Assembly: GCF_004001325.1 (NCBI RefSeq)
Contig: NZ_AP018722.1
Span: forward strand, 2,356,001 to 2,420,000
DNA: 64,000 bases
Direction of reading: 5' to 3'
Source of the DNA: Thiomicrorhabdus aquaedulcis
Lineage (GTDB): Bacteria > Pseudomonadota > Gammaproteobacteria > Thiomicrospirales > Thiomicrospiraceae
Shown: positions 1 to 64,000 of the stretch, in pieces
How positions within the stretch are numbered: position 1 is the stretch's first letter
Layout of the letters: every line of letters starts with the position of its first letter
Program-made: the position numbers and the translations under genes
Notes under the pieces: generated by a model
Told to the model about the DNA's origin: nothing
The model's database searches: none
The model's input: the letters and a program-made list of their open reading frames with translations, nothing else

Positions 1-145
1 CCGTGGTGTTGGTTACAATCAACACCTGCTTGCCCTTAACATACGGCTTAACCCATTGGGCGTCGCCCATTAACCCTTGGCCAATAAAAATGGGGTAACT
101 GCGGTCGCCTAAATTAACGTGTAATGTTTTAACGTGCGTTTTCAC
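1..145 (-). CDS. aroB: 3-dehydroquinate synthase, N-terminal fragment
   Basis: The gene runs off the left edge, so only about 48 residues are visible. They read VKTHVKTLHVNLGDRSYPI, then IFIGQGL and KQVLIVTNTT, the typical N-terminus of AroB, which cyclises DAHP to 3-dehydroquinate in the shikimate pathway using NAD and a divalent metal. The start is a GTG at 145, preceded by a weak AAGAG. No in-frame ATG lies nearby. It follows aroK on the same strand, the usual aroK-aroB order, but a 178-bp repeat element fills the gap. The frame is open to the edge. The identification rests on N-terminal similarity and gene order. Confidence 0.85.
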   Translation of the reverse strand, partial: MKTHVKTLHVNLGDRSYPIFIGQGLMGDAQWVKPYVKGKQVLIVTNTT

Positions 146-169
146 AATCGGTACTCTTTAATGCTTAAT

Positions 170-347
170 GAGACCTTTGCACGAGTCAATGCACGAATAA
201 AAATGGTTAAAATTCACCTGATTTTTGTTGAAAATCTTGCGAATAGCTCGCTATTCACTGCGTTTTCCGCCGCAATCAGGCAAATTTTTTACCCTCAAGG
301 GGTACTTACGCCTATTTTTTTTCGCACCTGATTCGTGCAAAGGTCTC
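170..347. repeat. Inverted-repeat element A, copy 1 (MITE-like)
   Basis: The ends are gagacctttgcacgagt and its near-complement attcgtgcaaaggtctc. Inside is a hairpin around gaatagctcgctattc and paired aatcaggcaaattt segments. It has no coding capacity. The flanks on both sides read TAAT, a possible 4-bp target duplication. It sits between aroK and aroB and carries an extra ~18 bp near the right end compared with the other two copies. Confidence 0.8.
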
Positions 348-351
348 TAAT

Positions 352-876
352 TTAAATAACGTGCTCGACTTCCAGCTCATCCAAAATTTGTTTTACAACG
401 CGGTACACCGACACTTGCTGAGTTTCAATGACCAAATCGGCCATTTCTAAATACCATGGTTCGCGGCGTTCCATTAACTCGGCCAAGACTTTTTCGGGGT
501 GATCGTTTTGCAATAATGGTCTATTTCGGTCGTGCTTGGTGCGCTGAATTAACGCCTCAACCGACGACTTTAAGTACACCACAAAGCCACGTGTGCGCAA
601 ATGTTGGCGATTTATTTCACGCTCAACCACGCCGCCGCCAGTCGCCAACACCATTTCGACCCGCTGGCTTAAATCGTCAATCACCGCTTCTTCGCGGTCG
701 CGAAAACCTGACTCGCCTTCAATGTCAAAAATCATCGGAATGGTCGCGCCAGTACGCTGCTCGATCACATGGTCACTGTCCATAAACTGGTAGTGCAGTT
801 TCTCGGCTAAAATGCGCCCAACGGTCGATTTTCCGGCGCCCATAGGGCCTATTAAAAATATACTTTCTTTATGCAT
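352..876 (-). CDS. aroK: Shikimate kinase
   Basis: AroK phosphorylates shikimate with ATP to shikimate 3-phosphate in the cytoplasm. The protein has about 174 residues, the family length. It has a Walker A motif GPMGAGKST near the N-terminus, the substrate-binding FRDRE, the ATGGGVV loop and a lid region with RNRPLL. I chose the ATG at 876 ([13 protein letters not shown]); a GTG six bases upstream at 882 is also possible, and neither has a clear ribosome binding site. The gene precedes aroB and the stop codon lies just outside the inserted repeat. Transcription into aroB would have to pass through that repeat's hairpins. Confidence 0.93.
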
Positions 877-1349
877 ACGCACATTGTAATGGATTTATTA
901 ACCGGCCTCCATTCAAGATTAAAAAAGCCAACAACTCTTTTGGTCTTATTTTATCAATCCAGATTTATTGAGCCGCGTAATTAAGTTTCATTATTGAGCG
1001 CCCACCCTAAGAACCACAATGCACCAACTCCGTTTTAACTTGCATATTAAGCAGACTTCTAAAACATCATAATATTATTATTTAATAATATAAAACAACA
1101 ACCTAGACGCATATAAACATTTTATTGTTCATTTTGGTATAACTTATGTATAACTATGTTTGAGCAACAGAAAATCAAAAAAATAAATTGGCTGTTGTGG
1201 CTATTACATTGTTACTCACTTTAGTTAACACGTTTTACCCCTAATCTTTATACGTTGCTTTTATTTGCCTTAAAGTGCTTTGCACGAGTAACCCATTCGT
1301 GCAAAGTACTCTTTAATGGCTAGCCGTCACAAAATTATAGGAGGTTGTC
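877..1349. other. Intergenic region, divergent aroK / DUF2189
   Basis: This AT-rich gap of about 470 bp shows no convincing gene. It contains a perfect AT-only inverted repeat at 1072-1091 (arms atattatta/taataatat), a direct repeat of TATAACT near 1137-1155 that could belong to promoters, and a collapsed copy of repeat A at 1278-1306. The only strong signal is the AGGAGG just before the gene at 1350. Confidence 0.5.
1278..1306. repeat. Collapsed repeat A (end-to-end remnant)
   Basis: ctttgcacga and tcgtgcaaag face each other across nine bases. These are the terminal sequences of repeat A with the interior missing, so this looks like a deletion derivative. Confidence 0.6.
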
Positions 1350-2186
1350 ATGGCTCAAGTACTCAAATCGTCGCACATCCACGATCATTACACCGAAAGT
1401 GGAGAGCACATTATTTCAAAAGATATTTCATATTCTCATATAGGTTCATGGCTCAAAAAAGGCTGGATGGACATGGCGCACGCCCCGGCGGCGTCGCTGT
1501 TTTATGGCCTGGTCATGATGTTTTCTGTCTTAGCGGTGTATACAGCGTTTAAGGATCAACCCATTACCATCTTTAAAATTGCCACCTTTTTTGTCATGAT
1601 TTCACCGTTTTTAGCCACCGGCTTGTACGCTATTTCATGCCAGTTAAGCAAAGGTCAATCGCCCGACTTGTTTAGATCAATGTTTGCTTGGCGACGCAAT
1701 AAAACTGAAATTGCTTTATTTGCTTTGGTGCTTGGGGTCATTGTGGCAATGTGGGCCACCATTACACCTTTAATTGCCGCCATTGCTACGGCCAATACAT
1801 TGTTAATTATTAATCCAGAAGCGGGTTTAATGGGATTTTTAACCTCTGATGCCGGGATTAACTTTTTAATTTCGTTTGCTGTACTGGCCTCTTTAGTGAC
1901 TGCGTTTGTGTTTACCATTAGCGTCATTACTATTCCTCTGCTGTTACGCGACACCCATGTGGGCGTGGTGTCCGCCATGATTTTAAGTTTTCAAGTCGTC
2001 ATGGAAAACAAAAAAGTTATGGCTGCATGGGCACTTACTTTGGGTGGCTTAGTGATGATTGGCATTGTTACCCTTGGCGTGGCCATGGTAGTGGTTATGC
2101 CCTTGTTAGGCTACGCCAGTTGGCATGCCTTTAACGATTTAATAGAGGTGGACGATGGATTATCAAATAAAAATCTACCCCTTTAA
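1350..2186 (+). CDS. DUF2189 family membrane protein
   Basis: This 278-aa integral membrane protein has about six hydrophobic segments. It contains features typical of DUF2189: the WLKKGWMDM entry motif before the first helix, the SPFLATGLYAISCQLSKGQ region, and the C-terminal GYASWHAFNDLIE. The biochemical role of the family is unknown. The start follows an excellent AGGAGG at about nine bases. The C-terminus is short and soluble. It appears to be the first gene of a two-gene unit with the small ORF that follows. The family is conserved in proteobacteria and often lies near respiratory genes; nothing here indicates a pathway. Confidence 0.85.
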   Translation: MAQVLKSSHIHDHYTESGEHIISKDISYSHIGSWLKKGWMDMAHAPAASLFYGLVMMFSVLAVYTAFKDQPITIFKIATFFVMISPFLATGLYAISCQLSKGQSPDLFRSMFAWRRNKTEIALFALVLGVIVAMWATITPLIAAIATANTLLIINPEAGLMGFLTSDAGINFLISFAVLASLVTAFVFTISVITIPLLLRDTHVGVVSAMILSFQVVMENKKVMAAWALTLGGLVMIGIVTLGVAMVVVMPLLGYASWHAFNDLIEVDDGLSNKNLPL

Positions 2187-2237
2187 AACCCGAATAGATT
2201 TATCTCAAACCGTTAATGTAAATTTTGGAGAACTAAC

Positions 2238-2462
2238 ATGAAAAACATTCTTATTGCAGGCGTTATCGCAAGTTTTATGGGGTTTTCGAGCCTAAGCATA
2301 GCCGATACACAATCCAAACAAGCGCAAGCCACTATTGAAAAACTTAATGCTCAAGGGGTAGGTTATCGTGATGCCTATGCGCAACTTTCATATGAAATCG
2401 CTTATGAAACCGCGTCAGTACAAGCCAAACAACCTTGTCGAAAAATGACTCGTGGCTTATGA
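2238..2462 (+). CDS. Small secreted protein, possibly frameshifted
   Basis: I do not recognise this 74-aa product. The start is MKNILIAGVIASFMGFSSLS, a clear Sec signal peptide ending near SIADT, after TTGGAG at a good distance. The mature part is a short helix-prone segment (YRDAYAQLSYEIAYETASVQAKQ) and then an odd Cys/Arg-rich tail. A different frame downstream (AYELKQAQPVSNQ and onwards, ending at about 2549) looks like a natural continuation, so the C-terminus may be frameshifted. That frame has a TGA just before it, and the case is unresolved. A terminator follows at 2531. Confidence 0.5.
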   Translation: MKNILIAGVIASFMGFSSLSIADTQSKQAQATIEKLNAQGVGYRDAYAQLSYEIAYETASVQAKQPCRKMTRGL

Positions 2463-2530
2463 GTTAAAACAGGCGCAACCTGTTAGCAACCAAGCCGTTA
2501 CCCAGGCCGTTACCCTAGCCTTTACAACCC

Positions 2531-2562
2531 AGCCCTTAACCTTATAAGTTAAGGGCTTTTTT
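2531..2562 (+). terminator. Rho-independent terminator
   Basis: A 10-bp perfect stem (agcccttaac/gttaagggct) with a 7-base loop is followed by a run of T. It closes the DUF2189/small-ORF unit. Confidence 0.85.
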
Positions 2563-2574
2563 ATGCCCATCGTT

Positions 2575-2588
2575 GTGCAAAGGTCTCT
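2575..2588. repeat. Repeat A end fragment
   Basis: gtgcaaaggtctct matches the right end of repeat A exactly. No partner end is visible nearby. Confidence 0.45.
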
Positions 2589-2698
2589 TTAATGACTGCT
2601 ATCGTTAAGCTACCTTAATTAAAGCCCGTGGTTACTTTCCACCAGTATTAAATTCTCTGTTAAAATATTGAATCCTTTTATTTTTTTGGAGACACATC

Positions 2699-3316
2699 AT
2701 GCTGGGCTCACTTTATATTGTCTCAGCGCCGTCAGGTGCTGGAAAAACCTCACTGGTTAGCAAACTCATTGAGTTAGACAGCAAAATTGTTGTGTCCATC
2801 TCCAGCACCACGCGCGCCAAGCGTCCCGGCGAAGAAAACGGGGTTAACTATCACTTTATTGACCTAACCACGTTTGAGCAAAAACAAGCGCACGGTGATT
2901 TTTTAGAGCACGCTCACGTGTTTGACCACTTTTACGGCACCTCTAAAAGCGCGGTACAAGAGCAACTTAATAGTGGCAAAGACGTTATTTTAGAAATCGA
3001 CTGGCAGGGCGCGCAACAGGTGCGCTCTTTAATGCCCAACGCCACCAGCATTTTTATTTTACCGCCCTCTTTAGACGAACTATCGCGACGTCTAAACGCC
3101 CGTGGCACCGATTCGGCCGACATTATCAGCCGTCGCATGCGCGATGCCGTGGCCGAAATGTCGCACTATCACGAATTTGAATACGTCGTTATCAACAACC
3201 ATTTTGACACCGCACTGCACGAGTTACACAGCATATTCTTGGCGGGACGACTCAAACAAGCCCAACAAAAAATGGCGCACAAAGCGCTTATAAAATCGTT
3301 AATTAACGCCCAATAA
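2699..3316 (+). CDS. gmk: Guanylate kinase
   Basis: Gmk phosphorylates GMP to GDP. The 205-aa length is standard. The P-loop is [10 protein letters not shown] (residues 9-18). The GMP-binding region [11 protein letters not shown], the NYHF segment and the DWQGAQQVR motif all match the family. The start follows TTTGGAG. The gene is the first of a plus-strand block; kdnA starts 30 bp downstream, so the two may share a transcript, although their functions are unrelated. A TAAAAT hexamer at about 2661 is a candidate -10 element. Confidence 0.96.
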
Positions 3317-3337
3317 ACACAGTACGCAACCCGCTAG

Positions 3338-5664
<2,327 letters not shown>

Positions 5665-5725
5665 TCGTTTAATGTTATCGCCTAGCGTCATCGCTTAACA
5701 CTCAACACCCACAAAAACCTATTCA

Positions 5726-5737
5726 ACCAGGCCTGGT
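5726..5737. repeat. 12-bp palindrome, copy 1
   Basis: A perfect ACCAGGCCTGGT in the kdnB-kdsB gap, 38 bp from copy 2 (start to start). Confidence 0.95.
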
Positions 5738-5763
5738 CAGACGTTAAAACGTTAAAACAAATG

Positions 5764-5775
5764 ACCAGGCCTGGT
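5764..5775. repeat. 12-bp palindrome, copy 2
   Basis: The symmetry here extends to 18 bp (atgaccaggcctggtcat), 33 bp upstream of the kdsB start. An in-frame ATG inside it (5761) would extend kdsB by 16 residues, but that extension does not look like KdsB. Confidence 0.95.
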
Positions 5776-5808
5776 CATTGTTACTGCATAAAGATTAAAG
5801 GCCGTTTA

Positions 5809-6555
5809 ATGAACACCTATGTTTTTATTCCAGCGCGCTACGGCTCGTCGCGTTTACCGGGTAAGCCGCTTAAGCTGATTGCGGGCAAACCAATGATTCA
5901 GCACGTTTACGAACGCATCTCTAAAGCCACGGGGCTGGCTGGAGTGTACATTGCCACCGACGACGAACGCATTAAAACCGTGGTTGAAGCCTTTGGTGGA
6001 CAAGTGATTATGACGCCCGTTGAAGCCGCTTCGGGCACCGACCGCATAGCCGCGGCCGCCAACGCACTGGGGTTAAAAGACGACGATTTAATTGTCAATG
6101 TACAAGGCGACCAACCGCTGGTGCATCCGCAATCCATCACCGATGTGATTGCCCCGTTTTTAGCGGCCGACTACCAAGGCGCGTTTGAAATGAGCACCTT
6201 GTCGTTTAAAATTGTTAACGAAGCCGAAATCACCAACCCCAAAGACGTTAAATTGGTAACCGATTACAACGGCTTTGCACTGTATTTTTCGCGCGCCACC
6301 ATTCCACATGGCCGCGACTATTGGGATCACGACAGCTTTAAACACTTGGGCATCTACGCCTACACCAAACGCTTTGTTGATCTGTTTAACACTCTGCCCA
6401 TGGGACGTTTAGAAGACATCGAAAAACTCGAGCAACTGCGCGCGCTGGAATACGGCCATAAAATTAAAGTGGTGCAAAGCGCTTACGATTCACCCGAAGT
6501 GGATTTGCCCGGCGACATTGCCCTGATGGAAGCGTTGCTACTGGCCGGCCATTAA
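5809..6555 (+). CDS. kdsB: CMP-Kdo (or CMP-Kdo8N) synthetase
   Basis: KdsB activates Kdo with CTP to the CMP-sugar used by WaaA. The protein has 248 aa, the usual length. The N-terminus [16 protein letters not shown] is the CTP-binding signature, followed by [17 protein letters not shown] and the HLGIYAY region. The ATG at 5809 has AAAGG seven bases upstream and gives the canonical start. Because kdnA and kdnB lie immediately upstream, this enzyme probably accepts 8-amino-Kdo, as reported for the Shewanella enzyme of the same cluster; that preference is inferred from context. Two copies of the 12-bp palindrome sit in its leader and one follows the gene. Confidence 0.94.
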
Positions 6556-6608
6556 CACACTAAGCGAAACCCCAAATAGCAAAGTGATTTAAATTAAAGT
6601 TTAAAGTT

Positions 6609-6620
6609 ACCAGGCCTGGT
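6609..6620. repeat. 12-bp palindrome, copy 3
   Basis: A perfect copy between kdsB and the 269-bp inverted-repeat element, ending only five bases before that element. Confidence 0.95.
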
Positions 6621-6625
6621 CAATA

Positions 6626-6894
6626 TATGGGCACCTCTATTAACCCCAGGTTGAATTCTGCGGGACTTAAAGGCCACTTATTCTAGGCGTGCGGCGCCGA
6701 CCTTAGTCATTCTAAGGTCAAGGCGCATAACAACGAAGAAGTGGCCTTTAAGCCCCGCCCGAAGGGGCTTAGCCAAGTTATTCAGCTCTGCGTTGCGAAC
6801 GCTTGCCAGGTCTAGACATGACCGCACGTTCGCGCCTTGATCTGAATAACTTGGCGTTGCCAGAATCAACCTGGGGTTAATAGAGGTGCCCATA
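6626..6894. repeat. 269-bp nested inverted-repeat element (MITE-like)
   Basis: The terminal inverted repeats of about 34 bp (6626-6660 and 6861-6894) differ by one extra base; they begin tatgggcacctctattaacc. Inside are at least two further large hairpins. One pairs cttaaaggccactt with aagtggcctttaag and contains gaccttag/ctaaggtc. The other pairs aagttattcag with ctgaataactt. There is no open reading frame of note. It separates kdsB from waaA, so read-through into waaA would cross strong secondary structure. Only one copy is in this window. Confidence 0.85.
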
Positions 6895-6910
6895 AGAATG
6901 TGAGAATGCG

Positions 6911-8158
6911 ATGTACACCTTAATGACCCGAATACTCAGCCCATTGTTGTGGTTACTGGTGGCCGTTGAAGCCGTTAAACGCCGCGGCGGCTGGACTTTT
7001 TTTGTGCAACGCTTAGGGCTGTGGTTTGCGACTTTGCCACCCTTGCCCGCAACCATAAACACCTCTGCACCCCAGCGTATTTGGCTGCATTGCGCCTCGG
7101 TGGGCGAGGTTAAAGCGGCTCAACCGCTCATTAATGCACTGCTGAACCAATCTCGCCAAGTGGTCGTGACCACCAACACACCCACCGGCTTAGCACTTGC
7201 AAAAACCCTATGGCAAGACCGCGTGTTTTACGCCTACTTGCCGTTGGACTGGGGGTTTGCCGTTAACCATTTTTTAAAACGCACCCAGCCGCAAACGTTG
7301 TGGGTGTTAGAAACCGAAATCTGGCCAACCCTATATAAAGTGTGTGCCCAACACGGCCTACCCATTTGCATTATCAACGGTCGATTGTCGCAAAAAACCC
7401 TTGCCGCCCCCAACTGGTTAAAAACCGCCTATCGTCAGGCGTTGCGTCAGGTTAATCCTTTGTTGGCGCGCTCACCCGAAGACGCACAACGGTTTATTGA
7501 ACTGGGTGCTCTGCCCCAACACGTTCAAGTATTGGGCAATTTAAAATACAGCCAACAGCACAGCCTTACCCACCACGCTCGCCCGATAACGCAGCCTTAT
7601 GTACTGCTGGCCTCATCGCACCACAATGAAGAACAGCACATTGTGCAACACTGGCTCACGCTGCAACGCCCAGAATTAATGGTGATTGTGCCGCGCCATC
7701 CGCGCCGCAGTAGCGCGATTCAACAGCAACTTAAACAGCTTAACGTAGTCTATAACGTGGCCAGTCTTGGCCAAGTACCGACCGCGCAGACCCAAGTTTT
7801 TTTAGACGATCAATTTGGCAAACTCATGCCGCTGTTTGAACACGCTCAACTGGTAATTATGGGCGGAAGCTTTGTGCCTAAAGGTGGCCACAACGTGTTA
7901 GAACCCGCACTCTATGGCCGCGCCATTCTAACCGGGCCCGATATGTCTGACTTTGAAGCCGAAACCGCACTTTTAAAATCCCACGGCGGTCTGATTCAAT
8001 GCCAAGACTACCAAGAACTTATGCAACAGCTCAATCGTTTATTAAGCGATCATGACGCACCCGCCCTTAGAGAAAACCTAGGCCAAGGTGCGCGCACCGC
8101 ACTTAACAGCCAAAAAAATAACCTCCAACGCTATTTAAACGCCTTAAACATACTCTAA
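6911..8158 (+). CDS. waaA: Kdo transferase
   Basis: WaaA (KdtA) transfers Kdo, or here probably Kdo8N, from the CMP-sugar to lipid IVA at the inner membrane. The 415-aa protein starts with a hydrophobic anchor (residues 6-22). It shows the conserved WLHCASVGEVKAAQPL, TTNTPTG, ETEIWPTL, INGRLS, ARSPEDAQRF and LGNLKY motifs, with the GGSFVPKGGHNVLEPA nucleotide-sugar site near the C-terminus. It starts 16 bp after the 269-bp repeat element. The ribosome binding site is weak (tgagaatgcg), so the start is likely rather than certain. Confidence 0.94.
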   Translation: MYTLMTRILSPLLWLLVAVEAVKRRGGWTFFVQRLGLWFATLPPLPATINTSAPQRIWLHCASVGEVKAAQPLINALLNQSRQVVVTTNTPTGLALAKTLWQDRVFYAYLPLDWGFAVNHFLKRTQPQTLWVLETEIWPTLYKVCAQHGLPICIINGRLSQKTLAAPNWLKTAYRQALRQVNPLLARSPEDAQRFIELGALPQHVQVLGNLKYSQQHSLTHHARPITQPYVLLASSHHNEEQHIVQHWLTLQRPELMVIVPRHPRRSSAIQQQLKQLNVVYNVASLGQVPTAQTQVFLDDQFGKLMPLFEHAQLVIMGGSFVPKGGHNVLEPALYGRAILTGPDMSDFEAETALLKSHGGLIQCQDYQELMQQLNRLLSDHDAPALRENLGQGARTALNSQKNNLQRYLNALNIL

Positions 8159-8256
8159 AACAGCGCGATAGACCGCAATCTTCGATTAATCGTTCTTTAA
8201 CCCGCGCCAATTTAAGGTAAAATAGTCGACCACCTTAAAAATGCATGGATAAAAAA

Positions 8257-8481
8257 ATGGCACGTGTCACCGTAGAAGATTGTTTAGCTCAAGTTGAAAA
8301 CCGTTTTGAATTGGTTATTTTAAGCGCCAAACGCGCACGTCAATTAGCCAACGGCGCTGAAGCCACGCTGGCGTGGGAAAACGACAAGCCCACCGTTATG
8401 GCGTTGCGCGAATTAGCCGCTAACACCATCGACAAAAAAACCGTTATGGACGACCCAAACACCCCGCCTTACTTCAGCTAA
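8257..8481 (+). CDS. rpoZ: RNA polymerase omega subunit
   Basis: Omega is a small assembly chaperone of RNA polymerase that wraps the beta-prime C-terminus. From MARVTVEDC the protein has 74 residues and shows the family features [16 protein letters not shown] and [10 protein letters not shown] chose the ATG at 8257 because MARVTVEDC is the canonical start; an in-frame ATG at 8245 would add MDKK. The gene lies upstream of spoT, the widespread rpoZ-spoT order, and both proteins are tied to ppGpp signalling because omega forms part of a ppGpp site on polymerase. A TAAAAT at about 8217 is a candidate -10 element. Confidence 0.95.
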
Positions 8482-8569
8482 CTGGCTTATTGCATTCGCT
8501 CAACATCGTTTAGCGTAGTGTAATTTTAGCTTATTACCGTGTTTGCTCGCGCTGTTAAGGATTTTTCTG

Positions 8570-10711
8570 ATGCCCACGCCCCACTCCATTGATGGACTCA
8601 TCAATAAAGCCTCGTTGTATTTAAACGAAGAACAGGTAGCGCGTATAAAAATCGCCAGCGAGTTTGGCGCGCTGGCGCATCAAGGTCAAACCCGTAAATC
8701 GGGTGAAGAATACATTTGGCACCCGATTGCCGTGGCCGAAATTTTGGCCGAAATCCAACTTGACCAAGAAAGTTTAATTGCCGCCATTTTACATGACGTG
8801 ATTGAAGACACCCCTTACAGCAAACAAGACATTGCCGATCGCTTTGGCGACAGCGTTGCCGAGATAGTCGATGGTGTTACCAAGCTGGGTAAACTCGAAT
8901 TTGACAACCCGCAAGAAGCCCAAGCCGAAAACTTTCGTAAAATGATTTTAGCCATGGCGCGCGACATTCGCGTCATCTTAATCAAACTGGGCGATCGCCT
9001 GCATAACATGCGCACGTTGGGTGTAATGCGTCCCGACAAACAACGTCGCATTGCCCGCGAAACCTTAGACATCTTTGCCCCCATCGCCGGTCGTTTAGGC
9101 ATTAATGCTATTCGCATCGAACTGGAAGATTTGGGCTTTAAAGCCATGTATCCGCGACGCTTTGCCGTGTTAGAAGCCGCCGTTAAAAAAGCCCGTGGTA
9201 ACCGCAATGAAATTGTTGAACAAATCCGCGAAACCATTCAAAACCGTTTAAATCAAGAAGAAATACCGGGTAAAGTATTTGGACGTGAAAAGCATTTGTA
9301 CAGCTTATACAAAAAAATGCGCAATAAACGTCAGCACTTTAGCGACATTTTAGACATCTTTGCCTTTCGCATCATCGTCAACACCGCCGACGAGTGTTAT
9401 CGCACCTTAGGCACCATGCATTCGCTTTACAAATTTTTGCCGGGGCGCTTCAAAGACTACATTGGTATTCCTAAGTCCAACGGCTATCAATCGTTGCACA
9501 CGGCGGTATTTGGGCCTTATGGCGTTCATTTAGAAGTGCAAATTCGTACCTCTGCCATGCAAGAGGTCTCGGAACACGGTATTGCGGCGCATTGGCAATA
9601 CAAACAAGACGGTTCAAGTTCGGACAAAACTCCATCGCACGTTGATTTGCGGGCGCAAGAGTGGGTTAAAAACCTACTCGAAATTCAGCAAAGTGCCGGC
9701 AACTCACTCGACTTTTTAGAAAACGTCAAAATCGACCTTTTTCCCGATGTGATTTATGTGTTCACCCCCAAAGGCGACATTATTACCTTGCCCAAAGGTG
9801 CCACACCGGTCGATTTTGCCTACGCCGTGCACACCAATATTGGCCACGCCACAGTGGCTTGTCGCATTGACAAACAGTTGGTGCCGCTGCGCACACCGCT
9901 CGAAAGCGGTAAAACCATTAATATTATTAAGGGTAAAGAACTTCAACCCAATCCAGCGTGGTTAAACTTTGTCACCACCGCCAAAGCGCGCTCGCAAATT
10001 CGCCATTACATGAAGCATCAGCACTCGGACGAGGCCATTATTTTGGGTCAAAAGATGCTGGCTAAATCGCTGCGCAATTTTAATATGGCGTACGAAGGTT
10101 TAACGCAAGAGATTCGCCATGAGCTGATTGAAGTGCTTAAACTTGAACATTGGGAGCAACTGCTCGAAGATTTGGGCTCAGGCAACCGTATGGCGCCGCT
10201 GGTGGCCAAGCAAATTCACGATGCCGTACTGGGCGCGGACGACGAAGTGAATCATAAAAACATTGGCTCAGACACGCCACTGCCCATTTCGGGCACCGAA
10301 GGCATGGTAATTCACTTTGCCAACTGCTGTCACCCTATTCCGGGCGATCAAATTGTGGGCTTTATTAGCACCGAAAAAGGCTTGGTCATTCATCGCAGCA
10401 GTTGCAGCAATGTTAAAAACATCAAAAACCATCCCGAAAAATGTCTAGACGTAAACTGGGATAAAGACGCGCAAGGGACTTATTTGGCCGAAATTCAATT
10501 AGAGGCCAAAAACCAGCGCGGCACCTTGGCCACCGTGGCCAATCAAATTGCCAAAATTAACACCGACATTGAGCGCGTGCGCTCCGAAGACAAAGACGAA
10601 TCATATAGCCTAATGCATTTTGTCATCAACGTGCGCGACCGCGTGCATTTAGCCCAAGTGATGCGCAGTTTAAAACGCCTGCCCATCGTCGAAAAAATTC
10701 AGCGAATTTAA
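8570..10711 (+). CDS. spoT: Bifunctional (p)ppGpp synthetase/hydrolase
   Basis: SpoT makes and degrades the stringent alarmone. The protein is 713 aa from the ATG at 8570, which has TAAGGA upstream; a TTG at 8543 is less likely. The N-terminal HD domain carries an intact HDVIEDT, so hydrolase activity is expected, unlike in RelA. The synthetase domain has GRFKDYIGIPKSNGYQSLHT. The RFKD form of the charged motif is the one found in bifunctional enzymes, where RelA has EFDD. A TGS domain (from about VFTPKGDIITLPKGATP), a conserved-Cys segment (CCHPIPGD) and a C-terminal ACT domain follow. With rpoZ upstream and ridA downstream this is a common arrangement. Confidence 0.95.
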   Translation: MPTPHSIDGLINKASLYLNEEQVARIKIASEFGALAHQGQTRKSGEEYIWHPIAVAEILAEIQLDQESLIAAILHDVIEDTPYSKQDIADRFGDSVAEIVDGVTKLGKLEFDNPQEAQAENFRKMILAMARDIRVILIKLGDRLHNMRTLGVMRPDKQRRIARETLDIFAPIAGRLGINAIRIELEDLGFKAMYPRRFAVLEAAVKKARGNRNEIVEQIRETIQNRLNQEEIPGKVFGREKHLYSLYKKMRNKRQHFSDILDIFAFRIIVNTADECYRTLGTMHSLYKFLPGRFKDYIGIPKSNGYQSLHTAVFGPYGVHLEVQIRTSAMQEVSEHGIAAHWQYKQDGSSSDKTPSHVDLRAQEWVKNLLEIQQSAGNSLDFLENVKIDLFPDVIYVFTPKGDIITLPKGATPVDFAYAVHTNIGHATVACRIDKQLVPLRTPLESGKTINIIKGKELQPNPAWLNFVTTAKARSQIRHYMKHQHSDEAIILGQKMLAKSLRNFNMAYEGLTQEIRHELIEVLKLEHWEQLLEDLGSGNRMAPLVAKQIHDAVLGADDEVNHKNIGSDTPLPISGTEGMVIHFANCCHPIPGDQIVGFISTEKGLVIHRSSCSNVKNIKNHPEKCLDVNWDKDAQGTYLAEIQLEAKNQRGTLATVANQIAKINTDIERVRSEDKDESYSLMHFVINVRDRVHLAQVMRSLKRLPIVEKIQRI

Positions 10712-10757
10712 ACCGCTAATTTAACCCGTTAATTTAAACACTTTTAAGGAACTCATC

Positions 10758-11144
10758 ATGCGCGACATTATCTCTACCCCTAACGCTCCACAGGCCATCG
10801 GCACCTATTCGCAAGCGGTGCGCGTTGGTAATACCGTGTATTTATCTGGGCAAATTGCGCTTATTCCCGAAACCATGCAAATGGTCGAAGGTGATATTGC
10901 GCTTAGAATTCATCAGGTGTTTAAAAATCTTGCGGCGGTGTGTGAAGCGGCGGGCGGTTCGTTAAAAGACATGGTAAAGGTAAACATTTTTTTAACCGAT
11001 ATGGCCAACTTTGCCACGGTAAACGAAGTGATGGCGCAGTATTTTGAACAACCCTATCCCGCGCGTGCGGCGGTAGCGGTTAAGCAATTGCCCAAAGACA
11101 CCGACATTGAAATTGAAGGAATTATGGCGCTGTCGAGTTACTAA
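10758..11144 (+). CDS. ridA: RidA family enamine/imine deaminase
   Basis: RidA hydrolyses reactive 2-aminoacrylate-type intermediates released by PLP enzymes. The 128-aa length is typical. The signature includes APQAIGTYSQAV, LSGQI, the substrate-binding arginine in PARAAVAV (about 105) and the C-terminal IEIEGIMAL. An AAGGA ribosome binding site precedes the ATG. It lies 46 bp after spoT and may be cotranscribed. Its stop overlaps the stop of the convergent zur gene by a few bases, leaving no room for a separate terminator. Confidence 0.95.
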   Translation: MRDIISTPNAPQAIGTYSQAVRVGNTVYLSGQIALIPETMQMVEGDIALRIHQVFKNLAAVCEAAGGSLKDMVKVNIFLTDMANFATVNEVMAQYFEQPYPARAAVAVKQLPKDTDIEIEGIMALSSY

Positions 11145-11608
11145 CCCGCTTCTTGTGGCTGACAATGTTGGCACAAACCATGAATCTCTATGCCGGGCTG
11201 AACCACTTTAAAACTTAGCTCGGCGGCTTGCGCTACAATCGACGCCCACATGGCATCGGCCATCACCCATTCCTGGATTCGTCCACACGCATCGCACATA
11301 AAAAACTGTGCGGCACCGTGGTGCGGTTTGCCAATATGATCACACACCACATACTGACTGGTCGACGCCAAACGATGTACCAGGCCTGCTGACTCTAAAA
11401 AACTCAACGCTCGGTAAATGGTCATAGGCTGCGCGCCACTTTGCTGGGTTTGCTGATAATGTGCCAAAATTTCATACGCGGTTTGCGGTTGCGATTGCGC
11501 CACTAAAATGCTCAACACCTTTTCGCGCACGGGAGTGAGTTTTAAAGCCGCTTTTTGGCAGTGCGCATGCGCCTGATCGATAAAATTATGGGAACACTCT
11601 GCAGGCAT
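11141..11608 (-). CDS. zur: Zinc uptake regulator, Fur family
   Basis: Zur represses zinc-acquisition genes when zinc is bound. The 155-aa protein has an N-terminal winged helix (LTPVREKVLSILV, MTIYRALSFLESAGLVHR) and a dimerisation domain with two CxxC pairs (CDACG and CQHC) that hold the structural zinc. HHGAAQFFMCDACG is more like Zur than Fur. The gene starts nine bases after the COG0523 GTPase gene on the same strand, so the two form an operon behind the Zur-type palindrome at 12829, implying autoregulation. Confidence 0.9.
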   Translation of the reverse strand: MPAECSHNFIDQAHAHCQKAALKLTPVREKVLSILVAQSQPQTAYEILAHYQQTQQSGAQPMTIYRALSFLESAGLVHRLASTSQYVVCDHIGKPHHGAAQFFMCDACGRIQEWVMADAMWASIVAQAAELSFKVVQPGIEIHGLCQHCQPQEAG

Positions 11609-11617
11609 TATTTACTC

Positions 11618-12801
11618 CTAAGCGGCAAACGGATCGGTTAATTGATACCAGTATTCTACCCCAGCCAGCAGCTCTTCATCCGACAGTAAACAGTCGTCTA
11701 AGGCGGCTTTTGTGGAATTCTCATCTAATCCCTGGCCAATAAACACCAATTCTTGGCGCATGTCGCCAAACGGCTCAATCCATTTTGTGGCAATAAAATC
11801 TCTGGACTCTTGGTCGTCGGGCCATTTATCTTCGGCCACCGCTTTCCAAAACATCCCCGCCCAATGATGATGCGCAATGCCACCGGCTTGGTTCCAAACC
11901 CCTGCCATTTGCGGCTGACTGGCCAACCAAAAATAGCCTTTAGAACGAATAAGCTTGCCACGTGGCCAATCTTGATGCAAAAAATTCCAAAATTTTGTGG
12001 ATGAAACGGCTTGCGGGCGTGATAGCTAAAACTGCCAATCCCATACTCTTCGGTTTCGGGAGTGTGCGAACCGCGCGGCTCTTGCAACCAGCCGGGCGCA
12101 TCTTGCGCTTGCAACACGTCAAATAAACCGGTATTGAGCACTTGGCTTAAGTCAATGTGGCCTTGCTCCATGGCGGCAATGCGCGCCGTAGGGTTAAGTT
12201 GTTGTAAAATCAAGCGCAACTCAGTGACCTGCGTTGGGGTCATTAAATCGGTTTTGCTGATTAAAATAACGTTGGCAAACTCCACCTGCTCAATCAACAA
12301 ATCGGCCACACTGCGAACATCGTCTTCGCCCAAACTTTCACCGGCCGCTTGCAACGACTTGGCCTCATCAAAATCGCGTCTAAAATTTACCCCATCCACC
12401 ACGGTCACCATAGTGTCTAACCGGGCAACCTGCGATAACGATACGCCGTGTTCGTCTTCAAACGTAAAGGTTTCGGCCACCGGCATGGGTTCCGAAATAC
12501 CGGTGGATTCAATTAACAAATAGTCAAAACGCCCGCTGTTAGCCAGTTGCGTCACTTCAATTAATAAATCTTCGCGCAAGGTGCAACAAATACAACCGTT
12601 AGACATCTCAACCAATTTTTCTTCGGCGCGATTAAAACTCACCTCGCCCTGCACCAAACTGGCGTCAATATTGACCTCACTCATGTCGTTAACAATCACC
12701 GCCACCCGCAAATTTTGGCGATTATTTAAGATGTAATTTAAAAGTGTGGTTTTACCCGCGCCCAAAAACCCAGATAATAGGGTAACCGGAAGTTGCTTCA
12801 T
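11618..12801 (-). CDS. COG0523 GTP-binding metallochaperone, frameshifted
   Basis: This is a G3E-family GTPase of the CobW/ZigA/ZagA type, proposed to deliver zinc under limitation. Visible motifs are the P-loop GFLGAGKTT, the metal-binding CICCTLRED, IESTGISEP, and SKTD for guanine. The reading frame breaks near 11989-11996, within aaaatttt. Before it the protein reads YHARKPFHPQ; afterwards the continuation is in another frame (LHQDWPRGKLIRSKGYFWLA to TDPFAA). One added A or T restores a ~394-aa protein of normal length with its C-terminal domain. Similar breaks elsewhere in the window suggest a base-call error. It is the first gene of the zur operon and directly follows a Zur-type operator. 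Confidence 0.88.
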
Positions 12802-12828
12802 GCTTAATTTACCCGCTCATAAACCTAA

Positions 12829-12854
12829 AATTGTTATGTTATAACATAACAATT
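12829..12854. promoter_or_regulatory. Probable Zur operator
   Basis: A perfect 26-bp palindrome, left arm aattgttatgtta and right arm its exact complement. The core GTTATNNTATAAC-like layout fits known gammaproteobacterial Zur boxes. It lies 28 bp ahead of the COG0523-zur start codon. Confidence 0.82.
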
Positions 12855-12889
12855 TATGACACAAGCGCTTTTAAATACGTGCCAGACTG

Positions 12890-12901
12890 ACCAGGCCTGG
12901 T
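12890..12901. repeat. 12-bp palindrome, copy 4
   Basis: A perfect copy in the divergent gap between the COG0523 gene and the CPXCG-like gene, 36 bp from the Zur palindrome. Confidence 0.95.
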
Positions 12902-12946
12902 CAAACCACTGGACTTAATGTTTAGACAAAACAAAGGAAACCCAAT

Positions 12947-13150
12947 ATGCTCAATTTAGATTTGCAAACCAAGCGCATTCAATGCCCCTACTGCTGGGAA
13001 ACCATTAAAATTGTTATCGACCCCAGCCACCTAGAACCCGGTGAGCCGCAAGATTACATAGAAGACTGCTTTGTGTGTTGCCAACCCATTCGCCTCATTG
13101 TCAGCACCGACCACGATGGCTACATTGAGGTGGACGCATTAACCGACTAG
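12947..13150 (+). CDS. CPXCG-type cysteine-rich small protein
   Basis: This 67-aa protein belongs to the CPXCG-motif cysteine-rich family, predicted small zinc ribbons of unknown function. It shows CPYC and, 35 residues on, CFVCCQPI, with the conserved EPGEPQDYIEDC between. The first knuckle reads CPYCW, so the glycine of the family name is replaced by tryptophan. AAAGGAA lies ahead of the ATG. It is divergent from the Zur-regulated operon, and a shared zinc link is plausible but not shown. A degenerate copy of the 12-bp palindrome (ctaggcctggccag) overlaps its stop. Confidence 0.85.
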   Translation: MLNLDLQTKRIQCPYCWETIKIVIDPSHLEPGEPQDYIEDCFVCCQPIRLIVSTDHDGYIEVDALTD

Positions 13151-13228
13151 GCCTGGCCAGACCGCATAATACACGCCACTTACAGTGAGTGCTAAGTTAT
13201 GGTATTTGCTTAAAATCTAACCCTAAAA

Positions 13229-13387
13229 GAGACCCTTGCACGAGTCAAGGCACAGTAAAAAATGGCTAAAATTTACCTGATTTTTGTTGAAAACCTTGCG
13301 AATAGCCCGCTATTCACTGTGTTTTTCGCCGCAATCAGGCAAATTTTATCTCATTTTTTCCTCGCACCTCACTCGTGCAAAGGTCTC
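13229..13387. repeat. Inverted-repeat element A, copy 2
   Basis: 159 bp with gagacccttgcacgagtc at the left and its near-complement at the right. It has the same internal hairpin (gaatagcccgctattc) as copy 1 and the same orientation. Flanks on both sides read TAAAA. Confidence 0.85.
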
Positions 13388-13443
13388 TAAAAGTGTTAAA
13401 ATTTAAAGCTCACTTACAGTTTAAATTGGTTGATAGCAGCGCG

Positions 13444-14790
13444 ATGAAAACTCTTAATAAATATTTTTTAGGTAATTTGTACACTCCAGCCAACAATGTA
13501 CTGTTAGAACAAATTGAATCTTTAATATTGCCCAATACCGAGCGATGCGCCAAACGATTTTATACCGAACTTTTAGCCGACGATGCCACCAAACTTTTTT
13601 TATCCAACGACCTAGTTAAAGAACGCTTAAGCCGAGAACTTGCTAAATGGATTGGTGCCACATTAACGATAAAATCTAGCTTTGAAAGCACACAAGAGGT
13701 CGTTGCTATGCAACGCCATGTTGGAGAGGTTCACGCCCGTGTCAATGTCCCTATGACGCTGGTGAACAGCGCCATGATTATTGTTAAAGAAGAGCTATTT
13801 TTAATTATATTAGCCTCCCCCCTAACCTCAGACAATAAAACCCAAGCGGTTATCTTAATTAACAAAATACTTGATGCCAGCCTAAGCTTAATTAACGAAG
13901 CGTATTTAGAAGGCCGCGTGGCTAACGAACGCTCGGCACAAGAGTTTCGCAGTCGTACCACCGCGCACGAGCTTGCCATTGAAATAGAACGGGTAAAAGG
14001 CTCATTTTTTAGCTGGCTAACCGAGTTTATGACCGCTTTGCTCACCGATCAAACACAGTTAAAAACCGACCTAGCCAAACAAGATTTTGGCCTATGGATT
14101 CGCCACAAACTCGACTTTATTTGTTCGAGCCAACCCGTGGTTAGCAGCATTAAAGACAACTTAGATCAAATTCAAATATACGCAAATGAAATATCTGCCC
14201 TGCCCAAAGAATCCAGAGGCCATAAAATAAAACTCATCAATGATTTAACCAACGAGTGCGGTTGGTTTTTAAGCTCTATTGCCGACAAAAACATTGAAGA
14301 CTCAACCCGAGAAGACGGCTTAACCTCGCTTATTGAGCGACGCTTTATGGCGCCTATTTTGCAAAAAGAAACGCAAATGGCCATAAAACTAAACGCCCCT
14401 TACACGCTCATTATGCTGGACGTGGACAACTTTAAAAGCATTAATGATATTTACGGGCATCCTGCCGGCGACACGGTACTTTCCAACATTGGTCGCGGCA
14501 TTAAACGTACCTTACAAATAACCGATTACGCATTTCGTTATGGCGGTGAAGAGTTTTTAATTTTACTGCCCGAAACCAAAATGGAACGTGCGCGCATAAT
14601 AGCTCAACAGATATTAACCAACATTCGAGCGCTTAAAATTCAAATCGAAAACGGCCGCCACATTGGCATCACCGCCTCTATTGGCTTGGCCGAGTTTTCG
14701 GGGCATCCCGACTTTATGCAACTTATTAACCAAGCCGATCAAAACCTATACCAAGCCAAGCACAATGGCAAAGACCAAGCCGTTGGATAA
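13444..14790 (+). CDS. Globin-coupled diguanylate cyclase (DosC-like)
   Basis: The N-terminal ~150 residues form a globin-type heme sensor. The segment MQRHVGEVHARVNVPMTLV matches the proximal-histidine region of globin-coupled sensors such as E. coli DosC. A middle helical domain follows, then a GGDEF domain (about 290-445) with DVDNFKSINDIYGHPAGD and an active RYGGEEF. It would make c-di-GMP in response to O2 or another gas ligand. The product-inhibition site expected five residues ahead of GGEEF reads QITD rather than RxxD, so feedback control may be lost. The start at 13444 gives 448 aa, close to DosC; upstream in-frame starts lie inside repeat A and are rejected. There is no clear Shine-Dalgarno. 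Confidence 0.88.
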   Translation: MKTLNKYFLGNLYTPANNVLLEQIESLILPNTERCAKRFYTELLADDATKLFLSNDLVKERLSRELAKWIGATLTIKSSFESTQEVVAMQRHVGEVHARVNVPMTLVNSAMIIVKEELFLIILASPLTSDNKTQAVILINKILDASLSLINEAYLEGRVANERSAQEFRSRTTAHELAIEIERVKGSFFSWLTEFMTALLTDQTQLKTDLAKQDFGLWIRHKLDFICSSQPVVSSIKDNLDQIQIYANEISALPKESRGHKIKLINDLTNECGWFLSSIADKNIEDSTREDGLTSLIERRFMAPILQKETQMAIKLNAPYTLIMLDVDNFKSINDIYGHPAGDTVLSNIGRGIKRTLQITDYAFRYGGEEFLILLPETKMERARIIAQQILTNIRALKIQIENGRHIGITASIGLAEFSGHPDFMQLINQADQNLYQAKHNGKDQAVG

Positions 14791-14965
14791 AACGCATTTT
14801 TAGCTCTAAATACGTTATTAAAACAATGCAATGTAAATAAAAACGCCATTAATTATAGAAAATACTAATATACGAATCTTATATACTTATTATACAAATC
14901 TTATTAAGTTCTTTACTCTAAGCCGCTAACGCTTTATTAGCAGCTTTTTGTTTTAAGGACATTTT

Positions 14966-17881
14966 ATGCATTCACCCGATTTAAATTCATTGCGCTTTAT
15001 CACCAACGTCGATTCTGATTTTAAGATTACCTTTGTTAACCAGGCCTATCTTGACTGGCTTGGGTACGAAAATAATGAATTAATTGGACAAAAAACCACT
15101 CTTTTACACCATGACAGCACGCCCCGCGCCTTAGGCGAGATGATTGTTAAACAATCTAACGCCGGCCAAACCGTCAGCACGCCGCTTAAAGAAGTAAAAC
15201 AAAATGGCCAAGCCTACTGGGTGGACATGCGCATTCAACCGATGATGGAAAACGGTCGTTACACCGGCTACACCTCGGTTAAGCGTCTGGTGCTGGATCC
15301 GCAACGCATCGCGCAGCTTGAGCAGCATTACGCCGACCTACACAGTAAACGCACCGTATTGGTCAACGGTCAAACGGTTAATCGTCTACAACATCGCGTT
15401 AAAAACGCCTTTGGCATCCCCCACTGGTCAATTAGCCAGCAAATTGCCGCCTCGATTACCTTAGCGGTTTTATTGGGATTGGGGGTGGCATTGGTGCATG
15501 AACACCAACAAAAATCCGATATTTTGGCGCGGAGCATAACGCAAAACCAAACCACCTTAAACAGCTTGGTAGACGCCTACTTTCAAAAAAAACTGGATGT
15601 GGGAGAGGCCTCGTTGGCGGGCATTGCCAACTCAGAAACGCTTAAACAGGCGTTTAATGCCCGCAACTTAACCGATTTGCACGCCCAAACAGCCGGGTTA
15701 TCCGACTACTTTGCTAAAAACACCAAAAATAAAAACATTGTCGTCCAATTGATTGACCAAAACGGCCAAGGGTTTTACAACAGTTGGGCAAAACAACCCA
15801 CCCAACAATTGCCCCAAGATTTAACCTGGCGTGAAGACGTGCAACTGCAAACGCAAAATCCCACCGCGTTTCGCACTTATTCATTAGGACAACGTGGCTT
15901 TACCTTAAAAAACCACATTCCGTTTTACGATGCCAACCAGCAATACACCGGCTCGATTACCTTGGTGCAAGGTCTGGGTTCGGTGCATAAAGATTTATTG
16001 GCCGAAAACATTCGCTTTATGGCCATTGTTGACACGGCCAATTTACTGCCGCAACAAAAAGGCATTTTAGACAACGATACGGTTTTTAGCGACAAAGGCT
16101 TTGCGCTGTCGTCCAACAGCCACTTTGCCACCGAGCAAGGCAAACAATTGCACGCCTATCTTAATACGCTAAAAGCCAACGATTTAATCGCTCCCAGCGT
16201 GCGTTTAGACCATCAATACTTTAGCGTGGCCATTCCAATTAAAGACGCTAAAGAGCGCGTGTATGGCTACCTGGTGGCGGCCGAGCCAGCCGAAAAATTT
16301 AATGCTTATTTGCAACAGCAATATCAAGTCGCGCAAAACACCTTTTATGCGGTGCTGATCACCGCCATTATTTTAGCGTTGGTGGTGTTAAGCATTGTGT
16401 GGCTTTTGGTCATTCGCCCGCTAAAACACGCCCAGCAGACCATGGCCAGCGCGGTAACGCATCAAGATCTTTTTGCGCGTTTGCCCAGTGTAGGACACGA
16501 TGAAATAGCCCAGTTGGCCAACGCCTACAACCATCAAGCCATGTTGTCGCAAGTGGTTATCTCTGAGACCAATACCGCGTTAGAAGAAATTTTGGTGGGG
16601 CGTTTAAACCACACAGTGCATTTTCCGTTTTTAGCCGATTACGCCCTGCTTAAAGACCGTTTAAATCAAACGGCACACGGTTTGCAAACCACCTTTACTA
16701 AGATTGGTGAGGTGATGGGTGATTTAAAATCTGGCCACTTTAGCCGCACCCATCAACACACCTTAAACGGCGCTTACGCCGACGTGGTAAACGATTGCAG
16801 TGCCGCGATGCAGGCGCTTAACCAAGTGTTTACCCAAATTACCCATGTTATGAACCTAGCGGCACGCGGGCAATTTGACGAGCGCATTACTCTGGCCGCC
16901 CAAGGCGATTTGGACGCGCTTAAGCAAACACTCAACACCACACTTGAGCAACTTAACACCGGGTTTGGCGACGTAATTAATGCCGCAAATCGTCTGGCAC
17001 AAGGCGACTTAACCCAACCTATTACCCACGCGTACGAATTTAAAATGGACGAAGCCAAACAAGCCATTAACGCGTCTATGGACGGTTTAAGCACCACGCT
17101 GTCCAGCGTGTTTACCATTGCCCAACAACTGCAAGACGACGTGGCGTGCGTGCAAGAAGGTACGCAAAATCTTAACGACCGCACCCAGCAACAAGCCGCG
17201 TCGCTTGAACAAACGGCTGCCGCCATGGAGCAAACCGCCGCACAAACTCGCAGTAATTTAGACCATACTCAGCACGCCAATGAAATATCCAAACATCAGG
17301 CTCACTTGCTCACCCAAGCCAATCACACCATGCAAGACACCAAAGCGTCTATGGGCAATATTAAACAGGTGTCGGAAAAAATTCGTGACATCACCAGTTT
17401 AATTGACTCGATTGCCTTTCAAACCAACCTACTGGCGCTCAACGCCGCCGTTGAAGCCGCACGCGCCGGCGAGCATGGCCGAGGCTTTGCCGTGGTGGCC
17501 TCCGAAGTGCGTAACCTAGCGCAAAAATCGGCCAATGCCGCCAAAGACATCAGCACTCTGGTTGAGCAAACCGCTCGCGCCATTCAAATAGGCGTTGAAC
17601 AAGTCGATAACGTTGCACAAGCGCTTGACAACATAACCGTTGAAACCGAAAAGGTGCAGCACATTGTGGCCGAAGTAACCCAGGCCTCTCAAGAACAGTC
17701 TATGGGCATTGATGAAATTAACAAAGCCATTGGCCACATTGATGCCACCACCCAACAAAACGCCGCGTTGGTCGAAGAGACCTCGGCCACCGCCGATTCA
17801 ATGACCCAATCGGCCATGACCTTAAACCAAGAAGTGAGTCGCTTTAAAATAGCCCAAACCTCGCAACGGTTGATTCGCTAA
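14966..17881 (+). CDS. Methyl-accepting chemotaxis protein with PAS and poly-HAMP
   Basis: This 971-aa chemoreceptor is unusually long. The order is a cytoplasmic PAS domain (1-115, FVNQAYLDWLGY and YWVDMRIQP, Aer-like), a membrane span (158-177), a periplasmic sensor of ~280 residues, a second span (about 457-478, VLITAIILALVVLSIVWLL), a HAMP domain, two or three further HAMP-like helical repeats (480-700) and a signalling domain. The hairpin tip has [20 protein letters not shown]. No CheR-binding pentapeptide is seen at the C-terminus. TTAAGGAC lies ahead of the start. A paralogue of the same layout is encoded at 45233-48127. The ligand is unknown; the PAS domain could bind FAD or heme. Confidence 0.93.
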   Translation: MHSPDLNSLRFITNVDSDFKITFVNQAYLDWLGYENNELIGQKTTLLHHDSTPRALGEMIVKQSNAGQTVSTPLKEVKQNGQAYWVDMRIQPMMENGRYTGYTSVKRLVLDPQRIAQLEQHYADLHSKRTVLVNGQTVNRLQHRVKNAFGIPHWSISQQIAASITLAVLLGLGVALVHEHQQKSDILARSITQNQTTLNSLVDAYFQKKLDVGEASLAGIANSETLKQAFNARNLTDLHAQTAGLSDYFAKNTKNKNIVVQLIDQNGQGFYNSWAKQPTQQLPQDLTWREDVQLQTQNPTAFRTYSLGQRGFTLKNHIPFYDANQQYTGSITLVQGLGSVHKDLLAENIRFMAIVDTANLLPQQKGILDNDTVFSDKGFALSSNSHFATEQGKQLHAYLNTLKANDLIAPSVRLDHQYFSVAIPIKDAKERVYGYLVAAEPAEKFNAYLQQQYQVAQNTFYAVLITAIILALVVLSIVWLLVIRPLKHAQQTMASAVTHQDLFARLPSVGHDEIAQLANAYNHQAMLSQVVISETNTALEEILVGRLNHTVHFPFLADYALLKDRLNQTAHGLQTTFTKIGEVMGDLKSGHFSRTHQHTLNGAYADVVNDCSAAMQALNQVFTQITHVMNLAARGQFDERITLAAQGDLDALKQTLNTTLEQLNTGFGDVINAANRLAQGDLTQPITHAYEFKMDEAKQAINASMDGLSTTLSSVFTIAQQLQDDVACVQEGTQNLNDRTQQQAASLEQTAAAMEQTAAQTRSNLDHTQHANEISKHQAHLLTQANHTMQDTKASMGNIKQVSEKIRDITSLIDSIAFQTNLLALNAAVEAARAGEHGRGFAVVASEVRNLAQKSANAAKDISTLVEQTARAIQIGVEQVDNVAQALDNITVETEKVQHIVAEVTQASQEQSMGIDEINKAIGHIDATTQQNAALVEETSATADSMTQSAMTLNQEVSRFKIAQTSQRLIR

Positions 17882-17912
17882 AGTCATCACTCTAACCCGT
17901 CTATTCGCATTG

Positions 17913-17924
17913 ACCAGGCCTGGT
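17913..17924. repeat. 12-bp palindrome, copy 5
   Basis: The symmetry extends to 22 bp (gcattgaccag and its complement). It lies 32 bp after the chemoreceptor stop and has no T run. Confidence 0.95.
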
Positions 17925-18022
17925 CAATGCGTATTAATGCCTTTAAAAGGCATTAATTAAAAGCCTAGTGCAAGCCCCAAAGCGTTTAAAATAACCATCT
18001 TTGTTAAATGGGTTGATTGAAC

Positions 18023-18928
18023 ATGTCGCGTTCTTTGGTGTTGCAAACCACCTTTTTTACCCTATTGGCCATGGTGGCGTTTGCCGCCAACGCCATAGTG
18101 TGTCGCTGGGCGTTGGACGGCGGTTGGATTGACCCGGTAAGCTTTACCAGTTTGCGTTTGGGTTCGGCCGCCGCCATGCTGTTTTTGGTGATGCTGTGGG
18201 TCAATAAAGCCCAACAAGCGCAAAGCCCCCAAAAACTGCAGCACACCGTGCCAAGCCGCGGCAGTTGGAAAGCCGCGTTTATTCTGTTTGTGTACGCCAT
18301 CACGTTTTCATACGGTTACGTGGCCATCAGCACCGCCAACGGCGCGCTTATTTTGTCGGCGGTGGTGCAATTAACCATGATTGGTTACGCATTGCGCCAA
18401 GGCGATAAACTGCATGGTTTAGAATGGTTGGGCGTGGCGTTGGCGTTAATTGGCTTGTTGTATTTGGTCTACCCAAAACTTTCCACCCCGTCGTGGTGGG
18501 GGTTGGTCATGGTGGTGATATCCGCCTACACCTGGGCGTTGTACAGTTTAAACGGTCGCACCTCACGCAACCCACTCACCGACACCGCCTACAACTTTTA
18601 CCGCACCCTGCCCATGATTGCGCTGGCCAGTTTACTGAGTTTGCTGTTTATTGAATTTGTGCATTTAAGCGTGTTTGGCGTAACCTTAGCGGTGTTTTCA
18701 GGCGCAGTCACCACTGGGCTTGGCTACATTTTATGGTACAAAGCCTTGCCGCAAATCTCATCCAGCTTGGCGTCGGCCACCCAATTATTAGTGCCCTTGC
18801 TGGCCGCCTTTGGCGCCGCCTGGCTCATTGCCGAACCCATTACCCTACGCTTTATGCTGGCCGCCGCCCTAATGATGGGCGGCTTAAGCCTAGTTTTACT
18901 GGGTCGTCATCAATTTAGAAAGCGGTAA
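18023..18928 (+). CDS. EamA/DMT family transporter
   Basis: A drug/metabolite-transporter superfamily protein of 301 aa with ten predicted membrane helices in two EamA repeats. The first starts at FFTLLAMVAFAANAIVCRWAL; the second includes TTGLGYILWYKALPQISSS and ATQLLVPLLAAFGAAWLIAEP, a typical family ending. The substrate is not predictable. I chose the ATG at 18023; a TTG six bases upstream is possible. The ribosome binding site is weak. No obvious functional partner lies alongside. Confidence 0.87.
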   Translation: MSRSLVLQTTFFTLLAMVAFAANAIVCRWALDGGWIDPVSFTSLRLGSAAAMLFLVMLWVNKAQQAQSPQKLQHTVPSRGSWKAAFILFVYAITFSYGYVAISTANGALILSAVVQLTMIGYALRQGDKLHGLEWLGVALALIGLLYLVYPKLSTPSWWGLVMVVISAYTWALYSLNGRTSRNPLTDTAYNFYRTLPMIALASLLSLLFIEFVHLSVFGVTLAVFSGAVTTGLGYILWYKALPQISSSLASATQLLVPLLAAFGAAWLIAEPITLRFMLAAALMMGGLSLVLLGRHQFRKR

Positions 18929-19002
18929 CGTTTACGCGAATACCGCACACGACACTTTTCACTTTGCATATTTTGCACAATACAATCCAAAAGGGCTTAT
19001 TT

Positions 19003-20337
19003 ATGGAACAGCTTAACCCACTTTTAATCACCGTAAACAGTTTGGTTTGGGGGCCTGTTTTGCTGGTTTTGTTATTAGGAACCGGCGTGTATTTAATGAT
19101 TCGGTTGCGTTTTTTACCGTTGCGCAATCTGTTTTATGCCTTTAAATTATTGTGGACCACGCGCAAATCGCAACACCCCGGCGACATCAGCTCGTTTGGT
19201 GCGTTAATGACCGCCATGGCCGCTACCGTGGGTACAGGCAATATTGCTGGTGTGGCGGCGGCGCTGTTTATTGGCGGGCCTGGGGCTATTTTTTGGATGT
19301 GGATGACGGCGCTGGTGGGCATGGCCACCAAATACAGCGAAACGGTTTTGGCGGTGCATTACCGTGAAAAAGACACCGATGGCAAACACGTGGGCGGCCC
19401 CATGTACTACATTAAAAACGGCTTGGGTAAAAAATGGCAACCGCTGGCGTTTGCCTTTGCGCTGTTTGGCACCATCGCGGCGTTTGGCATTGGCAACATG
19501 GTGCAAGCCAATGCGGTGGCGGGAGCGATGCAAAGTGCGTTTGGGGTCAATAATCAGATTACAGGCTTGGTGTTAATGGGCTTGGTGGGCTTAGTGTTGT
19601 TTGGCGGAATCGCGCGCATTGCCAAAACAGCCAACGCCCTAGTGCCGTTAATGGCGGTGTTGTACATTGGAATTTCGCTCACCATTATCGGTTTGCACAT
19701 TGATGCCTTGCCCAATGCGTTACTGACCATTGTGCAAAGCGCCTTTACCGGCCATGCGGCGGCCGGTGGATTTGCTGGGGCAAGCCTTATTTTAGCCATT
19801 CAATTTGGGGTGGCGCGTGGCGTGTTTTCAAACGAAGCCGGCCTGGGAACCGCCCCCATTGCGCATGCGGCCGCCAAAACCAACAACCCGGTTGAGCAAG
19901 GTCACATTGCCATGTTGGGCACGTTTATTGACACCATTATTATCTGCACCCTAACCGCCTTAGTGATTATGGTCACCAACACCTGGCAAAGCGGTGAAAC
20001 CGGCTCACCCTTAACCGCGTTGGCGTTTAGCACCGGGTTAAATTCAAGCCTGGGTGCGGTGGTCGTGGCCCTAGCACTGGCCATTTTTGCCTTTACCACC
20101 TTGTTGGGTTGGAGCTATTACGGTGAGCGTTGCGCGCAATACATTGGCGGCTTAAAGGTTATTTTGTATTACCGCATTGTCTGGGTGCTGGCGGTGTTTG
20201 TGGGCGCGGCCTTGTCGGATTACTTTAATACCGTGCTGATTTTGGCCGATATTTTAAACGCGCTCATGGCCGTTCCCAACCTGATTGCGCTGTTGCTGCT
20301 GACGCCGGTGATTATTAAACTCACGCAAAACAAATAA
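19003..20337 (+). CDS. Sodium:alanine symporter (AGCS family)
   Basis: A 444-aa, roughly ten-helix AGCS transporter that takes up alanine or glycine with sodium. The signatures ATVGTGNIAGVAAALFIGGPGA and FWMWMTALVGMATKYSE near the N-terminus and FSNEAGLGTAPIAHAAA in the middle are diagnostic. I chose the ATG at 19003, which has AAAGGG upstream; an in-frame ATG at 18964 would place extra polar residues before the first helix. The hydratase gene begins four bases after the stop, so the two are cotranscribed. Confidence 0.93.
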   Translation: MEQLNPLLITVNSLVWGPVLLVLLLGTGVYLMIRLRFLPLRNLFYAFKLLWTTRKSQHPGDISSFGALMTAMAATVGTGNIAGVAAALFIGGPGAIFWMWMTALVGMATKYSETVLAVHYREKDTDGKHVGGPMYYIKNGLGKKWQPLAFAFALFGTIAAFGIGNMVQANAVAGAMQSAFGVNNQITGLVLMGLVGLVLFGGIARIAKTANALVPLMAVLYIGISLTIIGLHIDALPNALLTIVQSAFTGHAAAGGFAGASLILAIQFGVARGVFSNEAGLGTAPIAHAAAKTNNPVEQGHIAMLGTFIDTIIICTLTALVIMVTNTWQSGETGSPLTALAFSTGLNSSLGAVVVALALAIFAFTTLLGWSYYGERCAQYIGGLKVILYYRIVWVLAVFVGAALSDYFNTVLILADILNALMAVPNLIALLLLTPVIIKLTQNK

Positions 20338-20341
20338 CGCC

Positions 20342-21253
20342 ATGACTCACATAAGCACCCATAAAATCACCCAACCAGCCATGCAACAAATAGCTCAAGA
20401 GGCGGCGCAACTTCTTCTGGACAGCCGGCTCAATCAAACCGCGCACAATAGCGCCATACGTTTGCCAAAGCCTTTACGCCCACAGACCTTTGACCAGGCC
20501 TGGTTAACCCAACAAGCGTTAACAGCCCAACGCGCACAAACGTTGTTAAACCCCGTTGTGGGTTGGAAATGCGGCCTACCGTTTGGACAAGCGTTACAAA
20601 ATAAAGTGGTCGCACCCATTTTTAAAGCGGGCGTACAGTGCCAATCGCCCTGCGCGGTAGTGTTGCAAAACGGCGCGTGCGCCTTTGAACCCGAGCTGGG
20701 CTTTACCCTAAAACACCCCTTGCCCGCCAGCAAAACGGCCTACACTCAAGAGCAGATAATGGCCGCCATTGGGCACGCTAACTTGGTGCTGGAACTGATT
20801 GAAAACCGCTATGAACCCAGCACCGATAATGCCGATAATGCAGATAATGCCGACGATTTAAACGCCCAACCGGTGTCGTTTTACGAACAGTTGGCCGACG
20901 GCTTGTTTCATCAAGGGCTATGGATTGGGCCACGCGTGCCATTAGACATGGCGTTTAACGCCGGTTGCATTGACTTTAGTCTTGAACTCAAAAAATCCGA
21001 AAGCCCAAACAGCACAGACACTCGCACGTTTAGCGGTCAACACCCCAATTTAAACCCCTTGGCACCGCTGTTTTGGCTGGTCGATTTTTTAAACCAACAA
21101 GGCATTGACCTCCCCGCTGGGCACATGATTATTACCGGATCGTACGCCGGTTTGTTGACGTGCCCACCCAACCAAACGCTGACGCTGAGCTATGGCACGC
21201 TGGGTAAAATAGTGGTTAGTTTTGTTGAGCAAGAGAGTAAGCGAAGTGTTTAG
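20342..21253 (+). CDS. MhpD-like 2-keto-4-pentenoate hydratase family protein
   Basis: A 303-aa protein of the fumarylacetoacetase-fold hydratase/decarboxylase family. Supporting segments are NPVVGWKCGLPF, FEPELGFTLKHPLP, ANLVLELIENRY and the closing ITGSYAGLLTCPP. The substrate in this organism is unknown, and no aromatic-degradation genes are nearby. It sits four bases after the AGCS gene. Two oddities: a ninefold DNA repeat (gataatgcc-like, 20826-20855) inserts DNADNADNADD into a variable loop, and a perfect copy of the 12-bp palindrome lies in frame and encodes DQAW near residue 52. Confidence 0.82.
   Translation: MTHISTHKITQPAMQQIAQEAAQLLLDSRLNQTAHNSAIRLPKPLRPQTFDQAWLTQQALTAQRAQTLLNPVVGWKCGLPFGQALQNKVVAPIFKAGVQCQSPCAVVLQNGACAFEPELGFTLKHPLPASKTAYTQEQIMAAIGHANLVLELIENRYEPSTDNADNADNADDLNAQPVSFYEQLADGLFHQGLWIGPRVPLDMAFNAGCIDFSLELKKSESPNSTDTRTFSGQHPNLNPLAPLFWLVDFLNQQGIDLPAGHMIITGSYAGLLTCPPNQTLTLSYGTLGKIVVSFVEQESKRSV
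20493..20504. repeat. 12-bp palindrome, copy 6 (intragenic)
   Basis: A perfect copy inside the hydratase gene, read as gac cag gcc tgg (Asp-Gln-Ala-Trp). Confidence 0.95.
20826..20855 (+). repeat. In-frame 9-bp tandem repeat
   Basis: Three to four units of gataatgcc/gataatgca in tandem, encoding Asp-Asn-Ala repeats. Copy-number change would keep the frame. Confidence 0.8.
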
Positions 21254-21287
21254 AAAAGAGTTCAGAAAAGACGATAAAACGCGTTTA

Positions 21288-21299
21288 ACCAGGCCTGGT
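21288..21299. repeat. 12-bp palindrome, copy 7
   Basis: A perfect copy in the convergent gap after the hydratase gene, 109 bp from copy 8. The two flank the 72-bp repeat. Confidence 0.95.
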
Positions 21300-21312
21300 A
21301 ATCTATAAATCA

Positions 21313-21384
21313 CGTCATTGCGGGCTTGACCCGCAATCTGTTACGGCGCATGTGGTAGATGCCGTGTCGGAGCAAGGCATGACG
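21313..21384. repeat. 72-bp hairpin repeat B, copy 1
   Basis: The ends are cgtcattgcgggcttgac and gtgtcggagcaaggcatgacg. It is built of two hairpins (gcgggcttgacccgc; gccgtgtcggagcaaggc) enclosed by cgtcat/atgacg. This kind of element is scattered in many proteobacteria. Confidence 0.85.
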
Positions 21385-21396
21385 GTTTATGAAACT

Positions 21397-21408
21397 ACCA
21401 GGCCTGGT
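21397..21408. repeat. 12-bp palindrome, copy 8
   Basis: A perfect copy 12 bp beyond the end of yebC (minus), in the convergent gap. The symmetry extends to ctaccagg/cctggtag. Confidence 0.95.
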
Positions 21409-21419
21409 AGGTTATCTTT

Positions 21420-22136
21420 TTACATTTCTACATCGTAATAAACGTTTTGCACGTCGTCTAAATCGTTAAGCAGGTCTAAAAACTTATTAAAGTGTTCTAG
21501 GTCTTCTTCGTTAAGGTGCGCGGCGTTTTTGGCTAAAAACTGAATCTCATCGACTTCAAATTCCAGTTTATCAAACGCGTGCAATAAGGCGTTTTTGGCT
21601 TTGGCGTATTCGGTGTTGGGCGCAAATACGCTAATGTGACCGTCGTCGCTTTCAATGTCGCTTACGTCCACATCAGCCGCCATTAGGGCTTCTAGCACCG
21701 CGTCTTCGTCCGTGCCTTTAAACACAAAAATGGCCGAATGGTCAAACATGTGACTGACGCTGCCGGGCGTGCCAATTTTGCATTTGGCTTTGGTAAAGCA
21801 GTGGCGCACGTCACCAAAGGTGCGATTGGGGTTGTCGGTTAAGCAGTCAATAATCACCATGCTGTTGCCCGGACCATAGCCTTCGTAGCGCGCAAGCGCA
21901 AAATCTTCGCCGCCCGCGCCGGTGGCTTTGGTTAGGGCTTTGTCAATTACGTGGCTGGGCACTTGGTCTTTTTTGGCGCGCTCAATTAAACTGCGCAGTT
22001 CCAAATTGCTGGCGGGGTCGGCACTGCCGCTTTTAGCCACCACATAAATTGCACGACCGTACTTGCCATATACCTTGGTTTTAGCGTCTGCGGTTTTGGC
22101 CATAGACTCTTTGCGGTTTTGATAGGCTCTGCCCAT
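21420..22136 (-). CDS. yeeN: YebC/PmpR family protein, YeeN type
   Basis: A 238-aa TACO1/YebC family protein. Members act in transcription regulation or in relieving ribosome stalling at proline-rich stretches. The start [20 protein letters not shown] and the core [13 protein letters not shown]-like segment (here [15 protein letters not shown]) match the YeeN branch rather than classical YebC, which begins MAGHSKW. The length is normal and the frame intact. It is transcribed toward the hydratase gene. The regions on both sides carry repeats. Confidence 0.88.
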
Positions 22137-22269
22137 TTTGCTGTTGCTCCCAACGCTGACCTTTTGCCATCACGCCAAACATGCGTCAGTGCCAAAAGGT
22201 TCAAATAAAATAAAACGTAGATTTTACACCACAACGCCCTCTTTCATCAAATTCAGACAATTCACCTTA

Positions 22270-22281
22270 ACCAGGCCTGGT
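22270..22281. repeat. 12-bp palindrome, copy 9
   Basis: A perfect copy in the divergent yeeN / HD-GYP gap, 46 bp ahead of repeat A copy 3. Confidence 0.95.
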
Positions 22282-22326
22282 CGCTTTAGTTTGGCTTTAC
22301 TTTGTTTTGAGTTGTCTTTATATTGA

Positions 22327-22485
22327 GAGACCTTTGCACGAGTGAGGTGCGAGGAAAAAATGAGATAAAATTTGCCTGATTGAGGCGGAAAACGCAGTGA
22401 ATAGCTGGCTATTCGCAAGGTTTTCAACAAAAATCAGGCAAATTTTAGCCATTTTTAACCGTGCCTTGACTCGTGCAAAGGTCTC
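22327..22485. repeat. Inverted-repeat element A, copy 3 (inverted)
   Basis: 159 bp, nearly the reverse complement of copy 2, with the same gagacc/ggtctc ends and the same gaatagc/gctattc hairpin. Flanks on both sides read TGA. Confidence 0.85.
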
Positions 22486-22531
22486 TGAGTTGCGGTTTTA
22501 AATAATTAATTCATTAAAGGCAAGGCTACCC

Positions 22532-25005
22532 ATGATTCAGGTTTTAGGCGCATCCGGCAGTTTAAATTCTAACGGTGGTTGCAGTGCTTTTTTAGTCAGC
22601 CCCAGCGTGTTAATAGACGCCGGCCATGTTATGCGTACGTTGGGAGCGCAAAGCCAGCGGGTTGAGCACTTGCTGCTCACCCATTCGCATTTTGATCACT
22701 GGGTAGACTTACCCTTTATGATTGAAACTTATTTTGAACAGCGCCAAAAACCTTTAACGGTATACGGCTTAAAAGCCACTCTAGACGCCCTTAAAACCCA
22801 TGTGTTTAACAACGTAATCTGGCCAGAGTTTCACAAAATTATTCATCCCACCTTGGGGCAACCGCTGGTGGTGTTTACAGAGCTTGCTTACGAACAAACG
22901 CTGGTAATTGACGACACCGAATTTACTGTCATTAACGCACAACACACCGTGCCCTGTTGTGGGTTTGTCATTAAACGCCACGGGATTGGCTGCGTGCTCA
23001 GCGGCGACACCTATTTAACCCCTGAGCTTACCGCGCGCATTAACCAAGACCCCAGCATTAACAGTCTGATTATCGAAACCTCGTTTCCGTCTACACTAGA
23101 CCACATTGCCCAACTTAGCCAACACCTTACCCCGCGTTTGTTGCACCAACAACTGCAAGGCCTAACGCACCGCTTAGACGTATTTTTGTACCACCTAAAA
23201 CCTGCTTACCATGACGCCATTGTGCGCGAAGTGTTTGCCCAAGATTTTCAAGACAGCTTGCCCGTTAGCCTAAACAAAGTGCTGATTGAAGGCGATGTGC
23301 TCGACCTATTTAATCCACAAGGGATCAGCCACCATCACCTTGTCCATGCGGACTACGAGCAGCTTAATCGTACCGACACGTCCACCGACAAGATGGCGAA
23401 CATTATGGCGCACAACAACGCACAGCTCGAAGCCTTGCTGTCCATTGCCCAGGCCTTGTCGGCGCAAACCAATTTAGACAAACTGTTAGAGATGATTTTA
23501 GAACAAGCCATCGCCTTTTCAAACGCCGACGCCGGAACGCTCTATCGCACCAACAAAGACCACACGGCGCTGCAGTTTAGCGTGGTACGCAACCGGTCGT
23601 TACAGATAAAAATGGGCGGCACGGCCGAGCCGATTACCTGGGACGACCTGCCGCTGTATACCGATGACGGTCAACCCAATACCCACATGGTGGCGGTGTT
23701 GTGCGCGCTTAACAAACAACCCATTAACATCGCCGACGTGTACACCGACCCCACGTTTGACTTTAGCGGCACCCAAAGATTTGACGCCAAAACGGGCTAT
23801 CGTTCACAATCCATGCTGGTCATACCCATGCTCGACCGCGACCAAAACCTGTTGGGTGTCTTGCAACTTATCAACAAAACAGCGCCATCGCACCCTGCCA
23901 CAAACGCATTACCGGCCGCACTGGTGTTTAGCCCGCAAGACCAACAAAACACCCTAGCGCTGGCCTCGCAAGCGGCCATATCGCTGACCAACGCCCTGCT
24001 GATACAAGAGATGGAAGCGCTGTTTGAAGCCTTTATTGACACCATCGCCAAAGCCTTTGACGAAAAATGCAGCTTTACCGGCAACCACGTTAAACAGGTG
24101 GCCAAACTGGCCAACATTATTGCCCACGCCATAGACCAAGACCAACACACCTACCAAGACGTGCACTACGATAACGCCATGTTTAAAACCATTAATCTGG
24201 CCGCACTCTTGCACGACGTGGGCAAAATCACCACGCCCGAATTTATTATGCAAAAATCGAGCAAACTGCAAAAAATAATCGACCGCATTGAGCTGATTAA
24301 ACACCGCATCGAAATCTTAAAACGCGACGCGCACATTAATCACCTGCAGGCACAGGTGCTCGCTCACACGCAGCATACGCCGCCGCCCGATGAGCACATT
24401 TATCAAGACCATGTACGCACGCTCAACGACGCCTATGAGTTTTTGCACACCATGAACACCGGCAACGAATTTTTAGCCGAACCCCATGCCCAGCGCATAC
24501 TAGAACTGGCTCAACTCACCTATCAATTGGGTGACGCCGTTGTGCCTTTGCTGGACAGCGATGAACTGACCAACTTGTGCATACAGCGCGGCACCTTAAA
24601 CGCGACCGAGCGCGCCAAAATCATGGACCACGCCCGCGTATCGCTGAGCATGTTGCAAACCCTACCGTTTCCCAAAAATACCAACGCGTGGTGGACATTG
24701 CCGCCAATCACCACGAAAAACTCGACGGCACCGGCTATCCACGCGGCTTAACCGCCCAACAACTGACGCTGGAAGATCGCATTTTAATTTTGGCCGATTT
24801 ATACGAAGCCCTGTCGGCACAAGACCGACCTTACAAAGAGCCACACTCGTTGGCCGACATCGCCAAAATTTTATCGTCTATGGCCAATGCCGGAGCGATT
24901 GACAAAACGCTGCTGACTTTTTTCTTTGAAAGTGGCGCCTACCAAGCCTACAACGCGTTTTTAAAACCCAGCCAAATTAACGACTTTAGTTTAACGCTGG
25001 AGTAA
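22532..25005 (+). CDS. MBL-fold, GAF and HD-GYP signalling phosphodiesterase, frameshifted
   Basis: A three-domain protein of ~824 aa if one base is restored. Residues 1-260 form a metallo-beta-lactamase fold (THSHFDHW, LSGDTYL) resembling class II cyclic-nucleotide phosphodiesterases. Residues ~290-480 form a GAF sensor (FSNADAGTLYRTN, VIPMLDRDQNLLGVLQLINK). The C-terminal HD-GYP domain has ALLHDVGKI and HHEKLDGTGYP and should hydrolyse c-di-GMP. The frame breaks at the AAAAA run 24674-24678: before it SMLQTLPFPK, after it, in another frame, YQRVVDIAANHHEKLDGTGYP. One added A joins the two perfectly. The HD-GYP signature residues are therefore only present in the joined protein. Confidence 0.85.
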
Positions 25006-25068
25006 GTTTTAGTAGTGGTTTGATGGGGTTTGAGAGGGTTTGAGAGGGTTTGACAAGATTAAAACCCA

Positions 25069-25140
25069 CGTCATTGCGGGCGTGACCCGCAATCTACTGC
25101 GGTAAAGTTAGCAGATGCCGTGTCGGAGCACGGCATGACG
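25069..25140. repeat. 72-bp hairpin repeat B, copy 2
   Basis: Same structure as copy 1. It is preceded by short GT-rich tandem units (tttgagaggg, 25030-25050) and shares an aaaaccca left flank with copy 3, suggesting local duplication. Confidence 0.85.
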
Positions 25141-25178
25141 AAAAAGGTTATATAGCAACGGGACGCAACAAAAACCCA

Positions 25179-25250
25179 CGTCATTGCGGGCTTGACCCGC
25201 AATCTACTCCAGTAAAGTCAACAGATGCCGTGTCGGAGCACGGCATGACG
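25179..25250. repeat. 72-bp hairpin repeat B, copy 3 (in coding sequence)
   Basis: Same structure as the other copies. It overlaps the 3' end of the hydrolase gene and supplies its last ~23 codons and stop. Confidence 0.85.
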
Positions 25251-26245
25251 AAAAGATCTCTAAACGATTTATTTTGTTTAATAAATTCCGCTGCAGCGGC
25301 TGCGGCGTCTTCACTGGCTAGGTCTAAAAAGAAATGCTCGGCGTCCATAATCGTCACCGTTTTAATCAAGGCGTTGCTGGCCAACGGCGCCATTTTTTTA
25401 GGCAAATCGGCTACCACAGTGTCGTCGGCTCCCATAATCACCAACGTAGGTTTTTTGGCAGTTTTTAACAACGTAGGCGTGTCAAATTGCGGTTTTACCG
25501 TGTAATAGTCTACAAATGCGTTGGGGGTTACTTGAGCGGCTTTGCAATAAATAAAATCGGTGTCTTTCATTAAACTTTCGCCCTGACCCTTGGCCACTAA
25601 CGCGTTGGCTTTTTTAAGCACGTCGGCTAACGGTTTGCCGTATTTTTCTTGGTACTCGCTGGCCGATTGTTGCTCGCCTGTGGCGGGCGCCAATAACACC
25701 ACTTTGTTAATTTGCGCGCTGTCGTGCTCATTGGCAAACCAAGCGGTTTGATTGCCACCGCGTGAATGCCCCATTAACGTGACCGAATTAGCACCTTGTT
25801 GCTTAAGCCAATCCATCCAAAACCCAATCTCTTTGATCGCGTCGGTGTGTTTGTGCGTGTGGGGCACCGCGCAATCGTACTCACCCTTACGGTCGTTTAA
25901 CCCCAGCGACAAGCTGGGCGCTAACGAGCTAATGCCCTGTGCGGCCAGGTTTTCTTGCAACTGCGCGTAGGTTGAGCGGTCTTTGTGGGTAAGCGTACCG
26001 TGGGTTAATAACACAATGCCGTCGGCGTAAGTTTGTTGGTCGCCCATCACCAAATTGGCGTTAACCGTTAAACCGTTGTAGGTTTGCTTAATTTCTTTTA
26101 CCTCGGCGGCCAAACTCGCCCACGATGTGCTTAATAACGTAAAACCCAAACTTAAGCCTAATACCACGGGCGTCCAAGGTTTTTTAACATTGCTAACGTT
26201 GGTAACGCGCTGAACATTTTTAACTTGTTGTAACGATGCTGTCAT
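25181..26245 (-). CDS. Secreted alpha/beta hydrolase
   Basis: A 354-aa protein with an internal signal segment (about 26-47, TPVVLGLSLGFTLLSTSWASLAA), so it is exported. The alpha/beta-hydrolase fold shows the nucleophile elbow GHSRGG, an acid in MGADDTVV and a late histidine in DAEHFF. The substrate is unknown. The N-terminal 25 residues are rather long ahead of the signal core, so a later start is possible, though none is obvious. The C-terminal ~23 residues (after about KSFRDLF) are encoded by hairpin repeat B and have no homology value. The natural end was probably near FIKQNKS. Confidence 0.82.
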   Translation of the reverse strand: MTASLQQVKNVQRVTNVSNVKKPWTPVVLGLSLGFTLLSTSWASLAAEVKEIKQTYNGLTVNANLVMGDQQTYADGIVLLTHGTLTHKDRSTYAQLQENLAAQGISSLAPSLSLGLNDRKGEYDCAVPHTHKHTDAIKEIGFWMDWLKQQGANSVTLMGHSRGGNQTAWFANEHDSAQINKVVLLAPATGEQQSASEYQEKYGKPLADVLKKANALVAKGQGESLMKDTDFIYCKAAQVTPNAFVDYYTVKPQFDTPTLLKTAKKPTLVIMGADDTVVADLPKKMAPLASNALIKTVTIMDAEHFFLDLASEDAAAAAAEFIKQNKSFRDLFVMPCSDTASVDFTGVDCGSSPQ

Positions 26246-26305
26246 GTTGTGCTCCTACTAAATTTTGAGTTTTATGTTTTATGTTTTGAGTTTTATCGCC
26301 CACCA

Positions 26306-26980
26306 CTACGCGGTCTGCTCAAACGCCAAACCGGCGGCTTTCCACTCGGGAAACCCTTCGGCCAAACGCTGTGCGTTAAAGCCTTGTTGGCGCAATAACG
26401 CCACCACTTCATAAGCATACACACAAAATGGCCCACGACAATACGCGACAATGGCTTTGTTCTTGGGCAATGTACGCAGCCGTTTAACCATGTCATCGGT
26501 GCTCTGCGTTTGCACCGGGTCGATGTTAATCGCCCCCACAATGTGTCCACAAGCAAACTCTTTGGCCGGACGCACATCCAACACAATCAGCCCGTCATCG
26601 TGCAGACGAGCCGCCAACGCGGTCTGGCTCAGGGTGTCGTCGTGCAAAGCAGGGGTCAGCGTGTTTCTTAAGCGTTCCACCTCGGCCAAATGGGTTTGCG
26701 CGGTGTGCCTAAGTTGCTGCATAAGCCGCACCACCTCGTCGCTGGCCAACGTATACAAACGACTTTTGCCGTCTTTACGCACACTGACCAGGCCTGCTTG
26801 TTTTAACTGCTGCAAATGGCGCGACGTATTGGCCACGCTTAAACCACTTAACTGCGCCAACTCCTCTACCGCACGCTCGGCTTGCGCCAAATAATCCAAC
26901 AACTCAATACGCTGCGGCGACGACAAACTCTGCCCCATAACCGCCAACTGCACAAACATAGCCCGTTTAACGTCCGACAT
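26306..26980 (-). CDS. ArsR-type regulator fused to rhodanese
   Basis: A 224-aa fusion. The N-terminal ~100 residues form an ArsR-type winged helix (QRIELLDYLAQAERAVEELA, VANTSRHLQQLKQAGLV). The C-terminal ~110 residues form a rhodanese domain with an intact active-site cysteine in the loop CRGPFC, plus DVRPAKEF. Such fusions probably sense reactive sulfur (persulfide) through the rhodanese cysteine; this is inferred. I chose the ATG at 26980, which has AAGGTGA five bases upstream, over a GTG at 26986. A degenerate palindrome copy (accaggcctgct) lies within the winged-helix part. No neighbouring sulfur gene is evident, so the target is unknown. Confidence 0.88.
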   Translation of the reverse strand: MSDVKRAMFVQLAVMGQSLSSPQRIELLDYLAQAERAVEELAQLSGLSVANTSRHLQQLKQAGLVSVRKDGKSRLYTLASDEVVRLMQQLRHTAQTHLAEVERLRNTLTPALHDDTLSQTALAARLHDDGLIVLDVRPAKEFACGHIVGAINIDPVQTQSTDDMVKRLRTLPKNKAIVAYCRGPFCVYAYEVVALLRQQGFNAQRLAEGFPEWKAAGLAFEQTA

Positions 26981-27091
26981 AATCACCTTACACTCATATT
27001 CAATTCAGTCTTTGAATGTTACCGACAACCCCGCCAATACACAAACTAAAAAGACTTGTTTAAAAGCTTATTTAAAGATTTATTTAAAGTG

Positions 27092-27103
27092 ACCAGGCCT
27101 GGT
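27092..27103. repeat. 12-bp palindrome, copy 10
   Basis: A perfect copy between the stop of the outer-membrane protein gene and the start of the ArsR-rhodanese gene (both minus). Confidence 0.95.
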
Positions 27104-27121
27104 TAAACAGGTTTAAAGCTA

Positions 27122-28234
27122 TTAAAACGTGGCTTTTAACGCCACATTTAAACCTAGAGTTTTGGCTTCTTCTAAATTTAACGCATCGCTCACTAACTCA
27201 ACTTTTAACCAAGTGGTTTGATACCCCAATTGCCAGGCCTGGGCGGTGGCGTTGTACAGTACCGCCATTTTGTGTTGCTGGGGATTAATAAATTGATAAC
27301 CCGCTGTATAAAACGCTTTAATGGCGTAATCGTCATAGTTAAACAGCAATGAATGCTGGCCATTTAAGACATAAGTGTTGTGCAAAAACACTTTGGTAGG
27401 AATTACCTGCGTCACATCCTTATACGATTGTGTGCCGCTGGCGACGGGCTTAAATTTTACAAATCCGTCTGCGTCAAATTCTTTGGTTTGCGAACTGCCT
27501 GTGGCCACCGTTCTAGGCGCGTCCCACCAATTTATGTGTGCCAATACATCGCGTACTTGCACATTGGCATGCCATTGCGGCGTCAAATATCCGTCCAGGT
27601 TTAAATCTAAAGCGTAGCCATTGCCCTTTACGTTGTTGGTTAAGGTACGGTCAAATAAACTGTCTTGCGAATAAACATAATCCACATCAAAATTAAAGTT
27701 GTAATCGTTATTAGCCACCGCGGTGGCTTGTCCAGTAAGCTTGCCATCGGTAAGCTCTAAGCCCTCTAAATACGACAAGGCTACACCCACATTAAACGGT
27801 GTTTTAAAATGATTTATTTGAGTTTGATAACCCAATTTTACGCCCTGCGCCACAAAGGCATTGGTTTGCAATTGCAATGCGTACTGCTCACCCACCACCA
27901 AATCTTGTTTAGTGTTGGTGGCGTGCAATAATTTAGCGGTGCTGGGTGAAAACTCAAACAAATAATCTTGACGTTCAAACACCGAAAACTGCCAATTGTT
28001 TACCGCTATGCCAATCTCGGCGCGGTTTATCGAAAACGCTATCTCACCCTTACTAAAGGGTGCGTTCCAGTCGTTTAAGATAGCGTGTACCGCAATCGCC
28101 TCACTGTGACTAAAACTGCTTATCTCAACAAACGGTTTATATTCTAGCGCCTGCACATTTGCGGCCATGCCCATAGTGCCTAAGACCGTGCCTAATGCAG
28201 TAATTGCCCATAAATAACTTTTCAAAATACGCAT
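27122..28234 (-). CDS. Predicted outer-membrane beta-barrel protein
   Basis: I do not recognise a named family. The 370-aa product starts MRILKSYLWAITALGTVLG and has a signal peptide ending near NVQA. The mature part alternates hydrophobic and polar residues in many short strands and ends in phenylalanine (ALKATF), as outer-membrane barrels do. An in-frame TTG at 28261 is possible but gives a worse signal peptide. The segment near 27233 holds the 10-bp palindrome core, encoding AQAW. It may be a porin or transport barrel. It lies downstream of the large lipoprotein gene but a terminator separates the two. Confidence 0.7.
   Translation of the reverse strand: MRILKSYLWAITALGTVLGTMGMAANVQALEYKPFVEISSFSHSEAIAVHAILNDWNAPFSKGEIAFSINRAEIGIAVNNWQFSVFERQDYLFEFSPSTAKLLHATNTKQDLVVGEQYALQLQTNAFVAQGVKLGYQTQINHFKTPFNVGVALSYLEGLELTDGKLTGQATAVANNDYNFNFDVDYVYSQDSLFDRTLTNNVKGNGYALDLNLDGYLTPQWHANVQVRDVLAHINWWDAPRTVATGSSQTKEFDADGFVKFKPVASGTQSYKDVTQVIPTKVFLHNTYVLNGQHSLLFNYDDYAIKAFYTAGYQFINPQQHKMAVLYNATAQAWQLGYQTTWLKVELVSDALNLEEAKTLGLNVALKATF
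27233..27242. repeat. 10-bp core of the palindrome (intragenic)
   Basis: CCAGGCCTGG, lacking the outer A/T pair, within the barrel gene. Confidence 0.8.
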
Positions 28235-28290
28235 CCTGTTTTTTACGTTTTGTTTACTCAAGTAAACAATGCTTAATAAGCTTAATAAAA

Positions 28291-28316
28291 AAGGCAGCCA
28301 AGGCTGCCTTTGTTTT
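28291..28316. terminator. Bidirectional terminator hairpin
   Basis: Stem aaggcagc/gctgcctt with A and T runs on opposite sides. It sits downstream of the lipoprotein gene (minus). Confidence 0.8.
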
Positions 28317-28364
28317 TACGGTATAACGTTTATGTCACTTTAAACAAAATGAATCTAAACGGAT

Positions 28365-30668
28365 TTAGAAAATCTCAAACGTTCCATCAACATAGCTGGT
28401 TTTAATTAAATCATCTTTGGTACGCTCAACCGTAGCGGCTTTAACGCCATCAATGGTAACCGTGGCCAAAGTACCCGCACCAGCTAGGTTAGCTAGATTA
28501 GGCACAAATACCATTTTTACGCCCTCTAAGTTAGTAACAGTAACTGTGCTAGTAGGCTCTTCTAAGGTTAAGCCTATTAGTTGATTGTAAGCATTGCTTT
28601 CTGTGGTCACTTCATTCGTCAATTTAGCGTTAAAATCAACCAACAAACTGCGCGCACCTTGTTGCAAGTTTAATTGCGCCTTAGCATCGGTTAAGCTGGT
28701 TCTTTGTGCCGATAAATTTACTTTTACATCTTTAAGATCATTAATATCGACCGTTAAACCCAAACTGGCCGATGCCTGTAAATAGTTTGTTGCAGTTTCA
28801 GTGGCGCCAACCGTTCTAAACTCGGCCGAATTAGGCATAGACAAAGACGCTTTTAACGTCACATTTTCTGCGCCATAAACCGCACTGCCGTCTAAAGACA
28901 ATGACTCCAAGTAAGATTGGCCACTGTAACTGTAACTATTCTCCGTAGAGCTATCAATATCACGACTGAACTGTGTTGCGGCCATCTCGCCGGTAAACAC
29001 AATAGGCACGGTTTGATCTGCTTTGGTAAATTCATAGGTTACATTTAAAGTATTTACATCTTTGTATTTATCTTCACTCGAAGAAGTATACGTATCATTT
29101 GAAGTGTCTTCTTCATAAACATACGTCCCACTTAATGCAGAACCGTCATTAATGGTAAATTTTGTGGTTAGCGAAGTTTCGCTGGAGTCTGACACGCTAT
29201 TAATCGTACCCACTACTTTACTGTCTAAGCGATAAACTTCGCTACTTGAATAAGTTGTTTGAGTGCCTGATTCATCCAAGTTACCCTCTTCATCACTTTC
29301 AATGGTTACGTTGACCAGCTGTTGACCTACTCTTGCATCTTTAAACACCGCCTTATCGGTATAAACGCCGGTTTCATCATTACAACTATAAGTGTAAGTT
29401 ACGCTACCTGATTGAAACTGCGATTGATCATTGTCCGTAAAATTAACCACCGCTGTACCAGTTTGGAGTGCTTCTAATCCTGCACAATATTGATCAAACA
29501 ACTCATAAGACTGTTCTTTGGCTACATTTAAGGCCTCAAGCGGATTATCGTATGAATCAAAACTTTCCAATAAAGCAGAAGCCGCTTCCACTTGTGTTAC
29601 AAAACTGCCCGCAACCGCTTTGTTTATGGCGGCGTCTAAACTGGTCGCGTAGGTACGAAACTCGCTCACAAACGCTTTAGCTTTATCAGACGCATTAACA
29701 TTGGCGATGGGTGACGGTTCTGGGTTAATGTTGCCGCCATTACCGGCCGAAGTTACCTTGTCGTTTAAAGTACTTAAAACACCTGATTCGTCTGACTTAC
29801 CCACTTGATTAAACGTGCTTGTAGTTTGAGTAGCGATAGCGCCTAAATCAGCTGCCGATATTTGCCCATCTGCAAATTGTGTTGCTAAAGCCTCTATTGC
29901 GCCCTTTAAATCAGGCACACCGCTGGTCGTATCTTTAGTGGCTAAAGCGCCAATGGCGGCCGATAGAGCGGCGTAGGCAATTTGTTGTGGAGTTGCGTCG
30001 GCGGTAATGGCGGTAATATCAATAGGCTGGGTGTTTAAAACATTAAACCCTAATAGGTTGTTTACTTCAGAATTGGCGTTGTTAATGGCGGTGGCGTCTA
30101 ACGTGGGTGATTCAAATGCTCTGCTGGCGGCCATGTGCGTAAACGGGGTAACGTTGGTGCTAAGGGTTGCACCACTGGTGACCGGGGCAATGAGGGCGTT
30201 CATTTCAACCGCGCCCGCGCCGGGTTTGTACCATTCGCCAAAATTTACGATTGTGCTATCAGCTGTATCTACAATGTCATCAGAACGTGTGCCGCAATTG
30301 GCTACCACATCGCATTTCATTTGTGTATTGGCAGTAGAGGTAACCGTAATTTTAATAGGTTGACCCGTGTAACTGGCCGGAATGGTTAAAGCATAGGTTC
30401 CGGCCGCATTGGTGGTGGCGGTAGCCAGTGTGGCTTTAGGAGTTTGATTGGCGTTTAATTCAACGGCCGTTACAGTGGCGTCACTTAAAATACCTTTAGC
30501 GGCGGCACCCGAAGTAGTAGCGCTAAACGACGTAGGAGGAGCATCCCCACCACTTCCGCCACCGCCACCACACGCGGTGAGTGCTAATGACAGCGCAATG
30601 GTTAAGGGGGCTAGTTTAAATAATTGTTTGCTGTTTGCTGTTTGCTGTTTGCTGTTTGCTGTTTGCAT
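28365..30668 (-). CDS. Large surface lipoprotein with repeat-encoded start
   Basis: A 767-aa lipoprotein, not assigned to a family. The lipobox LALTAC is followed by GGGGGSGG, so the mature protein is lipid-anchored on a glycine tether. The body is Thr/Ser/Ala-rich: a beta-sandwich-like region at 45-130 (AAGTYALTIPASY), an alpha-helical region at 150-340, then beta-rich sequence with many Tyr/Ser/Thr. The start codon is followed directly by six perfect 7-bp repeats (30625-30666) that encode QTANSKQQTANSKQ. Loss or gain of one unit would put the signal peptide out of frame, and no other ATG precedes the lipobox. This predicts phase variation. An AAGAG lies upstream of the ATG. Confidence 0.8.
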   Translation of the reverse strand: MQTANSKQQTANSKQLFKLAPLTIALSLALTACGGGGGSGGDAPPTSFSATTSGAAAKGILSDATVTAVELNANQTPKATLATATTNAAGTYALTIPASYTGQPIKITVTSTANTQMKCDVVANCGTRSDDIVDTADSTIVNFGEWYKPGAGAVEMNALIAPVTSGATLSTNVTPFTHMAASRAFESPTLDATAINNANSEVNNLLGFNVLNTQPIDITAITADATPQQIAYAALSAAIGALATKDTTSGVPDLKGAIEALATQFADGQISAADLGAIATQTTSTFNQVGKSDESGVLSTLNDKVTSAGNGGNINPEPSPIANVNASDKAKAFVSEFRTYATSLDAAINKAVAGSFVTQVEAASALLESFDSYDNPLEALNVAKEQSYELFDQYCAGLEALQTGTAVVNFTDNDQSQFQSGSVTYTYSCNDETGVYTDKAVFKDARVGQQLVNVTIESDEEGNLDESGTQTTYSSSEVYRLDSKVVGTINSVSDSSETSLTTKFTINDGSALSGTYVYEEDTSNDTYTSSSEDKYKDVNTLNVTYEFTKADQTVPIVFTGEMAATQFSRDIDSSTENSYSYSGQSYLESLSLDGSAVYGAENVTLKASLSMPNSAEFRTVGATETATNYLQASASLGLTVDINDLKDVKVNLSAQRTSLTDAKAQLNLQQGARSLLVDFNAKLTNEVTTESNAYNQLIGLTLEEPTSTVTVTNLEGVKMVFVPNLANLAGAGTLATVTIDGVKAATVERTKDDLIKTSYVDGTFEIF
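30625..30666 (-). repeat. Heptanucleotide tandem repeat (6 units)
   Basis: Six perfect units of TGTTTGC (GCAAACA on the coding strand) immediately after the ATG of the lipoprotein gene. The unit length is not a multiple of three, so slippage shifts frame. Confidence 0.95.
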
Positions 30669-31003
30669 TATTGGGCTCTTTTAATTAATTTTGTGTAAGC
30701 TTTAAATGCATTTTAAATTAGCACGCTGGCGTAAACCGCAAGCGCATTAACTCAACGTTAAAGCAGGCATTGCATTATAAATAAATTTAGCCTTATTTAA
30801 ATCAATTTGTTATCAAAAATACTCATCTTATGCGCTTGAAAGACAAATAATGACGATAATACGCACAAAAAAGTCAGCTTAATCAAATGGTTAAGTGATG
30901 CCGTGCTCATCATTATTTTTTTAACACCCCAAATAAATACCTTACCCCAAAAAGCAAAACGCCCCGTTAATCGAGGCGTGTTATGTGTTTTTTTAACCGT
31001 TGT
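30669..31003. other. Intergenic region
   Basis: 335 bp, AT-rich. It holds the leader of the lipoprotein gene and the terminator at 30959-30979. I see no gene or repeat in 30690-30950. Confidence 0.5.
30959..30979 (-). terminator. Terminator of the Rpn-like gene
   Basis: Stem acgccccg/cgaggcgt (one G-U pair) with a five-base loop. On the minus strand it is followed by gttttgcttttt. Confidence 0.75.
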
Positions 31004-31927
31004 TTAGTGCTTATGGCTGTCGTCGGTTTTGCTAAGACGTTCCATAAGGTCTTTTAATGGAATATGCAATTTCTCTGCAACGTCTTGAGCCGATAAATGA
31101 AATTCACGAATCATTTGCATCGCGGCTTCTAGCTTACCTTCCAATTTGCCTTCTAACTTGCCTTCTTGCATGCCGCGTTGGTGGTGAAGTTGCTCTAATG
31201 AATTTATGTATTGCATGTCTGTTTCCTTCTCGATTTGCTCGATTTGATGGTCAAATTCTATCACAAGTTCTTGCGGCAACGTAATCATCCAGTCAATCAA
31301 ATTAAATAGGGTTATAACGTGTTGCTTGCTGTAATGACGCTCGTACAACTGGCGAATAAGCGTGGTTTTGGCACTGAGTCGTTGCCTGGGGTTGTCGAGT
31401 AGCTTAGCGTCTAATTGCGCTAAAACAATCAAAACAAAGACATTGTCACTGGCCAGCAGCGCTGCACGCTTGGGCAAAAAGTCCAGTAGCTTAACCATTG
31501 GATAGGTAAATTGAATGGTGCAACCAAGCTGGTTGTAATGGTAGGTATCTGGCCTAAATGTGTTACTGGTGTCGCTCAAAATAGCCAAACTCACCACGTC
31601 TTTGTTGTAACGGTCACGAATTCGGCTGTTGTATCTAAACATGCGCTGAGCAAAGTCTTGCTCGGGTTCGCCTTGCACTTCAATGTGAATTAATAGCCAT
31701 TTTTCTTGGCCGTTGAGGAGCTTAACTTTGACGAGTTTGTCGGCGTAAGTACGACCTTGCTCAGCTTTGGCCAAAATTTTTTGCAGCTCTTTGTCTAAAA
31801 ACTCGGGCGGCGTTTGCCAGTTAATCGCCACGTAAATGTCCGAAAACAATAACGCCATGCCCTCTTTAAAATAGTGTTCAAGGGCTTGTTTCCACGGGCT
31901 GTCGTGATCTACTTTTTGGTTGGGCAT
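31004..31927 (-). CDS. Rpn-family PD-(D/E)XK nuclease-like protein
   Basis: A ~307-aa protein of the Rpn/YhgA family (recombination-promoting nuclease, often labelled putative transposase). The nuclease-fold core includes LLNGQEKWLLIHIEVQGEPE, which supplies the E-x-Q/K element, and FAQRMFRYNSRIRDRY. The C-terminus has a tandem EGKLEGKLEGKLE segment, common in this family, and ends in a short helical domain. I chose the ATG at 31927 with an AGGA upstream; the frame remains open to 31975. Family members promote RecA-independent recombination or act in phage defence. The gene stands alone between two terminators. Confidence 0.78.
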   Translation of the reverse strand: MPNQKVDHDSPWKQALEHYFKEGMALLFSDIYVAINWQTPPEFLDKELQKILAKAEQGRTYADKLVKVKLLNGQEKWLLIHIEVQGEPEQDFAQRMFRYNSRIRDRYNKDVVSLAILSDTSNTFRPDTYHYNQLGCTIQFTYPMVKLLDFLPKRAALLASDNVFVLIVLAQLDAKLLDNPRQRLSAKTTLIRQLYERHYSKQHVITLFNLIDWMITLPQELVIEFDHQIEQIEKETDMQYINSLEQLHHQRGMQEGKLEGKLEGKLEAAMQMIREFHLSAQDVAEKLHIPLKDLMERLSKTDDSHKH

Positions 31928-31973
31928 TATTTTTGCATCCTGGCATCTAAGCATCTCAATTGACCCTAAAAAC

Positions 31974-32006
31974 ACAAAACGCCCCCAATAATTGGAGGCG
32001 TTTTGT
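31974..32006 (-). terminator. minCDE operon terminator
   Basis: A 16-bp stem (acaaaacgcccccaat and its complement with one G-U pair) around a single-base loop centre. It lies 37 bp after minE. Confidence 0.85.
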
Positions 32007-32042
32007 GTTTTGCTGAGCTTAATTTAGTGTGCTTTTTGTTGC

Positions 32043-32303
32043 TTAACGCGCGTTGTCGGGCAACACTAAGTTGAGTTCTAGCACTTCAAAGCCGTTGGAT
32101 TCGTCCACCGAGATTTTGAGTTGTTCGTAGTCTATGTCGACGTATTTGGCGATAACGGCCAAAATTTCTTCGCGCATTTTGGGTAGATAGTCTGGCGCAT
32201 TGCGGTCGCCGCGTTCGTGGGCTAATAAAATTTGCAGGCGGTCTTTTGCCACATTAGCGGTTTTCTTTTTGCGCTGTCCTAGTAGGTAGTCCAGTAAAGC
32301 CAT
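32043..32303 (-). CDS. minE: Cell-division topological factor MinE
   Basis: MinE drives pole-to-pole oscillation of MinCD by stimulating MinD ATPase. The 86-aa protein has the membrane-targeting N-terminus MALLDYLLGQRKKK, the MinD-binding segment AKDRLQILLAHERGDR and the dimerising topological-specificity domain ending LELNLVLPDNAR. The length is typical. It follows minD by 21 bp and is the last gene of the operon. Confidence 0.97.
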   Translation of the reverse strand: MALLDYLLGQRKKKTANVAKDRLQILLAHERGDRNAPDYLPKMREEILAVIAKYVDIDYEQLKISVDESNGFEVLELNLVLPDNAR

Positions 32304-32324
32304 GGTTTTCTCCTAGTTTGGGGG

Positions 32325-33137
32325 TTACTTGCCAAAAAGTTTTTGAAAAAAGCCTTTTTTCTCGGCCACTAAAAAACGGTGCTCAACGGTTTCGCCCAAA
32401 AAGCGGTCTACAATGTCTTTGTAGGCCATGGCAGCGGGCGATTCGTCTTCGTTTATAACCGGTTTACCGGCGTTAGAGGCGTTTAGCACGTCGTCCGATT
32501 CGGGTACTGCGCCCAATAGTTTGACGTTAAGCAGGTCAATCACGTCTTCTACCGACAACATTTCACCCGATTCTACGCGAGCAGGGTTGTAACGAGTAAG
32601 CACCAAATGCTCAACAATGGGTGCATCGCCGCGTTCGGCGCGACGTGATTTGGCTTGTAAAATGCCTAAAATCCGATCCGAATCGCGTACCGATGAGACT
32701 TCTGGGTTGGTGACAATAAGCGCTTCGTCGGCAAAATACAGCGCCAACTGCGCGCCTTTTTCGATGCCTGCGGGCGAATCGCACACAATGTAATCAAAAC
32801 CTTGTTCGCTTAATTGCTCCATAACACGTTCTACGCCTTCGAGCGACAGAGCGTCTTTATCGCGGGTTTGCGAGGCGGCTAGCACAAACAAATTGGGTAC
32901 GCGCTTGTCTTTAATTAACGCTTGTTGAAGGGTCGCTTCACCTTGCACCACGTTTACAAAGTCGTACACCACGCGGCGTTCGCAGCCCATAATCAAATCC
33001 AAATTACGCAGGCCTACGTCAAAGTCAATCACCACTACTTTAAAGCCCTTTAAGGCTAATCCGGTCGAGAAACTGGCGCTTGTGGTGGTTTTGCCCACCC
33101 CCCCTTTTCCAGAGGTAACTACTACGATACGAGACAC
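32325..33137 (-). CDS. minD: Septum-site determining ATPase MinD
   Basis: MinD is the membrane-associated deviant-Walker ATPase that recruits MinC and MinE. The 270-aa protein begins with the P-loop GKGGVGKTTTSASF and has DFDVGLRNLDLIMGCERR and CDSPAGIEKGA. A C-terminal amphipathic helix (KKGFFQKLFGK) is the membrane-targeting sequence. It lies between minC and minE in the standard order. Confidence 0.97.
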   Translation of the reverse strand: MSRIVVVTSGKGGVGKTTTSASFSTGLALKGFKVVVIDFDVGLRNLDLIMGCERRVVYDFVNVVQGEATLQQALIKDKRVPNLFVLAASQTRDKDALSLEGVERVMEQLSEQGFDYIVCDSPAGIEKGAQLALYFADEALIVTNPEVSSVRDSDRILGILQAKSRRAERGDAPIVEHLVLTRYNPARVESGEMLSVEDVIDLLNVKLLGAVPESDDVLNASNAGKPVINEDESPAAMAYKDIVDRFLGETVEHRFLVAEKKGFFQKLFGK

Positions 33138-33244
33138 ATTGGCTCCTTTGTATTTGATTGGACGATTAGGCGTTGATTAACGCTTATTAATTAAGCGCAT
33201 ATAGTATAGGAAACCCCAATCATAAGATAGAAATTGTGCTGGGT

Positions 33245-34012
33245 TTACAGCGCCTGACCTAACAGTTTAAAGTTGAGTTTTTCGCCCGCTAACGAAATCT
33301 CGACAAACCCTTGTTTGTGCGCGGGGGCAATGTCTTCGGCCAATTGGTAAAAGCCGGCCACACAGACCAGTTCGGCGTCAACCTTTTGGGCAAAAATACG
33401 CGCTTGAGTTTGGCCTTGCGAGCCAGCAAACACTTTGCCGCGAATGGTGCCGTAAACGTGCACACTGCCGTCGGCAATCACTTCGGCGCCGGGATTTACT
33501 GCGCCTAAAATAATTAAATCGCGGTCTTTGGCGTAAATTTGCTGCCCTGAGCGCACTGAGGTATGAATCACCATAGCGGTTTTAAGTCCACTGTCTTGGT
33601 CAGACACATCTGTGCTAGCGGGGCTTTGGTCTGCGGCGTGATTGGCGACCTGATTGTCCGCCTGATTAGCACTTTCATTTTGTGCCTCTTGCGGCGGTGG
33701 GGTTTTGGCTTTGGTTGGACTAAACACCGCTAAACCGGCGTAGTTGGCTTGCTCTTTAATGGCGTCATCGTCGGTGCGAATGCCAATGGGTACCATGCCT
33801 TTTTGGCGTAAAAAGTCCATGAGCAACGCCAATAAGGTGGGGTTTAAATTGTCTACTTGCGGTTCAAACACCACGGGTACGCCGTTAAAAAAGTCGGGGG
33901 CTTGCGCCACTTTTTGCTCTAACGCTTGTTTAATGTCGTTAATGTCGTTGCTGTAAATTTTTAATACGGTCAGCGATAAAATCGAGCCTTTTAGGTCAAT
34001 GACTTTGTTCAT
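33245..34012 (-). CDS. minC: Septum-site determining inhibitor MinC
   Basis: MinC inhibits FtsZ polymerisation away from midcell. The 255-aa protein has an N-terminal FtsZ-binding domain (1-105) and a C-terminal beta-helix that binds MinD (about 140-255, VRSGQQIYAKDRDLIILGAVNPGAEVIADGSVHVYGTIRG). The two are joined by an Asn/Gln/Ala-rich linker that is longer than in E. coli. The gap to minD is 107 bp. Palindrome copy 11 lies upstream. Confidence 0.95.
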   Translation of the reverse strand: MNKVIDLKGSILSLTVLKIYSNDINDIKQALEQKVAQAPDFFNGVPVVFEPQVDNLNPTLLALLMDFLRQKGMVPIGIRTDDDAIKEQANYAGLAVFSPTKAKTPPPQEAQNESANQADNQVANHAADQSPASTDVSDQDSGLKTAMVIHTSVRSGQQIYAKDRDLIILGAVNPGAEVIADGSVHVYGTIRGKVFAGSQGQTQARIFAQKVDAELVCVAGFYQLAEDIAPAHKQGFVEISLAGEKLNFKLLGQAL

Positions 34013-34112
34013 AGTAAATATTGATACTCAAAAAGTGACCGCCACGCGGATAAGCCGGCAAGTCTACTAAAGGCTTTTAACCCTGTCAAATACCTGTCAA
34101 AAAGGCATAAAA

Positions 34113-34136
34113 AAACCGACCAGGCCTGGTCGGTTT
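34113..34136 (-). terminator. Terminator built on the 12-bp palindrome
   Basis: A perfect 24-bp palindrome (aaaccgaccagg and its complement) with seven T on the minus strand, 34 bp after the Gln-rich protein gene. The centre is palindrome copy 11. The stem has no unpaired loop, so it would form with a few central bases open. Confidence 0.75.
34119..34130. repeat. 12-bp palindrome, copy 11
   Basis: A perfect copy at the centre of the terminator stem. Confidence 0.95.
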
Positions 34137-34169
34137 AATTTTTACTCTTTAATTTAAAACGTTAGTACG

Positions 34170-34615
34170 CTACTTACCTGAGCCAGCGCCGGCACCACCG
34201 CCACCGCCCGAGCCTTTGTTGCCCATATTACCCAAACCTGGGTTTTGAGCGCCATTGCCCGATCGATTGTCCATGCGATTGTCTGGACGGTTTTCACTGC
34301 GATTTGAATTGCGCTGATCGAGCGGTTGTCCGGCGGCATCGCTGTTTTGACGCTGATTAAGCTCGCGCTCTTGTTGCTGAATGCGTTGCTGAGCTTTAAT
34401 TTGTTCTTGCTCTTGCGTGTGCGGGCCTGCGTTGTTTTTTTGGTTAAGCTGCAACTGTTGTTGGGTTTGTTGCTGGGTTTGCTGTTGCAGCGATTGGTTT
34501 ACATTGGTTTCTGCGGCTACGCCGGCCGGTTCTTGCGCCAGCACCGCGCCACTGCACAGAGCGCTAAAAATGGCCGTAACAAAGACTTTTTTGAAAACAA
34601 GGGTAAATGCTTCAT
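34170..34615 (-). CDS. Secreted Gln/Asn- and Gly-rich protein, frameshifted
   Basis: A ~148-aa exported protein of unknown function. From the ATG at 34615 (AAGGAG upstream) it reads MKHLPLFSKK, then the frame breaks at a six-T run (34587-34592 on the plus strand). With one added A on the coding strand it continues VFVTAIFSALCSGAVLAQEP, a clean signal peptide, into the long open frame. The mature protein is low-complexity: a Gln-rich stretch (SLQQQTQQQTQQQLQLNQ), an Arg/Asp/Asn segment (SENRPDNRMDNRSGN) and a glycine-rich end. It may be a disordered or amyloid-like envelope protein; that is inferred from composition only. Confidence 0.75.
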
Positions 34616-34778
34616 AGTGAACTCCTTATAATTTATAAAACTCAACGTCGTCATGCGACTGAGTTTGATATTAAATGGGATATTTTCACACGTCAACGAC
34701 CTTTGCCAGTTTAGGCTTACTATCCAACCCTTTCTTACCATAAATCATTATTTAATCCCGCGGGTATCAAACCAAGTT

Positions 34779-35132
34779 TTACCGCGGTTTGTTTTGGCTG
34801 GGGCACACATGACGCGTTACGTCTTTAGAGCGCAATTGCGCGTGCTTGGTTTTACGCCCACTGACCCGCGCTCGCCAGGCTTTAAACGAGCCAGCTTTAA
34901 GCTCACGTCGCATGAGCTTAATAACCTGGCTTTCGGTTAGGTTAAAATTAAGTTTAATAGCTTCAAACGGCGTGCGATCTTCCCACGCCATTTCAATTAC
35001 CCGAGAGCACGCTTGTTGAGACAGCGCATTTGTAAGTGTCGCGTCCAATAATGGCTTACGCACCGCGATGGGTTGTTTAACCACAAGAGGGCTTTGAGAG
35101 CCGATTGTTTGAGAAGATTTAACGGTGTTCAT
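34779..35132 (-). CDS. DUF2805 (TIGR03643) family protein
   Basis: A 117-aa protein of unknown function. The core (about 45-100) matches the family: VIEMAWEDRTPFEAIKLNF, ESQVIKLMRRELK, FKAWRARVSGRKTKHAQLR. It looks like a helix-turn-helix, so DNA binding is possible but unproven. The N-terminal 40 residues are variable and Ser/Val-rich. The ATG lies only seven bases from palindrome copy 12, which takes the place of a ribosome binding site. Confidence 0.85.
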   Translation of the reverse strand: MNTVKSSQTIGSQSPLVVKQPIAVRKPLLDATLTNALSQQACSRVIEMAWEDRTPFEAIKLNFNLTESQVIKLMRRELKAGSFKAWRARVSGRKTKHAQLRSKDVTRHVCPSQNKPR

Positions 35133-35139
35133 AGCATTG

Positions 35140-35151
35140 ACCAGGCCTGGT
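35140..35151. repeat. 12-bp palindrome, copy 12
   Basis: A perfect copy immediately upstream of the DUF2805 start codon, where a ribosome binding site would normally be. Confidence 0.95.
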
Positions 35152-35233
35152 TGATTTGAGTTAATTAAGTGTTTGTAAGTGTTTGGTGTTAATTTGTTTG
35201 CGTAAACCTAAAGTGCTTTAAACACCGTAGCAT

Positions 35234-35878
35234 TTAGGATTCTAGCGCACACTCACATTGGTGCTTAAGACTGTAATAGTGGTTTGTACCCCCTAACCCC
35301 ACGCTGTTAAGCGTGTCTAAGCGCACGGCACCTTCAGGGCTAAGCGCATTATCGGCCAACAAAATATGCTCAACTTCGCCCACTATTAAGGTAGTGCCGT
35401 TGCGCTCTATGGCAATTTCTTCAATAAAACGTAACCCAAACTTACAGACCGATTGCACCACAAAAGGGGCGTTAAACTGGGGTAAATATTCGGGGGTTAA
35501 GCCGCACGCCGCAAACTCCGATACCGTTTGTGGATAACGCTGTGCGGTAGCGTGCGCGGCCGCGACCATAGGCAGGCTGACATGATTAATGGTGTAAACA
35601 CCGGTGTGAATAATGTTATCGTAAGTATGGCGTTCAACCCATTTTGGCGTAGCGGTTTGCGCCAAAGCCATTACCTGCTTGGGTCTAAGCACAAAACCAA
35701 TTAACGGTGGATGACTGCCCAAATGCACCACAGAGCTAAAAATGGCCAAATTAGTCTGACCATTGGCATCTTGTGAGCCAATTAAATTGGCGGGTTTTAC
35801 GCCCGTAATTGAGTTGATTAACGAAATTTTTTGACTAAGCGCTAAACTGTCTAACGTGTCTTTTGAATAATGCAGCAT
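35234..35878 (-). CDS. Flavin reductase family protein
   Basis: A 214-aa protein of the FMN-binding split-barrel flavin-reductase-like group. It has GSQDANGQTNLAIFSSVVHLGSHPP, which forms the flavin site, and GVYTINHVS. Members reduce flavins or act as FMN flavoproteins of unknown substrate. The C-terminus has a CxC (HQCECALES). It is a single gene; the neighbour DUF2805 has no known functional link. Confidence 0.82.
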   Translation of the reverse strand: MLHYSKDTLDSLALSQKISLINSITGVKPANLIGSQDANGQTNLAIFSSVVHLGSHPPLIGFVLRPKQVMALAQTATPKWVERHTYDNIIHTGVYTINHVSLPMVAAAHATAQRYPQTVSEFAACGLTPEYLPQFNAPFVVQSVCKFGLRFIEEIAIERNGTTLIVGEVEHILLADNALSPEGAVRLDTLNSVGLGGTNHYYSLKHQCECALES

Positions 35879-36002
35879 CGCGGTAGTGGCCTTTTATGAC
35901 GTCAGCGTCGGGATTACTTGTACAAAACTAGACTTTATATATACAATAAATATACAAGCCTGCAAAAGTGTATCACGAAGTGCTGCCATATAAAACTTTA
36001 TA

Positions 36003-36012
36003 AGACCTTTGC
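36003..36012. repeat. Repeat A end fragment
   Basis: agacctttgc equals the outer ten bases of repeat A, upstream of the lipoprotein gene. It could be chance. Confidence 0.25.
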
Positions 36013-36045
36013 CATTTGGCTCTACCAGCTAACGTTTGCGAGTTG

Positions 36046-36555
36046 ATGATGAAAAAAACTTTAGTGATTTTTACACTCCCGTTGTTGTGGGCATTAAGCG
36101 GTTGCGATGGGTCGCTTGAGTCGGTGTTTAATTTAAGCCATGATGCCAAGCTTGCGCTAAGCCAAGAAACCCTTAAAGCCGACCAGCAAAACATAGCGCA
36201 CGCGTTAGATGTTTGTTTAAAACAACGTGTAATGTGGGTTGAGTCGTCTACCGATTCGGTTGAAGACGTGGCGCAACGCTTACATCAATCATGTTTGTAT
36301 CCGTTTATGGCGCTTAGACTGTCTAAATTAGCGTACCAAGACACCCCCGATCTTACGCAACCGCCGGCCAAAGTGCTCGAAGATGAACTGGCCATTTGCG
36401 CTTTAATTGTAAAACGTCAACGAATTATGGCGCGCTACCACGATATTCCCCAGGTCAATCCACATCTGCCAAAACAAGAACAAGATCAAGACCTGGAACA
36501 GGAACACCCACCAAAACACGCAGACACCAACACGCCACAACGTTTTACGCTTTAA
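36046..36555 (+). CDS. Small lipoprotein
   Basis: A ~169-aa lipoprotein of unknown function. The start MMKKTLVIFTLPLLWALSGC gives a signal peptide and lipobox with the acylated cysteine near residue 20. The body is helical with three conserved-looking cysteines (VCLKQ, SCLYPF, AICAL). The C-terminus is polar (KQEQDQDLEQEHPPKHADTN). ATG codons at 36046 and 36049 are equally possible. It is followed 19 bp later by the SDR gene. Confidence 0.7.
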   Translation: MMKKTLVIFTLPLLWALSGCDGSLESVFNLSHDAKLALSQETLKADQQNIAHALDVCLKQRVMWVESSTDSVEDVAQRLHQSCLYPFMALRLSKLAYQDTPDLTQPPAKVLEDELAICALIVKRQRIMARYHDIPQVNPHLPKQEQDQDLEQEHPPKHADTNTPQRFTL

Positions 36556-36574
36556 GACAACCAAGGCACGTTTT

Positions 36575-37456
36575 ATGACCCAATCGACCGAATTATCCCC
36601 AGCCATTTTGCCCACGCCGCCCGTGTCCATTTTAACGCGCGACCTAACCCTAACAGGTCACCTACCACCACAAGAGCTTAAGCAAGTGTTGGTGGTGGGT
36701 GCGAGTGGCGGCATTGGTCAGGCCTTTTGCCAGGCGTTAATAACGCTTAATCCGTCCATAACCCTAATACGCTTTGCACGCACGCTAACGCATTTAGACC
36801 AGGCCTGGTCAAACCCAAATTTAAACTCAAATACACGTCCTGCATTTGATTACACCATCGACTTAGCCGACGAAAGCACGTTTGAACCCGCCATCACCGC
36901 CTGCAAAAACGATTTGGCCGCACATCAAATTGACTTTAAACCCGACTGGGTTTTAATCGCCACCGGTTGGTTGCACGACCCCACCCATCAACCCGAAAAA
37001 ACCTACCAGCAGTTAGAAGCACAGACCATGCTGTACAGTTACCAGGTTAATGCAGTGGGCCCGATTTTATGGCTTAAAATGCTACTGCAAGCCCTGCCAC
37101 TTCGGCGTAACAGTCCTGCGCTTAAAATTGGTGTGCTTTCGGCTCGCGTAGGCAGTATTAGCGACAATCGCTTGGGCGGCTGGCACAGTTATCGCGCCAG
37201 CAAGGCGGCGTTAAACATGTTGCTTAAAAATTTGGCCATTGAACTGCAACGTAATCAAAAACCGGTAATTGTGGTGGGTTTGCAACCGGGCACGACTCAC
37301 ACGGCACTGTCTGCGCCATTTCAAAAAGGTTTAACGCCCAATCAAGTGCAAACCCCGGCCTACACCGCGCAACAACTTATAAAGGTAATGCAGGCTTTAG
37401 TGCCGCAAGACAGTGGCGAACTGTTTGATTTTTTAGGCTTGCCGTTTGCGCCGTAA
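36575..37456 (+). CDS. Short-chain dehydrogenase/reductase (C-factor-like)
   Basis: A 293-aa SDR oxidoreductase. A ~35-residue N-terminal extension precedes the NAD(P)-binding VLVVGASGGIGQAF. The catalytic SAR..YRASKAALNM supplies Ser, Tyr and Lys, and LQPGTTHT closes the cofactor site. The SARVGSISDNRLGGWHSY segment resembles CsgA/C-factor SDRs. The substrate is unknown. Palindrome copy 13 lies in frame and encodes DQAW between the cofactor loop and the next strand, in a loop likely to tolerate insertion. Confidence 0.85.
   Translation: MTQSTELSPAILPTPPVSILTRDLTLTGHLPPQELKQVLVVGASGGIGQAFCQALITLNPSITLIRFARTLTHLDQAWSNPNLNSNTRPAFDYTIDLADESTFEPAITACKNDLAAHQIDFKPDWVLIATGWLHDPTHQPEKTYQQLEAQTMLYSYQVNAVGPILWLKMLLQALPLRRNSPALKIGVLSARVGSISDNRLGGWHSYRASKAALNMLLKNLAIELQRNQKPVIVVGLQPGTTHTALSAPFQKGLTPNQVQTPAYTAQQLIKVMQALVPQDSGELFDFLGLPFAP
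36798..36809. repeat. 12-bp palindrome, copy 13 (intragenic)
   Basis: A perfect copy inside the SDR gene, read as Asp-Gln-Ala-Trp. Confidence 0.95.
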
Positions 37457-37622
37457 TGTTACGCCGCAATCTTAAGCCGGAGTGTTATGCCGAAGTAGTA
37501 CGCGATTGTGTTACACGGCTGTGTTACGTGGCTGTTTTACGCCCTTGTTCTAGATAATGGATTTTTAAACGCTGCGGCACGCGGTTCGTTATAATTTGTT
37601 TCTTTGGTTTAATTGGCCATGT

Positions 37623-39812
37623 ATGCTTGCTTTACGCCCCTTAACCGCTCTAAAAGGAGTGGGCCCTAAACAACTTGAAAAGCTCCATAAACTGGGGCTT
37701 TTTGTCGTGCAAGACTTGCTGTTTCACTTGCCGTTGCGCTATCAAGACAAAACCCATTTAACCCCCATAGACAACCTGTACGCAGGCGCCGAACTGCTGG
37801 TGGAAGGTGAGGTGTTTGCACACACCCTAACGAGTACCAGAGCTGGACGGCGTAACAGTTTGTTGGTTAAATTAATCGCCCCCAGTGGGGCGACGCTTAC
37901 TTTGCGATTTTTTCATTTTCACCCTGCACAAGCCAAGCAATTTAGCCGTGGCAAAGTGGTTCGCGTGTTTGGCGAGGTGCGTTTAAGCGCCAACGGTTTT
38001 GAGATGGTGCACCCCAGCATCGAGTTTATTAACCCCAACGTACCGCCCGCATTAAGCAACACCCTAACGCCGGTTTACCCAACTTGCGAGGGCTTGGGGC
38101 AAATAAGTTTGCTTAAATTAATGGTGCAAGCCTTAGCCGAACTTAACCAAAATCCACTGGCCGATTTACTGCCCAACCCCGTGTTGGACACCCTAGAACT
38201 ACCCAGTTTAAACCACGCCTTGCTCACCTTACACCAACCCCAACCCGAAGACGATTTAAGCTTAATTAAGCAGTTTAAACACCCCGCACAACAACGCTTA
38301 ATTATTGAAGAACTCATTACCCATCAAGTGGCTTTGCAACAGTTACGCCAACAAGAACAAACCCGCTTTGCGCCGCAACTGCCGGCCAGTCGGCTGTGCA
38401 ATGCCTTGCTCACTTCGTTGCCTTTTGAACTGACCCAAGCGCAACAACGAGTGTTGCAACAAATTCAGCACGATTTAGCCCAACCGCATCCCATGCAACG
38501 CTTAGTGCAAGGTGACGTGGGTTCGGGCAAAACGGTGGTGGCCGCGTTGGCCGCCATTCAGGCCGCCGACGCAGGCTATCAAGTCGCCATTATGGCGCCC
38601 ACCGAAATTTTGGCCGAACAGCATTTAAACGCCTTTAGCGAATGGCTTAACCCACTGGACATTGAGGTGACCTGGTTAAATGGCCGCATGAAAGCCGCCG
38701 AAAAACGCTTTAGGCTGGCACAAATCGAATCGGGCGACGCTAAAGTCGTGATTGGCACGCACGCGCTGTTTCAAGACGCGGTGGAGTTTAATCGCCTAGG
38801 ATTGGTGGTCATTGACGAACAACACCGTTTTGGAGTGCATCAACGATTGTCATTGCACCAAAAAGGCCATCGCATTGTGCTTGAAGGCGCAGAAGATTTA
38901 GAAAATGCCGCCGAGGTACAAGAGCCGCAAGAGGCGCAAGAAGTACCAAAAAACCTTAACTCGTCCAGCGCAACGGCCGGGCAGTTTCACCACCCGCATC
39001 AACTCATTATGACCGCCACCCCTATTCCGCGCACCTTGGCCATGACCGCCTACGGCGATTTGGATTTATCGGTGATTGACGAACTGCCGCCGGGGCGCAA
39101 GCCTATCGACACCGCCGTATTAAGCAACACCAAACGCACCGAGGTGATGGCGCATTTGGTGGCCAAATGCGCGCAAGGAGTGCAAGCCTATTGGGTGTGT
39201 CCGTTGATTGAAGAGTCTGAGCTTTTACACGCGCAAGCCGCCGAAGTCACCGCCAACTACTTTATCGCACACTACCCGCACTTGCGCGTGGGGTTAATTC
39301 ATGGCCGCTTAAAAGGCGAACAAAAAGCCTTGGTCATGAACGCTTTTAAAGCCCATCAACTCGATTTACTGGTGGCCACCACGGTGATTGAAGTGGGGGT
39401 AAATGTGCCCAATGCCAGCCTAATGATTATTGAAAACGCCGAACGCTTGGGCTTGGCACAACTGCACCAACTGCGTGGGCGCGTTGGGCGCGGCGACAAA
39501 CAGAGCCATTGCGTTTTGCTGTATCAAGCGCCGCTGTCGGCCACCGCCAAAGCGCGCTTAAACATAATGCGTCAAACCAACGACGGCTTTATAATCGCCG
39601 AAGAAGACCTGCGTATTCGCGGCCCAGGTGACGTGCTGGGCACGCATCAAACCGGTACATTGCACTTTAGAATCGCCGATTTACGCCGCGACAGCCAATG
39701 GGTCGATGCCGCCCTGCACTGGGCCAAATACTTAGTACAAACCCAATCGCCCGCCATTGAAGCATTGCAAGCACGCTGGGTTGGGCAAAAAATAGACTAT
39801 CAACATGCTTAA
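37623..39812 (+). CDS. recG: ATP-dependent DNA helicase RecG
   Basis: RecG remodels stalled forks and Holliday junctions. The ATG at 37623 gives 729 aa, about 35 more than usual. The wedge domain is N-terminal (LTALKGVGPKQLEKL to ~150). Helicase motifs are QGDVGSGKTVVAALA (I), PTEILAEQH (Ia), IDEQHRFG (II), MTATPIPRTLA (III) and QLRGRVGRG (VI). An acidic, Glu/Gln-rich insertion (EGAEDLENAAEVQEPQEAQE, then PKNLNSSSA) lies between motifs II and III. ubiC overlaps its end by eight bases. Confidence 0.95.
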   Translation: MLALRPLTALKGVGPKQLEKLHKLGLFVVQDLLFHLPLRYQDKTHLTPIDNLYAGAELLVEGEVFAHTLTSTRAGRRNSLLVKLIAPSGATLTLRFFHFHPAQAKQFSRGKVVRVFGEVRLSANGFEMVHPSIEFINPNVPPALSNTLTPVYPTCEGLGQISLLKLMVQALAELNQNPLADLLPNPVLDTLELPSLNHALLTLHQPQPEDDLSLIKQFKHPAQQRLIIEELITHQVALQQLRQQEQTRFAPQLPASRLCNALLTSLPFELTQAQQRVLQQIQHDLAQPHPMQRLVQGDVGSGKTVVAALAAIQAADAGYQVAIMAPTEILAEQHLNAFSEWLNPLDIEVTWLNGRMKAAEKRFRLAQIESGDAKVVIGTHALFQDAVEFNRLGLVVIDEQHRFGVHQRLSLHQKGHRIVLEGAEDLENAAEVQEPQEAQEVPKNLNSSSATAGQFHHPHQLIMTATPIPRTLAMTAYGDLDLSVIDELPPGRKPIDTAVLSNTKRTEVMAHLVAKCAQGVQAYWVCPLIEESELLHAQAAEVTANYFIAHYPHLRVGLIHGRLKGEQKALVMNAFKAHQLDLLVATTVIEVGVNVPNASLMIIENAERLGLAQLHQLRGRVGRGDKQSHCVLLYQAPLSATAKARLNIMRQTNDGFIIAEEDLRIRGPGDVLGTHQTGTLHFRIADLRRDSQWVDAALHWAKYLVQTQSPAIEALQARWVGQKIDYQHA

Positions 39813-40473
39813 TGACACAACTTATTTTGCCGCGATTAATCCAACACAGGCCTCGGTTGCGGTGCAATCGTGGCTTAACACGCCCGGTTCGCTCACCGCA
39901 CGACTGCGTCAACAGTGTGCGCATTTGCAAGTGATTGTATTGGCCGAAGGGTTTACCACCCCCATGCCGTTTGAAATAACGCGTTTAAATTTGGGTTTTA
40001 AGGTAGAGCAAACCATTGACCAGGCCTGGGTAAGATGCGTTTTACTGCAATGCCCCAGCGTTAATCACTCTAACCCTAATAATGCACACAACAAACCCGC
40101 CCAAAACTGGGTGTACGCTCGCACAGTGATTCCCAACTTTACCCCACAAAACCCTTGGGCAAACTTGCAAACCCTGGGCAATCAACCCTTAGGCGAAATT
40201 TTGTTTGAGTACCCCAACATTCAACGCACCCCGTTTACGTTTTTTAACCCACCATTAGACACTTGGCCACACTTAAGCCAAGCCTTAAATCCATGCTTAA
40301 GCTCGCAACCAGAACTGCAACAACCAACACAACAACCAACACAACAACCCAAGCAACAACTCACCCAAAAAGCCTACGCGCGCAGCTCTATTTTTACCCA
40401 AATAAACGCACCGCAAAACGCTTACCCCCTGCACCTTACCGAAGTGTTTTTACCAGGCCTGGTCAAAGATTAA
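39805..40473 (+). CDS. ubiC: Chorismate lyase
   Basis: UbiC converts chorismate to 4-hydroxybenzoate and pyruvate, the first committed step of ubiquinone synthesis. The 222-aa protein shows WLNTPGSLTARLRQ, NWVYARTVIP, PLGEILFEYP and the late arginine segment YARSSIFT. A Gln/Pro/Thr-rich insertion (QQPTQQPTQQPKQQ) sits just before that segment. The gene overlaps recG by eight bases, so translation is likely coupled. A 10-bp palindrome core (40020) encodes DQAW and a full copy (40452) encodes PGLV near the C-terminus. ubiA, the next enzyme, is at 49981 on the other strand. Confidence 0.88.
   Translation: MLNDTTYFAAINPTQASVAVQSWLNTPGSLTARLRQQCAHLQVIVLAEGFTTPMPFEITRLNLGFKVEQTIDQAWVRCVLLQCPSVNHSNPNNAHNKPAQNWVYARTVIPNFTPQNPWANLQTLGNQPLGEILFEYPNIQRTPFTFFNPPLDTWPHLSQALNPCLSSQPELQQPTQQPTQQPKQQLTQKAYARSSIFTQINAPQNAYPLHLTEVFLPGLVKD
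40020..40029. repeat. 10-bp core of the palindrome (intragenic)
   Basis: gaccaggcctgggt in ubiC, one base short of the full 12-mer, encoding Asp-Gln-Ala-Trp. Confidence 0.85.
40452..40463. repeat. 12-bp palindrome, copy 14 (intragenic)
   Basis: A perfect copy in the last codons of ubiC, read in another frame from copies 6 and 13 (Pro-Gly-Leu-Val). Confidence 0.95.
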
Positions 40474-40485
40474 TGACGCTTTTAA

Positions 40486-40511
40486 AGACCATTGCACGTG
40501 CAAAGGTTTCT
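40486..40511. repeat. Collapsed repeat A
   Basis: agaccattgcac and gtgcaaaggtttct abut, giving both repeat A ends with no interior. Confidence 0.55.
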
Positions 40512-40704
40512 TTTAAGACGATGTTTTTGTTTGCGTCTTAAACCATCCCTAACCAGCGGTGTTTAGTGTTTGCCATATAGCCTGGCGTGCCCTATCATAC
40601 CCTTCTTAATTTACGTACTAAATAACAGTACACGCCATGTAATAGCGCCAGATTATTATCGGTTGTGGCGGTTTGCCATTCAAATATAAAAAGAGACTCT
40701 AGTC

Positions 40705-42299
40705 ATGCCCATCCCCACGTTTAAACTTAAAGCCTATATTTTACCCATGGCGTTAGCCGTTGCCGGACTGTCTACCACCGCCTGTGCGCCCGTGCAAGAC
40801 GCTCAACAAAGTTTTAAAGACACCTTTGCCAGTGACGACCCGTGCAGCAACAATGCCCGTAATATTGGTATGGTTGGCGGTGCGTTGCTAGGGGCTATCG
40901 TGGCCAATCAACTGGGCGATGGTGCGGGTGCGGCCATAGTCGGCATAGCCGCAGGTGCAGGCATTGGCGCGTTAATTGGGCAAGACATGGACGAGCGACG
41001 CTGTGAACTGCATAAAATTTCACAAAAATACCAAATCCCCATTCAAGCACAACCCATTACTTTGGCCGATTCGGGTCTAACCGTTCAAGAACAATCCGAG
41101 TTTAAAGACACCGATAACGTCGGTTTAAAAGTTAATTTACAAGACACCGGCAAGCAGTTTTTATCGGGTTCTGCCACCTTAACGCCCCAGGCTAGAGCCT
41201 ACTTTACCGACATTGCAAAAAGTTACAGTCCCGAATTTACCAACGCCAAAGACAAAAAACAGCATGCTATGGCGTTTCAACGCAAAATTTTAATTATTGG
41301 CCACACCGACGACGTGGGTGACAGCAATGCCAATGCGGTGTTGGCCGAAAAACGCGCCAAAGAAGTGGCCAATGTCTTTGCCTCGCAAGGCGTACCCAAA
41401 GCCAACTTACATTACCAAGGCGCGGGCGAAACCCAACCCCGTGCCGACAATCGTACCGAAGAAGGCCGTAATAAAAATAGACGCGCCGAAATCATCGATT
41501 TACCCAGTCAAAATGCCCTGCACGCCTATTTGGCGCATCGTAAACCCGTGTTAGCCTATTACCGCACCGTTCCGACAGCACCGCAAACCCAAGCCAATCA
41601 AACAATGCCCACCACGCAAAAAACCCCTGCCAGTGTTAAAAAGACATCCCTGATACCTCGAGCCTTGCTAAAGCCAACAACACACTTAATGCCGCTGGAC
41701 GTGGCTGGAATTTTGAAGGTCAGCCAATTAATCAAATGCAAGCCAATGTTAATATTGGCGAGGCCATTCCTAAAAAAGACAATCTGGCATGGATGTCGGT
41801 TTTAGGGGTTAACACCGCCCAAGCCAACAGCGATTTAGTGTATGAAAGCAGTTGCGCCAACGATCGTCCTCGCGCCTCTCGTGGCGTAATGTCATTAGAA
41901 ACTGGCAAAGAACTCACCCTTAAAACCGCCGACTATCTACCCGGCTTAAACGGCACTGTCTGGATGGGCGATGCCGGCCAACACAAAGTAGCCCTTTCGG
42001 GCGTGGCGGTCGCGCGTGATGGCAGTGTGCCCACCACCCAACCCAACGTGTTGTTTTACCCCACTAATACCTTAAATGAAAACTCCAAAGCACGGGTTAC
42101 CACCGTGGCGCAAGCCAATGTCTATCAAGGCAAAGACGGGGTGTTGTATCGTCTGTTTTTAACCGACACCCAATCGCCCGTGCAATGCATGGACATTGTT
42201 ATGCCCAACGCAGCGCCGTTTAGCGCAAAAACTGGTTACATTATTTACCCCAATGGCACGGATACCTACGCCGCCCCATTTAAACCCAACAAAATTTAA
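40705..42299 (+). CDS. OmpA-domain lipoprotein with glycine zipper and C-terminal extension, frameshifted
   Basis: A ~531-aa protein. It has a lipobox LSTTAC (residue ~27), a glycine-zipper stretch (GMVGGALLGAIVANQLGDGA to GIGALIGQDM, about 52-95) and an OmpA peptidoglycan-binding domain (about 145-270) with IIGHTDDVGD, AEKRAKEVANV and GRNKNRRAEI. A C-terminal ~230-residue domain has no family I recognise (GRGWNFEGQPINQM to FKPNKI). The frame breaks at the five-A run 41638-41642. One added A joins ASVKK to DIPDTSSLAKANNTL. A -1 slip on AAAAAG would have the same effect, but the site is a poor match to known slippery heptamers. It is the first gene of a three-gene envelope module. Confidence 0.8.
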
Positions 42300-42311
42300 G
42301 GAACCCAACCC

Positions 42312-43808
42312 ATGGACATAATGCAATTAATAAAAGAATTTTGGTGGTTAATGATTTTTTCGGTGTTGGCGCTTATTTTCATCCTCAGCGCTTGGGACAC
42401 CATTCGCTGGAAAGCCATGAACTATTGGTACGGTTTTCCGCTGATGGGCAAGGTGGCGCGTTTATCAAACAACGCCCAGCCCGATAATCATAAAAAAGGC
42501 TGGCTAAAATCCGAACGGGCTCTGTGCGCCGATTATCAAAAATACATCGCCATTAAAAGCGAAGCCGAATTTAAACGCTACACCGATTACCTAAATCGCG
42601 CGGGCGATACCGGCAGACACACCACTCCAGCGTTAGTATGGCTGTTAATTGTGGGCTTAGTCATTGCCGAGGCCTGGGGGTTTTCGTATGTTTTGGCGGG
42701 CTTTACCATTCCAGGCGCCAGCGAACAAGTGCAAAATTTTGCCAGCATTGGTATTGCCTTTGTGCTGTCGGTGTTACTGGTATGGTTTACCCACTTATCG
42801 GGCACAGAACTGTATCGCAACAGTGTGGTGGCCGAGGCACGCAGCGCCTGGAACAACGCAGGCCAAGTAGGTACGCTCATGGGTAAAGACGTTACCCTGG
42901 CCTACAACGAAGAAGACAATGACCAACCCTTTTATATTCAGCGTTTAAACCGCTTAACCAAGAAAAAAGTGTCGTTTCCCTTCACCATTAGCACCATTGT
43001 TTTAGTGGTGATTGTGGCGATTGGTTCAACCTATGTGCGCAGCACCGTGCTTGAAAAACAAATTATTGAAGAGGTTAATGGCACACAAACCAGTTACTTT
43101 GGCGTGCCCAGCGAACTTGCAACCGTGGCCGAAACGGCAAACAATCAAGCCCAAGAAGACACCAATACCCTAGAACGAAAAGGTGGCAACACCACGTTTA
43201 TTATTTTGGCCATTATGTTTGTGTTTATTCAAATTTTAGGGGTCATTTTTGGCCACAAATGGGGCTTTGGCGGCAAACAAAGTAAAGAAGCCTACCGTGG
43301 TTTAGGACGCGGACGCTATGCCACATACGACGACATGTTAGAGCATAAAAACCACGTCATCGACGAGGCGCAAGCGCGACTGGAATCGTTGCAACAAAAA
43401 CTAGAACACAAAAATGCCAACTACGGTGGTGTGGCGATTAAAACCCATAAAACCTTCGAAGACTTTTTATTTGAAAAAGCCGAAGACCGCCATGAAAGCC
43501 AACAAAAACATGAAGGCATTGGGGCGCATGCAACTCGCCATGCCACCGCTAGCCTAGCAAGCCAAGCAAGCCAAACCCCAGACAATACGCCGCTAACCGC
43601 ACCGGCGGTACAAGAGAGCAACGTGACCGACCATGCGGCCGCAGAGGTTAACCTAAACCCAAGTGAACACAACTCGACTGAACTCAACCACGATGACCAA
43701 ATAGCGCAGCTTAAAGCCGAAATTGAGGCCGCCAATAAACAAAAACAGCAAGCACTCGAAATTGAAGCGCTTAAACGTCAATTAGCCGAGGTCAAACAGC
43801 ATGATTAA
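42312..43808 (+). CDS. Five-pass membrane protein with coiled-coil tail
   Basis: I do not recognise this 498-aa protein. Predicted membrane spans lie at about 11-28, 106-130, 143-161, 222-242 and 294-314. Residues 345-370 (EAQARLESLQQKLEHKN) and 465-498 (LKAEIEAANKQKQQALEIEA) look like coiled coils on a cytoplasmic tail, separated by an Ala/Ser/Thr-rich linker. The start is 12 bp after the OmpA gene and has TAAGGAA. The stop overlaps the next gene by eight bases, so all three are translated together. The layout suggests an inner-membrane component paired with the peptidoglycan-bound OmpA lipoprotein. Confidence 0.75.
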   Translation: MDIMQLIKEFWWLMIFSVLALIFILSAWDTIRWKAMNYWYGFPLMGKVARLSNNAQPDNHKKGWLKSERALCADYQKYIAIKSEAEFKRYTDYLNRAGDTGRHTTPALVWLLIVGLVIAEAWGFSYVLAGFTIPGASEQVQNFASIGIAFVLSVLLVWFTHLSGTELYRNSVVAEARSAWNNAGQVGTLMGKDVTLAYNEEDNDQPFYIQRLNRLTKKKVSFPFTISTIVLVVIVAIGSTYVRSTVLEKQIIEEVNGTQTSYFGVPSELATVAETANNQAQEDTNTLERKGGNTTFIILAIMFVFIQILGVIFGHKWGFGGKQSKEAYRGLGRGRYATYDDMLEHKNHVIDEAQARLESLQQKLEHKNANYGGVAIKTHKTFEDFLFEKAEDRHESQQKHEGIGAHATRHATASLASQASQTPDNTPLTAPAVQESNVTDHAAAEVNLNPSEHNSTELNHDDQIAQLKAEIEAANKQKQQALEIEALKRQLAEVKQHD

Positions 43809-44712
43809 ACCGCTTTTAAAACCCACTTTAAAACCTGGTTTAAGACGCTCATTGTTGGGTATTGTTAGCTTAATAAGCGCATTGAGCTTAAGCAGTACCG
43901 CCAGTTTAGCCAGCGACGCCAACAGCAACCTGCCGGTAAACTTACCCAGCTGCACCACGCTGGTTAAACTGCCGCAAACCGCGCCACACACGCTGTTAAG
44001 CGTAATGATTGACCAAACCACCTTGGTGGACAGCAATTTAATGGCTAAATTTGCAAACATTGCCGACCAAGCACTCAGCCCTAACAGTGAGGTGCGGGTA
44101 TACACGTTTTCGGCTTTTTCGCAGGGTCAATATTTTACCCAAATGCTCAGTGGGCAGATTGATGGCGCACTGTCGGATGACGAACGCTACACGCTGCCTA
44201 AAAAAACCTTAAAAACCTATGATCAATGCCTTGCCCAGCAACAACCTGCCGTGCGCTATCAGTTAAACAAAACCATCCATAACGCCATGACCGGCGCGCG
44301 CGCTGACTTGGCTAAATCAGACATTTTAGACAGCTTAAAACAAGCGGCCGACACGCTTAAACAGAGTTCGGCTGGTTCAAAAAACCTGTTAATCTTTTCA
44401 GACATGCTCGAAAACTCGGCCATCACTAGCTTTTACGCCCGCAACACAGTGCGCACCATTGACGTGCAAAAGGAGCTTAATCTTATCGAAAAAGCCAACC
44501 TATTTGCCGATTTTGGCGGCGCCAATGTTTATATCATGGGAGCCGGATTGGTGTCCGAGGCCGGTCACAGCAAAGGGGTATACCGTGACCCTAAAACCTT
44601 GCAAGCTCTTAACCTATTTTGGCAAGAGTGGTTTAAACGCTCTAATGCGCAATTAATAGAGTTTGGTACGCCCGAATTAAAACAAGCCATACAAACAAAA
44701 GCCATACAATAA
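43801..44712 (+). CDS. Secreted VWA-like protein
   Basis: A 303-aa protein with an N-terminal signal segment (LLGIVSLISALSLSSTASLA, about 18-37). The mature part looks like a von Willebrand A / Rossmann-type fold: a first strand LLSVMIDQTT, VRVYTFSAFSQG, a helix NKTIHNAMTGA, then NLLIFSDMLEN and NVYIMGAGL. The metal site is degenerate (DQT in place of DxSxS). Two cysteines (SCTTL, QCLAQ) may pair in the periplasm. No exact family is recognised. It overlaps the membrane-protein gene and completes the module. Confidence 0.7.
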   Translation: MIKPLLKPTLKPGLRRSLLGIVSLISALSLSSTASLASDANSNLPVNLPSCTTLVKLPQTAPHTLLSVMIDQTTLVDSNLMAKFANIADQALSPNSEVRVYTFSAFSQGQYFTQMLSGQIDGALSDDERYTLPKKTLKTYDQCLAQQQPAVRYQLNKTIHNAMTGARADLAKSDILDSLKQAADTLKQSSAGSKNLLIFSDMLENSAITSFYARNTVRTIDVQKELNLIEKANLFADFGGANVYIMGAGLVSEAGHSKGVYRDPKTLQALNLFWQEWFKRSNAQLIEFGTPELKQAIQTKAIQ

Positions 44713-44751
44713 AAATAGAGCCTACAATAAACAGAGAAATACAAACAAGTA

Positions 44752-44763
44752 ACCAGGCCTGGT
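44752..44763. repeat. 12-bp palindrome, copy 15
   Basis: A perfect copy between the VWA-like gene and the DUF1840 gene. Confidence 0.95.
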
Positions 44764-44799
44764 CAAATTAACTTAATCAAAGATCTCAAAGGAAATACT

Positions 44800-45096
44800 A
44801 TGATTCGTTTTAAAACCAAAACCCACGCTGACGTTATGATGCTTGAAAAAGAGGCGCTTAAATTGGTGGCGTTGATGGGTTTGTCGGATACCTTGCCTAA
44901 CGCCCTAGCGGCGGAAGACGTTAATGCGGCGCTTGAAAAACTTCGTCAAGCTGCCACACGTGATTCGGCCACCATGAACGATGCGTGGAGTGATAAGTCG
45001 GTTAGTTTAAATCACCGCGCCCAACCCTTAATTGAGTTGCTGGAAGCGGCAAACACCGCAAAACAGCATGTTATTTGGGAAAAATCTGTTTTTTAA
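44800..45096 (+). CDS. DUF1840 family protein
   Basis: A 98-aa protein of unknown function. The N-terminus MIRFKTKTHADVMML, the LVALMGLSDTLPNAL segment and AAEDVNAALEKLRQA match DUF1840. A helix-rich C-terminus ends WEKSVF. AAAGGAA precedes the ATG. It stands alone between palindrome copy 15 and a terminator. Confidence 0.88.
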   Translation: MIRFKTKTHADVMMLEKEALKLVALMGLSDTLPNALAAEDVNAALEKLRQAATRDSATMNDAWSDKSVSLNHRAQPLIELLEAANTAKQHVIWEKSVF

Positions 45097-45137
45097 ATAC
45101 GCGGTTTAAAATGCGGCTGTAACATTTAAAACACCAA

Positions 45138-45162
45138 AAAAACGCCCATAATGGGCGTTTTT
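45138..45162. terminator. Bidirectional terminator
   Basis: A 12-bp stem aaaaacgcccat/atgggcgttttt around one base, with a T run on each strand. It serves the convergent DUF1840 and chemoreceptor genes. Confidence 0.88.
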
Positions 45163-45232
45163 GTTTTTATGTCTAAACTATGTTTAAACTATCTTTAACT
45201 GTCGTTAAGCTAATAACCCAAACAGGTCAGTC

Positions 45233-48127
45233 CTAACGCAACGTAGGTTGCAATTTAAAACTGCTAATCGAGTGCTGTAACGCTTGTGCAGAGGCTTGTA
45301 GCCCTTCAGTAGCAGCCGTGGTCTCTTCAACCAAGGCGGCGTTCTGTTGAGTCACCCCATCAATTTGAGTAATGGCCTTGTTGACCTCTTCTACACCATG
45401 CGCTTGCTCTTGCGAGGCGCGTTCAATTTCATTCACCAAATTACGCATTTTTTGCGTCTCATCGGTAATATGCTCAAGCGAACTGCCCACTTTATCCACT
45501 TGCGCAACGCCCACATTAATAGCCTGTGTGGTGGTTTCAATAAGCTGACTAATTTGCTTAGTAGCATCGGCTGATTTTCCGGCTAAATTACGCACTTCCG
45601 AGGCCACTACCGCAAACCCACGACCGTGCTCTCCGGCTCTGGCTGCTTCTACCGCAGCATTAAGCGCCAGCAAGTTGGTTTGAAACGCAATCGAATCAAT
45701 TAAACCGGTGATGTCACGAATTTGGTCGGACGCGGTTTTGATGTTGTTCATTGAGTTTTTGGTGTCCACCATTAACGCATTAGCTTGCGTTAGCATTCCC
45801 ACTTGAGTGTGGGCAATGGTGGCAGCAGCTTGAGTGTTGGCCAAATTGCTTTGAATTTGCGATGTGGTTTGCTCCATGGCCGCAGACGTTTCTTCTAAAG
45901 AAGCCGCTTGCTCTTGAGTACGATTGTTTAAGTTTTGTGTGCCCTCGCCCACGCTTTGCGCGTTGTCATTAACCTCATGGGCTACCTGCTTAATGTCACT
46001 TAGGGTGCGTGTTAAGCTGTGCATGCTGTTGTTGATAGCCTGTTTTGCTTGATCTAGCGCAAACTCATAGTGCGCGCTAATGTCTTGACTAAAGTCACCA
46101 GCTGCCATGCGCTCGCTGGCTAAAATAACGTCGTTAAACCCAGCTTGTATTAATGAAAGCGAATCGTTAATACTGTTTTGCAAACGCGCGATATCTCCGT
46201 TTTGAACGCGCTCAACTCGTTCGTCTAATTTGCCACGTGCGGCAAATTGCATTACTTCATTCACTTCGTTAAACACCGCTGATAATTGACTCATCACCCC
46301 CATGCACGTATCAATTATTTTGGCGTATTCGCCCGGTAAAGTATACGTAATTTTGGCATTAAAGTTACCGTCTTCAAAAGCGTGCATGGCTTCTGCAATA
46401 GAACCAAACGTGGTTTGCAATACTTCACTGGTTTGGTTAATGCGGCCTTTAAGTAAATTAAAGTCGGCTGCAAATGGCGTTTTGATGCGGTAATCTAAAC
46501 GACCATCTCGCAACTCTTCCATAGCGGCATTGGCTTCAGCAATAATACATTGCGACAACATGGCTTGTTGATTGTATGCGCGCCCCAATTTACCAATCTC
46601 GTCTTTGCTGTAATGACGCACACGAGCAAATAAATCACTGCTTTCAACCGCACACAAAATAGTGGACTGTACTTTACGCAGCGGGTGAATAATCATGCCC
46701 CACACCAACAACGCCACCAAAATAATTAAAATCACTACGGTAATCGCTACTTGGTAAAAAGCATCTTCAGCAATAGCAACTTGCGAGGCTACGTAAGCTG
46801 CATAAGCATCAATGGGCTCAGTGACAATATGGTAACCCATTATTTCGTTTGCACCATCGTATACCGGCGTGGCCGCATGATAATGCTCTTGAGTGACCAA
46901 ATAGCCTTGCTTAAACATGGTGTCTAATGGCAGTTGACGCAGCAACTCAATTTGAGTGCCCGAAAGCTCCATTGAAAATTGCTTATCGTTACCCACTACC
47001 CATTTTTTGTCGCTCGAGACCGGAATGTTGTTTACATTTTTTTTGCTGAACTCATCGCCTTTTAATGCATATTCGGTCGACATGGCAATTAGGTATTGCT
47101 GATTAGTCGCACTAAAATCCACACGTAACGAAGCAACCCCTTGAATAAACTCAACAAAACCCTGGTATTGCCCTTGATACATAATAGGCACAATGGATTT
47201 AATGTTAAAACCGGCTGAAGTGAGTGCATTTGTAATTAAAGGCGCTTGTTCTTGTTGCATTTTTTTAACGTAAGGACGATCTGATAAATCGTCTTGCGGT
47301 TGTTTGTTTAACGGCAACCAGCTTTTTAAAAACGACTTTCCATTTTCGTTAATGATGTGCAGGTTAATGTTTTTAAGACCTGTATATTGTGCGTAACTTT
47401 TACCTGAAGTGCCCAAAACAGTTAATAAATCAGGGACATTTTCTTCGGCAACCAGCGCTTTAAATGAATCGCTAAACGTAATCCCGATGGCGTTAGTAAT
47501 TCCTAAGTTTGCCTTTTCTTGCATTTTGGCATTCACTATTGCCGTAATATTTTGCGCTCTATTTTCAGCCGACTGAGTTTCGATTTGGGCGATTTCAGCC
47601 TTTTCTTTGATAAACGCGCTCAATAAAATAAGCAAAGATACCGCCAATAACGCTCCAAGCGTTTTGGGCAAGAGCGATAAATCTTGCAAACCTATGCGAC
47701 TGAACCAACGGTGTTTGGTGGCATTTACCCAATCGCCGTTGGTAAAGGCTAACGTGCCTTGGGCAATTTGTTTATAGAGCTTTTCGGCGTCTGCAATTTT
47801 AGCGGGGTCTTCAATAATGCGCTTAACCGAGGTATAACCGGTATAAACACCTTGTTCAAATATCGGTTGAATGGCCATATCAGCCCAATAGGTTTGACCA
47901 TTTTTTTTGATTTCGTGCACCGGAAATTGTACCGGTTGATTTTTGCGCATTTGTTCACTAATAACGGTTTGAATAACAGTAGGCAAATCGGCCGCTCGCA
48001 GTTTACTGGTGGGCTGGCCTAATATTTCGGTGCTGTCGTATCCCAGCCAATGCGTGTAATCACGATTGATATATACAATCGTGCCCGAGGCATCAACGTT
48101 GGCGGCTAAGCGAATATTTTGATTCAT
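45233..48127 (-). CDS. Methyl-accepting chemotaxis protein with PAS and poly-HAMP (paralogue)
   Basis: A 964-aa paralogue of the chemoreceptor at 14966. It has an N-terminal PAS domain ([27 protein letters not shown]), a membrane span at ~170-187, a periplasmic sensor whose sequence is clearly diverged from the first paralogue, a second span at ~462-483, several HAMP-like repeats and a signalling domain with the same tip, [20 protein letters not shown]. No CheR pentapeptide is visible. Retained cytoplasmic modules with a divergent periplasmic domain suggest duplication followed by change of ligand. Confidence 0.93.
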
Positions 48128-48245
48128 AAAAATCCCGTTAAAATTAAAGTAGATAACTAATCAGTATACTAGCGAGGTTGTTTTTTACCAATATGAAATT
48201 TTAATGAATCAGTCTAAAGTTGGTCTTATGACGACCATTGTGTTA

Positions 48246-48257
48246 ACCAGGCCTGGT
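48246..48257. repeat. 12-bp palindrome, copy 16
   Basis: A perfect copy between the envelope protein stop (48270) and the chemoreceptor start (48127), both minus. Confidence 0.95.
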
Positions 48258-48269
48258 CAATACTTTAGG

Positions 48270-49358
48270 CTACTTAGCAACGTCGTAAAATCGCATTTCT
48301 AGCATTAATAATAGGCTTAAAACAGGCGTGTTAAATTGCGTGTCTTCGCTCCAACTTACTTTTGGCTCTACCTCACTAAACAACCAATCTTTATACAATC
48401 TTTCGCGCCAATTTACCCCTATTGAGGTGGTGGTAAGTGCGGCACTTTGCGCGGTAAACGTCCAGTTGCCGTCAACATAATAGCTGTGCACTCGGTGGGG
48501 GTTTATTGTTTTAAACCACACCGCTCGTTGATTTAATCTGTATTCAGATGCGTCATGCCACCAGGTACCAGTGGTTTGTGAACGCAATAAATCTGTGGCT
48601 TGATATTGATAATCAAACACTTGCTGAGCCTCCCAAGCAACCCCATATTTACGTTCCCAAAATAAATTTTGAGTCGTGCGACTGAGTACCTGAGCACTAA
48701 GGGGAGTTTTATAACGTGTTTTAAAACGTACGTATGGATTGGGATCAATGAGCCCAGTAAAGTTTAAGCCAAGGTCAAGATAGCTAAAGTCATTGCGACC
48801 TAAATTGAGTAAATAACGGCCGGCAATTGAGTTGGTGTTTTCGGTGTTGTTAGGATCGTAAACCGTTGATGGGTTTTGTAAACTGGGTTTGCTGGTATTG
48901 CCACTGACGCCGCTTACACTATTGGTAGACGTGCTGTCTTCGTATAAGGTTTCTTCGTAAGAAGACAGCAACACTTGCCAACGTTGATTGGTTCTGGGTA
49001 AATCCCATATTGCGCGCAATCGTACTGTGCTTTGAATTTTGCCATCGTCGTAAAAAGTGCTGGGTACTAGGACATCTAGGCGTGAACCTTTTTGCTTAAG
49101 CGGTACCTGGTTATCTCCCATAAACAGGTCCACGCGCTCGCCCAAGCTTTGCACATAGGCACCAATGGCTTTTTGACTGACCTCAAGTTGATTTAAACGG
49201 TGATTGACTGCGGGACTGTCAATTTCTTCTAGTAAACCCTCTGCTATGGGTGGCTCTAGCGATGTTGGCTGCTCTGGTAGTTGGCCGGCCAACATGGGCA
49301 AAAAGGGCATAAACCCAAACAGCACTATGAGTGCTAACTGTAACCCGCGTAAGCGCAC
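48270..49358 (-). CDS. Predicted envelope protein, beta-rich
   Basis: An unrecognised protein of ~362 aa. From a GTG at 49358 the N-terminus VRLRGLQLALIVLFGFMPFL gives a signal peptide ending near PMLA. A short helical segment (LNQLEVSQKAIGAYVQSLGERVDLFMGD) precedes many amphipathic strands (YSYLDLGLNF-like, VRFKTRYKT), suggesting an outer-membrane or secreted beta-barrel. The frame is open to 49430, but starts beyond 49386 would overlap the divergent gene. The start is uncertain. Confidence 0.62.
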   Translation of the reverse strand: MRLRGLQLALIVLFGFMPFLPMLAGQLPEQPTSLEPPIAEGLLEEIDSPAVNHRLNQLEVSQKAIGAYVQSLGERVDLFMGDNQVPLKQKGSRLDVLVPSTFYDDGKIQSTVRLRAIWDLPRTNQRWQVLLSSYEETLYEDSTSTNSVSGVSGNTSKPSLQNPSTVYDPNNTENTNSIAGRYLLNLGRNDFSYLDLGLNFTGLIDPNPYVRFKTRYKTPLSAQVLSRTTQNLFWERKYGVAWEAQQVFDYQYQATDLLRSQTTGTWWHDASEYRLNQRAVWFKTINPHRVHSYYVDGNWTFTAQSAALTTTSIGVNWRERLYKDWLFSEVEPKVSWSEDTQFNTPVLSLLLMLEMRFYDVAK

Positions 49359-49364
49359 TATAAT
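49359..49364 (+). promoter_or_regulatory. Candidate -10 element (TATAAT)
   Basis: A consensus TATAAT 22 bp before the ATG at 49386. The -35 region is not clear. Confidence 0.35.
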
Positions 49365-49385
49365 AGCGTTCTTTACATTGACCCT

Positions 49386-49898
49386 ATGACCATGACCGAT
49401 CAAATTCATCAAATCCAAGCCTCCTATCAACCGCTTGAAGACAGAATACTCTTAAACATTAAAACCCTCAATCAGCATGTCTATTGTGCCTGGATTACAC
49501 GCCGTTACTTGCAATTGCTGCTGCCGGCCTTGCACGGCCATCATCCAACCAGCCACGAACCGCTGTTTGATCAAAAAAAGGCCATGCTTAATCAACTTAA
49601 AAATGAGGCAAGTCAATTATCTAACGGGTTTAATCAACCTTACCAGGCACCAGAACAAGCAATTTATCCACTGGGTGAAACCCCTATTTTATTGGCAAAG
49701 ATTACCTTTAAAGCATTAGACACGCCGGCTCCGTTTGTGCATTTAGAGCCGCACAGTGGACAAGGAATTTCGTTGCCCTTTCAGCCCGAACTGTTGGGCG
49801 CATTGCTTAAAGTGTTTGGACAAGCGATGGAGGCGGCCGATTGGCAATTAGATTTAAACCCCATTATGCAATTACCTAAACAGATGCGTTTGCAATGA
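49386..49898 (+). CDS. Conserved hypothetical protein
   Basis: A 170-aa soluble protein with no assigned function. The N-terminus has EDRILLNIKTLNQHVYCAWITRRYLQLLLPAL, resembling a small conserved gammaproteobacterial family that I cannot name. The stop codon (TGA) is shared with the outer arm of palindrome copy 17. It is divergent from the envelope protein gene and convergent with ubiA. Confidence 0.6.
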   Translation: MTMTDQIHQIQASYQPLEDRILLNIKTLNQHVYCAWITRRYLQLLLPALHGHHPTSHEPLFDQKKAMLNQLKNEASQLSNGFNQPYQAPEQAIYPLGETPILLAKITFKALDTPAPFVHLEPHSGQGISLPFQPELLGALLKVFGQAMEAADWQLDLNPIMQLPKQMRLQ

Positions 49899-49909
49899 CC
49901 AGGCCTGGT
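49898..49909. repeat. 12-bp palindrome, copy 17
   Basis: A perfect copy. The TGA stop of the preceding gene runs into it (tgaccaggcctggt). Confidence 0.95.
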
Positions 49910-49980
49910 GAAGTTTATGTAAACCTTGGGATATAAGAAAAATACGGAAAACTTTAACCATTTTTGGCCGCGTGGCTATT

Positions 49981-50883
49981 TTAGGCGCTGTAAAGGGCAT
50001 AATCGGCAATGATGCCCATTAAAACAATAACCCCAACCCAATGATTTTGTACAAACACCTTAAACGCAACAGAATGCCTATCGTTAGAAGATGTTTGTAT
50101 CGTTTGTGGAGTATGCGTATTGGCTAAACGCAGCAAATCCCACCCAAACCACAATGCGGCCAATACCAAACCTAGATAGTACGGCGCGTGCAAATTAAAC
50201 AGCAACCCTGTCCAAACCAAACAGGCCAGCATAAGCAGTTGAAAAAACGCCATCCATAGCACTAAATGTTCACCAAACAAAATCGCAGTCGATTTAACGC
50301 CAATTTTACGGTCGTCTTCTTGGTCTCCCACAGCGTAGGCGGTATCGTAAATAAGCGACCACAGCACCGTTGCTAAAAATAACGGCCAAACGCTTAAAGG
50401 CAAGGTGTTTAATACCGCTGCAAACGCCATGGGCACCGCCCAAGCAAACGCCAAACCCAGGAAAGCTTGTGGCCAATGTGTATGACGCTTAGTAAATGGA
50501 TAAAGTGCGGCTAAAAATAAAGCACCAAAAGACAGTATAATGGTTAATGAGTTTAAGGTTAACACCAAAGCAAACGCCAAGGCGCACAAAGCCCCAAAAA
50601 ACACCAAAGCCGCCTTAGGTGAAATCAACCCAGAGGCCAAAGGTCGACAACAAGTGCGCGCCACATGTCCATCAAAGTTTCGGTCGGCGTAGTCGTTAAT
50701 CACGCACCCTGCCGAACGCATTAACACCGCACCCAAAATAAATACCAGTAACAAATAACCGTCCGGAGTCCCCGCCGACGCTAACCACAACGCCCATAAG
50801 GCTGGCCACAATACCAAATAAATACCCACTGGACGATTAATGCGGGTAAGAGAAAGATAGGCCGTTAAAGTACTCACATGCAA
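49981..50883 (-). CDS. ubiA: 4-hydroxybenzoate octaprenyltransferase
   Basis: UbiA attaches the polyprenyl chain to 4-hydroxybenzoate in the inner membrane. The 300-aa polytopic protein has both aspartate-rich motifs: NDYADRNFDGHVARTCCRPLASG and DQEDDRKIGVKST. The GIYLVLWPALWALWLA first helix is also conserved. It starts six bases before the end of the small gene at 50890 and so is probably cotranscribed with it. ubiC is about 10 kb away, although the two are adjacent in many relatives. Confidence 0.94.
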   Translation of the reverse strand: MHVSTLTAYLSLTRINRPVGIYLVLWPALWALWLASAGTPDGYLLLVFILGAVLMRSAGCVINDYADRNFDGHVARTCCRPLASGLISPKAALVFFGALCALAFALVLTLNSLTIILSFGALFLAALYPFTKRHTHWPQAFLGLAFAWAVPMAFAAVLNTLPLSVWPLFLATVLWSLIYDTAYAVGDQEDDRKIGVKSTAILFGEHLVLWMAFFQLLMLACLVWTGLLFNLHAPYYLGLVLAALWFGWDLLRLANTHTPQTIQTSSNDRHSVAFKVFVQNHWVGVIVLMGIIADYALYSA

Positions 50884-50889
50884 CCTTAC

Positions 50890-51165
50890 TTAAGACTTAG
50901 TTATGGCAGATTCAAGCGCGTCAACTATGGCTTTAACGTCTGCAAATGCAGGCTTGGTTACCTCTAGCTGTGCTTGAGCTACACCCATACGATCGTTATA
51001 GTGTAAAACCACTTTATCCTCTATTTTTTTCCAAATAATCACGTAACCGTACCCCACCATTTCGGTTTGACCTACGTCTTGGTGCGTTAGCTCCCAATTA
51101 GCTCGCTGCATTTCACGCCTAAACGCATCGCATACAACGGGATTTATTTCAAAGTGCTGTAACAT
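50890..51165 (-). CDS. Hypothetical small protein
   Basis: A 91-aa soluble protein, unrecognised. It has no signal peptide or membrane segment. The sequence alternates short strands and a C-terminal helix (FADVKAIVDALESAITKS), consistent with a compact alpha/beta fold. AGGACAG lies upstream of the ATG. ubiA follows directly. Confidence 0.6.
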   Translation of the reverse strand: MLQHFEINPVVCDAFRREMQRANWELTHQDVGQTEMVGYGYVIIWKKIEDKVVLHYNDRMGVAQAQLEVTKPAFADVKAIVDALESAITKS

Positions 51166-51223
51166 AAGTCTGTCCTTGAGTTGATTGAGGTTAACAACGT
51201 TTTGATCGGCTAGATAGCCGTCA

Positions 51224-52603
51224 TCAACGCAGTTTGTGTGACTTTTTAACTGGCTTTTTCCAGCCTTGTAACGTGAGCTGCTTGGAACGCGATAAGGTCA
51301 ATTCGCCCGAAGGCACGTCTTTAGTAATGGTTGAACCCGCTCCAATAGTGGCGTCATGACCAATGTTGACAGGCGCAATTAATTGCGTGTCTGAACCCAC
51401 AAACACATTATTACCAATGTGCGTGACGTGTTTATTTACACCATCGTAATTGCAGGTAATAGTGCCAGCACCAATGTTTACACCCGTTCCCATCACCGTA
51501 TCACCAATGTAACTTAGATGATTAACTTTGGAATCTTTACCAATAACAGCCTTCTTGGTTTCAACAAAATTACCAATCTTAACTTGATTAGCCAATTGTG
51601 TTCCCGGACGCAGGCGCGCATAAGGCCCTATAATGCATTCTTCACCTATCTGACAGGACTCTAAATGACTGAAAGGATGAATCACCGTGTTGGCTAAAAT
51701 AGTCACATCTTTTAAATAACAGTTCGCACCAATACGAACATTGTCACCCAAACTTATCTGCCCTTCAAATACAACATTCACGTCCACTTCAACATCACGA
51801 CCTGCCGTTACCTGTCCACGTATATCCACACGATGAGCGTCCAGTATCGTGACACCATTAAGCATCAAATCGTTTACTAATAAACGTTGATATTCGCGCT
51901 CTAAAGTGTGTAACTGCAACTTATCATTAACCCCTAAAACTTCTAACTCGGTCTCTGGATGTGTTGTGGCAATTTTAAATCCTTCACGTACTGCCAACGC
52001 AATCACATCGGTTAGATAATACTCACCTTGAGAATTTTGGTTAGTTAACTGGTCTATCCAACGTTTTAACCAATAACCTTTTGCCGCTAAAATGCCCGTG
52101 TTGACCTCTTTAATACAACATTGTTCTGGATTGGCATCCTTTTGTTCAACAATCGCCAAAACCTCACCCTGATTATCGCGAATAATACGACCATAACCAT
52201 TTGAATCATTCAAAGTAATGGTCAGCAAGGCCAAAGGATATTGCTCTTCTACCAAATTCAGTAATCGCGTTAAAGTAGTTAATTTTGTAAGCGGTACATC
52301 GCCATACAAAATAAGAACCGTATCGTCGTCTTCAAAATGCGACTGAACCTGCTGAACAGCATGCCCCGTTCCCAATTGCTGCTCTTGTAATACAAACTCT
52401 AAATTAAGACCCGTTACATGGGTTTTCACCAACTCTGCCCCATGCCCAACAACCGCCACAATGTTGTCACTGTGCAAGTGCTGTGCGGTATCAATAACAT
52501 GTTGCAACAACGGCTTTCCAGCCAGTGGCTGCAACACTTTTGGCAAATTAGACTTCATACGCGTACCCTTACCGGCCGCAAGAATAACCACTTTTAATGA
52601 CAT
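51224..52603 (-). CDS. glmU: Bifunctional GlmU (GlcNAc-1-P uridyltransferase / GlcN-1-P acetyltransferase)
   Basis: GlmU makes UDP-GlcNAc for peptidoglycan and LPS. From the ATG at 52603 (CAGGA upstream) it has 459 aa. The uridyltransferase half begins VVILAAGKGTRMKSNLPKVL and has YGDVPL. The C-terminal left-handed beta-helix has hexapeptide repeats (CIIGPYARLRPGT, VKIGNFVETKKA) and the NYDGVNKHVTHIG active-site region. An upstream in-frame start would overlap a repeat A fragment. It lies downstream of the atp operon, as in many gammaproteobacteria. Confidence 0.96.
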   Translation of the reverse strand: MSLKVVILAAGKGTRMKSNLPKVLQPLAGKPLLQHVIDTAQHLHSDNIVAVVGHGAELVKTHVTGLNLEFVLQEQQLGTGHAVQQVQSHFEDDDTVLILYGDVPLTKLTTLTRLLNLVEEQYPLALLTITLNDSNGYGRIIRDNQGEVLAIVEQKDANPEQCCIKEVNTGILAAKGYWLKRWIDQLTNQNSQGEYYLTDVIALAVREGFKIATTHPETELEVLGVNDKLQLHTLEREYQRLLVNDLMLNGVTILDAHRVDIRGQVTAGRDVEVDVNVVFEGQISLGDNVRIGANCYLKDVTILANTVIHPFSHLESCQIGEECIIGPYARLRPGTQLANQVKIGNFVETKKAVIGKDSKVNHLSYIGDTVMGTGVNIGAGTITCNYDGVNKHVTHIGNNVFVGSDTQLIAPVNIGHDATIGAGSTITKDVPSGELTLSRSKQLTLQGWKKPVKKSHKLR

Positions 52604-52657
52604 AAAAATCCTGTAAAAGAAAGACAGAGGCAAAACCCATAAACCTAACGTGGTGCA

Positions 52658-52674
52658 CCCGTGCAAAGGTCTCA
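52658..52674. repeat. Repeat A end fragment
   Basis: cccgtgcaaaggtctca matches a repeat A end. A degenerate partner (agcaaagaccgatgtacgag) lies 30 bp downstream. Confidence 0.45.
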
Positions 52675-52741
52675 CAATAATTAATCTAACTTAAATATGA
52701 GCAAAGACCGATGTACGAGTAGAATTATAGGCAAAAAAAAA

Positions 52742-52761
52742 CGCCCGAAGGCGCTTTTTTA
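52742..52761 (-). terminator. atp operon terminator
   Basis: A GC-rich stem gcgcc/ggcgt with a tetraloop-like centre (ttcg), flanked by A/T runs on both strands, 13 bp after atpC. Confidence 0.75.
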
Positions 52762-52773
52762 TCAGGGTAACAA

Positions 52774-53208
52774 TTAAGCCAACCCAGTCTTATGCAAACG
52801 ATCACGTAATTTGGTAATCGATTGAATTTGTGCAACAGCCTCTGCTAACTCAATTTGAGCTCTGGCGATATCTGTTTCAGACTTAGCAGTGGTCATTGCC
52901 TCCTCAGCACGCTGCTTAGCCGCGACGGCTTTAGCTTCATCTAAATCACCCGCACGAATGGCCGAGTCCGCAAGAACGGTGACCATACTAGGCTGAATTT
53001 CAATGATGCCACCGCTGATGAAAAAATGATCTTCTTCATCACCGCTGACAATACGCACTGTACCAGGCTTTAACTGGCTTAAAAACTGGGTATGATGAGG
53101 CATAATACCTACCTCACCATCGGCAGCCTGTGCAAAGATCATCTCCGCTTTACCAGAGAAAATCTCTCCTTCTGCACTAACAATATCTACTTGCATTGAG
53201 ACTGCCAT
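52774..53208 (-). CDS. atpC: ATP synthase epsilon subunit
   Basis: Epsilon is part of the F1 central stalk and can inhibit hydrolysis. The 144-aa protein has the N-terminal beta-sandwich (VDIVSAEGEIFSGKAEMIFA, GEVGIMPHHTQFLSQLKPG) and a C-terminal helical hairpin. It is the last gene of the operon, seven bases after atpD. Confidence 0.97.
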   Translation of the reverse strand: MAVSMQVDIVSAEGEIFSGKAEMIFAQAADGEVGIMPHHTQFLSQLKPGTVRIVSGDEEDHFFISGGIIEIQPSMVTVLADSAIRAGDLDEAKAVAAKQRAEEAMTTAKSETDIARAQIELAEAVAQIQSITKLRDRLHKTGLA

Positions 53209-53214
53209 AACACA

Positions 53215-54618
<1,404 letters not shown>

Positions 54619-54626
54619 CTACAAAC

Positions 54627-55490
54627 TTAAACAGCAGATGAACCAGATACAATTTCCGAAAGTTCGGCTGTAATGGCTGCTTGACGAGCTTTGTTATAAG
54701 AAAGTTTCAGCTCGCTAATCATTTCACCAGCATTGTCTGTTGCGTTTTTCATTGCCACCATACGAGCACCTTGCTCGCAAGCCGCATTTTCAACGACGGC
54801 ACCATAAACAGTGCTTTCAACATAACGACGCATTAACAAATCCAACGCTGTTTTAGCATCAGGTTCATACAGATAATCCCAGTGCGTGTTATCTGTTTTA
54901 TCAACAGATTGTAGAGGTACTAATTGTTGAATAGTAGGGCTTTGCGTCATAGTATTAACAAAACCGTTAGAGGCCAAATGAACCTCATCTACTTCGTGTG
55001 CATCAAACTTGTCTAAAACAACTTTAATAACACCAATTAGGTCCTCAACATGAGGTGTATCACCTAAGTCAGCAACCGTGGCAACCACATTTCCACCGTA
55101 ACTACGGAAGAAAGACTGCGCCTTATTACCAACCAAAGCAAGCTCAACCTCAACACCCTGTTCTCTCCATGCCTTTAGGCAAGGTAAAGTTTTGCGGAAT
55201 AAGTTTGAGTTTAAACCACCACATAAGCCTCGATCAGAAGAGATCACAATTAAGGCAACACGTTTAACCTTGGCACGAACTTGAGTATAAGGATGCTTAT
55301 ACTCAGGATGTGCGCCAGAAACGTGGCCAATGACCCGCTTAACTTTTTCGACGTATGGTTTAGTAGCTTCCATGCGAGCTTGCGCTCTACGCATTTTAGA
55401 AGCTGCCACCATTTCCATGGCTTTGGTGATTTTCTTGGTATTTGTTACGGAACCAATTTTGGCTCGTATTTCTTTGCTACCGCCTGCCAT
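54627..55490 (-). CDS. atpG: ATP synthase gamma subunit
   Basis: Central rotor stalk of F1. The 287-aa protein has the N-terminal helix [32 protein letters not shown], and the C-terminal [28 protein letters not shown]. The length is normal. It lies between atpA and atpD. Confidence 0.98.
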
Positions 55491-55504
55491 GGCCTACTCC
55501 TTTC

Positions 55505-57046
55505 TTAGTAAACGCCGTTTGCTTTGAATGCTTGAATGCATGCTTTTACACCTGCAATAATTTCATCATCCCAGCCGCCTTTTGCGTTAATTTTGGCAGC
55601 AAGTTCAGCGTGATCTGAGTTAAGAGAGGCATGCAATGCTGCTTCAAACGCTAACACTTTATCGACTTCAACATCGTCAAGGTAGCCTTCGTTAGCTGCA
55701 TATAAAGAGGTTGCCATCTCAGCAATTGTCAGTGGAGAATATTGCTTCTGCTTCATCAATTCAGTAACGCGTTTACCACGCTCTAACTGTGCTTTAGTAG
55801 CAGAATCTAGATCCGACGCAAACTGAGCAAATGCCGCTAATTCACGGTATTGAGCTAAGTCAAGACGAATACCACCGCCTAGCTTTTTAATCGCTTTAGT
55901 TTGAGCTGCACCACCAACACGTGATACTGACAAACCAGCGTTAACAGCAGGACGAATACCCTGTGTAAACAAACTCGTTTCTAAGAAAATCTGACCATCA
56001 GTAATCGAAATTACGTTGGTAGGAACGAAAGCAGAAACGTCACCCGCTTGGGTTTCAATAATTGGTAAAGCGGTCAATGAACCAGTCTTACCTTTAACGG
56101 CACCGTTAGTAAATCTTTCAACATAGTCTTCGTTAACACGAGCAGCACGCTCAAGTAAACGAGAATGTAGATAGAATACATCACCAGGGAACGCTTCGCG
56201 TCCTGGAGGACGACGTAATAACAATGAAATTTGACGGTAAGCTTGCGCTTGCTTGGTTAAATCATCATAAATGATCAAAGCATCTTCGCCGCGGTCACGA
56301 TAGTATTCACCCATCGCACAACCAGCGTAAGCAGCAAGGTACTGAAGAGCAGCTGGATCAGAAGCGTTTGCCGCAACAATCACTGTGTTTTCCATTGCGC
56401 CATATTCTTCTAGCTTACGTGCTACGTTGTTTACCGTTGAAGCTTTTTGCCCCATCGCAACATAAACACATTTAACACCAGTATTCTTTTGAGAAATAAT
56501 AGCGTCAATTGCGATTGCAGTTTTACCCGTTTGACGGTCGCCGATAATAAGTTCACGTTGTCCACGACCCACTGGGATCATAGAATCGATAGACTTAATA
56601 CCAGTCATCATAGGCTCATCAACCGATTTACGGTCGATAACACCGGGTGCTATACGTTCAATAGGTGATGTTAACTTAGTATCAATTGGTCCTTTACCAT
56701 CGATTGGACGGCCTAAACCATCAACAACACGACCGTTTAATTCAGGACCAACAGGTACTTCTAAAATACGACCAGTACAGGTAACTTTGTCACCTTCAGA
56801 GATATGCTCATATTCACCTAAAACGACCACACCTACTGAGTCTTGCTCTAAGTTAAGAGCCATACCAAAGGTGTTTTCGTCGAATTGAACCATCTCGCCA
56901 TACATTACGTCTGAGACGCCGTGAATAAGAGCGATACCGTCAGCGATGCTAACGACCGTTCCTTCACTGCCAGACTGTGCAGCACCATCAAAACCTTTAA
57001 TACGGTCTTTGATTAGGTTGCTGATTTCAGAGGCATTCAATTGCAT
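55505..57046 (-). CDS. atpA: ATP synthase alpha subunit
   Basis: Non-catalytic nucleotide-binding F1 subunit of 513 aa. It has the P-loop [49 protein letters not shown] and the signature [22 protein letters not shown]. The length is standard. Confidence 0.98.
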
Positions 57047-57061
57047 GTGTGTTCCTCTCCA

Positions 57062-57598
57062 TTATTGGGCGATTGCTGCGCCAAGTTTGTTCAGTTGTGA
57101 AAGTGCTGAGCCGTCAATAACCCAGTCACCGACCTTAATCTTAATACCTGCGATTAAAGTTGAATCCTCAACATAAGTAATTTCTACTTCAGCATCAAAC
57201 TTAGCATTTAAAGCAGCATTTAATTGTTTCTTCTGCTCGACAGTTACTTCACGGGCCGACATAACAGTCGCTCTTACACGTTTTTCTTCTGCAGCTTTTA
57301 AGACATGAAAAGCCTCAGCTACAAAAGGAATCGCACTTAAGCGTTTGTTTTCAGCCATAACGGCAAGAAGGTTTTTCCCTTCTACAGTCAGGTTTCCACC
57401 CATTACTTCCGAATAAACAGACAAAATATTTTCGTCGGAGTAAAGGGGGTTTTGAATCATGGACGACATTGCTTCATCAGCAGTAATAGTCGCAAGATTA
57501 TCAAGTTGTTCTGACCATTCCGATAGTTTTTGAGCTTCTAATCCAAGCGCAAAAACAGCTTCAGCATAAGGTCGTGCAATTGTCATTAATTGTGCCAT
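57062..57598 (-). CDS. atpH: ATP synthase delta subunit
   Basis: Peripheral-stalk subunit that joins F1 to the b dimer. The 178-aa protein has the N-terminal helical bundle (TIARPYAEAVFALGLEAQKL) and the C-terminal segment VEITYVEDSTLIAGIKIKVGD. It lies between atpF and atpA. Confidence 0.97.
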   Translation of the reverse strand: MAQLMTIARPYAEAVFALGLEAQKLSEWSEQLDNLATITADEAMSSMIQNPLYSDENILSVYSEVMGGNLTVEGKNLLAVMAENKRLSAIPFVAEAFHVLKAAEEKRVRATVMSAREVTVEQKKQLNAALNAKFDAEVEITYVEDSTLIAGIKIKVGDWVIDGSALSQLNKLGAAIAQ

Positions 57599-57608
57599 AG
57601 AGTTTTCC

Positions 57609-58079
57609 TTAGATTGATTTTACTAAGGCTTCAAGCATGTTGTTGTGCGCTGCTGCATCTACTTCTTTGTTCAGAATTTTTTCTGCACCAGATACAACAA
57701 GAGCAGCCACTTCTTTACGAAGCTCTTCTCTTGCACGACTTACTTCTTGCTCTATTTCTGCATGGGCGGAAGCTTTAATACGATCCGCTTCTTCAGCGGC
57801 TTTTACTTTCGCATCTTCTACGATTTCAGAGCCACGCTTTTCAGCTAGACCTAGTATATTTTGAGCTTGTGATTTAGCGTCTTTTAGCACCTCTTTGGCG
57901 CGTTGTTCGGCTAATTCAAGCTCATGCTTTCCTTTCTCGGCGGCTGAAAGGCCATCAGCGATTTTCTTCTGACGATCTTCCATTAACTTTGAAAGTGGCC
58001 CCCACAGTACCTTGTTCACAAACCAAATCAATAGCACAAATGCAATAATCTGGATGAGAAGCGTTGCGTTAATACTCAC
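57609..58079 (-). CDS. atpF: ATP synthase b subunit
   Basis: Peripheral-stalk subunit of 156 aa. An N-terminal membrane anchor (INATLLIQIIAFVLLIWFVN) is followed by a long charged coiled coil. WGPLSKLMEDRQKKIADGL is the conserved junction. Ten bases separate it from atpH. Confidence 0.97.
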   Translation of the reverse strand: MSINATLLIQIIAFVLLIWFVNKVLWGPLSKLMEDRQKKIADGLSAAEKGKHELELAEQRAKEVLKDAKSQAQNILGLAEKRGSEIVEDAKVKAAEEADRIKASAHAEIEQEVSRAREELRKEVAALVVSGAEKILNKEVDAAAHNNMLEALVKSI

Positions 58080-58140
58080 AGTGGTTACCTCGCCATTCGT
58101 TATTAATTAATACTTAATTGGATGCATTAAGTGTTTAGGA

Positions 58141-58431
58141 TTAAGCTCCTAAAGCGGCTTTCATTGCACCAACGAATGGGTTTGCGAACAAGAACCACAT
58201 TGCGAAAGCTAGGATAATGAATGGGAATGATTCCATCAAACCAGCAAAGATGAACATGTTAGTCATTAATGCTGGACGCATTTCTGGCTGACGTGCAATT
58301 CCTTCAAGAGTCTTAGAACAAATTAGACCCCAACCAATTGCTGAACCCAGACCAGCAGCAGCCAAAATTACACCTACACCAATAGCAGTTGCAGAGTAGA
58401 TATCAGCGATCATAGTAGCAGTTACTTCCAT
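58141..58431 (-). CDS. atpE: ATP synthase c subunit
   Basis: Proton-translocating ring subunit. From the ATG at 58431 (TTGGAG upstream) it has 96 aa in two hairpin helices. The loop is ARQPEM, and the proton-binding glutamate is in GLMESFPFII, where E. coli has aspartate. The ring is proton-type rather than sodium-type as far as can be judged by eye. An in-frame start 11 codons upstream lacks a ribosome binding site. Confidence 0.96.
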   Translation of the reverse strand: MEVTATMIADIYSATAIGVGVILAAAGLGSAIGWGLICSKTLEGIARQPEMRPALMTNMFIFAGLMESFPFIILAFAMWFLFANPFVGAMKAALGA

Positions 58432-58571
58432 CGATTTTCTCCAAAGTTTAAAGTTAAAAAACAAAGTTAAAAAGCTTTTTACCGTCGTATCAAATAATTA
58501 TGAAACGTAAGTAGGTGCGCTTAAACCCTTTTGATGTTTTATTGCTAAAACACCTATTCTTTTCTTGTTTA

Positions 58572-58582
58572 ACCAGGCCTGG

Positions 58583-58583
<1 letters not shown>
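58572..58583. repeat. 12-bp palindrome, copy 18
   Basis: A perfect copy in the atpB-atpE gap that overlaps the atpB stop. The atpB stop codon TGA is the start of the extended palindrome on the coding strand. Confidence 0.95.
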
Positions 58584-59811
<1,228 letters not shown>

Positions 59812-59838
59812 TTTTTTGCTCCACTTCTGGAGCTGTGT

Positions 59839-60075
59839 TTAATCGACTTGAAAGTTTATGGATTTTTGCATTCCGCCCACAAACCCCAGTACACCACACA
59901 ACATTAAAAATATGGGCATGGTGCCAAAAAGTTCATCTAAAAGATACCCTACAATAAACCCAGCAATAATCATTGAGGTAAAAATAGAACCTGCACTCAT
60001 TAACAGAATATTCAACCCAGGTTTAGGGGCTTCTGTTGACGCTTGGGGTGTTGATTCTTTTTTAATATCGCTCAT
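59839..60075 (-). CDS. atpZ: AtpZ/AtpI family protein
   Basis: A ~78-aa protein with two membrane helices (SAGSIFTSMIIAGFIVGYLL and MPIFLMLCGVLGFVGGM) and a polar N-terminus. It is the first gene of the atp operon and fits the AtpZ-type accessory family. I chose the ATG at 60075 because the open frame up to 60141 (with CLTCQYHYKS) looks unlike the family. Confidence 0.78.
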   Translation of the reverse strand: MSDIKKESTPQASTEAPKPGLNILLMSAGSIFTSMIIAGFIVGYLLDELFGTMPIFLMLCGVLGFVGGMQKSINFQVD

Positions 60076-60360
60076 TGGCTGCGCAAAACTCTTGTAATGA
60101 TACTGACAAGTTAAACATAGTTCAACCTTATCGGGCGCCAATCATAATGTTTTATGCCCCCAAAAGCTAGCTTGCAATCGGCTTTTTGCGGGTTAATTTT
60201 TACTTAAAAATGTGTGTTTTTAATACTCATAACAACATAATGTTATTTGGTTTTTTGAATCACAATATGTATTAAAAAACGCTTTATAATTTTTTTAAAA
60301 CATTTATTAAATACGCTAATGGGTCTTAATGTATTTTATTTATAGACCGATTTGGTTTTC
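60076..60360. other. Intergenic region between parB and the atp operon
   Basis: About 285 bp, strongly AT-rich in 60210-60360, between the 3' end of parB and the start of the atp operon (both minus). It presumably carries the atp promoter and parB terminator. I see no DnaA-box cluster. Confidence 0.4.
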
Positions 60361-61230
60361 TTAAAAATATCCCATTATTCGATTAAGCTCTTCTAAGTTT
60401 TTGTAACTTATTTCTAGCTTGCCAGCGCCATTAATACGATGATTAATTTTTACCTTGGTGTCTATCTTAGCCATCAGTAAATTTTGTTTTTCAACTAAAT
60501 CACTCAGGCCGGGTATTGCCTTCTGTTTAGCTGCTTTAATTAACTTATTGGGAATTAAATACTCTTGTGCAGCCTCTTCTATTTGACGTACTGACCAACC
60601 TTTGGCAATCGCTTTTTGCGCTAAATCTGCTTGCACGGTTTCAGGTAAACTAATAATAGCGCGGGCATGCCCCATTGACAGCTCACCTTGATGCAATGAA
60701 TCCTGAATGGCTTGGGGTAACTTAAGAAGTCTTAATAAATTGGATACGGCGGCACGTGAACGACCTACTGCATCGGCTACCGATTGCTGGGTGAGATCAA
60801 ACTCCACCAAAAGACGCTTTAGACCAATGGCAGTTTCAATTGGATTTAGGTCTTCGCGCTGAATGTTTTCTATAATGGCCATCGCCAAAGTTGCCTGGCC
60901 GTCGGCCTGACGAATAACCACTGGCACTTTATCTAAACCGGCCATTTTGGCGGCGCGCCAACGGCGCTCTCCCGCAATAATTTCAAAATGATTGTCGTTA
61001 AGCGGTCTTACAATAATAGGTTGAACCACGCCTTGTACTTTTATGGAGTTGGCTAGCTCTTGCAATGACTCTGTCGAAAACTGTTGCCGAGGCTGATACT
61101 GTCCAGGCTTTAGACATTCTACCGATACTTTTTCGATGCGCATGTCTGCGCTGCTGTTTTCAGCTTTTTGTTTTGCGCCAATCATGGCGTGAATACCAAG
61201 ATTTCCCATTCCAGAGCGTTTTTTTGACAC
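60361..61230 (-). CDS. parB: Chromosome-partitioning protein ParB
   Basis: ParB binds parS, spreads as a CTP-dependent clamp and recruits ParA/SMC. The 289-aa protein has the CTP-binding domain (QYQPRQQF, IIAGERRWRAAKM), a helix-turn-helix (SVADAVGRSRAAVSNLLRLL, ELSMGHARAI) and a C-terminal dimerisation domain. It lies 33 bp after parA in the usual order. Confidence 0.96.
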   Translation of the reverse strand: MSKKRSGMGNLGIHAMIGAKQKAENSSADMRIEKVSVECLKPGQYQPRQQFSTESLQELANSIKVQGVVQPIIVRPLNDNHFEIIAGERRWRAAKMAGLDKVPVVIRQADGQATLAMAIIENIQREDLNPIETAIGLKRLLVEFDLTQQSVADAVGRSRAAVSNLLRLLKLPQAIQDSLHQGELSMGHARAIISLPETVQADLAQKAIAKGWSVRQIEEAAQEYLIPNKLIKAAKQKAIPGLSDLVEKQNLLMAKIDTKVKINHRINGAGKLEISYKNLEELNRIMGYF

Positions 61231-61263
61231 CTTAATTCACCTTATTTCAATTAATCGGCTAGG

Positions 61264-62031
61264 TTACAACTGGGTTTTACGAATGAGTTCGTTTGCAAGC
61301 GCTAAATAGGCCATGGCACCGTTTGAAGCTGCGTCATAATCCAAAATGGATTCGCCGTAGCTAGGTGCTTCGGCCAATCGAACGTTTCTGGGAATAATGG
61401 TTTGCAATACTTTCATACCAAAATGGCTTACCAATTGGTTAGAAACATCATTGGCTAGATTATTACGGCGATCGTGCATGGTTCTTAAAAGGCCGTCAAT
61501 ATGCAAACTACTATTGAGCTGTGCTTGAATGGTTTCAATGGTGTCCATGAGCGACGACAAGCCTTCTAACGCAAAAAACTCGCACTGCACTGGCACGACA
61601 ATGCCGTCTGCGGCGGTGAGCGCGTTTAAGGTGAGCATGTTGAGCGTGGGCGGGCAATCGATAATAATGGCATCGTATTGATCGCGCACTTTTTTTAGCG
61701 CCTTTCGCAAACGTTTTGGCCCCATGTCTTCATTAAGCAAAGTGACTTCGGCGGCGGTTAAATCGCTGTTGGCCGGTAATAAATCGAGCTTGGCCAGTTC
61801 AATGGGCAATATCGCGTCTTTTATTTTGGTGTCGCCCACCAACACATCAAATACCGACAGGGTTAAGCTGTCTTTGTTGGCGCCAATGGCCACTGTGGCA
61901 TTGCCTTGGGGGTCTAAATCAATGAGTAAAATGGTTTTACCCAAACGCGCTAACGCCGCCGCTAAATTTACACTGGTGGTGGTTTTACCGACGCCACCTT
62001 TTTGGTTGGCTATTGCAATCACTCTTCCCAC
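61264..62031 (-). CDS. parA: Chromosome-partitioning ATPase ParA (Soj)
   Basis: A 255-aa deviant-Walker ATPase that moves ParB-parS complexes. It has the P-loop NQKGGVGKTTTSVNLA, DLDPQGNAT, IIDCPPTLN, and RNVRLAEAPSYG near the end. The length fits the chromosomal Soj type without an N-terminal DNA-binding extension. It is nine bases after rsmG. Confidence 0.97.
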   Translation of the reverse strand: MGRVIAIANQKGGVGKTTTSVNLAAALARLGKTILLIDLDPQGNATVAIGANKDSLTLSVFDVLVGDTKIKDAILPIELAKLDLLPANSDLTAAEVTLLNEDMGPKRLRKALKKVRDQYDAIIIDCPPTLNMLTLNALTAADGIVVPVQCEFFALEGLSSLMDTIETIQAQLNSSLHIDGLLRTMHDRRNNLANDVSNQLVSHFGMKVLQTIIPRNVRLAEAPSYGESILDYDAASNGAMAYLALANELIRKTQL

Positions 62032-62040
62032 GGTGCGTCC

Positions 62041-62687
62041 TTAAATGATATTGGTGCTTGGTTTGATGGCTTTAATAAGCATTCTTTGTGCTTGTAATCC
62101 TGGAACATGCAATTCAATCATCTCCTGCAGAGTGACCAGGCCTGGTAGGTTTGAATAATCTTCAAAATCTTTTTGCGCCTTCATCGCCCACCAAACTCCG
62201 TCTGCACTCAGTAAATGTTCGGTCCAATATAACATGTCGGCCAAAGACGCAAAGGCACGAGAAATAACGCCATCGTACAATGTATTGGGTTTATATTCTT
62301 CAACACGAGCATGAATGACCTGGCTGTTTTTTAGGCCTAACTCAGCTTTAGCCTGAATTAAAAACCGAGTTTTTTGCTGTTGCTGTCGAGTAAATCAACT
62401 TGACGCTCTGGATAACAAATCGCCAAGGGAATCCCAGGTAAACCACCGCCCGTGCCCACGTCTATAATGGACTGGCTGGAAATGTGCGGCACAACCGCCA
62501 AGCTGTCGAACAGGTGTTTAACCAACATTTCGCGCGGATCGCGAATCGCGGTTAAGTTGTAGACTTTGTTCCATTTTTGCAGCAGCGCCAAATACGCCAT
62601 TAACTGCTCTATTTGCATAGCATTTAGTGATAAATTTAAGACGCTTAAGCCTTTTTCGAGCTCGGCTTGTTGTACCAAAGAGGACAT
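62041..62687 (-). CDS. rsmG: 16S rRNA 7-methylguanosine methyltransferase, frameshifted
   Basis: RsmG (GidB) methylates G527 of 16S rRNA. The N-terminal half is in one frame ([46 protein letters not shown]). The frame breaks at the six-T run 62370-62375 (plus strand). With one added A on the coding strand it reads [13 protein letters not shown], then [21 protein letters not shown], to the end, giving 215 aa, the family length. Palindrome copy 19 lies in the second half and encodes LPGLV. Loss of rsmG in nature gives low-level streptomycin resistance, so a real null is conceivable, but a base-call error is likelier here. Confidence 0.9.
62135..62146. repeat. 12-bp palindrome, copy 19 (intragenic)
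   Basis: A perfect copy inside rsmG, encoding Leu-Pro-Gly-Leu-Val on the coding strand. Confidence 0.95.
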
Positions 62688-64000
62688 CTACTTGCCTCCT
62701 TGCGAGCGCCATTTTTAATGGCCACCAATAACAGTGAAAGTGCGGCTGGGGTGATGCCCTGAATGCGACTTGCCATGCCTAAATTAGCCGGCTTATGGGT
62801 GCGTAATTTTTGTTTTACTTCATTCGACAGACCCGACACGATGTCCAAGTCTAAATCGTCTGGAATTGTCACCGATTCGGAGCGTTTCATTTTTTCAATC
62901 TGCTGGGTTTGACGCTCTATGTAGCCTGAATATTTGGCTTCAATTTCAATTTGGTCAATCACCGTGGCATCCTGTACGCCCTCGCCAAACATATCCAGCG
63001 TCGCCAAGGCACTGTAAGCGACATTGGGGCGTTTTAGCAGATCAAACAATGTTTGTTCTTTGCTAAGCGGCAAATCCATTAACACTTCGGCTTGTTTGGC
63101 CTCATGGTGTGCGGGGTAAATCCAGGTGTCTTTTAAACGCTGGACTTCTAACGCCAACATTTCCATTTTGCTTTCAAAGGCCATCCAGCGTGCGTCGTCA
63201 ATCAAGCCCATTTCGCGCGCTATTGGGGTAAGACGCTGATCGGCGTTGTCTTCGCGCAGTATTAGACGGTACTCTGCGCGCGAGGTAAACATGCGGTACG
63301 GTTCATTGGTGCCCATGGTGATTAAATCGTCGACCAATACGCCAATATAGGCTTCATCACGACGTGGATACCACGGTGACTTTAACTGCGCACGCCGCGC
63401 TGCGTTAATACCGGCTAATAAACCCTGTGCCGCGGCTTCTTCGTAACCCGTTGTGCCGTTAATTTGTCCGGCAAAAAACAGGCCATGAATGGCTTGAGTT
63501 TCTAAACTGGGCTTTAAACCACGCGGATCAAAAAAATCGTACTCAATCGCGTAGCCTGGACGCATGATTTTAGCGTTTTCTAGGCCTTTCATGGAACGCA
63601 CAATCTTTAACTGTGTTTCGTACGGAAGACTGGTCGAAATACCATTGGGATAGAGCTCTGTGGTGGTTAACCCCTCTGGCTCAATAAACACCTGGTGACG
63701 GTCTTTGTCGGCAAAGCGCATCACTTTGTCTTCAATGGATGGACAATAACGCGGCCCAATGCTGTCAATTTCACCTTGCTCGGAATACATGGGCGATTGG
63801 TCTAAGGAAGCCATAATCGCTTCATGAGTTTGAGCGTTGGTGTAGGTAATGTAACAAGGAATTTGCTTAGGGTGCATGGTCACTTTGCCCATGTACGAGA
63901 AAACCGGTAATGGCGTGTCGCCAGGTTGAATCTGCATGGCATCAAAATTTACCGTGCGCGCATCAATACGCGGCGGTGTACCGGTTTTTAAACGACCCAC
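62645..64000 (-). CDS. mnmG: tRNA uridine modification enzyme MnmG, 5'-truncated by the window
   Basis: MnmG (GidA), with MnmE, forms cmnm5U at the wobble position of tRNA. The visible 451 residues start within the FAD-binding part at [18 protein letters not shown] and include [47 protein letters not shown] and [11 protein letters not shown]. About 200 N-terminal residues lie outside the window. As read, it overlaps rsmG by 43 bases and ends in an unusual tail. Adding one A to the AAAAA run (62712-62716) would end it [10 protein letters not shown] at a TAG directly before the rsmG ATG, a more natural end. Confidence 0.95.

What the first reader, a model, noticed from the sequence alone, without database searches (positions are those of the whole stretch)
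5726..62146. A 12-bp perfect palindrome, ACCAGGCCTGGT, occurs 19 times in 64 kb
Seen directly: 19 perfect copies (5726, 5764, 6609, 12890, 17913, 20493, 21288, 21397, 22270, 27092, 34119, 35140, 36798, 40452, 44752, 48246, 49898, 58572, 62135) plus two 10-bp cores (27233, 40020) and several degenerate ones. Random expectation for a 12-mer in 64 kb is about 0.004. Fifteen of 19 are between genes, in convergent, divergent and codirectional gaps alike. The extended consensus is TTGACCAGGCCTGGTCAA. It does not track promoters or terminators consistently, so a plain operator or terminator role does not explain it. Inference: it could be a chromosome-wide binding site (like Noc/SlmA or HIP1-type motifs), a methylation-linked motif (it contains two overlapping CCWGG sites and AGGCCT), or a self-spreading palindrome.
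Basis: partly seen in the sequence, partly recalled or inferred. Interest (0 to 1): 0.8.

Follow-up and report, generated by a model that had tools for sequence, protein, structure and literature searches.

The report
Genome-wide palindromic tag in sulfur bacteria
A short mirror-symmetric DNA word is written hundreds of times across the genomes of one family of sulfur bacteria, in lineage-specific spellings, and it behaves like the self-recognition tags that some bacteria use when taking up DNA, though that use has not been shown here.

Summary
ACCAGGCCTGGT occurs 19 times in the window and 718 times in the 2.54-Mb genome; its reverse occurs 0 times. The firm part is the 8-bp core CAGGCCTG (1106 copies). 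The family is Thiomicrospiraceae. In 60 family genomes the core is bimodal: 31 hold 236-1133 copies, 29 hold 0-74. In 365 other genomes of the class the 10-mer reaches at most 46. Outer bases differ by lineage ("dialects"), and one species has ACCGGCCGGT instead (1025 copies). A tree suggests an ancestral trait with several losses. Sites are about six times denser between genes than within, densest in convergent gaps; genic sites look like in-frame substitutions, not insertions. None of three methyltransferase families tracks the motif, so a HIP/methylation origin is unlikely; a mobile repeat, a terminator or Dcm sites fit poorly. Anatomy and evolution match the DNA uptake sequences of Neisseriaceae and Pasteurellaceae, except for the perfect symmetry. 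Uptake and receptor are untested; a genome-wide binding site of a dimeric protein is the main rival.

The parts
5726..5737 (.). 12-mer copy 1, codirectional gap
5764..5775 (.). 12-mer copy 2 (perfect dyad 20 bp), codirectional gap upstream of a cytidylyltransferase gene
6609..6620 (.). 12-mer copy 3, codirectional gap
11379..11390 (.). CAGGCCTG core with one degenerate arm, inside gene 11141-11608(-)
12890..12901 (.). 12-mer copy 4, divergent gap
17913..17924 (.). 12-mer copy 5, perfect dyad 26 bp, codirectional gap, strong hairpin if transcribed
20493..20504 (.). 12-mer copy 6, inside gene 20342-21253(+), read as DQAW
21288..21299 (.). 12-mer copy 7, convergent gap
21397..21408 (.). 12-mer copy 8, same convergent gap
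22270..22281 (.). 12-mer copy 9, divergent gap
26787..26798 (.). CAGGCCTG core with one degenerate arm, inside gene 26306-26980(-)
27092..27103 (.). 12-mer copy 10, codirectional gap
27232..27243 (.). 10-bp core (27233-27242), inside gene 27122-28234(-)
34119..34130 (.). 12-mer copy 11, perfect dyad 24 bp followed by a T run on the - strand (terminator-like), codirectional gap
35140..35151 (.). 12-mer copy 12, codirectional gap
36798..36809 (.). 12-mer copy 13, inside gene 36575-37456(+), read as DQAW
40019..40030 (.). 10-bp core (40020-40029), inside gene 39805-40473(+)
40452..40463 (.). 12-mer copy 14, near the 3' end of gene 39805-40473(+), read as PGLV
44752..44763 (.). 12-mer copy 15, codirectional gap
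48246..48257 (.). 12-mer copy 16, codirectional gap
49898..49909 (.). 12-mer copy 17, convergent gap, touching the end of frame 49386-49898(+)
58572..58583 (.). 12-mer copy 18, inside the atp operon between the ATP synthase A-chain and C-subunit genes, touching the end of the former
62135..62146 (.). 12-mer copy 19, upstream of the ParA-like gene 61264-62022(-)

Best explanation
The word is a genome-wide self-recognition tag that works like a DNA uptake sequence. SHOWN: hundreds of copies of a firm 8-bp palindromic core with lineage-specific outer bases; present across four genera of the family, absent from several branches within them, once replaced by another palindrome; found at permissive places between genes and in reading frames, where it aligns as substitution, not insertion; rare on the cell's second, plasmid-like contig; denser after genes and sometimes part of a terminator-like hairpin; no tracking methyltransferase among three families. 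INFERRED: a DNA-binding component of the competence machinery (unknown, perhaps a minor pilin, paired or dimeric, which would explain the symmetry) binds the word and favours import of DNA that carries it. Recombination of imported fragments copies the word into genomes faster than mutation removes it, so copies build up where they do little harm. When the receptor's taste drifts, the whole set of copies drifts with it (dialects); when specificity or uptake is lost, the copies decay.
For: 718 copies, reversed control 0. Core counts bimodal in 60 genomes: 31 at 236-1133, 29 at 0-74; reversed core at most 36. Dialects: outer GT then C/T, A in the window's genome; GC in G005; C or G then T in G052; C/T in G047; T/G in G023; GTAA in G031, G049, G032; GTG in G056, G058; and ACCGGCCGGT, 1025 copies, in G026. 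Tree: rich genomes in four genera, poor ones in separate groups, G022 (74 cores) sister to G047 (859). In-frame origin: ubiA codons at 162 read CAG GCC TGG in 14 of 27 rich genomes and 0 of 13 others with data; over five genic positions 29 of 31 site-bearing alignments have no gap within about 10 residues in either row. Frames used unevenly, 30/24/6. Density about 6 times higher between genes than in genes; convergent gaps 3.06/kb against 0.88 and 0.78 (p 2e-5). Second contig 5 copies against 28 expected. AT-rich tracts at +2..4 and +9..12, weaker near +20, at gap sites. ComEC found in 30 of 31 rich genomes; the exception is 82% complete. Published uptake sequences are scarce in new segments, rRNA genes and coding DNA, have AT tracts and slightly different lineage versions (passages of PMC7811141), and associate with terminators (passage of PMC3630211).
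Against: The known uptake sequences, DUS and USS, are not palindromes as I recall them. Nothing here shows that any Thiomicrospiraceae is competent: two paper searches found no paper and a third two papers that are unrelated by title. ComEC is also present in 25 of 29 poor genomes, so it does not separate the groups. Type IV pilin-like genes occur in 14 of 14 genomes searched, rich and poor, and no receptor was found. The +9..12 AT tract is much weaker at genic sites and at gap sites may partly be terminator T runs. Even spacing is not clear: dispersion index 0.30 in 20 sampled windows (p 0.001) but 0.65-0.92 in a contiguous 311 kb, and 0.65 (p 0.13) for the core in the sampled windows. The ubiA 162 site is shared by several genera, so it may be one old event, and QAW also occurs there without the core in 3 rich genomes.
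Confidence: 0.5

Rival explanations
1. Binding site of a dimeric chromosome-organising or global regulatory protein (in the style of Noc, SlmA or a nucleoid protein). The symmetry reflects a homodimer; sites are kept by selection on chromosome function.
For: Perfect dyad with graded, symmetric outer preferences up to about 18 bp and AT tracts on both sides; all 20 sampled 20-kb stretches of the chromosome hold 3-8 copies, few on the second contig.
Against: Hundreds of sites, including genic ones that go with amino-acid differences between relatives, are hard to keep by selection one by one; the trait is absent from several inner branches and replaced once among close relatives. No candidate protein was searched for.
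Confidence: 0.28
2. A HIP-type iterated palindrome driven by a methyltransferase and methyl-dependent mismatch repair, as proposed for HIP1 in cyanobacteria.
For: Iterated GC-rich palindrome with an alternate word in a relative, as in the abstract of PMC4390886; the window's genome has one C5 methyltransferase.
Against: No match to PF00145 in 21 of 31 rich genomes, to PF01555 in 19, to PF02086 in 24, to any of the three in 10, nor in G026; PF00145 is as frequent in poor genomes (12 of 29) as in rich ones (10 of 31). Other methyltransferase families were not searched. CCWGG outside core sites is 425 against 690 expected.
Confidence: 0.08
3. RNA or DNA hairpin element: transcription terminator or mRNA stabiliser.
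For: Convergent-gap enrichment; in codirectional gaps median 43 bp after the stop codon; two of three window hairpins folded give -18 and -19.4 kcal/mol, z -3.8 and -4.3.
Against: 60 of 133 sampled sites are inside predicted genes; one lies inside the atp operon and folds weakly, z -1.8; of 32 two-mismatch variants 6 have mirrored mismatches and only 1 is still a palindrome; by eye most gap sites printed have no long T run.
Confidence: 0.06
4. Mobile or self-copying short palindrome (REP/MITE-like).
For: High copy number, denser between genes.
Against: Genic sites align to orthologues without insertion in 29 of 31 site-bearing alignments over five positions; the other two, at parB 203, have a gap nearby but not in the core; no shared flank; outer bases differ by lineage in concert. 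REP-associated transposases were not searched.
Confidence: 0.03

Closest known systems
DNA uptake sequences (DUS) of Neisseriaceae and uptake signal sequences (USS) of Pasteurellaceae
   Same: Hundreds of copies, lineage dialects, scarcity in coding DNA and on the second contig, occasional terminator-like use, AT tracts by the core, copies inside reading frames (passages)
   Different: Perfect 8- to 12-bp palindrome, so no orientation; in one species the word is two bases shorter; receptor and uptake bias unknown
HIP1 and alternate HIPs of cyanobacteria
   Same: Iterated GC-rich palindromes with alternate words in related genomes (abstract)
   Different: No tracking methyltransferase among three families; longer word; strong preference for gaps between genes
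Noc, SlmA and similar chromosome binding sites (recalled)
   Same: Chromosome-wide palindromes bound by dimers
   Different: About ten times more copies than I recall for those; loss and replacement between related species
REP elements with RAYT transposases (recalled; abstract start of PMC2817692 seen in a listing)
   Same: Many palindromes between genes
   Different: Here shorter than I recall for REPs, no insertion signature, present inside reading frames

Membership tests
DNA uptake sequences (DUS/USS) | Short word in strong excess over the whole genome | tested here: met
   718 copies, control 0; expected about 0.1
DNA uptake sequences (DUS/USS) | Biases uptake of DNA by competent cells | not testable with these tools
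   needs transformation or uptake assays
DNA uptake sequences (DUS/USS) | Competence machinery present | tested here: inconclusive
   ComEC in 30 of 31 rich genomes but also in 25 of 29 poor ones; other competence genes not searched
DNA uptake sequences (DUS/USS) | Cognate receptor (minor pilin such as ComP) | tested here: inconclusive
   pilin-like genes in 14 of 14 genomes searched, rich and poor; no receptor picked out
DNA uptake sequences (DUS/USS) | Scarce in coding and in acquired DNA | tested here: met
   coding; second contig only; chromosomal islands not tested
DNA uptake sequences (DUS/USS) | Dialects between related lineages | tested here: met
   small samples for some lineages
DNA uptake sequences (DUS/USS) | Non-palindromic, oriented word (recalled) | tested here: not met
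   ACCAGGCCTGGT is its own reverse complement
HIP sequences | Iterated palindrome with a matching methyltransferase | tested here: not met
   other methyltransferase families not searched
REP/RAYT elements | Moves or copies as an inserted unit | tested here: not met
   29 of 31 site-bearing alignments gap-free around the core, none with a gap in it
Noc/SlmA-type binding sites | Bound by a specific chromosome-associated protein | not testable with these tools
   no binding data
Intrinsic terminators | Hairpin plus T run after genes | tested here: inconclusive
   true for some sites; 60 of 133 sites genic

The most novel reading that the evidence does not exclude
A third, independently evolved uptake or self-recognition signal in bacteria, and the first that is a perfect palindrome: a family of sulfur bacteria marks its genomes with a symmetric word read by an unknown dimeric or paired receptor, with dialects that in one species differ even by the loss of one base from each arm (CCAGGCCTGG against CCGGCCGG), and with repeated losses that give natural before-and-after comparisons.
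Probability: 0.45. Interest if true: 0.85.

Novelty: new variant of a known kind. Interest (0 to 1): 0.7.

Why it matters
To my knowledge uptake sequences are well described in two bacterial families only, and why they exist is still argued: benefit of exchange with kin, or by-product of a biased receptor. A third case with a symmetric word, several dialects, several losses and one replacement inside one small family would allow the drive model to be tested by comparison alone. If it is instead a protein-binding site, it would be one of the densest chromosome-wide site systems known to me. Either way it is a quick genome signature for the family and a lead to a receptor. I found no description in print, within these limits: no paper holds the 12-mer among the ranked results for the word (20 of 49 listed; a paper with the 12-mer would rank first); 18 of 18 papers with the core look unrelated by title; searches for iterated palindromes (14 of 14 listed) and for Thiomicrospira with palindromes or uptake sequences (20 of 58 listed) and for Thiomicrorhabdus, Hydrogenovibrio and T. 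crunogena with transformation, uptake sequence or competence (0, 0 and 2 papers) showed none.

Tried and rejected
Methylation: three methyltransferase families over 60 genomes do not track the motif. Dcm/CCWGG: not enriched outside the core and lacking in the GCAGGCCTGC and CCGGCCGG words. Hairpin covariation: of 32 two-mismatch variants 1 is a compensated palindrome. Even spacing as an argument: results conflict, so I do not lean on it. Island avoidance: the two largest gaps in the first 311 kb hold ordinary-looking genes and a long repetitive stretch, and no Rfam match; not informative (the tRNA scan, covered L031 only). Viral spread: the 18-mer has no exact match in viral contigs. Pilin content as the switch: no clear difference. 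ComEC: in G022, which I take for the freshest loss (74 cores, sister 859), the ComEC frame ends early and a methyltransferase frame and a tail-fibre-like frame follow; suggestive only, since the loss of hundreds of sites must be older than a recent insertion. The gene caller is my own script and rough; it missed some atp genes at first and was loosened, so genic and gap counts are approximate. Relatives' flank profiles are biased, because those loci were chosen by the 18-mer.
Full report
WHAT IS THERE. The window is bases 2,356,001-2,420,000 of a 2.44-Mb contig that comes with a second contig of 96.8 kb; the whole genome has 718 copies and none of the reversed control word, against about 0.1 expected from base composition. 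In 464 kb of the chromosome (window plus 20 stretches of 20 kb) there are 133 perfect copies, 46 with one mismatch and 32 with two, against 0, 0 and 6 for the reversed word. Of the 46 single mismatches 40 sit in the outer two bases of either side, so the firm part is the 8-bp core CAGGCCTG, of which the genome has 1106. Outside the 12-mer, a T two bases before and an A two bases after are preferred (79%), and AT-rich stretches recur at +2..4 and +9..12, weakly around +20, on both sides of gap sites; at genic sites the +9..12 tract is weak.

WHOSE GENOME. The family is Thiomicrospiraceae: 81 of the 83 stretches that contain TTGACCAGGCCTGGTCAA in the named genome collection are Thiomicrorhabdus, Hydrogenovibrio or Thiomicrospira; the other two are an unnamed gammaproteobacterial MAG and one Plantactinospora, the latter probably chance (the window's own records may be left out of that scan). 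Genome G021 has a contig of the same length as one of T. arctica DSM 13458, and it is listed as same genus as the window's genome, so the window's genus is probably Thiomicrorhabdus (inference).

DISTRIBUTION IN RELATIVES. The order held here consists of the same 62 genomes as the family. The 12-mer is in 41 of 62, at 80 or more copies in 27. The core is a better marker: of 60 of these genomes, 31 have 236-1133 and 29 have 0-74 copies, while the reversed core has at most 36. In 365 genomes of the class outside the family the 10-mer CCAGGCCTGG reaches at most 46, against 856 in the window's genome. A tree from pieces of eight ATP-synthase, Par and GlmU proteins of 40 genomes (one more, G016, dropped for lack of data; one FastTree run, midpoint root, support values not looked at) puts rich genomes in four genera; poor ones within that part form one group in g3 (G007, G008, G013), one in g1 (G029, G024, G050, G026, G030, G042, G051) and a single species, G022, next to the rich G047; the two outermost genomes, G001 and G017, are poor. 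The simplest reading is presence in the common ancestor of the four genera and at least three losses.

DIALECTS. The bases after the core differ by lineage: GT then C/T and A in the window's genome; GC in G005; C or G, then T, in G052 (AGCAGGCCTGCT); C/T in G047; T/G in G023; GTAA in G031, G049 and G032; GTG in G056 and G058. Species that look nearly empty for the 12-mer are full for the core (G023: 16 and 900; G047: 25 and 859). G026, inside the poor g1 group, has 12 cores but 1025 copies of ACCGGCCGGT; every other genome of the 60 has 15 or fewer. Its word is the old one with one base less in each arm. Some samples are small (6-22 sites). Samples of several other poor genomes showed no other strongly iterated palindrome of this kind (20-60 kb each, so weaker signals could be missed).

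PLACEMENT. Of 72 sites assigned to gaps 44 are in codirectional, 19 in convergent and 9 in divergent ones, or 0.88, 3.06 and 0.78 per kb (convergent excess p 2e-5). In codirectional gaps the median distance to the stop codon before is 43 bp. Some sites form the head of a long perfect hairpin followed by T (for example 34119), but by eye most do not. Genic sites use mainly two of three frames: PGLV 30, QAW 24, TRPG 6. On the second contig there are 5 copies where 28 would be expected.

HOW COPIES ARISE. In the shared ubiA-glmU-atp-par region of about 12 kb, the 27 rich genomes fetched (of 31) have 1-5 cores each, at 20 different kinds of place in all; the commonest are the ubiA-glmU gap (16 genomes) and ubiA codon 162 (14). 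At five genic positions the core lies on codons that align with the window's own protein, which lacks it; 29 of 31 site-bearing alignments have no gap within about 10 residues, and the other two, at parB 203, have a gap nearby but not in the core. The sets are lineage-specific, with amino-acid differences: CAG GCC TGG (QAW) at ubiA 162 in 14 of 27 rich genomes and in none of 13 non-rich genomes with data, where QVW, QSW or AAW and others stand, although 3 rich genomes have QAW in other codons; PGL at ubiA 39 in the eight g6 genomes, with the core in 5; DQAW at parB 203 in 4 g6 genomes. This speaks against insertion of a mobile palindrome at those places and for a force acting on the DNA word itself. 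The direction of each change was not reconstructed.

WHAT THE FORCE MAY BE. Methylation-coupled repair, as proposed for HIP1 (abstract of PMC4390886), needs a methyltransferase that tracks the word. PF00145, PF01555 and PF02086 were each searched in the 60 genomes; 10 of 31 rich genomes have no match to any of them, nor has G026. Other families, such as type I enzymes, were not searched. The remaining force that I know of is biased DNA uptake, where fragments bearing the word enter and recombine more often. Features told in the passages that I read of PMC7811141 (scarcity in new segments, rRNA genes and coding DNA, AT tracts, slightly different versions between lineages, drive without need of benefit) and PMC3630211 (permissive regions, gaps, terminators) are largely matched here; rRNA genes were not tested. 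ComEC is in 30 of 31 rich genomes, which the reading requires, but also in 25 of 29 poor ones; those would have to be competent without preference, or not competent for other reasons. Among the poor, G050, G036, G019 and G020 have no match, and G022 has an early-ending frame with phage-like genes after it. Pilin-like genes are in all 14 genomes looked at and do not separate rich from poor.

LIMITS. No experiment, no methylation data, no receptor. The symmetry is unlike known uptake words as I recall them, and is what a dimeric protein site would show; that rival stays at 0.28. Evenness of spacing, which first looked striking, does not hold up in a contiguous stretch. The gene map is approximate. 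Names of four relatives come from matching contig lengths.

VERDICT. A real, family-specific, genome-wide iterated palindrome with dialects. It works most like an uptake sequence; it cannot be filed as one, because uptake bias is untested and the symmetry departs from the known ones. New variant of a known kind.

Noticed in passing
window 170, 336, 2576, 13376, 22327, 22474, 52662: A second repeated word, GAGACCTTTGCAC, 7 copies in the window and 23 (12-mer) in the 400-kb sample, some in inverted pairs about 150-170 bp apart (170/336, 22327/22474), like ends of small MITE-like elements; none in the sampled stretches of six relatives.
   Followed up: partly
L326 (G022:C1:84000-93000): The ComEC frame ends early, about residue 599 of 867 of the relative's protein; a phage-type DNA methyltransferase frame and a tail-fibre-like frame follow, so a prophage may lie in comEC.
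   Followed up: partly
window 14966-17881(+) and 45233-48127(-): Two chemoreceptor genes of about 970 aa with the same PAS, HAMP and MCP-signal domain order.
   Followed up: no
window 49981-62022(-): UbiA, GlmU-like, ATP synthase and ParB/ParA genes in one row, an order that I recall from beside chromosome origins; conserved in the relatives compared.
   Followed up: no
L063 (G008:C1:100001-120000): AGCCGGCT 18 times and many 8- to 12-mers 18-37 times in one 20-kb stretch; looks like a long repetitive gene, not a dispersed motif.
   Followed up: no
G000:C1 about 119000-129000 (L330, L032): The second-largest gap without the 12-mer in the first 311 kb contains a long stretch with few genes called and a repetitive-looking 879-aa fragment, perhaps a giant surface protein.
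   Followed up: partly
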